Source: Apostichopus japonicus
Taxonomy: Eukaryota > Echinodermata > Holothuroidea > Aspidochirotida > Stichopodidae
Reading direction: 5' to 3'
NCBI RefSeq assembly: GCF_037975245.1
Contig: NC_092579.1
Location: 8,276,001-8,340,000 of the forward strand
Length of the DNA stretch: 64,000 nucleotides
Under the pieces are notes generated by a model. The model was not told the origin of the DNA, did not search any database, and was given only the letters and a program-made list of their open reading frames with translations. Below are positions 1 through 64,000 of the stretch, piece by piece. Each line of letters starts with the position of its first letter. Positions within the stretch are counted from its first letter, which is position 1. The position numbers and the translations under genes are program-made.

Positions 1-991
1 AATTTTTAGGGGGACATGTGACATGCCACTAAACCCACCCTCACCGAGCAAACAGCCCTTTAAGAACTGTCTCATCTATTCCTTTCTAAAATTGTGTGAT
101 ATACTCCACTCTTGAAACATGATTTAGCATGCTACTTAATCTCTGAGTCTTGTTAATGCAAAATAACTAAAATAAAACACAGTTGATGGTGTGACTGATA
201 AGGCACAGTAGTTTTCTGGAAAATTGAAGAGTGCTAGCCTACTGCAGTACTTGCAACACAATGAGTGCTTGGGTTACGTGCATCTAGTATAGGCTACAAT
301 GAGTGACTAGGCTAGTATATAGGCTAGTACGTGGTGCAATGTACTACCATACAGCCCATATGCGAAGGATTGAAGTGGTTGACGGCCCTAAGTATACTTT
401 TCTTCATTATTCGATCCCTCTTCTTGAGCAAGTAGCCCAGGCCTAACATTATAAAAACGTGTTAATGAAAAAAATTCAGCATTCCTAATTCCGTCCTTAC
501 ACTCAGTTTTCAAATTCCTCTCACATTTCCTAGCTGCTGGGACATTTTTGTACCCAATACTGGCAATAGGCCATTACAATACCATGTACATTTTGGTAAA
601 AAGCGGGGACATTTTGGTTGCTAAAAATGCAGGGATGTTTTGGTCTGGGGACATTTTGACTGGATAGCTACCCTCCAAGTTCCAGAGAAACAAAATTTAA
701 AAAAAAGTAGCCTGGGACCTAGGTCTAGCACTAAGCAAGTATAACACTAGTTCAGTGCTAGCTTAGGACAGACCTCAGCCTGCAGGTACAGTAGTGTACG
801 CAGCACTGTAGGAGGCCTAGGCCTACAGCGCTATTATATCATAATGTTAGGCTTAACATTTAGTGGTAACACTAGGCGAACGTCGCTTGTCATGTCACTA
901 AAGTTGCATTGGTAGGCTAGGCCGTATAACCTTAGCCTACAGTAATGCCAATACATTGATTATTACTGCACAATTTACATAATCTTCTTAC
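1..991. other. No gene recognised; likely intron of the minus-strand SAM-like gene
   Basis: No convincing exon, RNA gene or complete repeat was found here. It lies downstream of the donor site at 991 on the minus strand, so it is probably intron sequence of that gene. The next exon was not found and may lie outside the window. Confidence 0.4.
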
Positions 992-1058
992 CTTCAAAGA
1001 CTTCGTGAAGCATTTCTAGGTTCCATTCTGTTAGAATGTTCTTCACGTAATGGTCCAT
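992..1058 (-). CDS. First coding exon of a SAM-domain-like protein (partial gene)
   Basis: Read on the minus strand, an ATG at 1058 opens 22 codons and ends one base into a codon, directly before a good donor (GGTAAG, splice after 992). The peptide begins MDHYVKNILTEW and continues NLEMLHEVFE. The pattern of hydrophobic residues with a central W-x-L and a terminal F-E resembles the first helices of a SAM (sterile alpha motif) domain, where the remainder normally follows in the next exon. Phase-1 splicing would continue the reading frame into sequence not identified here. SAM domains are protein- or RNA-binding modules; no more precise role can be given. It could be a chance ORF plus donor, but the hydrophobic pattern, the start and the splice site agree. 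The foldback element at 1225-2129 sits just upstream, in or near its promoter. Confidence 0.45.
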
Positions 1059-1224
1059 GTCGATTAAAATGAGCGGAATTAGCTTAGTTTACCTGGTACA
1101 CCTTGCCGTTGTGCCTGGAGTGCACTCATCAGTGTTGTGTACGTACGTAACTGGGTGGTTAACACAATAAATTGCAGTGCAGTGCTAGTGGTGGACGCAC
1201 ACAATTAAACGGAGAGCGGTTTCC

Positions 1225-2129
1225 CGCGCGTATGGAAAGCCGTTTTAACATTTAATAACGAATTTCAGATATCTCGAAATAATTTCAGATATCTCAAATT
1301 AAATTACAGATATCTCCAATTTATTTAAGATATCTACAAATATTTGCAGATATCTTAAAATCAATTTCAGATATCTCGAAATACCAGGGAATTTCAGATA
1401 TATGAGATTGAATTCGAGATATCTCGAATTCAATTTCAGATATCTCGAATTCAATTTCAGATATCTCGAATTCAATTTCAGATATCTGAAATAGAATTTT
1501 GGATATCTCGAATTCAATTTCAGATATCTTGAATTCAATTTCAGATATCTGAAATAGAATTTTAGATATCTCGAATTCAATTTCAGATATCTCGAATTCA
1601 ATTAGAGATATATGAAAATTACCGATTAAATGTTAAAATGGCTTTCCATACGTGCCATTTTAACATTTAATCGGGAATTTATGCATATGCATTTCAGATA
1701 TCTCGAATTCAATTGCAGATATCTCGAATTCAATTTCAGATATCTCGAATTAGAATTGTAGATATCTTGAATTTTATTTCAGATATCTCGAATTCAATTT
1801 CAGATATCTCGAATTAAATTTAAGATATCTGAAATAGAATTTCAGATATCTCGAATTCAATTTCGGATATCTCGAATTCAATTTCAGATATCTCGATTTC
1901 AATTTCAGATATCTGAATTAGAATTTCAGATATCTCGAAATCTATTTTAGATATCTCGAATTCAATTTCAGATATCTCGAATTCAATTTCAGATATCTGA
2001 ATTAGAATTTCAGATATCTCGAAATCTGTTTTAGATATCTCGAATTCAATTTCAGATATCTGAAATAAGAAACAATTTCAGATATCTAAAATTCCCGATT
2101 AAATGTTAAAATGGCTTTCCATACGCGCG
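1225..2129. mobile_element. Foldback/MITE-like element filled with 21-bp GATATC repeats
   Basis: The two ends are inverted repeats of about 32 bp starting CGCGCGTATGGAAAGCC, with a single mismatch between them. A third, internal copy forms a perfect inverted pair (19-bp arms) around a 13-bp loop at about 1624-1674, so the element looks like two foldback units joined end to end. The interior (about 1259-1620 and 1690-2090) is a degenerate tandem array of a 21-bp unit containing the palindrome AGATATCT followed by CGAATTC. There is no transposase ORF; the ORF running through the array on the minus strand is a by-product of the repeat. No clear target-site duplication was seen. Confidence 0.75.
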
Positions 2130-3400
2130 TGGCGAGCCAAAGCATGCAGAGAACAAAGTCACGGATATGACTCATATAATGACGTACTTAGAACCAATTA
2201 TTGTTGGTGTAGTTAACCTATTGCTAATGTTCAGGACTACCTACTAAATTGGTGTACGTTGGTTACAAGTAAACAATATAATGGTTGGCTTGACCAATTA
2301 CATTCCAAACAATGGAATTGGTTATGAAATTAACCAATTTGTTTTTGCAGTGTATGTACCACTATAGAATCAGTCGATTTACAAGCGTAATGATGCATGT
2401 TTAAAAAATCAAAATGTGTCATCGTTTTCACTATTAAATGCAAAATTTGTTATAGTAATTATCATAAACAGATTCACCAAATCCCAACGCCTCCCCTCAC
2501 CTCCTTCAAGAAAAAGAAAAGGGAGAAGACTTGACGATTTAAAAAAAAATGATTTTATTATTTTTTTTATTTTTAATTATTGTCATCTTTAATGAGGGTT
2601 TTCCTGCTCAGTGCAAAAGCACTGCTTTCCAGAGGAGCCCTCAATAAAATGTTGAAAGAAATAATTAATAATAAAATGTTGAGAGAAGCATTGATTTGAA
2701 CCTTCCCTCCTATTGTACATCTCTTTAACTATGCTTGAATCGTTTCCTTTCGTTTCGTTAATTATCCAACTCATTTTTGTTTTCTTTTTCATTTTCAGAT
2801 CTCAAGTTCGGCGTAACAGAGTGACACTTCTAATAAACCAAGATAAAAGACTAGATATAAGTGCACTCATTCGCTGTGGTATAGCACGGATTGTCAAACA
2901 GCATCCTATATTTACGCCTTGAAATCCATGACAACCAACAAAAATGGCGCCTTCGTAAAATAAATAAAGCTCTCAAAATCAAACGACACAAATTAAAAAT
3001 AAATAACAGAAAACTTGCATGTACAAATTTGACAAACTGAAAGAACAGATGTGTAAAACAAGAAACTAACGGAGAATTTTATTAAGGTCTAAGAGTGAAG
3101 TTACGAATTTCAGAGAGGGTTTTACTGAATTTTAACAGTTAAATGATGTTGAAGACTTATGTTAATTTGACTCTGTAGCTGTAAGGAAACGTGGATTTTG
3201 ATGTTCTTCCGTGATGTCACGTGGGACTCGGTCGGCACGACGTGGAAAAGATACAGCCTTCGAATGATTTATGATATTTTGTTGTGGAAAATAAGTCTAA
3301 TATGTTTACAGGATGTTTCAAATCTCTGTGTCTTAATTATTTCTTACTATCTTTTAGCAGACAGTATACATTATACTTTACAGTCTGAGCCAAAGCGAAG
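2130..3400. other. AT-rich stretch, no gene recognised
   Basis: Several short ORFs occur on both strands, including one of 69 codons, but none resembles a known protein. The last 200 bases should contain the promoter and 5' leader of the PERCC1-like gene; no clear TATA box was identified. A pyrimidine tract followed by AG at about 3382 could be a splice acceptor for an upstream leader exon. Confidence 0.4.
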
Positions 3401-4177
3401 ATGGCTGTGGCGTATCCATCACAGATAACGTACGAACAATTTCCGCCATATAACCACCACGTGACGTGTTATATACAACAGGATTATGTGGACGAAAATG
3501 AAACAGAATCGGAATATGAATCTGATCTTGAATTTGATGAAATGGGAGAAGACGATTTAGATCGCGATTGTGAACCAACGGTGGCGGATCAACTCTTAAA
3601 TTTCGCTGAAACGGTTAACCGCGATATTCAAAAATATTTCAGTAGGAGGAAAATTCTGGAGGAGAAATCGGAACAAAGTGAGACAGAAAAGACACCAAGA
3701 CAACGATTAAGTGGAAGAGAACAGTATTATGCGGATCTAATGAAAGTTGTTGAAGGTGATAATTCTTTAGACTCTTCAAAGAAACCGCTGGAATCTACTC
3801 AGAGGGTTTTTTATCACCGCGAGAATGATAGCGGTAGGCCGTCGGGAAAAACGAATATTCTAGCCGGATTAGGGGGACTAGAAGACTTGTTTGACTACGC
3901 AAGGCAAACTGAATACCCTCACTTGATGATAAATGACGTGTCGAACAGGGACGATGGTCTTATGTCAAAGGCCGGAAAACATCGAGATATATTACCATGG
4001 AAACGACGGAATCTTCCAAGTAGTTTCTTCTTAGAGCCGAACGGAGAAAGAGTACAATTATTTGACTACTCGACCAACGATACACCCGACTTTAGCGATT
4101 TAATGGCAAATATTGCCGACGAGGATACGGTCACCATACCGCAAACAACACCGGTACATTGTCAGGCGTGTAGATGA
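3401..4177 (+). CDS. PERCC1: PERCC1-like protein with a YAP/FAM181-type TEAD-binding loop
   Basis: A 258-residue intact single-exon ORF; the ATG has A at -3 and G at +4. Motifs in order: an acidic segment (about residues 30-60); an amphipathic helix at 63-84 (DQLLNFAETVNRDIQKYF then SRRK); GREQYYADLMK at 105-115; LEDLFDYAR at 160-168; RRNLPSSFFLEP at 202-213; TPDFSDL at 228-234. This order of motifs, and the length, match vertebrate PERCC1 (proline and glutamate rich with coiled coil 1) as I recall it. The human locus is tied to enteroendocrine cell function and congenital diarrhoea. Residues 200-213 also align with the omega-loop by which YAP and FAM181 bind TEAD factors: the positions equal to YAP R89, L91, P92, S94, F95 and F96 are all kept. 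A role as a nuclear TEAD partner is inference. FAM181 is the alternative family name, but YYADL, LFDY and TPDFSDL favour PERCC1. Confidence 0.85.
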   Translation: MAVAYPSQITYEQFPPYNHHVTCYIQQDYVDENETESEYESDLEFDEMGEDDLDRDCEPTVADQLLNFAETVNRDIQKYFSRRKILEEKSEQSETEKTPRQRLSGREQYYADLMKVVEGDNSLDSSKKPLESTQRVFYHRENDSGRPSGKTNILAGLGGLEDLFDYARQTEYPHLMINDVSNRDDGLMSKAGKHRDILPWKRRNLPSSFFLEPNGERVQLFDYSTNDTPDFSDLMANIADEDTVTIPQTTPVHCQACR

Positions 4178-5578
4178 TTCGAAAATCAAAATTAGCTGCA
4201 ATCTTTACTGTAGTTACATATCGCGGTTGGCATCTTGGTAACGACTGAAATTCTAGACTTTGTGAACAAAACAAGATCTCATGTTAGGCCTATAGCTGTA
4301 TTAATATCTACAGATCTGTCAGTGTATCAATATATCTGTCTATATGCACATGAATCGCAGGAAGGGATACGGCAGTCCAAAGCAGAAATCAACTGTTAGG
4401 AAGCATTACCTATTGGGCGACAGCATTGTATGCACTGCAATTGTTCTCGGTTAAAATTCACCAAAATTATAAAGTATACTGCAGTAGGTTGTGTTTAGTC
4501 CAAAAAGTAACGGTTTTTGTTGTTGTTGTTGTTGACAAACACAACAGCAACGATGAGTCTGGGCCGTCCACACCATGCATGAGGACAGATTTATGGGCTA
4601 ATGTTAGCATACATTAGATACGGTAAGAATATGGAAAGGACATGGGCAGTTGTGGTTCTTATTATCTGTTTTACAAATTACCAGTTAACTCCAAGAATTG
4701 TTCCATTCGTGTGAAAATATTTCTAATAGTTGTTGGAGTGCAATTAACTTACTTTATGAACGAAAACATGTATTGCTATTTCAATGGTGAGTTCAACGTA
4801 GCTTACTTTGAATTCCAGAATGCTATTATTACAATATCCTGAAATTAACTGACTACAGAGAAAGGTGCGATTGAAAGGCGGCCGCTGGGGAAGGTGTTAA
4901 AGTGCATTCTGCCGAGTTTGCAGAAATTTGTCAAGATCAAAACTTTCCTAATACTTATAAGCCTCCCAACCTCCTATGTGCATACACAAATATGTAAACA
5001 TACAGCAGGCTCGAATCCAGTGGATGTTGGTGTACCCTCACCTCCCCCCCCCTAAAAATGTAAAGCAGTTATTAGCACAACCTTGCGTGTATACCTAAAT
5101 ATAAGGCTATATTATAGTTTAAATCACCTCAAAATGTACAATTTCACGCCTAAAGTTTTACTTAGTTTTTTTTGTGGGGGGGGGGGGGAGGGGGGGTTGA
5201 GGGCAAAGGAGAGAGAACGTACATTACCAGTCGGTTTCAACGACCTCAGGTCCATACTCCACCCATCTTTTCATATTCGTGATCCTCCCATGCATATATA
5301 TATATATAGTATTCGTAAAGACAATATGTATCCAAATGATTCGTTTTAAGTTGTAAGGCAATGGTATGGAGAGGGGGTGGAGTGGTGTTGCTTTTTCGAC
5401 CGGAGGTGTAGCATATGATTTTCGATTGAACGTGTCACGCGTTTCAATAAATAAACAATTATGCAAAAAAAGAAAACGAATTTCACAGCAGTTCTGTAAT
5501 GTTTTGTTTCACCTAGACATCGGAGACATTTGTTTGTATTTTATTTTGCACTTGCATGATCTAATGTTGGTGTTGGTC
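4178..5578. other. Non-coding stretch, no gene recognised
   Basis: 3' flank of the PERCC1-like gene followed by unremarkable sequence. Homopolymer C and G runs occur near 5042-5052 and 5176-5200. The ORFs present are short and have no recognisable similarity. Confidence 0.5.
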
Positions 5579-5703
5579 ATATATATATAGACCATAGATA
5601 TATATATATATATATATATAGATATATATATATATATATATATATAGACCATAGATATATATATATATATGTATATATATTTATATATATATATATATCT
5701 ATG

Positions 5704-5747
<44 letters not shown>
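5579..5747. repeat. (AT)n microsatellite with embedded GACCATAGATAT motifs
   Basis: Long AT dinucleotide runs are interrupted by three copies of a short motif, two reading TAGACCATAGA and one in reverse (TCTATGGTCTA). The tract can therefore fold on itself. Confidence 0.9.
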
Positions 5748-5748
<1 letters not shown>

Positions 5749-7341
5749 AGGAAGAAGGTTTGGCGAAAGTCTTACCCTACAAGCACCCGCCTCCCACCCA
5801 TCCCTTCCCCCTCCCCGCGCTAGAAAAATGATATATATGATGTAAAGGCAAGTTTTCAATGAACTATTTTGTTACTTGATAAGAGGTGGGGGGGGGGGGT
5901 GCAGGTTACGGTATTACTAACCAGCTTACTACGATATAAATACAAAGTTTAGGAGTCGGAGACAGGGGTATAGGAGAGGTTAGGCGGAAGTGCAGAACAT
6001 TTAAATGAGGTCATTAGAGGACAAACGGGGCAGGTTGTACCTTTTAGTGGCCCAAAGGAACGAAATGGGAAGAACGCTAACAAATAAAATAATATTTTTG
6101 ATGAAAATGTGTTTGATATTATCGAAATCTTCAACATAAATTATTCCAATTGATTAAATTTATATCTAACTATTAAATTTTTCCCCTAACCTTTAAAGGC
6201 TGCATGCATGAGAATAAGTTTAGTTTAGTTTATTTCAGCCATTAAAATCACAATGATGTACCGTACATATTTTGTTAGTACATAGTAATAGCAATGAAAC
6301 AGCTGGACCAGAAGTAAGATAACAAGAGAAATTAAGAGAAAGAGAAATAGTCACCAAATAAGAGAAATTAAAAAATATTAAATTAAAAAAAAAAACACAA
6401 GAGAGAGAATATTTAAAACCCTTTTGCCGTCTTCTTAATTAAGCCACATCCGATTACCAAAAGGAAATACGTCTGTTCATATCTGTATCGTGATTTTAAC
6501 ACGAGGCGGAAAATATATTTTTCTGCAGAAAAAAAGAAAAGAAACGTAGACCTGATGAAATTTTTCAAGACCAATGTAAACAAACGTCTGACATCTTTCT
6601 TTGTAATTTAAATTGACGAGACAGCCGTGAAGTCAATTAGACTTTGAATCACTATAGGTGAATCCAAAGACATGTTTAATTGTATACGCTGTCATTCAAC
6701 AATGCATAAGTTACCAACTGAAGGAGAGAGATGGGGGGGGGGGTAGGAGGAGGAGAGGTAAGAGGAGGAGGAGGAGGAGGAGGAGGGGTGACTAGGGGGT
6801 TGTAATTTGACAGATTTGTATTACAATTACAAGCAGAACTCTCGTGGGATACATGAGTACGAATACAGAGCGCGAGTAAGAGTATGCCTATGCCTATATA
6901 CCTAATCTTGTACTAGATTTCAAACCAAGTACCCGAGTTCGACTATGCGCAACTGAACAATGGTGAGTACGCAAATACAGATAGCCATTGTAAAATACGG
7001 TACTACGAGTAAAGGGTATACGTCGGCAGTCCCCACATGCATGTCGGCTGTTTGGCTGCGGGTGAACGATTTAAACGACACCGGTGAGATGTTTGCGTCT
7101 TTTGGACGAGGAATTTTGATAAAACGTATCAATTACAAAAGAAAAAATCAAATAAACACCAATGGATACCCCTTTGTCAGAGGATAAGGTTTTTAAGAGA
7201 TAATTTGTTTCAAGTTTTTGTTCGATATGATTTGTAAGTACCATCATTCCATTTTTGGATACGATGTTAGCCAAGCCTATTCCCTCGGTATCCCAGGCCG
7301 TGAAATGTATCAGAGACACAGTCCGCTGTCGGTCGATTTTA
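5748..7341. other. Non-coding stretch with low-complexity GA and a LINE/SINE-like tail
   Basis: A G-run and GGA-rich tract lie at about 6731-6787. At about 6218-6240 the minus strand reads as a 3' tail with repeated AAACT following AATAAACT, typical of the end of a retroposon; the body of that element was not recognised. No gene is supported. Confidence 0.4.
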
Positions 7342-7506
7342 AGTCGTCATGGTGATCTGAGAATCATACTTCTAAGTCGTCATGGTGAACTGAGAATCAC
7401 ACTTTTGAGTCGTCATGGTGAACTGAGAATCACACATCTGAGTCGTCATGGTGAACTGAGAATCACACTTTTGAGTCGTCATGGTGAACTGAGAATCACA
7501 CTTCTG
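7342..7506. repeat. 33-bp tandem repeat, five copies
   Basis: The unit starts AGTCGTCATGGTGAACTGAG and begins at 7342, 7375, 7408, 7441 and 7474. The first copy has the most changes. Because 33 is a multiple of three, an ORF runs through it and encodes SRHGELRITLL repeats. There is no sign that it is a gene. Confidence 0.9.
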
Positions 7507-10500
7507 ACACAGCTGCGACGCACATGGAATTCATTTATGTCCATTTTATCAATTGCGTCCACGGCCTCTTTGTACTCTTTCTCTCCCTTCATTATACCAT
7601 GTAAAACGAGAATGCAATATTCTTTTCCCCATTTTTTCGAAGACCAATCATATTCCCGGTCCAATTAATTGTCCCTGGGGCTGTAGCATCCCTGGTCCCC
7701 TCCCTCCACCCTATTGTTAGGCATGGTTATTGGCAGACATGGCTTGATGAAAGTTAGAATAAATAAACACATGTTCAGTTGTTATTAAGTGCCAGTGTGT
7801 ATTTTACCGTATACCGCAATCGGCTTCACCTTTCTATATGCGTTAGCAGTTCATTTTAACTTGAATTCCAATACAGGCATGAAACCCCGTTTTGGTTTCT
7901 TTAGAATTATTACTCCTTCAATATTGCCGTGCTAATCAAATATGATACAACATCAAATGGGCCCCATTATAATGACATATTCTAAATATATCAATCAAAT
8001 GCCACAATATATGTACGGAGCTTTTGAAGTGCCAACGAGATATTAATAAATTTTAAATGAATTATCTTAATATTGTAACACTTTCCTCTGTGAGTAGCGC
8101 CGGCCAGCCGATTCAGGGTTCTTGGCCTAAGATGTAATATTGTAATTGACAAGAGAATGAAGATGAACACAAAATAAATCCAGAGAGGTGATGGTACTTT
8201 TAACAGCCGATATATTGAAAAGAAAACTTCTCACAGTAAGGTTTAGTGTGTTGTACTGGATGTGTTGTACAAACTTGAGGCTACGTGGCCATGAAGCCTA
8301 CCATTTAGAATGTTTCTTCCAACAGCAACCAGAGTAGACTGGTCTGTCCCTCCCAGGTAATGCATTTTATATAAATCCCTTAACAATACGTGGAAATACC
8401 ACATGTATACAAATGATGAACTTTGCCCTACAACTTATAGCTTAAGACATAATACACAAATACTGCAGTACATTTCTACCATCCCAAACAATTGTACTCC
8501 TTTACAGAGATGAATGTGATCACATGATGGTATCCCTAGAAAATATCACATGTGTTACATCACAATCCCAGGATAAGCCTGATACCACATGCCAATCCAC
8601 AGCCCCAAAAGCCATAATCTGCCAACAATTACAACTGGTTTACTTAATGCCAGGAGAGATAACCCCTTTATAATTCCAAGGGGATTTAAACTACCACAAT
8701 GGTTCCACACCGTCCACACAGAACTCCCATTGCTCCACAACTTTACAGTAACAGCGTTACGATATCTTAATATGTGTGCATTAAGATATTAAAATATTGT
8801 GATACGACATTTTTAATATCTCAGATCTACTCCGTCTATATATGAATGTTCAGTTTCCTTTCTTATTTTCGTCACAACTACTAGTGACAGTTAAGCCCTC
8901 CGCAAACATTGTACGACTATTACTGACATCGTTCACCTCGACCGTCGTTATGTGGAAAATCTTTAATTGTAAAGACTTTAAGTCCTACTACTCACCCCCC
9001 CCCTCCCCCTCCCTCCACCACGTACACTTACCGACTGGTCACAACTACCTTTTGCTTGTCAACGACCGGAGCTCGTTTTGGGTTACAGAACAAATTATTA
9101 CCCCTTGATTGGTTTTATTTGTTAAACTGTACAGTTTCAGTCGTGAAGCCCGCACTCTAAACGACTGCGAGTCGGGAAATATAATCGGGATACAAGTTCA
9201 GTGTTCCCTAGAATCCCTACCGAAGCCGACACGACTTAAACTTGGCAACATCTTGATCAGCCGTAGTCTTAAACCCACGTACACTGTCCGACTGTCCACC
9301 ATTCCCTTCCCCCCCCCCACCCCTTATGGTAACGACAGTCGAGTTGCGTTGGGTCGTTTATCAGTCGGACAGTGCGCGGTGGGCGTTACGCTTCAGTTTG
9401 GTCAGAAATTCACGCGAAAGGATCACTACATTTTCGCCTATACAAGAAATGGCTAACAGAGCACTGGCTCATCGACCTGTATATTGTCCTAAGATAAGCT
9501 GGAATGCTTCAAAATTCTAACAGTTTGGAAAAACTATTTTGTAGATTTTCTAAATCAACTTTTCATTATCAGTAATACGACGTCTTTAAAGTTCAATGAT
9601 TGGAATGATTCAGTAAATACAAAATACAATGTTTATGGTGGTAGTGGGAAGGTGTAAGATGAGAAACCAGTTTGTAATTTACTTTTTTTTTACAAGAACA
9701 ACATGCTATCAATCCACATGACAATGAACCTGCGACATCATTTTGAACTTCATGCAAGATTTTTTTTTTTTGAGGGGGGGTGCAGTCCATGGTAATTGGG
9801 GATTCAACATATCCATGGAAACACTAGCATTTAGAATTCTGTTGCTTTTCTCATTTTTCGAGTCCGTTCGTATTTCCGACGTTTCTGATGTCTGTCAAAT
9901 TTGACAGCATTCTGTAGTTTGATGGATCTTCGTGGGCAGCTGAAGTCATCTACCGTAGGTTATTAAACACTACTTAACTAGTGATTTCGCTATAAAATAC
10001 ATTAAAAACACTCAAACTCGATATAAAGCTATGACCGTTCCGGCTTTTAAAACAACCCGTCTCCCACTTTATGGACGTAGTTAAATAGTTTAATGATTAA
10101 AACCAGCAATGGCCCTTCCTGGGCGGAGATAGTTTAAAGACTCATATTGACATATTGATTCAACAGTGAAATCTGACAGGTGCTAGAAACTGTAACGTGT
10201 AGCTACTACTTGTAATTTTTACTTAGTCCAACAACAGGATTTCACAATAAAACCGATCGTTCTGACATTTCCTTTGGGCTTTGTCACTCTAGAAAGAGTG
10301 TGAATCACACTTGAGTGTGCATGCTCTGAAACCTCAAAAAGTCTACCTAGAATATTGACGGTAACACTGGTTACAACATTGTTTACATTCGACCTTGCAC
10401 TCAAGCCCCCCAATGATATATATATATGAATTTGTTTTCTAGGAGGATCTTTATCACACCATAATATGACGCCGTAAAAATAGAAACCCCCCAAAATAAA

Positions 10501-11118
10501 GCAGAAATAACTTGTTACCGTTCACTCAACTGCATGTTTGAATCGGGTCTTACATATGTGATTGACATACTCTCGAAGGGCCTATAACTAGATTCAGAGG
10601 AAATGTTGCATGGAACACCTTACTATATATAAAATGAGTACAGTACACCAGAAGGGCAATTCAAATCCACACACCGAATGTATTGAAAACCTGAAAAATC
10701 TCGAAGAGTGTGATCATAATATAGCACACCTATAGAGCCCTATAGAGTCCTTTACAATATTTATTAATTATTCAAAATATAGTCAAATATGCAAAGAAAG
10801 TCAAAGAATTCAAAAAGGAAAGGAAATGTATATATTGAATATTGATATTATCATTGCACAAGGCATTTATAAATAGACACCAATTATACGGAATGTACGG
10901 TATTTAGAGAGTAGTAAGAAACAAATTAATTTAAGAGCAACGTTTAACAAAATACTTCATTATGAAAGACAAAAACAAAGCCGTAGATAAAGACATAGTA
11001 GGCTTCATCCTATTTGAATAAAAAAAAATAATAAAAAAAAATTAATTACAATATTTCTGAGGGCCAAAAACCCTAACAATTCCCTTTTTTATCAAAACAA
11101 TGGACTACGTCTCATTAA
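7507..11118. other. Long stretch without a recognised gene
   Basis: Read on both strands. The ORFs are short, unlike known proteins, and run into C- or G-rich simple sequence (for example near 8995-9015, 9308-9322 and 9765-9780). No tRNA, TIR pair or LINE motif was recognised. Confidence 0.4.
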
Positions 11119-11223
11119 TTGTTAGAAACTTTGCGTAAATTGGACATATACCCCTCCCCCAAAGCCTCCTCCCCTCCTCATCCAAAAGAAAAGAATCGAA
11201 GAGTGGGAAAAGAAAGAAAATAT

Positions 11224-11339
11224 TCCCCAGGGGAGGATCGAACTCCCGACCTTCGCATTTCTATATTCAGTGCGAGTCTTGATAACTCGTCATGTACTGT
11301 CTATAAGTACGACGCGCTAACCGACTGTGCTACTGGGGA
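11224..11339 (-). tRNA. tRNA-Ile(UAU) with a 43-nt intron, copy 1
   Basis: On the minus strand the acceptor stem is TCCCCAG paired with CTGGGGA (7 bp), followed by a D-arm GCAC/GCGC, anticodon stem TCGTA/TGCGA, T-arm GGGAG/CTCCC and loop TTCGATC. The anticodon loop reads CTTATA, then a 43-nt insert, then A, which puts the intron just after position 37 with anticodon TAT. Eukaryotic tRNA-Ile(UAU) genes are known for carrying an intron at this place. The mature RNA would be 73 nt. Internal promoter boxes are present (A box TAGCACAGTCGG, B box GAGTTCGATCC). It reads AUA codons. Confidence 0.93.
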
Positions 11340-11871
11340 GTTGTATAGTTAAACGGTAATTTGATACCTTCATCGACTTCAAAACTCAGAAGTCCTTATA
11401 GTATAAACACTAGTCAAATGAATATTGTCTTATAATGACGTTTTACACACCGGTACAAAAATGATGCAGTGAACAAACTTCTCTACTTTTCTTTGTGTTT
11501 ATTTCTAGAGTTAATTCTGACATAATTCTAAGCTGTTTGAGTACTTCCATCACACTACTCTCCATTTCATTCGCCGTGTATTCCTAAAGTACTGCCTTCC
11601 ACTGGTACTAACCGCTCCTTTAATTCAATTGGTGCTCGTTTTATAAAAAAAAATCGTTCACATGCGATATACTGAACAAATAATCCAACGTTGATATTCA
11701 CTAGTAGTACATCCTATGTTAATATAAAATAACGAATAACAATATTTGGAAGTTGTTACCAAAGTTCGTTCTTAAAAATTCATTAATCGTTCAGTAAATT
11801 CACAATGATTAAACAATCCATCCTCCTCCCTCCAAAAGATGGGGGCAAAACAAAGTCAAAATTAATGTCAT

Positions 11872-11987
11872 TCCCCAGGGGAGGATCGAACTCCCGACCT
11901 TCGCATTTCTATATTCAGTGCGAGTCTTCATAACTCGTCATGTACTGTCTATAAGTACGACGCGCTAACCGACTGTGCTACTGGGGA
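11872..11987 (-). tRNA. tRNA-Ile(UAU) with intron, copy 2
   Basis: Same 116-bp gene as copy 1, with one substitution inside the intron (near 11929) and identical mature sequence as far as I compared. A TTTT run follows on the minus strand within about 20 bases and could terminate pol III. Confidence 0.93.
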
Positions 11988-12532
11988 GTTGTTAGTTAAA
12001 AGGTAATTTGATACCTTCATCGACTTCAAAACTCAGAAGTCCTTATAGTATAAACACAACTCAAATGAATATTGTCTTATAATGACGTTTTACACACCGG
12101 TACAAAAATGATGCAGTGAACAAACTTCTCTACTTTTCTTTGTGTTTATTTCTAGAGTTACTTCTGACCTGACGCCCTCTTTTTCGGATTGAGCTGAATG
12201 AGTACTTCCATGACACTATTCTCCATTTCATGTCCCGTGTATTCCTATAGCACTGCATTCCTGTGGTACTAACCACTCCTTTAATTCAACTGGTGATCGT
12301 TTTCTAAGAAATCTTTTACAAGCAATATTCTGAACGTATAACCCAACGTTGATATTCACTAGTAGTACATTCTATGGTAACATAAATTAACGAATAACAA
12401 TATTTGGAAGTACGTTGTTACCAAAGTTCGTTCTCAAAAATTCATTAATCGTTGAATAAATTCACAATATTGAGCAATCCACCCTCCTCCCTCCCAAAAG
12501 TGGGGACAAAGCAAAGTCAAAATTAATGTCAT

Positions 12533-12648
12533 TCCCCAGGGGAGGATCGAACTCCCGACCTTCGCATTTCTATATTCAGTGCGAGTCTTCATAACTCGTC
12601 ATGTACTGTCTATAAGTACGACGCGCTAACCGACTGTGCTACTGGGGA
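12533..12648 (-). tRNA. tRNA-Ile(UAU) with intron, copy 3
   Basis: Same gene and intron as copy 2. The minus-strand downstream flank again has a TTTT run (complement of AAAATTAATGTC just before 12533). Confidence 0.93.
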
Positions 12649-13201
12649 GTTGTTAGCAAAACGGTAATTTGATACTTTCATCGACTTCCAAACTCAGAGG
12701 TCCTTATAGTATAAACACAACTCAAATGAATATTGTCTTATAATGACGTTTTACACACCGGTACAAAAATGATGCAGTGAACAAACTTCTCTACTTTTCT
12801 TACGTGTCTTTTTCTAGAGTGAATTCTGATTTGACGCCCTCTTTTTCGGATTAAGCTGAATGTGTTATTTACACACTATTCTCCATATCATTCCCCGTAT
12901 ATTCCTATAGACTATAGTACTGCCTTACACTGGTACTAACATTTCATTTAATTCAACTGGTGATCGTTTTCTAAGAAATTTTTTACAAGCATTATCCTGA
13001 ACGCATAATCCAACGTTGATATTCACTAGTAGTACATCCTATGTTACTATAAATTAACGAATAACAATATTTGGAAGTACGTTGTTACCAAAGTTCGTTC
13101 TCAAAAACTCATTAATTGTTGAATAAATTCACAATGATTGAACAATCCACCCTCCTCCCTCCCAAAAAATGGGGGCAAAGCAAAGTTAAAAATAATGTCA
13201 T

Positions 13202-13317
13202 TCCCCAGGGGAGGATCGAACTCCCGACCTTCGCATTTCTATATTCAGTGCGAGTCTTCATAACTCGTCATGTACTGTCTATAAGTACGACGCGCTAACC
13301 GACTGTGCTACTGGGGA
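13202..13317 (-). tRNA. tRNA-Ile(UAU) with intron, copy 4
   Basis: Same gene and intron as copies 2 and 3. The minus-strand flank has a TTTTT run, the best terminator of the array. Confidence 0.93.
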
Positions 13318-13861
13318 GTTGTTAGCAAAACGACAATGTGATATTTTCATCGACTTCTTAACTCAGAGGTCCTTACAGTATAAACACAACTCAAATGAAT
13401 ATTGTCTTATAATGACGGTTTTACACACCGGTACAAAAATGATGCAGTGAACAAACTTCTCTACTTTTCTGTGTGTTTACTTTTAGAGTTAATTCTGACC
13501 TGACGCCCTCTTTTTCGGATTAACCTGATTGAGTAATTCCATGACACTATTCTCCATTTCATGTCCCGTGTATTCCTATAGCACTGCATTCCACTGGTAC
13601 TAACCACTCCTTTAATTCAACTGGTGATCATTTTCTAAGAAATATTTTACAAGCAATATTCTGAACGTATAACCCAACGTTGATATTCACTAGTATAGTA
13701 CATCCTATGTTAATATAAATTAACGAATAACAATATTTGGAAGTTGTTACCAAAGTTCGTTCTCAAAAATTCATTAATAATTCAATAAATTCACAATGAT
13801 TGAACAATCCACCCTCCTCCCACCAAAACATGGGGAAAAGCAAAGTCAAACTTAATGTCAT

Positions 13862-13977
13862 TCCCCAGGGGAGGATCGAACTCCCGACCTTCGCATTTCT
13901 ATATTCAGTGCGAGTCTTTATAACTCGTCATGTACTGTCTATAAGTACGACGCGCTAACCGACTGTGCTACTGGGGA
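13862..13977 (-). tRNA. tRNA-Ile(UAU) with intron, copy 5
   Basis: Same gene; the intron base that differs between copies is different again here. The immediate flank has only TTT, and a TTTT lies slightly further on. Sequence upstream of this copy (above about 13985) is unrelated to the other spacers, so this is the edge of the array. Confidence 0.92.
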
Positions 13978-13995
13978 GTTGTATTTACGATAAAG

Positions 13996-16188
13996 ATTCA
14001 CGCTTATTGATCTTCGTTAAAAGGATTTTGTGATAGTTTAAAAACAAACTGGCAAGTGTTGGAATGTACAGATCACTTTAAAAGCAAATCATATTTTCAA
14101 TATGATTTAAGTCAAATAATGAAGTAAAAAACTTTTTTAAATATGTGATAAATGGTATCTTGGAGAATCGTCTTGTCAACAAAAAATCCATGTAAAATAA
14201 TGAAAGGAATCTTTGGAAACGAATGAATCAACGGATGAGAATAAAAAGGAATCGATACTGTTTTGATACAATTGGCCTCTAAAACCCAAACATTTGATCC
14301 CTAGTATTGTATTGTATAGGATGGATGTAAAAGCCCTAATGGTGACAATGCATCATTGCCACTTACCTTATGATGATAATGATGATGCCCAGCCCTACAG
14401 AATTCTCTACGGCAGGGAGGGGGGGGGGAGGTGAGAATGATTTGTAAGGCTACAAAGTCTGTCAGACCGAGGTAAGACTTTCCCTGAAACAAGGTCAGTC
14501 AGTAACGTTTTCAAGAAACAAAAGCTAGAGGTGGGGTGGGGGTGGGGAGGGAGGTGCGCGTCCATTAATGTTCAGTTTTTTAAATGTAATTACCAGATAT
14601 ATTGCAAGAGATGTTCTGATATTCGAGGATTATTAGCGAGGGGTGAGGGTGGGGAGGGAGGGGACTTGTATAAACCTTATACACAGAGATACGTTAGAAA
14701 ACGTAGGGAGTCATGTTTGGTAGTATATTTCGTCATAATATTGATATCTAATCAATATTAGGTCTGTAGTGGTTGATGACTCAGAGATACTCCTGCCTCC
14801 CACATATCGTAAGAGTCTGTCCGTTATGAGTCAGAAGTGGTGACACTGCTTCTACCTTGTAGTGACACTGCAATTTTACATATAGGCCTACGTGCAGAGT
14901 CAATTCTACCAGAAAAGGAAGCCTATTGTGTAAAACAACAATGTAATTGTTAACCTTATAACCAGGTAAGCGGATTGTTTTCACGTGCCATTGAGAACCT
15001 TGCAATACAATGTATAGTGTTTTCAAAAGTTGGATGTCTGAACCAGCCTAAAGCTACTCAAGTTAATCATTCATCCAAAGTGGTGTGCTGAAGTAATTTA
15101 TATCATATTAAATATTGCCTTGCTTTCAAGTAAACAGATGTATAGTAACTTTGTTTAAAGGTGTATATAATGGAAGTCAGGGGCTTCTACAATCAAGTTT
15201 ACAGCCTAGATCCTGATCAAACTTCGTCAATCAACACGCTTCTTCCGACCTTCTAAGTTCTCGCACATTGCACTTAATTTTTCAAATGTTTTAAATGGTC
15301 ATTCACTAAACATTTATGTTTCACATTGTGTTCATCGCCATCAATAATACTTACAGTTGCTTCACGAACCATTTTGTATGAATCTCGTCGCTCCATGTAT
15401 ATAAACAAAGTAGCAAAATACACCCCCAAAAATGTTTATTTCGAAGCTTTAAAGTACCTTTATCAACCCAATATACTGCATGGCTAATATGCCATTCGTG
15501 ATAGGCATGTGTGTCTGCAGGGAAGGGAGTGAGGGCGTGGAAGGGGTGCAATTGTCAGATGTTAATGGTAATAGGCCTAGAAAGTACTGTAATATATATA
15601 ATGTTTATTCCGGTTGCTTGGTTACAATGTATCTGCATGCTTGTCACATATTAGATTGCATTTGTTTACTTGCAAAGTGTTGCTAAATAACAAGTGCACT
15701 ATAGCTTACAGCGTAACGTTTGATGTACGAATATAATATATTAGTCAATAGAGTGTCGCGTATGAGACCTAGAAGCGTATATATCTATATATAAGAGGGA
15801 AGGAAAGAAAAATTTAGCGTTACGTTTCTTCTGGTAAGTATCACATTAACATAGGCCTAGATCAAAATATTAGCTAAGTTGATAACCAGAAAGTATCAGC
15901 GATAAACCTTTCAAGTTATCAATAGACTGTTATTAAACCATAAGGACTACTTCAGTTTATCAATCATGGGGAGGGGGTGGGGGTGACTTATAGAGGCGTG
16001 AGGGACAGCGTGCACGTTTTTAGGACATGTGTTTCCTCGAATTTGTGCAAACATTCCATGAAAATGACGTTTTTCATAATTGAAATGTATGTTTTGCAAG
16101 AGTCCTTCACATGCCCTCCGAAGTTCGTTCCTACTGTTTTAATCCTTTTCCGCCGCCCTGAACGGGACTTAGATTTTTTAAGTATTAG
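13996..16188. other. No gene recognised
   Basis: Unique-looking sequence with G-rich tracts near 14420, 14533-14560 and 14640-14665. The short ORFs resemble nothing known. Confidence 0.4.
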
Positions 16189-16248
16189 TATTAATGTACG
16201 AAGATTTATTAATGTACGAACATTAGTATTAATGTACGAACATTAATT
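16189..16248. repeat. Short tandem repeat of ATTAATGTACGAACATT-type units
   Basis: Three imperfect copies of ATTAATGTACGAACATTAGT and related forms stand head to tail. The unit itself is partly palindromic. Confidence 0.7.
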
Positions 16249-16504
16249 AAATTACATTTCTGCCTGCTGGGATGTAAGTTGACCATTTCGGAAATTAAAA
16301 AAAAAGATTGACAAATGTCAGTGAAGCAGATGGATGTGCTTACAAAATAAAAGTCTTCTAACAGACAGAATGGAAAAACAATTGGTTTTGATGCATGTTA
16401 TGTCACCAAAGAACGTCGGTACTTTTCAAATCAAATATCAACCTGTGACATTGGCCCACAGCACATATAGGACATCAAGATCTACGTTAATCTTGTTTTG
16501 TGTA

Positions 16505-16596
16505 AAAAAAGAGGGCCTGACATTTCGATCCTAGCAGGATCTCCTTCTGAAGAATATCCTGCTAAGATCGAAACTTCGGACCCTCTTTGTTTTACA
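16505..16596. mobile_element. Short hairpin (MITE-like) repeat
   Basis: The left arm GAGGGCCTGACATTTCGATC and the following CTAGCAGGAT pair with the right arm ATCCTGCTAAGATCGAAACT and CGGACCCTCTTT, leaving a loop of about 12 bases. The near-perfect palindrome with no coding capacity is typical of a small nonautonomous inverted-repeat element. Confidence 0.65.
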
Positions 16597-17339
16597 CATT
16601 CTGTTACAGGCTCTTTAGTGGACAAGCACTTTGCTAACAGTTTTGTTTTATTTTAATCTTGTTTCAGCAGTTTTATAGTCTTACGGTCTATATATTGTAA
16701 AGTCTTTAGTCTGTAGGTCCATAGATTCATGTTTATAAGTGTCTGCTTTATCCACTAGAAACCCATCGGTATGTACGGTATGGCAAACCGTAGAAATGTA
16801 AATCGACTTCAAATGTTGTTATCTCGAAAAACGCCGTAGGAATCGAAGGTATGTGTTTCACTTGGATGTGTAGAACATATATGCACCTCATCTTCTATCA
16901 GTTCAAACATAAACTTTAATAGTGGACTTTCCTATCAAACCTATCAATTTAATCCGAATTGAAATAACTTACAAGTTGATTCTTGTTTCTGTATTGAACT
17001 CCAAGTTTATACTCTACCTAATTGCAGCGCGGCAGGTTTCTGTGGAAAGAAACAAGAAGAAAAACCACGTGCAGACTTTGAAAATTGTTTGTTCAATAAT
17101 ATATGACGTCAATATTCAAATTTCATAATTACATCTGGGTAGCCGGGGACGTCGAGGTCCAGGACGGTACCGGTGCAAACCGGGTTCCCTGCTTGACTTT
17201 TATACATTGTCACATGAGTCTACTCGATAAGCTAGTCTATAGAATTGATCGAAATAAGACAATATCAAATATGGGGGTACCATTTATTCTGTACCACCTA
17301 TTTGATTAGTTTCTTCTAATAATTTCCTTCCATCTGTAG
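16597..17339. other. Upstream region of gene A
   Basis: Expected to hold the promoter and any leader exon of gene A. A perfect CRE-type palindrome TGACGTCA lies at 17104-17111. An acceptor (pyrimidine tract and CTGTAG) ends at 17339, implying an unidentified 5' leader exon upstream as in genes C and D. The AP-1/TATA promoter of C and D was not found here. Confidence 0.45.
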
Positions 17340-17360
17340 ACAAAGCACCAATCCTCAACC

Positions 17361-20300
17361 ATGAAGTCCTTCTTTTGTGTCATCTCTCTTGTTTTCATGT
17401 GCTATGTGGTACTGATTATGGAGACAGAAGCTGCTCCTCTGTCGCTCGGCGATCTCCGTGAACGTAAGTAATTATACTGGGAATTAAAGGATATTTCCGA
17501 TGGCAGGCAATGTGAGACTTTTTTTCATATATAGGAGGGTAAAATATTCTACCCTAATTCTTATATCTTGCTCCCAACTCCAGATATGTATTTTTGTTTC
17601 TTTCTAAATCATTAAACTCCTTGTTTTTCTTAGATAAACCCTCCTTTTACTCCAGGAGGTGGGAAAGTACTAGTTGGTATTTGATCATGTGATCATGTAA
17701 GATTCTTTTCAAAAGCATTATTTTCCTGTTAGAATTATGTAGCTAATTTATCCCTGAGAAGGGATCGATTTGGAATGTTGCTATAGTTGTTAAGGTTCTC
17801 CGCATTAAGAATGTCATCTTTTCTGTAAATCTTCATCAAGGATATTTTCTTCTTCATTGGATAAAATTATTACATTTTATACATTGTGAAGAATTGCCAT
17901 GATGACGTCACTAATTCTGCTGTTGCCAGATGCTTTCGTCATCACGTGGTTTTGTATATACTAAAGATGCAGAATGTCAATGAATTTTCTTACACCATGA
18001 ATTAAAGCCACATGAATACTCCTCTTATATCTGGACCAGGGGCGTCGGAGCCGGTACGGCAGGTCCGGCGAAAGCCGGACCAATATTCACGGCGCAAAAA
18101 AAAAAGAAGAAAAAAAGTAGGACTAAGAAAAAAAATGGCAAAAAATGATGCCATGGCAAATAATGATGACGGCAAGTAGGCTAAATGTGACTACTCTGGC
18201 ATGGCAGGGGTCTTGTTTTTTGGGAAGTGCCATTTCCTGCAATCTTGGAGGCATTTTTAATTTTTTTTTTCCATTACGCTACGCGCCAATCATGGTGGCG
18301 CGTAGCGTAGTTTGACCTAGCAAATGTCCCCCGATAATCATGATAGATGGCCACACTCTAATCTGCCGTACCAATCCCAAATAGCTTCCGACGCCCCTGT
18401 GGAATAGTACATGTTGACAAGTACGGCTGCTAGGAAGGAATTTGAGAGGTTACTAAATAACATCCATAGAGATGAAGGACACCCACTCCATTGTGCAATA
18501 AACTCTCTGTGCAATAAGACAAACTACAATTTGAGGAATGCTGCAATAACTCCCAGATTCAGGATTGAACCTTATAGGAATTCTTTTGTTTATAGGGCGT
18601 CCATGTTCATACAGCATGGTGCTCTAGAACCATTGTTGTGATTGTGTTTTTTTTCAGTGTTATGCCTAGTATTTTCTATTTTATTTCTTTATCATAATTT
18701 TATTTATTTTCCCATTTATAAATTTTTAATGATTTACACTGGAAATAAAGAATTGAATTGAAGTAGCGCTTGAAGAATTCAACTTTACAAGCGGCGTTTA
18801 ACTTTTGCAATATAAAAGATTTATATCTCAATAAAAAAGATATGTAGATAAAGTTCCAAGAGAATGTTGCTATGTGGCCGTAACGTTGGTCCATTAAAAA
18901 GAAGTGCAAACGGTCTGCATTACGGAACGGTAACTGTTTTGTCATTACGCTTTTCGCAGATAACATGTTAATATGTAACATTAATCTCTACAAAAGAATA
19001 ATCGATTCTAGATTTCAACAGTTCATACCTATATGGTCGAGTATATGAAAAGCGGGAGGTTTGTTGAAGATATAGTAACTTATTGGCAAAGTTCATGTTT
19101 GCATAATTTAAGAATTCTCCATCCAAAAAGATTTTTACGTCATTGTAATTTTTTTAATTTATGAATGAGTTTTAATTTTTTTTTTATCAGTCATGTAAGA
19201 TGCAAACAAAATGCACGCAATGTTTCGATGAATCAACACATTTTGCATTTTATTCCTAGAAGCATATTTTCATCTTTAATTTGGAACGATAAGTACAGAT
19301 AGACAAAGTGCCCTTTTTTACAGTATGCATTGCTTGAATTTCTTACAGCTGTAGGGCAAGGGTTACTGGTGGAAAATGAGCAGGTTGAGTTAAAACGACA
19401 GAGAAGAAGCTATGACGAGACAAATGATGACAGTGATGATGATAGTGAAGAAAGCAGCGATTATAGTGACGAAGAAAGTACTGATAGTGACGATGACGAT
19501 GTTAGTGAAGGAAGCGGCGATGATAGTGACGATGATGATTACAATGATGACGAAGATGACGAGACAAGTGACGACAATTATTATGATAGTGAAGAAAGCA
19601 TCGATGATAGTGACAAAGAAAGTACTGATAGTGACGATGACGATGTTAGTGAAGAAAGCGGCGATGATAGTGACGATGATGATTACAATGATGACGAAGA
19701 TGACGAGACAAGTGACGACAATTATTATGATAGTGAAGAAAGCATCGATGATAGTGACGAAGAAAGTACTTATAGTGACGATGATGATATTAGTGAAGGA
19801 AGCGGCGATGATAGTGACGATGATTACAATGATGACGAAGATGACGAAACAAATAATGACAGTGATGATGATAGTGAAGAAAGCAACGATGATAGTGACG
19901 GAGAAAGTACTGATAGTGGCGATGATGATGTAAGTGAAGGAAGCGGCGATGATATTGACGATGATGATTACAATGATGACGAAGATGACGAAAGAAGTGA
20001 TGACAGTGATGATGATAGTGAAGAAAGCAGCGATGATAGTGACAAAGAAAGTACTGATAGTGACGATGACGATGTTAGTGAAGGAAGCGGCGATGATAGT
20101 GACGATGATGATTACAATGATGACGAAGATGACGAGACAAGTGACGACAATGATTATGATAGTGAAAGCATCTATGATAGTGACGAAGAAAGTACTTATA
20201 GTGACGATGATGATATTAGTGAAGGAAGCGGCGATGATAGTGACGATGATGATTACAATGATGACGAAGATGACGAAACAAGTGACGACAATGATTATGA

Positions 20301-21558
20301 TAGTGAAAGCATCTATGATAGTGACGAAGAAAGTACTTATAGTGACGATGATGATGTTAGTGAAGGAAGCGGCGATATTGACGAAGAAAGTACTGATAAT
20401 GACGATGATGATGTTAGTGAAGGAAGCGGCAATGATAGTGACGATGATTACAATGATGACGAAGATGACGAAACAAATAATGACAGTGAGGATGATAGTG
20501 AAGAAAGCAACGATGATAGTGACGGAGAAAGTACTGATAGTGGCGATGATGATGTAAGTGAAGGAAGCGGCGATGATATTGACGATGATGATTACAATGA
20601 TGACGAAGATGACGAAACAAGTGATGACAGTGATGATGATAGTGAAGGAAGCGGCGATGATATTGACGAAGAAAGTACTGATAGTGACGATGATGATGTT
20701 AGTGGAGGAAGCGGCGATGATAGTGACAATGATGATTACAATGATGACGAAGATGACGAGACAAGTGACGACAATTATTATGATAGTGAAGAAAGCATCG
20801 ATGATAGTGACGAAGAAAGTACTTATAGTGACGATGATGATATTAGTGAAGGAAGCGGCGATGATAGTGACGATGATTACAATGATGACGAAGATGACGA
20901 AACAAATAATGACAGTGATGATGATAGTGAAGAAAGCAACGATGATAGTGACGGAGAAAGTACTGATAGTGGCGATGACGATGTAAGTGAAGGAAGCGGC
21001 GATGATAGTGACGATGATGATTACAATGATGACGAAGATGACGAAAGAAGTGATGACAGTGATGATGATAGTGAAGGAAGCGGCGATGATATTGACGAAG
21101 AAAGTACTGATAGTGACGATGATGATGTTAGTGGAGGAAGCGGCGATGATAGTGACAATGATGATTACAATGATGACGAAGATGACGAAACAAGTGATGA
21201 CAGTGATGATGATAGTGAAGAAAGCAGCGATGATATTGACGAAGAAAGTACTGATAGTGACGATGATGATGTTAGTGAAGGAAGCGGCGATGATATTGAC
21301 GATGATGATTACAATGATGACGAAGATGACGAAATAAGTGATGACAGTGGTGATGATAGTGAAGGAAGCGGCGACGATAGTGACGAAGAAAGTACTGTTA
21401 GTGACGATGATGATGTTAGTGGAGGAAGCGGCGATGATAGTGACGATAATGATTACAATGATGACGAAGATGACGAAACAAGTGATGACAGTGATGATGA
21501 TAGTGAAGGAAGCGGCGATGATAGTGACGAAGAAAGTACTGATAGTAGTGACATCTAA
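17361..21558 (+). CDS. Gene A: secreted acidic repeat protein, candidate proteoglycan core
   Basis: Two coding exons: 17361-17463 and 19349-21558, joined in phase 1 (donor C|GTAAGT, acceptor CTTACAG|CT); predicted 770 residues. Residues 1-24 form a signal peptide (MKSFFCVISLVFMCYVVLIM then ETEA), then APLSLGDLRE and a short pro-region to RQRR at 51-54, a furin-type site before S55. The rest is about 14 repeats of 47-48 residues (141-144 bp; marker YNDDEDDE), almost only D, E, S, G, T, N and Y, with no cysteine. About 18 G-S-G tripeptides stand in acidic context (mostly SEGSGDD), the known setting for xylosyltransferase, so glycosaminoglycan chains are plausible (inference). No known family was recognised; phosphophoryn-like or mineral-binding roles are alternatives. 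An acceptor 6 bases further on is also possible. The frame is intact across 2.2 kb, whereas the long ORFs in the other frames are by-products of the GAY/AGY codons. Confidence 0.82.
18037..18399. mobile_element. hAT-like MITE in the intron of gene A
   Basis: The ends are inverted repeats of CAGGGGCGTCGGA. An inner palindrome (about 18278-18315) reads ACGCTACGCGCCA on one side and TGGCGCGTAGCGTA on the other. A segment near 18219 (GGGAAGTGCCATTTCC, then GGAGGCATTTT) recurs in the element at 61871-62179, so the two are related. No clean 8-bp target duplication was found at this copy. No coding capacity. Confidence 0.65.
18411..18765 (+). mobile_element. 3' tail of a non-LTR (LINE) retrotransposon
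   Basis: A 76-codon ORF contains NYNLRNAAITPRFRIEPYRN and a following Y-x-A region, resembling the last part of CR1/L2-type reverse transcriptase ORFs. Non-coding sequence ending in AATAAAGAATTGAATTGAA follows, a typical short-repeat LINE tail. It is 5'-truncated, as most LINE copies are. It lies in the intron of gene A, in the same orientation. Confidence 0.5.
19490..21540 (+). repeat. 141-144-bp coding tandem repeat of gene A
   Basis: The marker TACAATGATGACGAAGATGA starts at 19540, 19684, 19825, 19969, 20113, 20254, 20449, 20593, 20737, 20878, 21022, 21166, 21310 and 21454. Spacing is 141 or 144 apart from one step of 195. All spacings are multiples of three. Confidence 0.95.
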
Positions 21559-21965
21559 AACGGGGCTGTCGCGTTTTAATTTGGATGAATTAAAACCCTC
21601 TGCTTCAGTTAATTAAATATGGTATTTCTTGTAACCATGTTTGCTATCCGGTTGTATTTTGATGTTCTCTTCCTTGAACGAAAAAAAAAAGAAGAACATG
21701 CACAGACGTAATCACCAAGCATGGCCTGCAGCTTAGAATTGGGTTTGAGGGAGGGTAAACAACAGTCCAGTGTTGTTCACGGTTTTATGTCCACACGTTA
21801 CTTGAAGAGAAATTTATTCTGGTGGTTCACAATTCGGAACGGTTTTTGTTATCTCAGTCGAAGCTGTGAAGCAAAGCATATAATGAAGCAGATTTGATAT
21901 ATTTGTACTACAGTTTCTTTGTGGAGAGCAACAGCATCATCACGGTATAATGTGCATCACACCTG
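21559..21965. other. 3' flank of gene A
   Basis: No canonical AATAAA was seen close to the stop, and the conserved ~150-bp block found behind genes B, C and D was not recognised here. The polyadenylation site of gene A is therefore unresolved. Confidence 0.4.
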
Positions 21966-22335
21966 GAGTAAGTCCGCACGGTAAAGTGTAAATCACACTT
22001 GCAGTAAGTCTACACCGTAAAGTGTACATCAACATTGTAGTAAGCCCGCATCGTAAAATGTACTTGACACTTGCAGTAAGTCCACACCGTAAAGTGTACA
22101 TCACCCTTGCAGTAAGTCCGCACGGTAAAGTGTACATGACACTTACAGTAAGTCCACATCGTAAAGTGTACATCACCCTTGTAGTAAGCCCGCATCGTAA
22201 AGTGTACATGGCACTTGCAGTAAGTCCACACCGTAAAGTGTACATGGCACTTGCAGTAAGTCCACACCGTAAAGTGTACATCACCCTTGCAGTAAGCCCG
22301 CATCGTAAAGTGTACACGCCACTTGTAGTAAGTCC
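21966..22335. repeat. 36-bp minisatellite, about 10 copies
   Basis: The unit contains GTAAGTCCACACCGTAAAGT followed by GTACATSRCACTTGCA-type sequence. Starts fall every 36 bases from 21968 to 22328. Within each unit AAGTG and CACTT can pair around the TACATG core. ORFs on both strands are by-products of the 12-codon period. Confidence 0.92.
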
Positions 22336-25300
22336 GTTCTTGTACTTCTTATTCTAGCATAGTTGCCTGTAGTTGTACTTATTCTGACGATATTGTAAAC
22401 TTAATTGTACTCAGGGCTTTTGTTGTTGGAAATCTAGTACACACACACTAATGCAGATGACGTACTCGTCCTTGTATACTTGTAATCAAACCAAGAACGA
22501 AAGTGTACCTCTGTTCGTATTCATGCTATTTGAATCGTACTACAAGTCTGTTGTATCTACACTATCATTGCAAATCAAAAACTAGGAACCACAACAATCC
22601 ACAGTTTTGGCACATTGGAGAGGGGAGGGGGGTGGGGAGGGGGAATTGAGCCTGACTACGGACGTTACTGCAGGGGTGAATACAAATATATCATGCGTTC
22701 TGCTGTATATAAATCTTTAGCGTAACTGAACACAACAAGCTGTTTTGAAATATATATATAGTAGTCTGTCTATCTTCGTGGTGATGGGGTCCAATGTTTT
22801 TATCAGCTCTTTTATCTCCTTTTTATAGCATCCATACATGTTCCCTTTTACTGTTTTGTTCAAAGTAGTATTCACACACGTACAGCAAACAGATTGCAAT
22901 TGCGCGTCTAACCAATTTTAAGCCTTCTTTGTTTTTTAGGTTCCTTTCCTGTATTAGGGTGCATGCATGCATGCATGTGTGTGTCCTTTATAGTGATTAT
23001 CACACAAGTATAATGGCATAAAGGTTTGTTTTTTTCACTGTGTTATATTTGTTGCATGGCAATGAGCCTTTCGGATTTTTTTTTCTAGAAATGGTGTTTT
23101 TGTTATATTACTGTCTTCTTTCCTTATTGAAGTAGTCACCACGCATATTCTAAGGCATGCCATTATGCATATAATAGAGCAACTATACTGTGATCCACTT
23201 GGTAGAAGACAGGAGGGTTTAGTCAGTCGAAATAGATTACATTTAATCAATCACATCTCGAGTTATAGGGACAGAGAGAAGCTATTGAGATTATGTTCTC
23301 AAGTAATAGAGTGGATGCGTTTCGTCTCCTCCATATAAGTTCTCAAAATGTCTGCTGAATATGTTCTCTCATCCTATCTTTACGACCGTACACTAAAAAC
23401 TCAACTCAATTGTCTGACCTCCAACTCCTCTCAGCTCAACGCTATAAATGCACAAGGCTCAGTACTTACTTAATTAATGTCTGCATGGTAGATAGCTGTT
23501 TCCGTCGTAAGGCGCTTCAGCGGTTCGGGGGCGAAAGCCCCTGGCCGGTAATAATAAAACCCCATGATTTGAGATCATAAAATTTGGGATTGTGTAAATA
23601 TGAACTTTGAGGGCCGGGTCGGAGAGAAACGTGGCTGCATGATGATTGGAAAGTAGCATGTTTTAAGTGAGGCGATGAGTGGTGGCTGGCTTCGAAGACT
23701 GGACTAGCGATGTGAGCGATGCAGGGACTCGGAGGAGACGCTTCATTGGCGGTGTGGCTTCTACGAACTAATGGAGTTCATCTGCTTGTTGCGGGCCCCA
23801 AATCATTTAAAAAGTTCCCTAGATACATTAGATTTTTTAAACTGGGAGGAGGCTTCGGCAGAGGGAGGGGCCCCTTGTTTAGGAACCTGGTGGCTGGAAG
23901 GCTTGTGAGTAAAACCCCATCGGAATTGTCCTCCTCTGGGGAACAACCCAGTCACCGTGAACTATATTTTTTTTAAATTAATTAGCTTAAGGGTACACCC
24001 CGGCAGGGTGGGTTTGTCAGTTCTGGGGCAACCTCCCATTATTTTTCCTAAGTAGTTTCCTTCACTCATTTAAAACTTCCAAATTTGTGTGCTGCTTGTC
24101 TTTCATTTCATTCGATATTTTAAATTGCTATTGATTGTCTGTATTTCCTAAAAAGGTCCAATTAACCTGCAGGAGCCGTGCCTTGCAAGGCTCGCACAGG
24201 AATTTCATTCTAACCATGACCATGTATCTGAATATTCCTTTCAATATAAGCACAACAAAGGACCTAACTTAAATATAAGGATACAAAATGTCGAGTCAGC
24301 ACAATAAACGAATGCAGTGATGTAGAGAAGTATTTTAAGCTACCACACCTCCTTCATACAGTATACATTCCAATTAAGAATACAGGCATATACATATACA
24401 ATACATTCCAATTCATGCATACAGTGATAGGTACCTCGTTGATTTGATCGATTGAACTGTTGTCTGGAACAAACAGATGTACCCTGTACTACTAACAATA
24501 AACAATTGTTTGCAACATGGCTGAAAAATCCAAAATTCTGCAAAATCATCGTTTCAATAAACAGTATGACAAGTTGGGTTAAGTTTGGGTTAAGGTTCAT
24601 TCGGAGTGTTTCTGTAAGAGTGGATGAGAGTGCGGTAACACTTCAAACGTTTAAGTTAATTACCCGACACTTGCACTTTATATCTAGAGGACAAACTTAA
24701 TGGTCCGCCGGAGGGGCGGAGCCAGAAATGACATATCCCTCCCCTCCCCAGGTTTGTGAAAACCTCAAAGGTGTCCCTTTCCATGAAACAGAAGGAACCG
24801 GCTTGGAAAATCTTTGTTTTCTTTTTGCAAAACAAGTGACCGTTTTTTTTTTATTAAAAATGTGCACCTTTGCTAAAAAGTAAAGAAACCTAACTGAAGC
24901 CTCCTGCTGTTCAAAAAGTCAGATAAATCGTAATTGAAAAGTTGTTTTCTTCTTGGGGGATACATTCCTATATTAGAATTTATGGAAATCGAATGCACAC
25001 ACGATCTAAAATGTTGGAAAAGGAGTTGGCAACTGTGTCCCACTGCCTCTCGAAGATTGTACCACGCTCTCTCGGACTTTCTTTCGCTGCCCCTAATGCT
25101 CACCCCAAGGGACCGGTTCACACTTTACATAGTATTTACCATTATTTCTCCAAAATTATGTGATGGAAAATCATGAGTAAACGTTGCTCTACAAATATGG
25201 TATTAGGTATTGTCGTGATAACAATAATTTATATTATTCATAGCATTAGCAGCAATTGATAGTTTGATGCGCCCTGTAATCCTAGCAGAAACAGTCAAGG

Positions 25301-27292
25301 CACGCTCTCGACTCGTTTTCGGAAATATTTTGGTCATGAATTTTTAAATGGGTTATGCATCCAAGAACATCATCTATACAACAAATGTGGCTTATATGTG
25401 CGAATGTGGTAAAAGTACGGCACAAACATAGAAAGAATACAGTGTCCATCTCCAAATTAGAGGGGGGAAGACCTCAACTGATCGAAAAACGAAACCCTCC
25501 TGATTATGAGAGCCTGCCTATGTGCGGACCACTCGTGGTCCAGGCGAGGATGGGGGTCTGGGACCTCTCGCCCCTGCGCCATTATACATGATAGGATTAC
25601 GGGCTTCTTTGTGGATTAAAATAGAATTAAGGAAAGCAGACAATGATAGGGCGATGAGTAATCTTATCGCATGGGATAAGATGTTTGTAAAATGCCCTCA
25701 GCCATATAGGAAGCCGTGTCATATATGGCATTTCTTTCATGCACGAACTCTGAGAAGTGATTGCCGTCTATATAAAAGCCCCGTTTCATATATACAGAAT
25801 GCTATGATAATAAGCTGTTATTATCATGGCATGGTTTACTAATACATGAGTACCCGACTGACATACAAACACACACTTCACAGATAAATACACACGAGTA
25901 AACGCCTTACATTAACTTCATACAGCTATTGCACGCAACCAATTCAGTTCTTTAGATCTTTTATTACAAAAGATTAATGGCAACCAATATCTCTGCTAAA
26001 CTCAGTGATAATTTAGGAACATATTTCGTGGATATAGCCTCGATCTATGCACATGTCCGTGAACTCATTTGTAGTGTCACTATCATCATAGTGGGATATG
26101 TACCATGGCTTCATATATATATATATATATATATATTAATCTAAGTTTAGACTATACGCAAAAAAAATAATTAAATAAATAAAACAAACATCCTTACATA
26201 TGTGACTGATAAACGGTGATTTAAGGTACTTATATTGGAATATTATCCAGACCAAGATATTAGGAGGAAATGGTTGCATTGACTTATAAAAAACAGATCC
26301 ACTAAAATCGAGCGATATGCTGTAAAGGCTAATAACGGTTTCTTATTTAAGCAGATAAAAGGTAAAGCCAATACGTTGTAATAACCGTCCTGGGTGTTTG
26401 GCTTGGAAATAGTTATTCCCAGGAGAACCAAACCACAAAGATATTACAATATGATTTTTAATTATTTTTTTATGCGCAAGATTAAGCCAGTTATTGTCCG
26501 GTATTGTCATAGGTTAAATCTCGTGAAGCTTTGTTATCATCAGCAGAGGTTTAGTGCTTGCTTGGTGGATTGTGAAACCGTTAATTAAAAGTAAATATTA
26601 GCTAGGTCGCCATAGGAAAAAAATAAAACACTGGATAGATATGAATCATATTCCCTATTTTTTTTGAGGGGGGGTGGGGGTTAAATACATAGAAACGTGA
26701 CTCTGCAATCAATTATATTCATATAATTATGTATTCTTTGTGGAGAGTCAAATTTCTATGAGTATATGCAGGTCAAACTTAAACAGGTTCTGAGAGACAA
26801 TTAATGAATCATATTTTGAATGCGTCTGTGAAAAGTTCCAAATATGGCAACTTTTCGTAAATTTGAATGGATTCAAATCTTAATAAATATGACAGGTTTA
26901 GACCAGCAGCCATCATAAACTCCAGCGGTGTCCCAGTAACAACAACCAGAGAAACTTGAAAACGTCTGAGTCTGATTAGACTTGTACAAACAGTATACCT
27001 GCCGACAGAAAAAAAAAACAGACTAGTCTTTATATTGTGGTAAGTGCAGTCTTTCATATTATATTTGGTTTATTTTGCTGTGGTTGAATGTGGTTACTAA
27101 AGTTGATCAAACTAAAGGGACACATAATTCACGTGTTAAAAAAAAAAAAACATACCATCGAGAAAACTTTAAAAAAAAATTACTTCAAGTCTAAAAAATT
27201 TACTTTATAAAGATTTTGTGTTGAATTGTGGATTATTTTCGTTTGATCTCTTTAAAATTTGGTATTATTGTTGTTGTTTTTTTTTTGGGCAG
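22336..27292. other. Long intergenic stretch between genes A and B
   Basis: No gene was recognised on either strand. It holds a G-rich tract at 22617-22645, a GCATGCATGC run near 22963 followed by GTGTGT, and an (AT)n run at 26117-26136. A segment at 23490-23960 with relatively high GC and short ORFs may be an old repeat that I cannot name. Confidence 0.4.
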
Positions 27293-28228
27293 TGGTAGTA
27301 TCGACTAGTAGTATAGTGGTAGTATCGATTAGCATAGTATAGTGGTAGTATCGATTAGTGGTATAGTGGTGGTATCGATTCCTAGTATAGTGGTAGTATC
27401 GATTAGCAGTATAGTGGTAGTATCGACTAGTAGTATAGTGGTAGTATCGATTAGTATAGTATAGTGGTAGTATCGATTAGTGGTATAGTGGTAGTATCGA
27501 TTAGCAGTATAGTGGTAGTATCGACTAGTAGTATAGTGGTAGTATCGATTAGTATAGTATAGTGGTAGTATCGATTAGCAGTATAGTGGTAGTATCGACT
27601 AGTAGTATAGTGGTAGTATCGATTAGTATAGTATAGTGGTAGTATCGATTAGCAGTATAGTGGTAGTATCGATTAGCAGTATAGTGGTAGTATCGACTAG
27701 TAGTATAGTGGTAGTATCGATTAGTGGTATAGTGGTAGTATCGATTAGCAGTATAGTGGTAGTATCGACTAGCAGTATAGTGGTAGTATCGATTAGCAGT
27801 ATAGTGGTAGTATCGACTAGTAGTATAGTGGTAGTATCGATTAGTATAGTATAGTGGTAGTATCGATTAGCAGTATAGTGGTAGTATCGACTAGTAGTAT
27901 AGTGGTAGTATCGATTAGCAGTATAGTGGTAGTATCGATTAGTATAGTACAGTGGTAGTGTCGATTAGTGGTATAGTGGTAGTATCGACTAGTAGTATAG
28001 TGGTAGTATCGACTAGTAGTATAGTGGTAGTATCGATTAGTATAGTATAGTGGTAGTATCGATTAGTGGTATAGTGGTAGTATCAATTAGTAGTATAGTG
28101 CTAGTATCGATTAGCAGTATAGTGGTAGTATCGACTAGTAGTATAGTGGTAGTATCGATTAGTATAGTATAGTGGTAGTATCGATCAGTAGTATAGTGGT
28201 AGTATCGATTAGTTAATAGTGGTAGTAT
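27293..28228. repeat. 24-26-bp minisatellite resembling the tRNA-Asp D-arm
   Basis: Roughly 38-40 head-to-tail copies of a unit such as TAGTATAGTGGTAGTATCGA plus CTAG or TTAG. Variants (TAGTAG, TAGCAG, TAGTATAG, TAGTGG) occur in mixed order. The segment TAGTATAGTGG fits the pol III A-box consensus (TRGYNNARNNG) in a large subset of copies. No B box was found in or next to the array. Confidence 0.93.
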
Positions 28229-29613
28229 CGATTAGTCTGTAGTATCGGTAGTTGCGTGTATCCTCGCCTATCAATACTGATCTGCATTAGACCTGCATGG
28301 AAGCAAAAAACACACCCATCATTACTTACTATAAGAGGGTTATACTATATGATAGTGTCACAACCATTCTGTATTATATAAGGTATTGATGAAAGTTTGA
28401 TTTGATAACCATTGATGTTATAGATAAGTTTTCGATATGTTCATTGACTCCAAGTTTTAATGATATGGAATATATCGATCACAAAATCATCTTACCGTTT
28501 AATGAGACTATTATAAACGCTCTCTTTACCCTATTGGTCCAACCGATACATATAGAGAATAAAGTTACTATTGTATTTGTAAATTTTGTACCGCAGTAAG
28601 AACTTGATCGTGCTATTAATCGAAAGCATGTGCTATAAGGATTACAGTAAGAACTGGAGATATGTGTAATTCCAACAAATCCAGTTGTTTGGAATTTGTT
28701 GTGATAACACATACCCTCAGTTCTTACTGTAATCCTAATAACAGATGCTACCAAGATATCAGATTTGTCAGCAAAATCTGGTGCAACGTTTTAAGATTTA
28801 CAGTTGTTACTGTAATGTTTGTGTGAATCGGCTGCTTGGTCGGTTAAATTTACACTGCATTAAACTCTTTGTCACTAAGAATGGCTTACGTTCTGTATAT
28901 TTCTTCATCATTCGGTAACATTTCTCAATAAATACACCGATAAAAATAGCAGAGTATATTAAGAGAATTCAGATTCTTATCTTGCTGACCGTTTTGTGTA
29001 TTATTCAAAGTAAGAAACAACTTAATTGTTTTACATGCGTAATTTACTTGATACTAAGATCATTTAATGTATGCGCCATGTTGATAGTGCATATGAAACG
29101 AAACGTTATCATTGTTTGGTCAGTTATACTTGATATTCCATTTTCAGTTCTTCGTTCCTTCTGTAAGAATATTTTATTTTGTTTTGTTTTAAAGTCTATT
29201 GTTTTGTTCATTGGTCCACGCAATTAAAATGCAGCATGTCATATGAAGTTACAAATATTTCATTAAAGTCCCTTTGTTAATCATTGATAATATGTGTCAT
29301 ATTTATAAACATATTGGGAGAACTTGCAAATTTGAGAACCGAGTACTCATGCAGACATTAATAGTATAAAGTCGAAACAATTTGCATTACAAAATTTGCC
29401 TCCCATAGTGAGACAGCATGATAGACAATTTATTGATTGAATCTTGCAGGACGTTAAGAAGTTGCTAATGTGTGGCCCCATAAAGCCAACAATCAAAGTC
29501 GCATCTTTAGTCACATATCGCTATTAGTGCAACACTCTTCTCTCTTGAGTTTTGGTTCCACTAGCAAATGAATCATTAGCATCCTCGTTTAAATTTTGTA
29601 CTTCTGTTTTCAG
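28229..29613. other. Upstream region of gene B
   Basis: Should contain the promoter and leader exon of gene B, which I could not identify. The only structured element seen is the hairpin at 28638-28736. Confidence 0.4.
28638..28736. other. Long near-perfect hairpin
   Basis: The terminal arms are an exact 18-bp inverted repeat (AGGATTACAGTAAGAACT and its complement). Pairing continues with few mismatches (ATATGTGT/ACACATA, CAACAAA/TTTGTTG) to a loop of about 7 bases, giving a stem of some 45 bp. It could be a small inverted-repeat MITE or a pre-miRNA-like hairpin; sequence alone cannot tell. Confidence 0.6.
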
Positions 29614-29647
29614 AGAAGAAAGGAGAAATTGGTGAAACATCATCAAC

Positions 29648-32600
29648 ATGAAGCTATTCGTTGCTCTCCCTATTCTGCTCTTTGGAATTTTGATTGCGAT
29701 ACACGAACAATCAGAAGCGGCTCCGATTTCATCGAAATTGCTTCAAGGTAAGAGGACACTTTTTGGAAATGAGTTTAGTAATCCTCATTTATTAGTAATC
29801 CTTTAGAAGCGCAGCACTTTTAAAACCAAATAAAAGGTAAAAGCAAATTAACCCATTTGTAAAGCAATATACAAATTCCATCTTGGTTTTAATTGACTTG
29901 TCCTGACCAGTCTAAGTCTCGGAACAATGTATCCAGATGTATTGAAAGTTGACAATATGTAGAGAGCCACTGATGTTCACCCTAACCATGTTAATGCGTG
30001 TCATGTTGTTTCATGTTGTGGTTGTTTCTAACGACTGATATACTTGTGAAACTGAGTCGCTTTAACGGTACAACAAAGTCTGTGATTAAAAAATCACAAA
30101 GTGTATAATAAGAAACGTATGAAATGATACCGATTAATCTCAAGTCATCGTCAAATTTTAAATAGAATATAAGTGTGAACTTTTCTTTACTTTATTAGGA
30201 TTAAATGTAGTCAGTATAGGCCCCCAATGTTAGCACGCTATAATTGATAGACGTTTTCAAAAGTACTTTCATGGAAGTCTTTACTCTTCCAAATTGTTCT
30301 CAGACACTTGTAAGGAACACACAAGATGACTAAATGTCTCAATAATGTCTCAATAAGGAGAATTTCCTCGTAGGTTTTAATAAGAACAGTTTAAGAATTT
30401 TGACCAATGGTGACCATATTTGAATATCAGGCATATTTGGGGCCAATACAGCATACCTTTAAGTCATACATTAAATTCAAAACCGACTGCTTTTGCTTTC
30501 CTTTAAATATGAATTGAATTCAAATAGCAAAAATGATACAGTCTAAAATTATTATTTTATGTTTTCATGTTGATAATTTATGAAAAAGTGGTCTCAGCAA
30601 CGATAAATAAGGATTTCAATTGTAGAGGGATTCCAATTGCGGTTTTTATTTACTGAAAGCAATGATTAAGAAAGACAGATTGATGTGTTACACAATGAAA
30701 CAACTCCAAAAATTGGATCTTGACCAATGAGTATTCGTTTAAGCTCTTTGGATTTGATATATTTAATCGTAAACTTCATTATACCTAAAATTATGGTTGC
30801 TTACAAGCACGCTTCAAATCAGCTTAAAATATATCAAGCTTTAACTTCACTTCAACATTAGGTTTTTTTCACATTTTATTTTGTTAAACGTTGTTGTTGG
30901 CATAACAATCTGCCTACGTAGTAGACCAACTTTCACACCAAACAAGGAAATCTGAGGGGAAGATTTCAAAATGTTACAGACTTCCTTTACACTTCGAAAT
31001 ATAAGTTCCAGTTTAGTTTTTGTTCTTGGTTTGCTTCAAACATAAGCAAAAAACTAACATAAAATGGTATTTACTCATCTACGTTGGAAATCTTTTTCGT
31101 TTACGGCTGGCAAAAAGTCCACATCGCCGTTCTCAAGGCTGACGTCTGGTATGGTAAATCAAAATAGATATTCCCTCATATTTAACTCTACTTTGTTACT
31201 TGTATGGAATTTAATTATTCATGGGTGAATAAAACGTTATTTTCATGCTTCGTTCACAGCCACAACTGATTTTAAAGATATTCATCTACTGCGTCGACGA
31301 AGTGATGACAAAGATTCAGACAGTAGCAGCACCAGCAACGAAGACGACAATGATAATGATGAACAGGAGACTGAAGATGACAAAAACGCTGTCGTAGACG
31401 AAAACACACCAATCAGGAGACGAAGAAGCAGCAGTGGTAGCAGCAGTGGTAGCAGCAGTGGTAGCAGCAGTGGTAGCAGCAGTGGTAGCAGCAGTGGTAG
31501 CAGCAGTGGTAGCAGCAGTGGTAGCAGCAGTGGTAGCAGCAGTGGTAGCAGCAGTGGTAGCAGCAGTGGTAGCAGCAGTGGTAGAAGTAGTAAATCTAGG
31601 AGAGGTAGAAGTAGTAAATCTAGGAGTCACTCTAGCAAAAGTAATTCAAGAGACGATGACAGTGAAGAAGTGGATGACGAAGTTGTCGAACAACCTCCTG
31701 CTGTACATGGAGATGAGAATGTTGACCCACCTGCGGATGACGAACCGGGTGTAGATACGGTCGTTCCTGAAGGTGAAGATATTCCTCCTCCTGATAACAA
31801 TGGTGAGACACATCCTTTACCACTAACAGGAGGCGAAGATGAAGAAGAAGCTGCCCAAGGAAACACAAATGATGAGGAAACTGAAGATGACGACAATGAA
31901 GATGTAAACGGTAATGATAGTGAAAGTGATGATAGCAATGATGGTGACGATGGTGATGATAGTATCAATGACAACGACGAAGACACTAGTGGTAGCAGTA
32001 GAAGTGGAAGTAGTAAATCTAGGAGTCACTCTAGCAAAAGTAATTCAAGAGACGATGACAGTGAAGAAGAGGATGACGAAGTTGTCGAACAACCTCCTGC
32101 TGTACCTGGAGATGAGAATGTTGAACCACCTGCGGATGATGAACCAGGTGTAGATACGGTCGTTCCTGAAGGTGCGGATATTCCTCCTCCTGATAACAAT
32201 GGTGAGACAGGTCCTTTACCACTAACAGGAGGCGAAGATGAAGAAGACGCTGCCCAAGGAAACACAAATGATGAGGAAACTGAAGATGACGACAATGAAG
32301 ACGGAACCGGTGATGAAAGTGAAAGTGAAGATAGCAATGATAGTGACGATGGCGATGATAGTAACGATGATAACGACGAAGACACTAGCGGTATCAGCAG
32401 TGGTAGCAGTAGAGATAGAAGTAGTATATCTAGGAGTGACTCTAGCAAAAGTAATTCAAGAGACGATGACAGTGAAGAAGAGGATGACGAAGTTGTCGAA
32501 CAACCTCCTGCTGTACCTGGAGATGAGAATGTTGAACCACCTGCGGATGATGAACCAGGTGTAGATACGGTCGTTCCTGAAGGTGAGGATATTCCTCCTC

Positions 32601-33307
32601 CTGATAACAATGGTGAGACAGGTCCTTTACCACTAACAGGAGGCGAAGATGAAGAAGACGCTGCCCAAGGAAACACAAATGATGAGGAAACTGAAGATGA
32701 CAACAATGAAGACGGAACCGGTGATGAAAGTGAAAGTGAAGATAGCAATGATAGTGACGATGGCGATGAAAGTGACGATGATAACGACGAAGACACTAGT
32801 GGTAGCAGTAGAAGTGGAAGTAGTAAATCTAGGAGTCACTCTAGCAAAAGTAATTCAAGAGACGGTGACAGTGAAGAAGAGGATGACGAAGTTGTCGAAC
32901 AACCTCCTGCTGTACCTGGAGATGAGAATGTTGAACCACCTGCGGATGATGAACCAGGTGTAGATACGGTCGTTCCTGAAGGTGAGGATATTCCTCCTCC
33001 TGATATTAATGGTGAGACAGGTCCTTTACCACTAACAGGAGGCGAAGATGAAGAAGACGCTGCCCAAGGAAACACAAATGATGAGGAACCCGAAGATGAC
33101 GACAATGAAGACGGAACCGGTGATGATAGTGAAAGTGTAGATAGCAATGATAGTGACGATGGCGATGACGATACAGAGGAAAATAATGATGGTGATGATG
33201 AAAGTGACGACACAGAAGACGATGGGGGAGATGGGGGAGATATGACTGTAGAGGAAGACCAAAACGAAGAAGATGGCAACAACGGCGACGATCCAATTAC
33301 ACAGTAG
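29648..33307 (+). CDS. Gene B: secreted mosaic acidic protein with (SSSG)13 and acidic/proline modules
   Basis: Coding exons 29648-29747 and 31260-33307, joined in phase 1 (G|GTAAGA; TTCACAG|CC); predicted 715 residues. An acceptor at 29613 shows that the first coding exon begins with untranslated sequence, so a leader exon lies upstream. Order of parts: signal peptide (about 1-24, ending EQSEA); APISSKLLQ; RRR at 45-47 before S48; acidic linker; RRRR at 86-89 before S90; (SSSG)13 at 90-141; an RS/KS-rich basic stretch; four modules of 133-137 residues. Each module has an acidic part, EVVEQPPAVPGDENVEPP, then a P/G-rich part (IPPPDNNGET, LPLTGG) and an acidic S/D/N run. Ser-Gly pairs could carry glycosaminoglycan (inference). 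AATAAA lies at 33499-33504. No known family was recognised. It shares its architecture with A, C and D but has its own repeat. Confidence 0.83.
31427..31582 (+). repeat. 12-bp coding minisatellite (SSSG)13
   Basis: Thirteen exact copies of AGCAGCAGTGGT, in frame with gene B. Exact identity of all copies suggests recent slippage. The alternative-frame poly-alanine/valine and threonine ORFs here are shadows. Confidence 0.97.
31681..33130 (+). repeat. ~400-bp coding tandem repeat of gene B, four modules
   Basis: The marker AGTTGTCGAACAACCTCCTG starts at 31681, 32080, 32491 and 32890 (steps of 399, 411 and 399, all multiples of three). The first module differs most from the others. Confidence 0.95.
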
Positions 33308-33674
33308 TTATAAAACTGCTACCATTCCCCTTATTTGACCAACCATCGACAATTAAATATCGCTCCAAAATATTTTAGTCAGTGCCATAAATAATTTTAA
33401 AAATATTTTTAAATCTGTATTTAAGATAACAATTTCTTAACTTTTGACCCTTTGCAGTGTGTCATTTTTGAGCTTCTTTTGATAAAATATTAAACTTAAA
33501 TAAAACAAACACCTGTTTAAATATTTAGTATAAATCATGTATAAGATTAACAACTTCGTCATATATAGGAAAATTGACCATTGGATACATTTATAGGCCT
33601 ACTTCATGATAATCCAATTCCCTTTTTGTCGATACAATTTCGTAAACTTTTATCTTTTGAATTCCTTGAGTTAA

Positions 33675-33820
33675 CTGTTGGGTACGTTTTTATAATATCA
33701 AGGACAGTGTTTCTTATATTCATAAAAATACAGGCCACAACGGTAAGACCTACCAATTGTGCTAGAGAGCGATGAGTATGTCTCATCCTTCAATTCTTGC
33801 CGCCTGTTATAATTTATGAT
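33675..33820 (+). promoter_or_regulatory. Conserved 3' block of gene B
   Basis: About 370 bases after the stop codon lies a 146-bp block shared with genes C and D. Two cores are identical in all three: one starting TATCAAGGACAGTGTTTCTT and one with CTTGCCGCCTGTTATAATTT. It starts CTGTTGGGTA in B and C and nearly so in D. No shared open frame runs through the three copies, so a 3' UTR element is the best reading. Confidence 0.75.
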
Positions 33821-34429
33821 GAATTGTACATATAAGAGATATATAAAGTCTGAGATAAGGAAAATAAGCTATTGTTTGTTCTTTTTACGATACGTTTGTA
33901 CTTACGATACGTTTGTACGTTTGTCTTTTATGGGTCTTCGAAAAAAAATAAACATTTAGGTATTTAAAAAGCTTGCTTTTTAGAAGAGCCCGTATGTATA
34001 ATGTCAGCGTGCGTTGTGGAGATGGACAAACTTCAGAAGAACTAAAATGATATAATTCAGCTCAAAATTTTCTCTCGTTCCATATATTTCTTTGTGAAGG
34101 TTCCTTACATATTGTAGATCGCATCGCGAGTATCGACGGGGTGGGGAGGGGTGGGGGGGGGAGATGAAAGTGAAGGACACCTATTGCAATATTTTAATAA
34201 CAACTTAAAAAAGTTTAAGAGTAAACGCATAGCCTTATATTTTTCTAACAACGACAGACCATGTCTCCAAGTCTGTCTTGTTTTAGGAAATGTTTGCACA
34301 AGGGTTAGCATAACCTATAACAATATGCTGAATTCTTTCTGGCCCTTATTGATACACCTGCTTGGATCATGCGTCAAACTTGAAACAGAATAACACAAAC
34401 GGTGGCCGGTGTAATAAATAGTTCCAACT
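33821..34429. other. No gene recognised
   Basis: 3' flank of gene B. It has a small tandem repeat of ACGATACGTTTGTAC near 33887-33918 and a G-rich run at 34139-34163. Confidence 0.4.
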
Positions 34430-34430
34430 C

Positions 34431-34712
34431 CGGTGCTGTGGCCGAGTGGATAAAGGCGGTGGCATTTGAAGCATTGATGCTTAGCTATCGGGAGGTTCGG
34501 GGTTCGATTCCCGGCCGGTTCATAGTAAGGTGGGTTTGCATCCAAGAGCAATCTAAATTGTAAAGATTCAAAATTTCAGTTAAAATGTTGAATTGGAAGC
34601 CACCCGACGTGTTAGTTGTAATCCATAAGCCATTGCGGGTTTCTCCCACATTTTTGGTCGCTTAAGCGTCGTAAAAATAACGGCTGATTATATCATTATG
34701 ATTATATTATAA
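34431..34712 (+). mobile_element. tRNA-derived SINE
   Basis: The head resembles a Ser/Leu-type tRNA: A box TGGCCGAGTGG at 34439-34449 and B box GGTTCGATTCC at 34501-34511, both intact. The acceptor stem does not pair, so this is not a working tRNA gene. A tRNA-unrelated body follows, then a tail of ATTATATCATTATGATTATA-type repeats. Both pol III boxes are intact, so it may be a fairly young copy. Confidence 0.75.
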
Positions 34713-35225
34713 CTCCTTAGCAACAGGGTCACTGTTGTTGTCCAATGTTCTATAAGACGTCCGAAGCTTTCTTACACTAATAGATGTGACAGATATTGGA
34801 TTTGTATGCACTGTATATAATTATATATACCCACATTCCCCCTACCCCAACCCATTTAGGTTGCAGTCAAATGACTCAAATTTACTCTGTCAAGTTCACG
34901 GTATTCGTCACATATGGTAAAATATATAGACTAATATATGGTTAAATGAAGCTTCATTTAACAAGTTTACAAAGCCAGAGATTAATATCATAAAATAAGA
35001 AAATAAAAACCGTGCATTATCATTCTCTTTAAATTCGAAAGTTTGTCGGATCATATATACCGACTGTAACGCTATACGGTGACCCTATACTGAACAAGCT
35101 CTTAATGTATGTAACTTAAAATGGTCTTTTGACGTCGCAACTGCTTCAACCTCGAAACGGCTTAGGGATAACAAGGGTCTTGAATAAAGCTACGTTCAGT
35201 TAATTGCTGGTAGACATGCATCACA

Positions 35226-35296
<71 letters not shown>

Positions 35297-36338
35297 TAGG
35301 ATGGTGAAGCAATATGTTGTATGACCTTCGTTAAACACAGTATGTAAACAAACCATATAAATGACACGACATACAGGCAAGTACAATAGATGAACAAAAC
35401 ACCTTCATAAAGGCAAGTATACAATAGATCAACAAACACCTTCTTAAGAGGTATATGTTTAGTTACACTTGGTTGCGTATAGGGCTGCTGACAACTGAGG
35501 GGTGAAGGATGTTTTGAACTGTTTGATTATTACCAAATATATAGACTTACAAAATCGTGAAATAAGAAGTGTATTTATCGCTTCTCATACAGTAACGATG
35601 TGCAGTATTTTGTTCACGTAAATTAAAGTTAAAAACGCATTAAAACAAGATAACAATAATCTAATATAGTAACATCAGTTATTATTCTGCGAAAAAGCAT
35701 TTATTACTCTTCTACTACTCGATACCCTCAGCAATTGAATAAAAATGTTGTACACGCTTAGCCATGCTAGCTGTACACCGGCGCTTAACCATGCTTTGGG
35801 CATATACTTTTTGTTTTCCTCGCTTCCCTAGAACCCTGCCACGCACCCTCATATGGCGGTTGCACCCCAAAATTATGATCTAGACGCTGATTGCCGCTCC
35901 AACACCCTCGTGTTATAGGTGCCGTACCACAATAAATTGATTCCATTGACTTACACACTAAACTCGTCGCCTTTCAAGGCATAGATAAAAGTCTTCAACT
36001 AACATGTCCTACCCACCAAACATAGCCGATGGCCTGAGCTGTCATAGGACATTCAATTTTAGCCACCATGACCGTTTAGGTTTTGGGGCTAGAAGAGCTC
36101 AAAATTTATCATAGTGCTCCCAAACCAATCTGCCAGCTCTCGCTGAGGAATCTTGTTGTTTCACTAATGATTTTCTAAAATACCTTAAATCATCTTCAAT
36201 CCTCCAGATTTTTAGACCATCAGTAGTTCATTTCATCTTCTTACTCATGCAATCATCAAAAAGAATGACGATGACTCAGAAAATACCAAAATAGCTCGAC
36301 AGTAGGTCACTTTAGGACTATTTTCCGTACACGTATTA
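34713..36338. other. No gene recognised; (TA)n microsatellite inside
   Basis: A pure TA run spans about 35227-35294. The remainder is unremarkable, with short ORFs only. Confidence 0.5.
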
Positions 36339-36686
36339 CATTGTGGGACGTTATCTGTATGAATATGAAATAGCATTAATATAAGTGAGGACGCTATACA
36401 TTATTGTGTTTATTGTGTGTTGAATGTCAGTATAGTAACTTTTACAGTTCTTGTTCTTGCGTCAATTGACTAGAGGTAGCACACGCCCATTAAAAACCAA
36501 ATACACTTATTTCATTATGGGATGTTATCTGTATGAATATGAAATAGCAATAATATAAGTGAGGACGCTATACATAATTGTTGTTATTGTGTTTTGAATG
36601 TCGGTATAGTAACTTGCACAGTTCTTGTTTTTGCGTCAATTGACTAGAGGTAGCATACGCCCATTAAAACCCAATTGACTTAAACA
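36339..36686. repeat. Direct tandem duplication of a 174-bp segment
   Basis: Copies 36339-36512 and 36513-36686 share long identical blocks (for example GTTATCTGTATGAATATGAA and GCGTCAATTGACTAGAGGTA) with scattered differences. It lies just outside the foldback element. Confidence 0.9.
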
Positions 36687-36845
36687 CTAAATCACAAAGG
36701 TATGTGGTTTCTAAGTCTAAAGAAGTTCACACTAGCTAAACGTTACCCAGCACTGGACAGCTGATAAGTTGGCCTTTCCATGGCACCATAAATATTCCGT
36801 ATCATGACCATGCAAATTTGTTTTGTTATCCGAGCTTGAAGTTTT

Positions 36846-38730
36846 CTACGGAATGCCAAATGTATCAAAAATGTCCAAAACTATATAAGCATGTCCAAAA
36901 AAATATAAGCATGTCCAAAAAAATATAAGCATGTCCAAAAAAATATAAGCATGTCCAAAAAAATATAAGCATGTCCAAATTTATATAAACATATCGAAAC
37001 TAATATAAGTATGTCCAAAAATAATATGATCATGCCCAAAATAATATGAGAGTGTCGAAAAATTATATGAACATGTCGAATGTAACTGCTAACTTCAACT
37101 TTTTAGTGAACATTTTGGCATCTGAATTCACGCCATCTGTTGCAAAATATCCAAAAAAATATAAGCATGTCCAAATTTATATAAACATGTCGAAACCAAT
37201 ATGAGTATGTCCAAAAATAATGAGAGCATGTCCAAAATAATATAAGAGTGTCGAAAGACTATATGAGCATGTCCAAAATATAAAAAAGTGTCGAAAAATA
37301 ATACAAAAGTCTCGAGCGTAACTGCTCGATTCAACTTTGTAATGAACAGTCAGGCGTTTGAATTTTACGCCATATGTTCCAAATATCAAACTTTTTATTT
37401 TGGTATGCTGAAAACAAAAACACCATATCCAGCGTAACTTAAGACGATATACAGTTCATCCATTACCGTATTAGTGTGTGTGTTAATATTTTAATGATAT
37501 TTCGATCAAGAACGATTTTATTTTCGAGGAAATATTAGTTGAGTTGTTTCGTAGCGCGAGTGATCAACCTGGCCCCAAGGTGCTGTAACTATCAGTGAGT
37601 TTAATACGAAGAACCACTGTGTCCAGCATTCCACGCGGTTTAATCAATAATATGTAGTTGGCGAGTTCTTCCCACGTTTCCATCTTGAAATTTAGTTAAA
37701 AGGTGAGAGTGAAGATTAAACGTTGAATACCCCTAACCTAGGCTTATTTTTTTTTAATTCTGGGCTAGTGTCCGACTTCGCCTGGTAACCGTAATTAAGT
37801 GTCACAATTTTCCGTTAAAAAAGTAACACAGTATAGTAGTTCATTTTCACTGCCAACGTACGCATGTGTGATAACTACTGTACGTTGTTAGCGCTTGTGC
37901 ATGTTGTACGTACTTTCGCACGTGAACTTCTTTGCCTTCGCAACAATATATGAATAATCTCAGCACCTCTAGGCAGGGCGAAACCACTCACATTACGTAG
38001 GGATGTAAAAAGGAAAAATGTTAGGTGATGGTCTTGTTTTTACATATTTTGAATTATTTGCGTCACAAAAACAGAAGAATGTTTCAATAATATATTGTCA
38101 TAATGATAACCATTGTGTCAGTTGATACAAATTACCTCCAAAGAAGGTATTGTAAGCTAATTTTTTTCGACATACCAATATAAAAGTTCGATATTTGAAA
38201 CATTTGGCGTGACTTCAAACGCCAAAATGTTCATAACAAAGTTGAAGTTAGCAGTTACACTCGAGACTTCTATATTATTATTCGACACTCTCATATAATT
38301 TTGGGCGTGCTCATATTATATTTTGACATACTTATATGTGTTTGGACATGCGCGTATTATTTTGGACATGCTCATATAGTTTTGACATGTCTATATAAAT
38401 TTGGACATGCTCATATAAGTTTGGACATGCTTATATTTTTTTGGATATTTTGCAACATATGGCGTAACTTAAAACGCCAAAATGTTCAATACAAAATTGA
38501 ATTAGGCAGTTACATTTGTCCCTCTTGTATTATTTTTCGACATTCTTTTAATATGTTGGACATGCTCATATAGTCTTTCGACACTCTCATATTATTTTGG
38601 ACATGCTCTTATTATTTTTGGACATACTCATATTAGTTTCGACATGTTTATATAAATTTGGACATGCTTATATTATTTTGGACATGCTTATATTGTTTTG
38701 GACATTTTTGAAACGTATGGCATGCCGTAG
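36846..38730. mobile_element. Large foldback element with tandem-repeat arms
   Basis: Two inverted arms of about 560 bp (36846-37410 and 38165-38730) flank a unique centre of about 750 bp. The outer ends match as CTACGGMATGCCAWAYGTWT followed by CAAAAATGTCCAAAAC. The arms consist mainly of a 20-bp unit (TCCAAAAAAATATAAGCATG, five near-exact copies near 36888-36980 and degenerate copies elsewhere) plus segments with GTAACTGCTAACTTCAAC. The inner arm ends also match in inverse. No transposase was recognised in the centre. A short flank TTTT on both sides might be a target duplication, but that is weak. Confidence 0.75.
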
Positions 38731-41700
38731 TTTTCGTAACTTGTAAACAACCTCTTCACTCAGTATAGTAAACAATTTTCGCACGCTGCTCCTGGGAGAC
38801 CTAAAGGGGTCTAAAATTGCCTCAATTGACACAATTGTTGCACCACATATACTTCCATCCATGCTCTTTAAGCCACAAGAAGCCAGATCCTGATTGATAA
38901 CGTATCCAAAAAAAATTCTTACTGCATTTTGGCACTTTTCCTGAGATAGGAGAACATCCGGGCGAATTGATATATACTCTAATAGGAGTATGCCACTTAT
39001 ATTATTTAAGTGCCACTTCAACTAGTAAAACATGTATGAATACATCCCGACCATTATGTTTATTTAAACAGACTTTATAGTTTATCATCCTCTTTTTCAA
39101 TGGTTTATGCTATTGAGTGTTCATATTACTCTAATAAATTCCAAGCAACTACTATATGCGACTTATAAAATAATTATAATACACATGGATTTTATCAATA
39201 TGTTCTTGTTTCTGTCATGACACAGAGCCAGAGAATATGGTGATATGTTATGCCTTTTCAACTCGAAAACGTTATTTTGTTTTTATCAAACGATGTTTTG
39301 GAACTAAGAGAGGTCAATTAAGCTAGCAATCATAAGTTATAAGAGTTCTGTTGTATTCCTTGGTATATCAAAGAGACCCGTTTAACAGGCGAAAAATCGT
39401 AACGAACCAGTGATAAAAAAGCTAAAATTTCTCGACACTTTTACACTTTAAGACCTCCGAGGCTCTACTCATTCTGACCAATATGGCGCCGTTCGTCACT
39501 ACAACGTAACACGGGAACAACGTCTTGATGCCTAAATATGTAAATATCTTATTAATAACATTGTAAATATTTTGTCTTTTCAAATAGAACCATATTGTTC
39601 TCTATATACTTCCAAATTATGCCATTGGCATATGTAAGGCGATGAAAAATGTTGGTAGCAGATAGTAAGAAAAGTTTGATTTTTGTTGTCTTGATTATAA
39701 CGGTTCTTCGACTTGCACTGTCGACCCAGTGACTCATATGTACGGGATTCCCTCGATGGTAACCGGTTCAGGGTAACCCCTTATGACTAACCAAGAAACA
39801 ATGACCAAATCAATACAAACTGTCCACCCATTGAGTTCCCTTCATCAACGCAGTAAATAATTACTTTGTTGAGAATGACACTGCAGTTCCCACACGACGG
39901 CGTCCAGGTGCGCACCCTTGTAACTATGCACCAGATCCAAACAAAAGGTTCGACATTCTGTAATATGCCATATGGGTACGCATGGTTAGACAACTGGGCT
40001 CTCCAGCGGTTTAACAGAGGGCGTTGTCATATCGGTCCTATTAGAGTTCCTTTCTTTATAAAGGAACTCCCTATCTACGGCTCTGGGCCCTAATATACAA
40101 TACTATTTTAACTACCAATGACTTACAGTAACAAGATCGCGTGGAAGATCCCACAAGCTGCAAACACGCATGATGAACGAAAACACATACTATCTGAGAA
40201 ACACATGCAAGTTAAGGTGCTGAAAACAAAACGATTGACTTAAAACTTCGCAAATATCTTTCAAGTGATCACGATTCAATAAATTCGAACGAAATCATAT
40301 ACGCTATATTACAGATCACGGATATTTTTGGGCAGTGCAGATCCACCACGTATATGCACCAGGATACAGAGAAGAGGCAGGGAGGTGGGGAGGGGGGGGG
40401 TGTACAGCTATTAAGTTATGGGACAACAACAATATTGTAACACGACCCATCTTCCCAATGCTCACCCCAACCTCCCAACACACCTTTTCGCAACCTTAGC
40501 TTACCCTATGACGTTTTCCTGGTGGGGGAGGGGGGAGCTGTTGTGCAAAAAAAATGATTTGTGTTTTGATACTTTGTCATTTTAGACCCATAGTTGGATT
40601 TACTATACCAGAACTGGACAGAACCAGAACAACAGAAGTGCTTTTGCAGTGTTTTAGATCTGGAACAAAGATCAATTTAATAAAACACGTCAGGGTAATA
40701 AAAGGTGTCTCTATATATTATAGTTTAATGGTTAAAATTAATTAAGCAATGCATATCAAGATTAATAATTTATTACTAACAAAGGACTCTCTACTCAAAG
40801 ATGAAAACATACAAACGGAAAAATCTCAATATTCCATTTACCTAAAAATATTATACCCTGATCACAATATCACGCATAGATGTGAAAATGTGGCCACAAT
40901 TGCCTAAGAGCAATGTTACAACACGCTAAAAACGTTTCCATGTGATCGGTTTGGAATTATAATCTGCCATGATGTACCATCGAGGTAACCTAGAGCGACA
41001 GATATCACACTTTAACAACCAGCCACACCTTTACTGGCTTCACTGAAATTTACTATGTAAAGAAGCTTGTTTGTTGATAACACCACAAATAATGCACGCA
41101 AAGGGTCCATACTTTGTTCACGTCAGAAATACGCCGTATGATATATATAAAGTAACATAGCAAATTAGTTATGACTTTATATGTTTGCATGTAAAATGTT
41201 TAAAAACCAGTTTATTATAGTCCCCATATATTGAATGCAGTGATGTTATTTAGACATTTACATACCTAATTGACGTAAAAGTGTCTTTGAAGTGTCGGTG
41301 AATTTGAACACTAGTTGGCTGCCTATAGAATAGTTGGCGGCAATTATTACGCAGATAATATTAAATTCCGACCACTGTTTGATTGGAAATGACAAAACAA
41401 ATTTACTTTGAATAAAATACCAAACCCTGAAATGAAAAACAATTGTCATTTTTCCTCTTTTACTTTTTCATCGGCTTTGTATATGTGTACTATTTGCAGG
41501 TCAAAGTTAGTTAAGGGTCTTTCGTAAGCTTTTTCGAACAATAGGAATTACAAACAATGGATGCAATTTGCAACCGGAGATGTCTAGTCACTGTAGTGAA
41601 ATATAGAGTGTTATATTCTCATGGTGAAAACAGAACATTTTCAACTCACAATCATATATATATATTATATACAGTATTGAGAGCGAATGATAAAACTATA

Positions 41701-43178
41701 ATTTTTTTATATATATTTACCTTGATAAGTCATACCTTTACATCAGAGGTTGTCAACATGATAGAATCAATAAACATTGCAAACGGTATGTTCCTGAAAG
41801 TTACTTTACTTAGTATCCTTACAAACCTTTAACGTAAACTGATCTAGGTGGCAAAGGAAATGTGAATGCATCAAAGTAAAAAGGATAATGTTGACCAAGA
41901 CGGGTAATCGTTAAAAATACACGAAAAGGTTTGATTTCGGTGTGTGCATAATTTCTGCACTTGATATGAGTGGGATTGGTATTGCGAGGAGGGCTTAGTG
42001 GTAGGTGGGGGGGGGGGGGGGGCCTCCGGCGGCCACGAATTGATTCATAGATGAGTCACCTGACAAGGTACCCTCCATCACATGATGGATCCTACTTAAG
42101 AGGTGACTCACAATTGACAAGAGAATTTTGCTCTTTTCCTTGAAAAGTTTTAATCTATTCATTTAAATTGTTATCCAGCAGGAGGGCGTACGTAACAACT
42201 ATATTTCTTGTCATACAATAGTCTGTTGAGTAGTGACGTCAATAGCTTGACAGGTATTTCCAGTTCTTTTGTATTAAGCGCACACGTTCGAGGAGTCTCT
42301 GTTGGTATACAATCTGATACCAAATTCATTCTCTTGTTAAAAGTCGTGATATGCATTTACTTTCGTCACGCCTGAATGATTTGGTTGAAGTTTTGCACGT
42401 TTACACAGAATGATAAGGCTCTAGTATAGTGACAAACAAACAAAATTAAAAATAAATTAAAAATTTTATTTTGAATTATTTTTCATTTTAATGTTCGTAT
42501 ATTCTAGTGATCTACACAAGTGTGAGGATTTATATCTTAAACTTTCATGGAAGTTGAAATTATAAATAAAGCAAATGTGGAATTTTCCAGAGCACTAACA
42601 GCAAATCTGTGTAAAACTGAGCAACCGCTTCTGGTTTTATATAGATTAGAGAGGGGAGGGGGAGTGAAGGGAGTGGTGGAGGATTTGCATGGGGAGAGGT
42701 TTGAGGGCTACTTCGCATCTATTGTGTGCATAGGATTTGTGAGAGGTACTCCAGCAATAAGTGGGTATTTTGAATTGTCATTCTTACTATAATACGGTAA
42801 CTTGCATTAATACCGTAATTAAATTTCATTAATGAACTTTTTGAGTCGTCGTTCCACTCATTTCAGTGCGTAGCCTCTCTCATACAACAGAAGGGTGATA
42901 CTGGGACCAATCACCTCACCCCCCCCCCCTCTTCTCACTTTCTTCGAACACTGTCATATTGCACTGCATGGCCAAATAAACCAGATTAAAAAACCGAGAG
43001 GTTGTTTCCACTTGTTTTTGTTATTAAGAAGATGAAGAATAGATGCCAAATATAGATATAATCATTCAGATTAAGTGCTCTCTCCTTCAACATTTGTTTT
43101 TTATAATCATATTCACATAATTTCTTCTTCTTCTTTTATTCGATATTTTTTTCATTTATTCTTGAGAGAGTAGCTGTC

Positions 43179-43237
<59 letters not shown>

Positions 43238-44137
43238 CCATTAATGGAAGTGGAAATAAAATATGTAACGTTTAAAGAATATTATTTCTATGAAGTAAAA
43301 GTAAGAAGAAGGAATGTCCAAATGTGTGCTATTGCAATATTTATTCGTTTCCGTCTTTTATTGATTTAATCCACGTAACGGCACGGATCAAACTAGCATC
43401 CGTGTGTTCCACTTGGACAAGTCCTGATCTTCTAACGATGCGCAGGTTTTCTCTCAATATGCAGAAGACTGAGTCAAAAACACAAGGTGGTGCGTCAGTT
43501 ATATTACTCAGCAATTGGTTACGGATCACCAAAATACGAGGCACGTCTTTTGTTTGTTTACGGTATAGTATTTTCTCTTGAACTGCTGGTTATGAAAGAC
43601 AGAGGGTAATAATTTCATACTCTGATAGATATGATAACTGACCAAAGCATCACGTTTCCAGCGAATCATATTATTCAGTAATAGGCTTACTGTGGGTACC
43701 CAAATGACAGTATATTTTGTTCATCCGCTCAAAAGAAGAAAGAAAAGGGTAAACGTCATGCCGGTTATTTGACATATTTTCACTAAAACTTAATGTCTTG
43801 GTTAACAAACTGAACAGGAAATCACATGTTAGCAGAATGTAGAAACATAAAAATAAAGAACTTCAACTGAGAAACAGAAACTCCCCGAAAATTAATTGCA
43901 TGTGTGATGCTTCATTTGGGTATATTGCAATACTAAGTGACGACAGTATTTTGGCATAGGGGCCGAGGAGGAGTGAATATGTAGTAAAATTGCACCCCGA
44001 GAACTTTTGATACATAGTCTCATAATCTTTATAACTAGTGGTGAATATATATAGAACTGTTCCCTGCAAGAGTGAATAATCGACTACCAAGAATGGACCA
44101 CATGACCCCCGAAGTCCCAGCGGATGAAACAGATCGA
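38731..44137. other. Long stretch without a recognised gene
   Basis: A minus-strand ORF of 117 codons (39021-38668) runs into the foldback arm; I could not identify it. A TGACGTCA palindrome lies at 42234-42241. G-runs occur at 40392-40400 and 42007-42022, and a (TA)n run at 43181-43231. Confidence 0.4.
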
Positions 44138-44490
44138 TTGGGGTAACCTGTCTATGACTCATGAATAAGAAATTACCATCTTTAGGGATTCATCAAGTAG
44201 GGAATCCCTGCAAACGAAACTCATTTGTGGGGGAAAAAACTATGATTCATCGAAAACAACTTGATAAAATAATTAAACTCAGAGTATATGCCGAACAATG
44301 GATAGCACTCCATGTTTACATCTGTGTCACACCAATTTGAATCTGAAACACTTCAACTGTCAAACCTAATACCCAATGACGTCATTAATACGTGAGTCGC
44401 ACACGAACCTTCAACTTAACTTACTGAATGAATTGACCTAGTCTTCATATGCTCGGCTGATCACAAGGACGATTGTGTTTGTTATATTCA
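44138..44490. repeat. Upstream cassette, copy 1 (before gene C)
   Basis: Shares ordered motifs with 53035-53310 and 54229-54545: GGTAACC..TATGACTCAT, AGTAGGGAAT, CCNATGACGTCATT, CGAACCTTCA, and TATGCTC near the end. It contains a perfect TGACGTCA at 44377-44384. It lies about 2 kb before the gene C promoter. Confidence 0.6.
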
Positions 44491-46380
44491 AATAGCTCCA
44501 ATATTACATAGGTTCAGAATCCAACTAACATAAAATGTAAGTCTTAAATGTCATGGCGATACGTAGACGCGAACATGATATAGTTTAGTACTTGGGGCCC
44601 TTGTATGCAAATTACCTTCGAGCCTTTCTCTACGTCAACTTCATGTACCCTCCAAATATAACAATAAAGGCCTTCTGAGATCAAACATATACAGTTCTTT
44701 TTTTTACCTTTTATTAATTTTCACCTTGGGAATCCTATATCTAACTTAATATTAAACTTAAGTTATTTTTAATATAAATCTACTTAGCATCATACTAGTA
44801 TTGTTTAATTGCATAATCCCTAGATTTATTTCTATAGCGTGCGTTAACATGATCAGCAACGTTAGAGGATGACTTTAAGACTGCACAATATTCATTTTGA
44901 GATGTTTCAGACTGTTAAAACAACACTATTATCACTTTCTGGTTGTGTTAATATTACACTTTTAAATGTTGAGGTAGTGGTTGGACTATTAAGTCTAAAA
45001 CATAGACCATTCGATCAATTCCTCAGATGCAAAAAGAAAAAAAAAACGCAATCGGAAAACATAACTTTTTCATGACCTCAACTGACATGTTTACAATGAG
45101 TTTTCAATTTGTTAATAAAAGATAAATGTTGATATTTAATAACAATAAAAGGTATGATATGTCGTTAGTATAAAGCTTAAAGGACATGTTGTGTTATGTG
45201 GTAAAGTTAATTGAATTTATGAAACAATTGATTATTACATTAATATTAAGGCCTGGACCGAGAAGCCATCGTCATGGTACTGTAGAAAGGAAACTTGGAA
45301 ACTTGAACATGAAAGAACATACTAGAGATTAAGCCTAATCTCAAGGTTGATATCTTGAAAACTGGATTTTTATAGATAGGGTAATGGTATCCGTTTGTTG
45401 TATTGAACTATACAACAGAGCAAGACTAAAATTCTGCCTAAAATCACCCTTTAAGAATTCTCGTAACCGATAGCAAAAAAAAGTTACAGAAAGATATACC
45501 ACTCATATATGAGGCAATTTTCTCATTTGAGAACAACGCCTATATGGTCCTTTAGGTTGATCATGTGATCACGTATCATTGTAGTTTGAAGTGATTTGAA
45601 GGTAAGTAACAAACAATTGTTTATATTTATAAGTCAGAAGCCTAACAAGAAACAAACTACGTCTTAGTCGTTTACATGAAATGATGAATAATATCAAAAT
45701 GTGAAAATCGCAAGGTAACCTCTTACCATCTTACCTTCAAAGCCATTTTCTTCTGCTATTTCTCGCTTTTGTCGATTAATTTACCTTAAAAATACAGAAA
45801 ATGAAGATGAGCCAGATCCATTATATATATATATATATGTATAATGTGAATGGTTTGGCAAAACGAGAAGCACGTGTTGTGAGATACAGATTTAAAACCA
45901 CTGATATGTATAAATAGTCAAATAGCGTTTCATTCTTTCGTTTCCAATCCACAATCAGCAGACCTTTTTTTTTACCACTGTATCAGGTTATATAATGCAC
46001 TTGAATGTCATCTCTGACAATATGTTGTACTGCATGTGCAAACTTCTCATGGCATATATTTTTGGGTGTAGAGACCGACTGAACCTGGGGATGTTTGGCT
46101 CCTCCCCTGCACCCCACACCCCTCTTATTTTGCAAGTTCTGTAAGCTGCCCATGTATATCCATTCAGTTGACCTCATAGACGTGACGGAGCAGTTTTCAG
46201 TTAATTGATTTAACTTTATAATACTATTGGTCATTTTCCAATCTTATAGTAACAAATTTCATTAGCTTATAACAATTTAATCGATTACGCTTGAATTTTA
46301 CACGGTTTGATATGAATATTCATAGATGGTAAGTGCATTCAAGCAACACTGCTTTGGAGGTTAAAAAAAAACAGGTTTGG
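44491..46380. other. No gene recognised upstream of gene C
   Basis: Sequence between the upstream cassette and the gene C promoter. A short (AT)n run lies at 45823-45838. Confidence 0.4.
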
Positions 46381-46489
46381 CGGTGGATTCCTCGTGCCAC
46401 CGTGAGTCATTTGTTTGATTAAACGAAATAACAATAGGTGGTCAAGTTTTCTGCACTGTAATATTTAGTGAGAAAAAAGGGTATAAATA
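46381..46489 (+). promoter_or_regulatory. Gene C promoter (AP-1 site plus TATA box)
   Basis: ATTCCTCGTGC at 46387-46397, the AP-1 heptamer TGAGTCA at 46403-46409, AATAGGTG, TTTAGTGAG, and TATAAATA at 46482-46489. The same elements in the same order, at nearly the same spacing, precede gene D. Confidence 0.75.
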
Positions 46490-46509
46490 TGGCCAGCAAT
46501 CGTTGAGAG

Positions 46510-46621
46510 GTTCACAAATTACGGAGACTTCTTCAAGTAAAGACAAGAGTAAAGAAGAAAGAAACTACTAAAGATATACCAAGAACTTAATCAGAAAAAT
46601 CAGAATTCAACTTATATTTTG
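46510..46621 (+). other. Gene C 5' UTR exon
   Basis: Follows the TATA box by about 25-30 bases (start estimated) and ends at a donor G|GTGAGT after 46621. Blocks such as CACAAATYACGGAGA and AAAGAAACTMCT are shared with the leader exon of gene D. No ATG lies in the likely exon. Intron 1 runs to the acceptor TTTTTAG at 47686. Confidence 0.7.
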
Positions 46622-47719
46622 GTGAGTACACTGTACTATTATAGGCCTGCTTGTTCTTCGTTAATTAAATAAAAGGGAACTTGTAGGATACGATTGGTTT
46701 TAATAATCGGTCCTTAGTAAACAATTGTGAAGTAATCATTTCATTGTATTAATTGTACGATTGTAAGTTAACGTAAACTTTTAGTCCTTGTCAGGATAGC
46801 CTTAACTACTTTGATTTGTAAAAAAGTAACGTTGGTACACCAGGAATAACTCATAACATCATTTTAATATAATTATATTCTTTCTTAACTAATAAAATTT
46901 CCATACTTGAATAGCTGAGTATTAAGAACTGAAACCTGTATATTTGATGGTGTCCACTGACATTAAGAGCATACAATCTGCTATCAAACTTATGTCTGGT
47001 ATACTTGAAAAATATTATTTTGATAAAAGAAGGCAATTGCCACTTTGAAATTTTTAACTTGAAGTGAAAAGAATAACGTTATACAGCTTTTGCTCTGATG
47101 AAACTAAATTAGATTAATTTGACCGAGGTAAATTTTGTGTTCCACAACTTCGTCGCTATTTTTAATTCCTCTTGCAAATCTTTGGAGTTTATACCAAATA
47201 CCATCTTCCCTAGTACCACTTTGGTTGTTAAAGTAAAGTATAATATTGTATATATAGTAATTTTTCGTGTATAACGAGCAAAAATGACATCACCTTATAA
47301 AACTAATAAAACAAGCTTTAAGACAGCACTTTTAGTTAACCGCGTTAGGATTTCCACACTGATGTTATACTGTATAAATATAGATATATACTAACTTAAA
47401 TCAATCATGAAATACCTACATTGGCGGGTAATATTGTTACTTTATTTCTATTGCTGAACTTGACGGTCAAAATCGTGTTTGAAATATGTGCCATTCAGCT
47501 TTTTAAATAATATAAAAAAAAAAATCAAAATAATGGACTATAGAAGACATTGAGAATAATGTTGGTAAATATTACATTCACAATAATACACTGTGCAGAT
47601 AATACCTTATATATTATCCAGTTTATTTGTTGTTTCTCACTTCATTTCATAATTTTGTTTTTTCCATCTTTCTAATTTTTTTTTAGATCACCACCACAAG
47701 CTAATATTATCAACTCGTC

Positions 47720-50280
47720 ATGAAGCTCCATCTTGCATTCGTTTCCATGTCTCTATTCTTTGGAGTGATGATTTTGCTGTTGCCACAAGAGTCACAGACA
47801 GCGCCTCTCTTACTACGGAAAGGTAAATTTGTTATTCTAAAATAAAATATTGTAGGACCTAAAATGGTCCGATTATTTAGAATATTTCTTGTCCGTATCT
47901 TAGAATGTTTACCCCTTACGTAGACAAATCAATTCAACTAATCTACTTAAATTATATTCCCATCAAGGTGAAATCATTGCCAATCGCCGACATTTGTATT
48001 TGAAGTAATTCAAATGATTCAGTCTTTGCATACAATTTGCGATGATACACCATCCTTATTGTTATATTAATCCGTCTTTAGCTATCATATGAGCAACACA
48101 CGAATTTGAAAAACCAATGTAGAAATAATGATAATATGAGCTTCTTTATCAGTATCGTCAACCATATTCAGTAACCTAAAGCAGTTACTATTGCATTTAA
48201 TTCGAAGTTGTATGATTAAATTATTATATGACAGCTTCTGTAAAATGTGGACGACTAAACGAGCATAATTGGGGTGTTCTAGATTGTTCGAAGTTCACAC
48301 AACTATACATTTCTAACTGTAAAAGTGAACAAAACTTAATGAATTATACATTTACTTGAAATAGCTTTAAATTTAAACCACCGAAATATTGCAATGTTAG
48401 TAATACATTACTACCTTTTAAATTTCTCAACAGGTACAAATTTCTATTTTGAAGACAATGCCAACAACTTAAGACAGCGTAGAAGTGATGGCAGTAGCTC
48501 CGTTAGTAACGACACAAGCGACGACGAGGAGGAGAGCAATGACACAGACGATGAAAGTGATAATACAGAGAACACAACTGACGAAGATGAAGAGGATGCA
48601 GTGACTGAAGTCGAAGATGAAGAGGATGTAGTGACTGAAGTCGAGGATGAAGATGCAGTGACTGATGCTCCAGCTGACAGACGTCGCAGAAGTGCCGATA
48701 GTAGCACTTCTGATGAAGACGCCGATAGTAGCACTTCTGATGATGACGAGGAGGAGAGCAATGACACAGACGATGAAAGTGATGATACAGAGAACACAAC
48801 TGACGAAGATGAAGAGGAGACAGTGACTGAAGTCGAAGATGAAGAGGATGTAGTGACTGAAGTCGAGGATGAAGATGCAGTGACTGATGCACCAGCTGAC
48901 AGACGTCGCAGAAGTGCCGATAGTAGCACTTCTGATGCAGACGCCGATAGTAGCACTTCTGATGATGACGAGGAGGAGAGCAATGACACAGACGATGAAA
49001 GTGATGATACAGAGAACACAACTGACGAAGATGAAGAGGAGACAGTGACTGAAGTCGAAGATGAAGAGGATGTAGTGACTGAAGTCGAGGATGAAGATGC
49101 AGTGACTGATGCTCCAGCTGACAGACGTCGCAGAAGTGACGATAGTAGCACTTCTGATGACGACGCCGATAGTAGCACTTCTGATGAAGACGAGGAGGAG
49201 AGCAATGACACAGACGATGAAAGTGATGATACAGAGAACACAACTGACGAAGATGAAGAGGAGACAGTGACTGAAGTCGAAGATGAAGAGGATGTAGTGA
49301 CTGAAGTCGAGGATGAAGATGCAGTGACTGATGCTCCAGCTGACAGACGTCGCAGAAGTGACGATAGTAGCACTTCTGATGACGACGCCGATAGTAGCAC
49401 TTCTGATGAAGACGAGGAGGAGAGCAATGACACAGACGATGAAAGTGATGATACAGAGAACACAACTGACGAAGATGAAGAGGAGACAGTGACTGAAGTC
49501 GAAGATGAAGAGGATGTAGTGACTGAAGTCGAGGATGAAGATGCAGTGACTGATGCTCCAGCTGACAGACGTCGCAGAAGTGACGATAGTAGCACTTCTG
49601 ATGACGACGCCGATAGTAGCACTTCTGATGAAGACGAGGAGGAGAGCAATGACACAGACGATGAAAGTGATGATACAGAGAACACAACTGACGAAGATGA
49701 AGAGGAGACAGTGACTGAAGTCGAAGATGAAGAGGATGTAGTGACTGAAGTCGAGGATGAAGATGCAGTGACTGATGCTCCAGCTGACAGACGTCGCAGA
49801 AGTGACGATAGTAGCACTTCTGATGACGACGCCGATAGTAGCACTTCTGATGAAGACGAGGAGGAGAGCAATGACACAGACGATGTAAGTGATGATACAG
49901 AGAACACAACTGACGAAGATGAAGAGGAGACAGTGACTGAAGTCGAAGATGAAGAGGATGTAGTGACTGAAGTCGAGGATGAAGATGCAGTGACTGATGC
50001 TCCAGCTGACAGACGTCGCAGAAGTGCCGATAACAGCAATTCTGATGAAGACGCCGATAGTAGCACTTCTGATGAAGACGAGGAGGAGAGCAATGACACA
50101 GACGATGAAAGTGAAGATACAGAGAACACAACTGACGAAGATGAAGAGGAGACAGTGACTGAAGTCGAAGATGAAGAGGATGTAGTGACTGAAGTCGAGG
50201 ATGAAGATGCAGTGACTGATGCTCCAGCTGACAGACGTCGCAGAAGTGCCGATAGCAGCACTTCTGATAATGACGATTAA
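47720..50280 (+). CDS. Gene C: secreted acidic polyprotein cut at tetrabasic sites (74-residue repeats)
   Basis: Coding exons 47720-47822 and 48434-50280, phase-1 intron of 611 bp; predicted 649 residues. Signal peptide MKLHLAFVSMSLFFGVMILL plus LPQESQT, then APLLLRK and a pro-region ending in RQRR (48-51) before S52. The rest is a 74-residue unit (222 bp): acidic S/D/T/E sequence, TEVEDEEDVVTEVEDEDAVT, DAPAD, then RRRR before S. There are eight RRRR-S sites, seven full units between them and a short tail ending SDNDD. Furin/proprotein convertases cut R-X-K/R-R, so the secretory pathway could release a run of near-identical acidic peptides (inference). Each unit has two N-glycosylation sequons (NDT, NTT) and no cysteine. 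Four central units are nearly identical. No known family was recognised. Introns, promoter and 3' block are shared with gene D, its closest relative. Confidence 0.87.
48681..50245 (+). repeat. 222-bp coding tandem repeat of gene C
   Basis: ACGTCGCAGAAGT recurs every 222 bases from 48681 to 50235 (seven steps). Units 3-6 are nearly identical at the DNA level, pointing to recent amplification or gene conversion. Confidence 0.96.
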
Positions 50281-50700
50281 AATATAACAATCTATTCCAC
50301 CTCGGATTCATTTAGGCAATTAAATTAGAGATTAACACGTAAAGATTTTAACTTTTGAGGTATTGTACACAATTTTGCATTACAAGATATAAAACTTTAT
50401 TAATTGAAGATATCAAATAGGAGCTATTTTGGTTGAACTCTCACAAAATGTTTCGTGGTAGAACTTGTTTAGGAACGGTATTAAGCTAAAAAAGTAATAA
50501 CAGTGGCTGAATCTACTGTTTTCATTTTGTGGGTGGGGGAGTTAGGAGGGGAGCGGGGTTTTACCGCACTGCCAATTAGTAACAGAAGGAAAGTGATAGT
50601 TTTGTTAAGGTAAAATCTTCTAATTATCGTAGGTAACACATAAAGTAGGCCTACGTGGTAGTCGTAAAGTCCTTTTTATTTTTATTTCATTAAAGTTCAG

Positions 50701-50853
50701 CTGTTGGGTATTTTTTTTTATAATATCAAGGACAGTGTTTCTTATATTCATAAAAAAATACAGGCCACAACGGTAAGACTTACAAGTTGGTGCTACGAGT
50801 AATGCCAAGTGTATATCAAGCTTCAATTCTTGCCGCCTGTTATAATTTATGAT
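50701..50853 (+). promoter_or_regulatory. Conserved 3' block of gene C
   Basis: Starts 421 bases after the stop and matches the blocks behind genes B and D over about 150 bp. GAAATATATAAG follows; AATATA is a known variant polyadenylation hexamer, so the block probably sits at the very end of the transcript. Confidence 0.75.
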
Positions 50854-51114
50854 TGTAAATATGAGAAATATATAAGTCCTATAAAAAGCATTTCTTGTGT
50901 TTCACATTTTTATTCTTAAAGTAAGAATTTAACAAAAAGATAAAATTTAAGATAATTTGTAAAATATGAGTCGCACAAGACGGTCAGTATATGATGATGA
51001 CTGAAAAGAGTTAGTTTTTATGAAACATAACATTTAAATCGCTGACAGAGCAAAGAGGATCTCAATATTGAGTGCCACTCACAAGCAGTGAATTTCAAAA
51101 AGAAAGAATCAATA
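50854..51114. other. 3' flank of gene C
   Basis: Nothing recognised between the conserved 3' block and the LINE fragment. Confidence 0.4.
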
Positions 51115-51582
51115 GGCTAAGCACATCACTCCTGTACTCCGTTCATTGCATTGGCTTCCCGTCTCTCAGCGCATCCAGTTTAAGATCCTACTTCACACCT
51201 GCAAAGCGATCAACGGGCTTGGCTCTCAATATATTACTGACCTTCTTAATCCTTTGCGTCGGTCAACTACAGTTACGCTCCGCTCTTCCTATCATGCGCA
51301 TTTGCAATTAACTCCTGGTCCACGTACCCGCACTCGTTATGGCGACCCTGCCTTTTCTGTCGCTGCGCCTTCTCTTTGGAACGAACTCCCATTTCACGTT
51401 CGTGACTCTCCCTCCCTTTGTATTTTCAAGAGACAACTTAAAACATTTCTGTTTGATTCCTAGTTTTTTTTGTGTTTTTTTTCTTGTTTTCCTTGGTTTC
51501 CTTTGTCTCTTTCCTACTTTGCAAAGCGATTTGAAACGCTGTATTAAGCGCTATATAAATTTTTATAATTATTAATATTAAG
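51115..51582 (+). mobile_element. L2/CR1-type LINE, 3' end fragment
   Basis: The frame reads ITPVLRSLHWLPVSQRIQFK, then ILLHTCKAINGL, later RYGDPAFSVAAPSLWNELPF and LKTFLFDS, the standard C-terminus of L2/CR1-clade reverse transcriptase polyproteins. The 3' tail AAAGCGATTTGAAACGCT with GCGCTATATAAATTTTTAT and ATT repeats is typical of L2. The copy is 5'-truncated; this last part of the ORF is open to its stop. Confidence 0.9.
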
Positions 51583-53034
51583 CACCTTTAAATATGACTT
51601 AAGGCACAGCATTAATTTTTGAAGAGACAACAATGACATGTAGATTCGTCAGATTCCATTGCAAACGAGACTTTTTTCGCCCGAAATAAAAAATTTAACG
51701 TGAAATGGCCCGAACTAACATGTTTACATTAATGATAACCGCAATCAGCTGCAAAGTCTTATAGTAGCGACAAACAATCTATGACAAATGTAATTACTTT
51801 AAACCCTCACAACTCCCTACTCAGAGTTAACCATATTGATTTCTGTTTGGACAGACAGAGAGGTTAAGTTATAGGAATGAACGACAACTACGAAATTCTT
51901 CTATAGTAAGTCGTCAGATTGTTGATGACGTCACTAGCTATCGCTACGAGGAATCAAGAAATATATACTGTAACATCTACGGTTTAACTCACTGGACCCT
52001 CACTCTGACACTATGATACAGTCTAGGGAAATCGCAGAGTAATTAATTCTCTTCTGGCATACAGTTTTTGCTTCATAGTCGCTACAAGAGAACAAGGAAT
52101 ACCAATACCTTTGTAGCGGAACTAGCAGGACTATGCCCCTGGAGCCGCTTCAGGCCTAGGTACTGGATGCCGTGCCCGTCCCCCTTCACCCAAACAGACT
52201 ATACTGTGTACCCATATATTACAACCCCACCCCCTTAAATTGTTGGCACCCCTTCTAAAATTATTGTGCCCCTCCATGTCCGAATTCTTGAATACGGGCT
52301 CGACCACATTGGGGGTCACTTTCGCCCACCCACCCACTCCAAGACCATTATAATATACGAGATTGGAAACTCCCTCTCACATCTCTGAATACACAGTTTT
52401 AATCCTTACACTTATTGCTGCTGTTGCCTGCCATTTTAAGTTTTCAATAGACTTTTTTTTTCTGCCAGTCACTGGATTTGTTTCACCTCCAATATCTACG
52501 CATGTGCAGTCCGTTCCTGCATATGACATCATCATGAAGTCTTCTCTAATTTCGAAATGAACAGGTACCGAGCGGAGTATTAAAAACTACGGAAGCGTAG
52601 AAGAGACATTGCATTGACGAGTTATCGATAAAACTTGACAAAACGACAATTATCTGCAAATTGACAAGTTGACGAGATGGTAACTTGACAAAATTCAGAA
52701 AATTGACGTTTTGACGAGATAACGGATCTCGTCAATGCATCAATTTTCTGCAATTTGACGAGTTGCACAGTTGCAACTCGCGATTGATCATAATATAGCT
52801 GAGTTGAACAAAACAATTTTCTGAATTTTGTCATTTTGTCGAGATGGTAGTAAGTGATCGACTCGAAAGTTTAGATGTCCGAAATGAATAGGGGGAAGAG
52901 TACGTTGCAAGAAACGTGACAGCGATCCTTCCCATTTTCTATTGAACAATATGGATATGTAAAGGGGCCTTCTAAAATGACTGAGGAAATACCCAGCATA
53001 TCTCGTACCTACCATATGAAATTAATCTTGGCAA
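51583..53034. other. No gene; small foldback sequence at 52620-52860
   Basis: A TGACGTCA palindrome lies at 51926-51933. Between 52620 and 52860 the motif TTGACGAGAT and the inverted pair ACTTGACAAAATTCAGAAAA / CAATTTTCTGAATTTTGTCA (52693 and 52813 regions) suggest a small foldback repeat. The remainder is unremarkable. Confidence 0.45.
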
Positions 53035-53310
53035 CACGTATGACTCATTACAAATGAAAACACCTAACAAATTTAGTGAATCATAAAGAAGGGAATTCCT
53101 GCAATTGAAAACCGTTTGGGATAACCCCTATGATTCATTGAAAATAAATGCATCTCAACACGGCTTTGACGTCATCAACAATTATATTTGCAAACAGTTA
53201 TACAGCCTTGTTAACAGAATGACGTATATAGCCTATATTCGATATGCTCGATGGAACACAAGGTCGAATAGCCTCGATATTGTTCATTGTATATATATAG
53301 CGCCATTACC
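53035..53310. repeat. Upstream cassette, copy 2
   Basis: Contains TATGACTCATT, GGGAATTCCTGC, CCCCTATGATTCATT, TTGACGTCATC (TGACGTCA at 53167-53174), TAACAGAATGACGTA, TATGCTCGATGGAACACAAG, and TATAGCGCCA at the end. Same order as copy 3. Confidence 0.65.
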
Positions 53311-54228
53311 ATCACGATATACTACTAGAGTCCCAATTCATATAGACACTAATAACAAAATGACTCAACGTTGGAAGTTATCTAGGCCTTTACTGTCAAC
53401 TGAGTATAAAATCCTCATCTACCATTATCATTGAGCATTTTATAATCTACCAGAAACAATTTGTAGGGAAAATATGAACGTGTAAGAGGGAAAACAAATG
53501 TTCATGCATACCTTTAAGAAAGATATTAAAACTTTAATAGGTCTCATAATAGCCACTAAATTAGCAAATCTAGCACTCAGCTCATCAAAGTTTGACAGAG
53601 TTCCTTATGCAAGTACTAAGTTTCTTTTCATTCTTCTATAGACATAAATGGGAATCAATAAGAAAAAAAGTTTTCCATTTTACATTAAAGTCGATGATAT
53701 GCCTGCATGCTTATAGTTTTCATCGTTTAACTCTTATCCAGCAGTCATTTCAGATCATACCATCAACGTATCAAACTACAAATAACCGCAAGTGGAATTT
53801 ATGAAAGCTAACAAAGCTATTTATGGTAATATAAATTGACTCATTCCATGTATGCGTGTAGTTGGCTAGTTCATTCATTTCTGTTTTCGGAGCTGTTCCT
53901 ATAAATAACACCAATGTTGACTCAAAGAAAACTAGCAAAAGAGGGGCAAAATGGTTGTGTCTAACAGCCTGACAGTAACATAAGACCCTGGAACATTTAC
54001 ATATAGTTTGATGCATATATATACACTGTCGCTTTAGTAGTTCAGCAGTTTCTTAATCTTTCTCTCTTGAAATCAAATTGAAAATCGTCTTGAAACGGTT
54101 GGAACTTCGGAAAGAAGGGAAAGAGATGGAGAGCGCATGAAGCGATAGAAAAAGCTATGCTGAGAGATACCCACAATTACCTCCGTAATACGTCACGCGA
54201 TGAAGAAGATACCAGATGAAACCAATCA

Positions 54229-54545
54229 GGGTAACCCCTATGACTTATTCAAAATTCCAACAACAAAAAAACAGTTGTGATTCATAAAGTAGGGAATTCC
54301 GTCAAACCCAAACCTTGTTAGGGTATATGAACAATACATAAAACTATATAGGTTATCACCTATAAGATCTACCTGTGATAAGTTGCTTCAATCACCTAAC
54401 TCAACACCTCTATGACGTCATTCACACGTGAACCTTCACAAACAATCGTAGAATTTGCTAACAGAAATGACGTAGTCTGTTTATATGCTCCATTGAACAC
54501 AGGGTCGAAAAACCGGGATAAAATTTGTCTTTGTATAGCGCCAGC
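54229..54545. repeat. Upstream cassette, copy 3 (before gene D)
   Basis: Starts GGGTAACCCCTATGAC. It has AAGTAGGGAATTCC, CTCTATGACGTCATTC (TGACGTCA at 54413-54420), CTAACAGAAATGACGTAG, TATGCTCCATTGAACACAGG and TATAGCGCCA. It lies about 1.7 kb before the gene D promoter. Confidence 0.65.
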
Positions 54546-55442
54546 ACTATGACGCTAGGCCTCGAGTTCTATTTCAGTGACGTAATACCTTATTAGGGGT
54601 AGATATTCAATCCCTTACAGCAGATCCATAGTTTTTCGGTGAATACCGATAACAGCTACCAACTAGCGGTACATAAGAAAATATCGCAAACAATTTCGGT
54701 AAATAGTAATGCCCGCGCCAGCTTGCCAAATATTACACTACTTTGTTTTACAACTTACAATATGTTTGCAGATAGACTTTAATGCTGAAAACATCTAGAA
54801 AATCTTACATATTAAAGTTACTATCTTTTCAATCGGTCTATAATCCCCATTTTTAGAAAATTTCGAAGCTGTTACTGTTGTCTTTCTGTCGTAACCCTTT
54901 AACTTCCCTTACAGGGATTGAACCCTTGCACTGATATATTATTTAACAGAACCAATATGCCATGATGGAAGTTTGTAAGGAAAAGCGTCATTGCTTTACG
55001 ACATGTTTAGAGTTCTCATTATAAATGCTAGCACCCGAATTCATTCAGTTCATCAACGTATGAAACAGAACTCACAAGTAATAAGTTCCTTCTACATATT
55101 CGTCCACGGACATAAACTTTAGGTGGACTGAATAAAAACATTTCCAATCTACACATTGATGAACCTGGTATACCCTTATTGAGGTATAACCGAAATAAGT
55201 GTTTCTGACGTTTACTGGTTGTCGGATGTGGGTACCGTCCGAAACAAAACACTTGGGGATTCCTGATTGGTTAGTATATATCAATTACTTGTATTGTACT
55301 ATCAGCTGCTCATGAAATCGTCTAGGTAATAAAGCTGATTATTCGGTTGGTTGTTGGTTGGTTAATCGATTAATTCGTTACAAACTGTCGGGATCATAAT
55401 GAGTTTTAAGGTGGGAAATAATTCATATTGGGAGCTCTAAAG
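54546..55442. other. No gene recognised
   Basis: Sequence between the upstream cassette and the hAT-type MITE; short ORFs only. Confidence 0.4.
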
Positions 55443-55974
55443 CAGGTTTTCCCTAACTTTATCCCCCAGGAACCCCCTGTGGATGTCAGAGTTGTCCACG
55501 AACCCCCAAATTTTCGAGACACGATCTGATTCATTATTGTCACTCAACAACAAATTTCAAGCATGAATTTATGCTAACTTTGCTTTATGTCGGGCAAAAT
55601 GGAGGTCATCTGGAATTTTCAAAATAATAATAATTACTTTGGCCAACCTTTCAGTTACTTTCTCAGCTCTTTATCTTCACGACGTACTGTCATGCGTACA
55701 CCAACTTCACCAAAGTCATGCGGCCTGTGTCTGTTTCATAATTCAATTATTTATCACTTGAACGGTACGGTACTACTATGGCAACATATGCGTATGGAAC
55801 GCGAAAAATAGTTTGTCGATAGGTACGACTTTGTATATTACTAAATTATATGATATATCAGATTTTAGTTCAACAAAAAGTACTCTAGTTTTAAATTCAG
55901 AAACGTCTCCCGAACCCCCTGGGATGGACTCACGCACCCCCTTGGGGTTCATGCAACCAGTTAGGGAACCCCTG
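55443..55974. mobile_element. hAT-type nonautonomous DNA transposon (532 bp)
   Basis: The left end CAGGTTTTCCCTAACT and right end AGTTAGGGAACCCCTG form a 16-bp TIR with two mismatches. A perfect 8-bp target duplication CTCTAAAG flanks it (55435-55442 and 55975-55982). The 8-bp duplication and the CAG...CTG ends are the hAT signature. It contains only a short ORF that does not resemble a transposase. Confidence 0.93.
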
Positions 55975-56195
55975 CTCTAAAGTAACCCACACGATTAAAA
56001 CTAATATTAAGGACCCAGTGTAGACAGTTATGACGGAGCACTTTTTAAACATTTTCAATGATTGCACGTTATTGGCCATTCTTCATTTACTTTAATTTTC
56101 TGACAAATTGGATTTTATTATAAATATACAATACATAGTCTGGTAAGGTCATTCAAGCAAATCTGATTTCGAGGTCACAAAATCAGATCGGTGGG

Positions 56196-56289
56196 CATTC
56201 CTCGTGCGGCTCGTGAGTCATTGTCTTATAATAATAATAGGTGTCATGTTTCGTCAATAGTTAATTTTAGTGAGCAAAACGTTATAAAA
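56196..56289 (+). promoter_or_regulatory. Gene D promoter (AP-1 site plus TATA box)
   Basis: ATTCCTCGTGC at 56197-56207, TGAGTCA at 56214-56220, AATAATAGGTG, TTTTAGTGAG and TATAAAAA at 56283-56290. Partial similarity to the gene C promoter continues further upstream (CATTCAAGCAA, GAGGT). Confidence 0.75.
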
Positions 56290-56309
56290 ATGGCCATGAA
56301 TCTTTCAAA

Positions 56310-56481
56310 TCTCCACAAATCACGGAGAAGTCTTCACATACAGACATCAGCTGTTTAATGAAAATTGAACTATACGAGGGTTACCATCCTGCTACTTCAC
56401 AACACTGAGAAAGAAACTCCTGAAGAATTACCAAGAAAATAAGAAAAACTCTCAACTCATCTTAAATACCCAATACATTTG
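56310..56481 (+). other. Gene D 5' UTR exon with a small upstream ORF
   Basis: Start estimated from the TATA box; ends at donor G|GTAAGT after 56481. Unlike gene C, it carries an ATG at 56358 opening a 16-codon ORF (MKIELYEGYHPATSQH) that stops at 56408, before the main start. Intron 1 ends at the acceptor CTTTTAG at 57618. Confidence 0.65.
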
Positions 56482-57653
56482 GTAAGTACACTATGTACGT
56501 GCTTCTACTTTAAAATAGTCATTCAGTTGAATTGATTTTTCTGTAGCAATTGTAGTGAGCAATTCTTCAATAAACAAATGTTTGGTATACTAATTTCCTT
56601 TTATTTCATTGTATAATTGTAAATCAGCATTAATTGTTTAACTTTGTAAAGATAGTCTAGCCGTTTTATCTACATTTAGAACAAAGGAAATTTTAGAAGA
56701 ATAAAAATATCTCAATCGATCTATTATAAATTAAATCATATTTCTTTCTTTATTATTTAAATCTCCATTATATAAACTTTAAATTTAAAGGATTTTTCAA
56801 TTGCATTCGTATCAACATTTCAGTTTAAAAAGGGTAAATGCAATATGATATCCAAGTTATGAAACAGGCAATGTAACATATCCAAAAATATTTCACTGAC
56901 TGAAAGGGAATCAGCAAAGTAAAACACTTTACTTGAAATGTTCAAGATTAAATGTTTACGATTGTAATAGCTAACACTGCTTACTTTTGAGGTAATTTCG
57001 GTGTACCACCACTGTGCAAAACACTTCGGAATTTATATATAACATACTCTCATCATTTCTGATGAGATCCTTTTTGGATTAAAGTAACAGACAGATTTTG
57101 TAGGCAGCCAAGTATTCCTCATGTAAAGAACGACCATGGTATTTCAGGTTATTGTGAACTGAAATTAAATGTTAACTCATCATATATGGCTAACCTATGT
57201 AGTGTCCACACTGCTGTCCCATTGTACAACACTGTTTTGTCGTATTCCTTATTATGTTCACCCCGCCATGATTATAGCTCCAAACGCGTTCGATGTCGCA
57301 GTGAATGTGCTTAAAAATATTTTCATTTGGTTCTTTAAAAGTATTATAATAATGGGATATGGCACATACAACAAAATTAAGCTTAGTTGGTTTAAACCGT
57401 CCCATAAATTAAATTGTTGAGTGTTTTCTTTATATATTTTTTTTAAATTTTTTTTATTATCATTCCATCAAGTATCCAAAAATTGTTGAGTGTTGTTTAG
57501 GAGCCTGAAGATGATATTGAAAATATGTAGTGATAAAACTGTAAAAACATCGAATTCAATATTGATATAATTTCGTTCCTCTTGTTTTCAACCTAACTTC
57601 CTCTTTATCTCCTTTTAGCTAACCAAAAAAGACAGTTTAAATATCAACTCACA

Positions 57654-60305
57654 ATGAAGCTTCATCTGGCATTTGTTTCCATGTCTCTATTTCTTGGAGT
57701 GATGATTTTGTTGCTACCACAACAGTCAGAGACAGCCCCAATCTTATTACGGAAAGGTAAATTTATTGATGAAACATTATGTAGAACAAGAAATTATCCG
57801 AATAATTAAAGATATTTCTTCCCGGTATATTAGGACTTTTACGTACACATATCAATTAAAATAAGCACTGTATCTATTTTTATTATACTCCTGTCAAGGC
57901 AAAGCCATGGTCGATTTTCCAATTTTTTGTATTTTAAGCAATTCAAATGATTTCATTCAAAAAAGTTAAGTTTGTTACAGATTGTAATGTATACAGTTTA
58001 GTTACAATTTCTATTGTTGTATTAATCCGTGTTGAGCTGTCATTTGAACAAACATAGGCTTGAAAAATATCTATTAATCATGATAATGGGCTCCTTTTAT
58101 AAGTATCGATAACCATATACAGAAACCAAACACGGTAGTGATTGCATTAAAATCAAAATTGTTTAACTACTTTATACTGAGACAAAGACGAAACAAAGAT
58201 ATCAGACAAATTGAAGTGTTCTAAATTGTCCAAAGTTTAAGCAACTATATCTTCATTAAATTTAGAATTGAACTTAACAAGAATCTCACCGTTGATATGA
58301 ATTAATTGATAATATATTACACCGAGTTAGTGTGATAAAAGTAATACATCTATTTCTTTTAAAATTCCCAACAGGTACAGGTGGACATTTTTTTCTTGAA
58401 GTGAACGCTAATAAATTAAGACAACGTAGAAGTGAGGAAAATAGCTCACAAAGTAACGATAACGATGAAAGTGATGATACAGAGAACACAACTGACGAAG
58501 ATGAAGAGGATGCAGTTACTGAAGTCGAGGATGAAGATGCAGTGACTGGCGCTCCAGCTGCAAGACGTCGCAGAAGTGCCGATAATAGCACTTCTGATGA
58601 TGACGAGGAGGAGAGCAATGACACAGACGATGAAAGTGATGATACAGAGAACACAACTGACGAAGATGAAGAGGATGCAGTCACCGAAGTCGAGGATGAA
58701 GATGCAGTGACGGATGCTCCAGCTGCAAGACGTCGCAGAAGTGCCGATAATAGCACTTCTGATGATGACGAGGAGGAGAGCAATGACACAGACGATGAAA
58801 GTGATGATACAGAGAACACAACTGACGAAGATGAAGAGGATGCAGTCACCGAAGTCGAGGATGAAGATGCAGTGACGGATGCTCCAGCTGCAAGACGTCG
58901 CAGAAGTGCCGATAATAGCACTTCTGATGATGACGAGGAGGAGAGCAATGACACAGACGATGAAAGTGATGATACAGAGAACACAACTGACGGAGATGAA
59001 GAGGATGCAGTTACCGAAGTCGAGGATGAAGATACAGTGACTGATGCTCCAGCTGCAAGACGTCGCAGAAGTGCCGATAATAGCACTTCTGATGATGACG
59101 AGGAGGAGAGCAATGACACAGACGATGAAAGTGATGATACAGAGAACACAACTGACGAAGATGAAGAGGATGCAATTACTGAAGTCGAGGATGAAGATGT
59201 AGTGACTGAAGCTCCAGCTGTTAGACGTCGCAGAAGTGTCGATAATAGCACTTCTGATGATGACGAGGAGGAGAGCAATGACACAGACGATAAAAGTGAT
59301 GATACAGAGAACACAACTGACGGAGATGAAGAGGATGCAATTACTGAAGTCGAGGATGAAGATGTAGTGACTGAAGCTCCAGCTGTTAGACGTCGCAGAA
59401 GTGCCGATAATAGCACTTCTGATGATGACGAGGAGGAGAGCAATGACACAGACGATGAAAGTGATGATACAGAGAACACAACTGACGAAGATGAAGAGGA
59501 TGCAATTACTGAAGTCGAGGATGAAGATGTAGTGACTGAAGCTCCAGCTGTTAGACGTCGCAGAAGTGTCGATAATAGCACTTCTGATGATGACGAGGAG
59601 GAGAGCAATGACACAGACGATAAAAGTGATGATACAGAGAACACAACTGACGGAGATGAAGAGGATGCAATTACTGAAGTCGAGGATGAAGATGTAGTGA
59701 CTGAAGCTCCAGCTGTTAGACGTCGCAGAAGTGCCGATAATAGCACTTCTGATGATGACGAGGAGGAGAGCAATGACACAGACGATGAAAGTGATGATAC
59801 AGAGAACACAACTGACGAAGATGAAGAGGATGCAATTACTGAAGTCGAGGATGAAGATGTAGTGACTGAAGCTCCAGCTGTTAGACGTCGCAGAAGTGTC
59901 GATAATAGCACTTCTGATGATGACGAGGAGGAGAGCAATGACACAGACGATGAAAGTGATGATACAGAGAACACAACTGACGAAGATGAAGAGGATGCAA
60001 TTACTGAAGTCGAGGATGAAGATGTAGTGACTGAAGCTCCAGCTGTTAGACGTCGCAGAAGTGCCGATAATAGCACTTCTGATGATGACGAGGAGGAGAG
60101 CAATGACACAGACGATGAAAGTGATGATACAGAGAACACAACTGACGAAGATGAAGAGGATGCAATTACTGAAGTCGAGGATGAAGATGTAGTGACTGAA
60201 GCTCCATTTGTTAGACGTCGCAGAAGTGTCGATAATAGCACTTCTGATGATGACGAGGAGGAGGAAATGAATGATGCGGACGCCGAAAAAGACGACGAAA
60301 TTTAA
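57654..60305 (+). CDS. Gene D: secreted acidic polyprotein cut at tetrabasic sites (55-residue repeats)
   Basis: Coding exons 57654-57756 and 58375-60305, phase-1 intron of 618 bp; predicted 677 residues. Signal peptide MKLHLAFVSMSLFLGVMILL plus LPQQSET, then APILLRK and a pro-region with RQRR at 50-53 before S54, nearly the same as gene C. The repeat is 55 residues (165 bp): S(A/V)DNSTSDDDEEESNDTDD, ESDDTENTTDEDEED, TEVEDED, AP, then RRRR. There are eleven RRRR-S sites and ten full units between them, with a final acidic tail ending DDEI. Compared with gene C, each unit lacks the second acidic block and has three N-glycosylation sequons (NST, NDT, NTT). There is no cysteine in the mature part. 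Processing to free acidic peptides is inferred from the convertase sites. Secretion is well supported; function is unknown. Confidence 0.87.
58563..60222 (+). repeat. 165-bp coding tandem repeat of gene D with a 330-bp higher-order period
   Basis: AGACGTCGCAGAAGT recurs every 165 bases from 58563 to 60213 (ten steps). From site 5 (59223) onwards the units alternate RRRRSV and RRRRSA; the blocks starting at 59223 and 59553 carry the same K and G variants and look identical over 330 bp. Confidence 0.95.
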
Positions 60306-60831
60306 AGTGTCTCTTAACGACCAATTAGCTCCTTAAAACTAACGTTTGCCCTCAACAAAATTGCCAAATACTATCTCTTTTAAAATGTAACAATATATAA
60401 CAAAGTTGATTAATGTAAGCCAGTTTGATATCAAAATAGGTGTTTACATTGGAGGCTTTTAACCTTCTGAGAAGATTATTAAAAGTTCTATATCTGAGAG
60501 GAATTATGTGGTTTCCCTTTGAAGCACACATCAAAGTGTTTTTGTTGATGTGTGAAACAGTTATTTTGGCTAGACAACTTTACACGGGGTATAATGAAAT
60601 GGCAACCTGATTACGTACTTACTTTGTCTGTCGTTTGTTCGGAACGATCCTCTACTTATTTAAACAATAATCGATTGAAATGAATAATGAATCAACTAAT
60701 GTTTTTTAATCTTAAAATTTTTTAAGCAAAATGTTCTACATATTGAAGGTATCACATGAAAGCCTTATCGGTTATCGTCCATATAATTAAGAAACTGGGT
60801 ATTTGCTTTCCTTTTCATTTACTAATTTTCG

Positions 60832-60981
60832 CTGTTGGGTATTTTTTATATAGTATCAAGGACAGTGTTTCTTATATTCATTTAAAATACAGGCCCGACG
60901 GTAAGACATACCATTTGGTGCTAGCAGCAATGCTAATTGTTAACCAAGCTTCAATTCTTGCCGCCTGTTATAATTTATGAT
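60832..60981 (+). promoter_or_regulatory. Conserved 3' block of gene D with polyadenylation signal
   Basis: Starts about 527 bases after the stop; third copy of the block behind genes B and C. AATAAA follows at 60999-61004, so the block lies at the end of the 3' UTR. This copy happens to be open in one frame (ending QASILAACYNL), but the other two are not open in that frame. Confidence 0.78.
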
Positions 60982-61004
60982 TGTAAGTAATTATGAGAAA
61001 TAAA

Positions 61005-61870
61005 TACAATTCACGATTACATGACAATTGTTTTGCTCCATTTTGTTGACTCCGGTAGAATTGAATGTATCGTTGTATTGTAGTTGTTACGAACTTTTGG
61101 AAGGAAATTAGTCTCAATATTTCAATTCTTGAATCTGGTCTATGGTGGCAGAATTGAACTGCGTAAGGCAAAATCATAAATTATTGTAAGAATAACAATT
61201 TCATACGACGAAGTGAACAACTAGTTGGACAACAAGTTGGAGGAGGCAATATTATTAGAGGAATGAAAAGAGTGTATTGCTTAATCTGCATATTTCTGGA
61301 ATTTCATGGTTGACAGAACAATGAGGTTATAAAAGTGCCTCTCTGAAGTATTCAACAAAATGCCACTTGGTTAGGGGCTTTTAAAATAATTCCATCGTTC
61401 TTGTGGGGTATCATAACAAGTTTGAATGTATGCAGCAACCACGAAGAGAGTTACTTTATCCCATCAATGGTGCATGAAAGGGAATTAAGTATGACCAGAA
61501 TCCACAATCGACTAGTTTGTGCTACTAATTCTTTAATAAATGAACGATACTATTCATAATCACACACTTATAAGGCCTAGAACAGCTTTCCGTGACCATT
61601 TAGGCCCACGACACATGATCTTTTCTGCTGGACTGGGCCTTGATGTGAAACAAAAACAACGTAATTGATCTCCATTGGCAAGCTACGAAAACTGTAGATA
61701 AAATTTCCGATGACTGAAAAATCACTCGACCCACCGAATTCATTCACCAATCACCACCCAAGATTTTCTCTCGCCCCATAGTTGGCGTAATTATTTCATG
61801 CATTCGACTCTTTGTTTTATCAGTTCAAACTAGCCGTCGGGTCTGTCTTAAGTTAATATGATGTAGACAA
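61005..61870. other. No gene recognised
   Basis: Intergenic sequence after gene D; short ORFs only. Confidence 0.4.
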
Positions 61871-62179
61871 CAGGCACGTAGCCAAGGGGGGGGGGGGGGG
61901 CGAAGGGAGAGCCGCCCCCCCCCTTGAGCATATTTTTTTGTATGTTTTTATGATATCGCTAGTAATTTCAGAAGAGAAAATGCTAAGATGCAACTTACAA
62001 GGCCTGGGAAGTGCCATTTCCAGCTATCTGGGAGGCATTTTCAGCCAAAATTTTATTGTACGCTTCGCGCCAACTTATGGTGGCGCTACGCTTAATTAGT
62101 TTGCAATGCCGTATCTACGGCTCTGATAGTTTGCCTACAGTTTCGCCCCTCCCTTGATAAATTCCTCGCTACGCGCCTG
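61871..62179. mobile_element. hAT-like MITE (309 bp)
   Basis: The ends CAGGCACGTAGCCAAGG and (complement) CAGGCGCGTAGCGAGG form the TIR; a perfect 8-bp target duplication GTAGACAA flanks it (61863-61870 and 62180-62187). The inner segment GGGAAGTGCCATTTCC and the palindromic CGCGCCA/TGGCGC region are shared with the element at 18037-18399. Confidence 0.88.
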
Positions 62180-62187
62180 GTAGACAA

Positions 62188-64000
<1,813 letters not shown>

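Follow-up and report, generated by a model that had tools for sequence, protein, structure and literature searches.

Organization of the gene array

In the holothuroid echinoderm Apostichopus japonicus, a window of 64 kb (the whole stretch of DNA analysed) was found to carry four tandem plus-strand genes, A to D. All four gene models were recovered where a preliminary description had placed them and with the layout given there, namely a signal-peptide exon of 33-34 codons, a phase-1 intron and a single acidic repeat exon of 1.8-2.2 kb. In gene A, exon 1 (17361..17463) encodes the signal peptide MKSFFCVISLVFMCYVVLIMETEAAPLSLGDLRE and ends in a phase-1 donor, and exon 2 (19349..21558; stop included, as in all four genes) encodes a pro-region to RQRR↓S followed by Asp/Ser repeats. 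Gene B has the same arrangement, with signal peptide MKLFVALPILLFGILIAIHEQSEAAPISSKLLQ and a phase-1 donor in exon 1 (29648..29747), and LRRR↓S, an acidic block to RRRR↓S and four acidic, proline-containing repeats in exon 2 (31260..33307). Exon 1 of gene C (47720..47822; MKLHLAFVSMSLFFGVMILLLPQESQTAPLLLRK) and that of gene D (57654..57756; MKLHLAFVSMSLFLGVMILLLPQQSETAPILLRK) likewise end in phase-1 donors; their second exons (48434..50280 and 58375..60305) encode RQRR↓S followed by acidic units of 74 and 55 amino acids, respectively.

Exon 1 comprises 34, 33, 34 and 34 codons in A, B, C and D, plus one base each. All predicted introns are of phase 1; their donors are GT and their acceptors pyrimidine-rich CAG sites. 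Each acceptor was picked by context, the AGs that keep the joined frame open and lie no more than 150 bases from where the acceptor was expected numbering 5, 7, 6 and 9 (A-D). Eye and hydropathy were the basis for recognising the signal peptides, and all four end in x-AP-[LI], described earlier as E-A-A-P or T-A-P. When a crude filter for a signal peptide plus a phase-1 donor was run over the window, 11 rows passed, five of which end in x-AP-[LI]; these are the heads of A-D plus one start internal to D's own exon. Each head is followed, 0.6-1.9 kb downstream, by a repeat exon in the same orientation, and this layout is more than chance. Long open frames by themselves prove little, because antisense and other frames of the repeats are also open.

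The count of four genes proved too low, since the array extends beyond the window and has at least five complete genes and one truncated copy. Outside the window lie a complete fifth gene (F), a 5'-truncated copy of F (G) and an 8.4-kb duplication of the 3' flank of D. The neighbourhood of the array is rich in tandem repeats.

Predicted proteins

The predicted products of A, B, C and D comprise 770, 715, 649 and 677 amino acids, with Asp and Glu together making up 53, 33, 46 and 43% and net body charges of -399, -203, -265 and -241. Dissection into units bore out the repeat lengths first reported (47-48, about 133, 74 and 55 residues). The unit of A has 47-48 residues, with one unit of 65 and a partial last one; B has four copies of 133-137 residues, the final one with a tail; C has seven copies of 74 residues besides a first unit of 69 and a last of 11; and D has ten copies of 55 residues besides a first unit of 48 and a last of 26. 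The basic cleavage site announced ahead of the acidic domain is present in A-D and closes a short predicted pro-region of 24-31 residues (57 in F). In B this first site is tribasic and lacks the outer Arg that the furin consensus has; the body of B starts with one acidic block, closed by TPI-RRRR-S, that by eye is similar to the C/D unit. Gene F, also with a phase-1 intron, encodes poly-Asp blocks (10-19 residues in 21 of the 22 runs) separated by 22 RKRR sites. Beyond the first cleavage site, RRRR↓S or RKRR↓S sites number 8 in C, 11 in D and 21 in F.

These recurrent sites, one per unit, would suit precursors of signalling peptides from which many copies are freed by furin-type cuts. The unit products are, however, of low complexity, hugely acidic and devoid of Cys, and A and B are without regular sites, so that this reading is considered highly improbable.

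A better case can be made for heavily glycosylated secreted cores, with A (perhaps also B) bearing glycosaminoglycan and C and D giving N-glycosylated acidic mucus or jelly peptides. Acid-flanked GSG motifs come near the xylosylation consensus, and A has 18 of them (B-D have none); B has 13 copies of SSSG. In D, 33 of the 38 Asn residues lie in N-x-S/T sequons (unit-level shuffle, P 0.008). Against this, the GSG signal of A is one motif in a much-copied unit (unit P 0.01), C has a weak excess of sequons (unit P 0.06) and F just one sequon, and SG dipeptides, of which A has 26 and B 19, are lacking in C, D and F. Such a role is therefore possible but on the doubtful side.

No Pfam or NCBIfam family matched A, B, C, D or F above cut-off, in keeping with the earlier remark that no named family with this layout was known; below cut-off, Pfam gave one row for D and NCBIfam one for B, each in low-complexity sequence. 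A search of solved structures with gene B found none. Protein searches with the heads (30 and 145 candidates, limited by candidate length) gave nothing at E ≤ 1, the database including at least one named sea-cucumber protein. A genome search with exon 2 of D matched only C and D (69 of 121 candidates scored).

Kinship among the members was assessed from head-to-head protein z scores against a block-shuffled control. C and D are clearly alike (15.6), A-B, B-D and B-F fairly alike (3.1-3.7) and the remaining six pairs weakly alike (1.3-2.3). It had been proposed that the secretory head is conserved while the body has been reinvented, which holds in part: C and D have one common body, and when B is compared with C/D, a 3' element is the DNA that is best conserved, the heads giving no DNA match. 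The bodies of B and C/D gave only three short DNA matches (B-D, 62-94 bases, 68-73%).

One alternative is that the repeat exons belong to dead genes or form satellite-like arrays that do not code for protein. The openness of the other frames, the repeat-rich setting and the lack of any relative in the head searches would fit this, as would the constraint among units, for which pN/pS is below 1 but only weakly so (A 0.65, B 0.84, C 0.74, D 0.57). However, the head, the phase-1 intron and the basic site before an acidic body recur five times with matching frames, and exon 1 is better kept between C and D (89/103 bases identical) than the intron (399/584). This explanation is regarded as the least probable of all, and the original proposal, that an echinoderm has secreted, hyper-acidic repeat proteins encoded by a tandem family, is supported.

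A conserved 3' element in B, C and D

A 3' element of about 150-200 nt on the plus strand, which the preliminary description does not mention, is common to B, C and D and 81-85% identical among them. In B, where it lies in the presumed 3' UTR (33640..33846), its shared part is 81% identical to that of C and 84% to that of D; comparison of the sequences placed it at 50662..50875 in C and at 60812..61006 in D, with AATAAA at 60999. On both sides of the element, identity among the three genes drops to 0-6 of 20 columns. Within it, as measured among paralogues only, conservation has two peaks, which correspond to a hairpin resembling an iron responsive element (IRE) and to the arms of a second hairpin, which enclose a variable loop. 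The second hairpin (33730..33807 in B, 50760..50840 in C and 60889..60968 in D, plus strand) pairs ACAGGC with GCCUGU and GGUAAGA with UCUUGCC in B; the fold is conserved in C and D, and fold z scores are -3.3, -1.3 and -3.1 (B, C, D). A poly(A)-type signal follows the core by 18-27 nt in all three genes.

Gene F has a diverged copy of the element without a canonical IRE. Both F and its truncated copy retain CTTGCCGCCTGT and CAGGCC, and no poly(A) signal was found within about 240 nt of either copy. In the consensus structure of the five copies (including F and G), the second hairpin is kept and the IRE is lost. At gene A no element was detected, either by BLAST or by a five-copy covariance model run over 174 kb; this model scored its five sources and the D duplicate at 111.8-156.5 bits and the other six rows at 14.1-19.0 bits.

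A search of the genome (672 Mb) with the element returned four close copies, all inside the array; it also missed the copy of F, and diverged copies may exist elsewhere. An origin from a transposon or SINE is disfavoured by these four close copies being confined to the array. A third coding exon was rejected: gaps in the element are not multiples of three, which is evidence against coding.

The IRE-like hairpin

The first hairpin of the element lies at 33692..33722 in B (bulged C at 33699, loop CAGUGU), 50720..50750 in C (bulged C at 50727) and 60850..60880 in D (bulged C at 60857). It is on the sense strand, 0.39-0.55 kb past the stop codon and shortly before the poly(A)-type signals. The classic IRE is defined in PMC8466369 by five features: a C14-G18 pair, A15 G16 U17, U or C at position 19, a bulged C8 and an upper helix of five pairs. 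All five of these are present in the B, C and D hairpins: the cross-loop pair and AGU (CAGUG), U at position 19, the bulged C at position 8, and the upper helix AAGGA/UUCUU, with five pairs of which one is G-U. The stem is AU-rich.

RNAalifold yielded the IRE fold for B, C and D without a template, and single folds were -5.9 kcal/mol each (z -3.1, -3.5 and -2.4). The sole change within the ten pairs, A-U in B and C to G-U in D, preserves pairing; no two-sided compensatory change was found among the ten pairs of the three genes. Among 4227 Rfam families, IRE_II (RF02253) was the best by E-value for each hairpin, with 26.3, 26.3 and 20.7 bits (B, C, D), all below the gathering score of 30. Sites with all 5+5 pairs number three in the window and four in 174 kb, all inside the element, as compared with one in 61.2 Mb of simulated sequence. 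B, C and D being homologous, their three hairpins represent one event kept, not three. Not all IRE-like sites lie in the element: weaker ones elsewhere number two in the window (at 7172 and 8499) and three in 174 kb, two of which are identical.

A genome search with IRE_II found nothing (87 of 105,764 first-look candidates scored), and its controls were also unmatched. Ferritins of the same genome were used as a control. The first ferritin control, a loop pattern, gave 13 sites in the genome vs 13 in the reversed control; one of 12 loci had the bulged C and a full upper helix, but only two of five lower-stem pairs, and a simple-motif check of the 3-kb loci recognised no ferritin exon. A laxer scan, with the lower stem optional and starting from the ferritin gene itself on C7, then located an IRE 96 nt before its ATG; this is a 5+3 hairpin that would not pass the strict 5+5 filter. 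At a second ferritin-like locus (C5), no IRE was found in 20 kb under the same scan. Three IRE-like sites passed the laxer filter in the two 20-kb ferritin regions, one of them the ferritin IRE.

An alternative is that the family is real and secreted, and that the element serves localisation, stability or 3'-end formation through the second hairpin and CTTGCCGCCTGT, its likeness to an IRE being incidental. Retention of CTTGCCGCCTGT in F and its truncated copy, both without the IRE, and of the second hairpin in the five-copy consensus indicates that conservation of this part reaches further than that of the IRE, and the sub-gathering Rfam scores agree. The bulged C, the CAGUGU loop and both helices are nevertheless unbroken in all three genes B-D, and chance very seldom produces a strict IRE; we regard the alternative as unlikely, though not negligible.

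Proposed function and regulation

Each precursor would enter the secretory pathway by its short signal peptide, and cleavage at a furin-type or tribasic site would remove the pro-region. Further cuts at the many RRRR/RKRR-S sites would turn the C, D and F precursors into short acidic peptides, which have N-glycosylation sites in C and D and are nearly all poly-Asp in F; A would remain a long Asp/Ser chain. As the first hairpin of the B-D element is a classic IRE, an iron regulatory protein (IRP) should bind these mRNAs. At low cell iron, IRP binding to the predicted IREs may raise the stability of B, C and D mRNAs, by analogy with the 3' IREs of the transferrin receptor (TFRC) and DMT1. Products of B-D would then be secreted metal-binding polyanions made on iron demand, most likely holding or gathering iron extracellularly, and calcium binding would be a property common to the whole family. 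That the array encodes protease-cut secreted polyanions, three of them predicted IRP targets, is given about an even chance. The sequence itself shows the gene models, the cleavage-type sites, the element, the hairpin and its rarity, whereas splicing, cleavage, location within the mRNA, IRP binding, the direction of regulation and the metal role are inferred. With no canonical IRE in the F copy and no element at A, iron control, if real, covers three of the five complete genes.

The mineral, mucus, adhesive and matrix roles suggested initially were guesses; the sole regulatory clue found in the DNA points to iron. Even so, the proteins may be mineral or matrix polyanions that bind calcium in ossicles or the body wall, with iron irrelevant to function even if the mRNAs respond to it. 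Poly-Asp runs and Asp/Ser repeats are known to bind calcium, and F and A, respectively, have sequence of this type. No Pfam family supports this reading, however, and it leaves the IRE unexplained; it is doubtful to about the same degree as the glycosylated cores discussed above.

An IRE regulon of secreted polyanions, in which bodies turn over freely, the 3' element is near-fixed, three members are under IRP control and protease-cut acidic glycopeptides are secreted on iron demand to retain or gather metal extracellularly, can be put forward tentatively, at somewhat less than an even chance. If this is true, an RNA element rather than the protein would be the best-conserved part between divergent members, and the distant members of this gene family would be better recognised by the element than by protein sequence.

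Relation to known systems

The B-D hairpins are like the 3' IREs of TFRC and DMT1 (IRE_II) in the bulged C, the five-pair upper helix, the CAGUGU pseudo-triloop, the AU-rich lower helix and the position on the sense strand past the stop codon. They differ in that the adjoining genes encode secreted acidic repeat proteins instead of an iron transporter or receptor, in that each gene has one copy, accompanied by a second conserved hairpin, and in scoring below the Rfam gathering threshold. According to PMC7850002 and PMC7034838, 3' IREs were predicted earlier in molluscs and IREs in sponges, and an invertebrate IRE at this position is therefore not itself new. No literature joining iron responsive element, echinoderm and 3' UTR was found, and no precedent was seen among the literature matches listed. 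Verified IRE genes are few; PMC8466369 names ten types (ferritins, transferrin receptor, ALAS2, SDHB, ACO2, ferroportin, DMT1, CDC14A and EPAS1), among which a secreted polyanion is absent. If B-D are truly IRP targets, animal iron control would extend to secreted acidic matrix-type proteins, and the regulation and use of such echinoderm proteins would become a testable question.

As outlined in PMC5491942 and PMC10887614, the SpTransformer (Sp185/333) genes of sea urchins are clustered two-exon genes, with a leader followed by a diverse repeat-rich exon, and lie among segmental duplications. The array is similar in its clustering, in its leader and repeat exons and in the segmental duplication nearby. 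Compared with the SpTransformer proteins as portrayed there, those of the array have hyper-acidic bodies and basic cleavage sites, and are without RGD (none in A-D and F), a His-rich region (His 0-0.9%) or a comparable Gly-rich one (Gly 0.2-10.5%, the maximum being in B).

Among vertebrates, the SCPP proteins, e.g., DSPP, form a tandem cluster and are secreted, acidic and Asp/Ser-rich. The array shares these traits, but SCPP introns are of phase 0 and those of A-D and F of phase 1, and the two groups are taxonomically distant. Serglycin-type proteoglycan cores have Ser-Gly repeats in a secreted acidic protein; the likeness lies in the SG repeats of A and B, where attachment is putative, and does not extend to C, D and F. 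Precursors of fish egg polysialoglycoproteins consist of a signal peptide and acidic tandem repeats that are cut into many glycopeptides, and are alike in layout. Iron-phosphate granules are known from Molpadia, a possible lead.

Organization of the gene family

The four plus-strand, two-exon genes of the preliminary description (A, B, C and D) were recovered where they had been placed, as four long acidic frames, each with an upstream signal-peptide exon. The phase-1 intron proposed for them was also supported, in that joining the exon-1 donor of each gene to the pyrimidine-rich CAG acceptor that opens the repeat exon would preserve the reading frame. The predicted spliced products of A, B, C and D comprise 770, 715, 649 and 677 residues, with net body charges from -399 to -203. 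A basic cleavage site does precede the acidic domain, as had been described, and reads R-Q-R-R-S in A, C and D and L-R-R-R-S in B, the latter being tribasic, with no Arg at the outer position of the furin consensus. Counted from the A-P at the signal end, the pro-region measures 24-31 residues. Further RRRR-S sites occur once per repeat unit in C (eight) and D (eleven); B has one and A none.

Since the repeats leave the antisense frames of A-D open as well, open frames alone are weak evidence for these genes. The coding case, as read from the DNA, is built on the repeated anatomy, the in-frame unit lengths, within-gene pN/pS values below 1 (a weak signal: A 0.65, B 0.84, C 0.74, D 0.57) and the conservation of exon 1 between C and D, which is alike at 89 of 103 bases and better kept than the intron (399 of 584). 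That A-D, with the further gene F described below, form a real gene family is nearly certain.

No Pfam or NCBIfam family was found above cut-off for A, B, C, D or F, and protein searches with the signal-peptide exons (30 and 145 candidates) gave no relative. The nearest layout is that of the sea-urchin SpTransformer genes, which are clustered and have two exons, a leader followed by a repeat exon (PMC5491942). Unlike these, the present genes lack RGD and a His-rich region, and Gly is highest in B, at 10.5%.

The array beyond the window

Flanking DNA was added, 50 kb on the upstream side and 60 kb on the downstream side, and numbered in window coordinates (C19 is the contig of the window, which spans C19:8276001-8340000). 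A complete fifth gene, F, lies at 80756-83021 (C19:8356756-8359021). Its signal exon (80756-80852; MKLPVIAAVLLLGVLMTSLEADAAPVSIRTNH) is followed by a phase-1 intron and by exon 2 (81445-83021, or starting at 81448), in which poly-Asp blocks lie between RKRR-S sites. The predicted product has 556-557 residues, with 22 RKRR-S sites, the first of which closes a pro-region of 57 residues. It also contains 22 Asp runs at least 6 long, 21 of them measuring 10-19. G (85766-87350; C19:8361766-8363350) is a 5'-truncated copy of F, part of a copy of its repeat exon and 3' flank that starts inside exon 2 and is 94.9% identical over 3.6 kb; none of the five weak signal-peptide candidates upstream of G has the A-P end of the family. 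The 3' flank of D from 60642 (C19:8336642) is repeated at 69022 (C19:8345022) in an 8.4-kb tandem duplication, 99.6% identical over 7.9 kb, which carries the 3' element of D without its exons and reflects either a recent event or an assembly artefact. In the 50 kb upstream of the window, no acidic frame of at least 130 residues was found.

A conserved 3' element

When the gene regions were compared with each other, the only DNA match of B to C or D outside the repeats was an element located 0.33-0.51 kb past the stop codons, on the plus strand at 33640-33846 (B), 50662-50875 (C) and 60812-61006 (D), and 81-85% identical among the three. In windows of 20 columns, 17-20 positions are identical across the first of two hairpins and the proximal arm of the other, 8-9 in the loop of this second hairpin and 20 over its distal arm; further out, on both sides, identity falls to 0-6. 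The gaps are not multiples of three, so that any reading frame would be broken. AATAAA (D) or TATAAA (B and C) follows 18-27 nt past the element core.

A search of the 671.6-Mb assembly (35 contigs), which scored its best candidates and missed the diverged copy of F, gave four close copies, all in the array (B, C, D and the D duplicate). The diverged elements of F (83578-83711; C19:8359578-8359711) and G (87911-88045; C19:8363911-8364045), the latter not independent of the former, have no poly(A)-type signal within about 240 nt. A model built from five copies and run over the 174 kb of window and flanks found B, C, D, the D duplicate, F and G and nothing else above 19 bits, and hence no element for A.

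An IRE-like hairpin in B, C and D

As RNA, the first hairpin reads AAUAU-C-AAGGA-CAGUGU-UUCUU-AUAUU in B and C, and opens with AGUAU in D. RNAalifold drew it as a hairpin of the iron-responsive element (IRE) type from B, C and D without a template, and it also forms in each folded singly (-5.9 kcal/mol). All five classic features listed in PMC8466369 (C-G cross-loop, AGU, U or C at 19, bulged C and five upper pairs) are present in the three hairpins. Among 4227 Rfam families, IRE_II was each time the best by E-value, with scores (B 26.3, C 26.3, D 20.7 bits) below the gathering score of 30. Sites with all ten pairs number three in the window and four in the 174 kb, every one inside the 3' element; simulation with an order-2 model of the region produced one in 61.2 Mb of single-strand sequence. 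The relatedness of B, C and D means that the three hairpins count as a single one that was kept, not as independent finds, and two-sided (compensatory) changes are absent from all ten pairs. Taken together, the hairpin of B-D is probably an IRE, judging from sequence and predicted fold.

The element of F retains CAGUG and not the stems, and the consensus structure of five copies retains the second hairpin alone, which may have a separate role of its own. CTTGCCGCCTGT and CAGGCC are retained in the F and G elements, where the IRE is absent.

A control was provided by a ferritin gene of the same genome (contig C7). Its IRE, which has the loop CAGUGA and a bulged C lying 96 nt upstream of the ATG, was recovered by a laxer scan that accepted either C or G as the bulge, asked for at least 4 upper pairs and left the lower stem free. 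An offset in the lower stem is usual in ferritin IREs, and for this reason the C7 hairpin, with five upper and three lower pairs, would not pass the strict filter. At a second ferritin-like locus (contig C5), the laxer scan found no IRE.

Predicted IREs are already known from mollusc and sponge genes, those of molluscs including 3' ones (PMC7850002, PMC7034838). In a limited literature search, no report was found of secreted acidic-repeat genes carrying an IRE.

Proposed function

Binding of iron regulatory protein (IRP) to 3' UTR IREs stabilizes the mRNA, as stated in PMC7034838. Iron demand would thus raise the levels of B-D mRNA, and furin-type proteases would cut the precursors to products that bind metal extracellularly. 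For B-D, a role in holding iron is proposed on account of the IRE. The highest acidity is found in F and A (57% and 53% Asp+Glu), neither of which has an IRE, and for this reason the property shared across the family is likely to be calcium binding. The joint proposal of IRP-controlled B-D mRNAs and protease-cut, metal-binding secreted polyanions is given about an even chance; the metal role taken alone is rather doubtful.

Glycosylation signals were also seen. An acid-flanked GSG is close to the xylosylation consensus; 18 such motifs occur in A, and one would arise by chance in a shuffled A unit with P 0.01. Sequons occupy 33 of the 38 Asn of D (unit P 0.008; for the C unit, P 0.06). Both signals hint at glycosylation of the products, but from few independent sites.

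Other features nearby

Five tRNA matches of 117 bases (Rfam, 48 bits each) start at 11223, 11871, 12532, 13201 and 13861 on the minus strand and form a tandem array (11223-13977) with a spacing of 650-670 bp; their length probably indicates a long intron. ARAGORN, in its bacterial setting, listed none. The frame at 51116-51463 resembles, by eye, the terminal part of a LINE-type reverse transcriptase and has no Pfam match. A long open frame on the plus strand (3389-4177) has a sub-threshold match to the TEAD-interacting Omega-loop family (PF15238), and its product presumably resembles PERCC1. In a search of 194 candidates giving three matches, this protein was 56% identical to HOLleu_17435 of Holothuria leucospilota and 98% identical to a protein on a 1.6-kb contig, which places the window in a holothuroid. 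Upstream of the array, an exon of a Tektin gene lies on the minus strand (L013:6826-7653; PF03148, E 4e-39).
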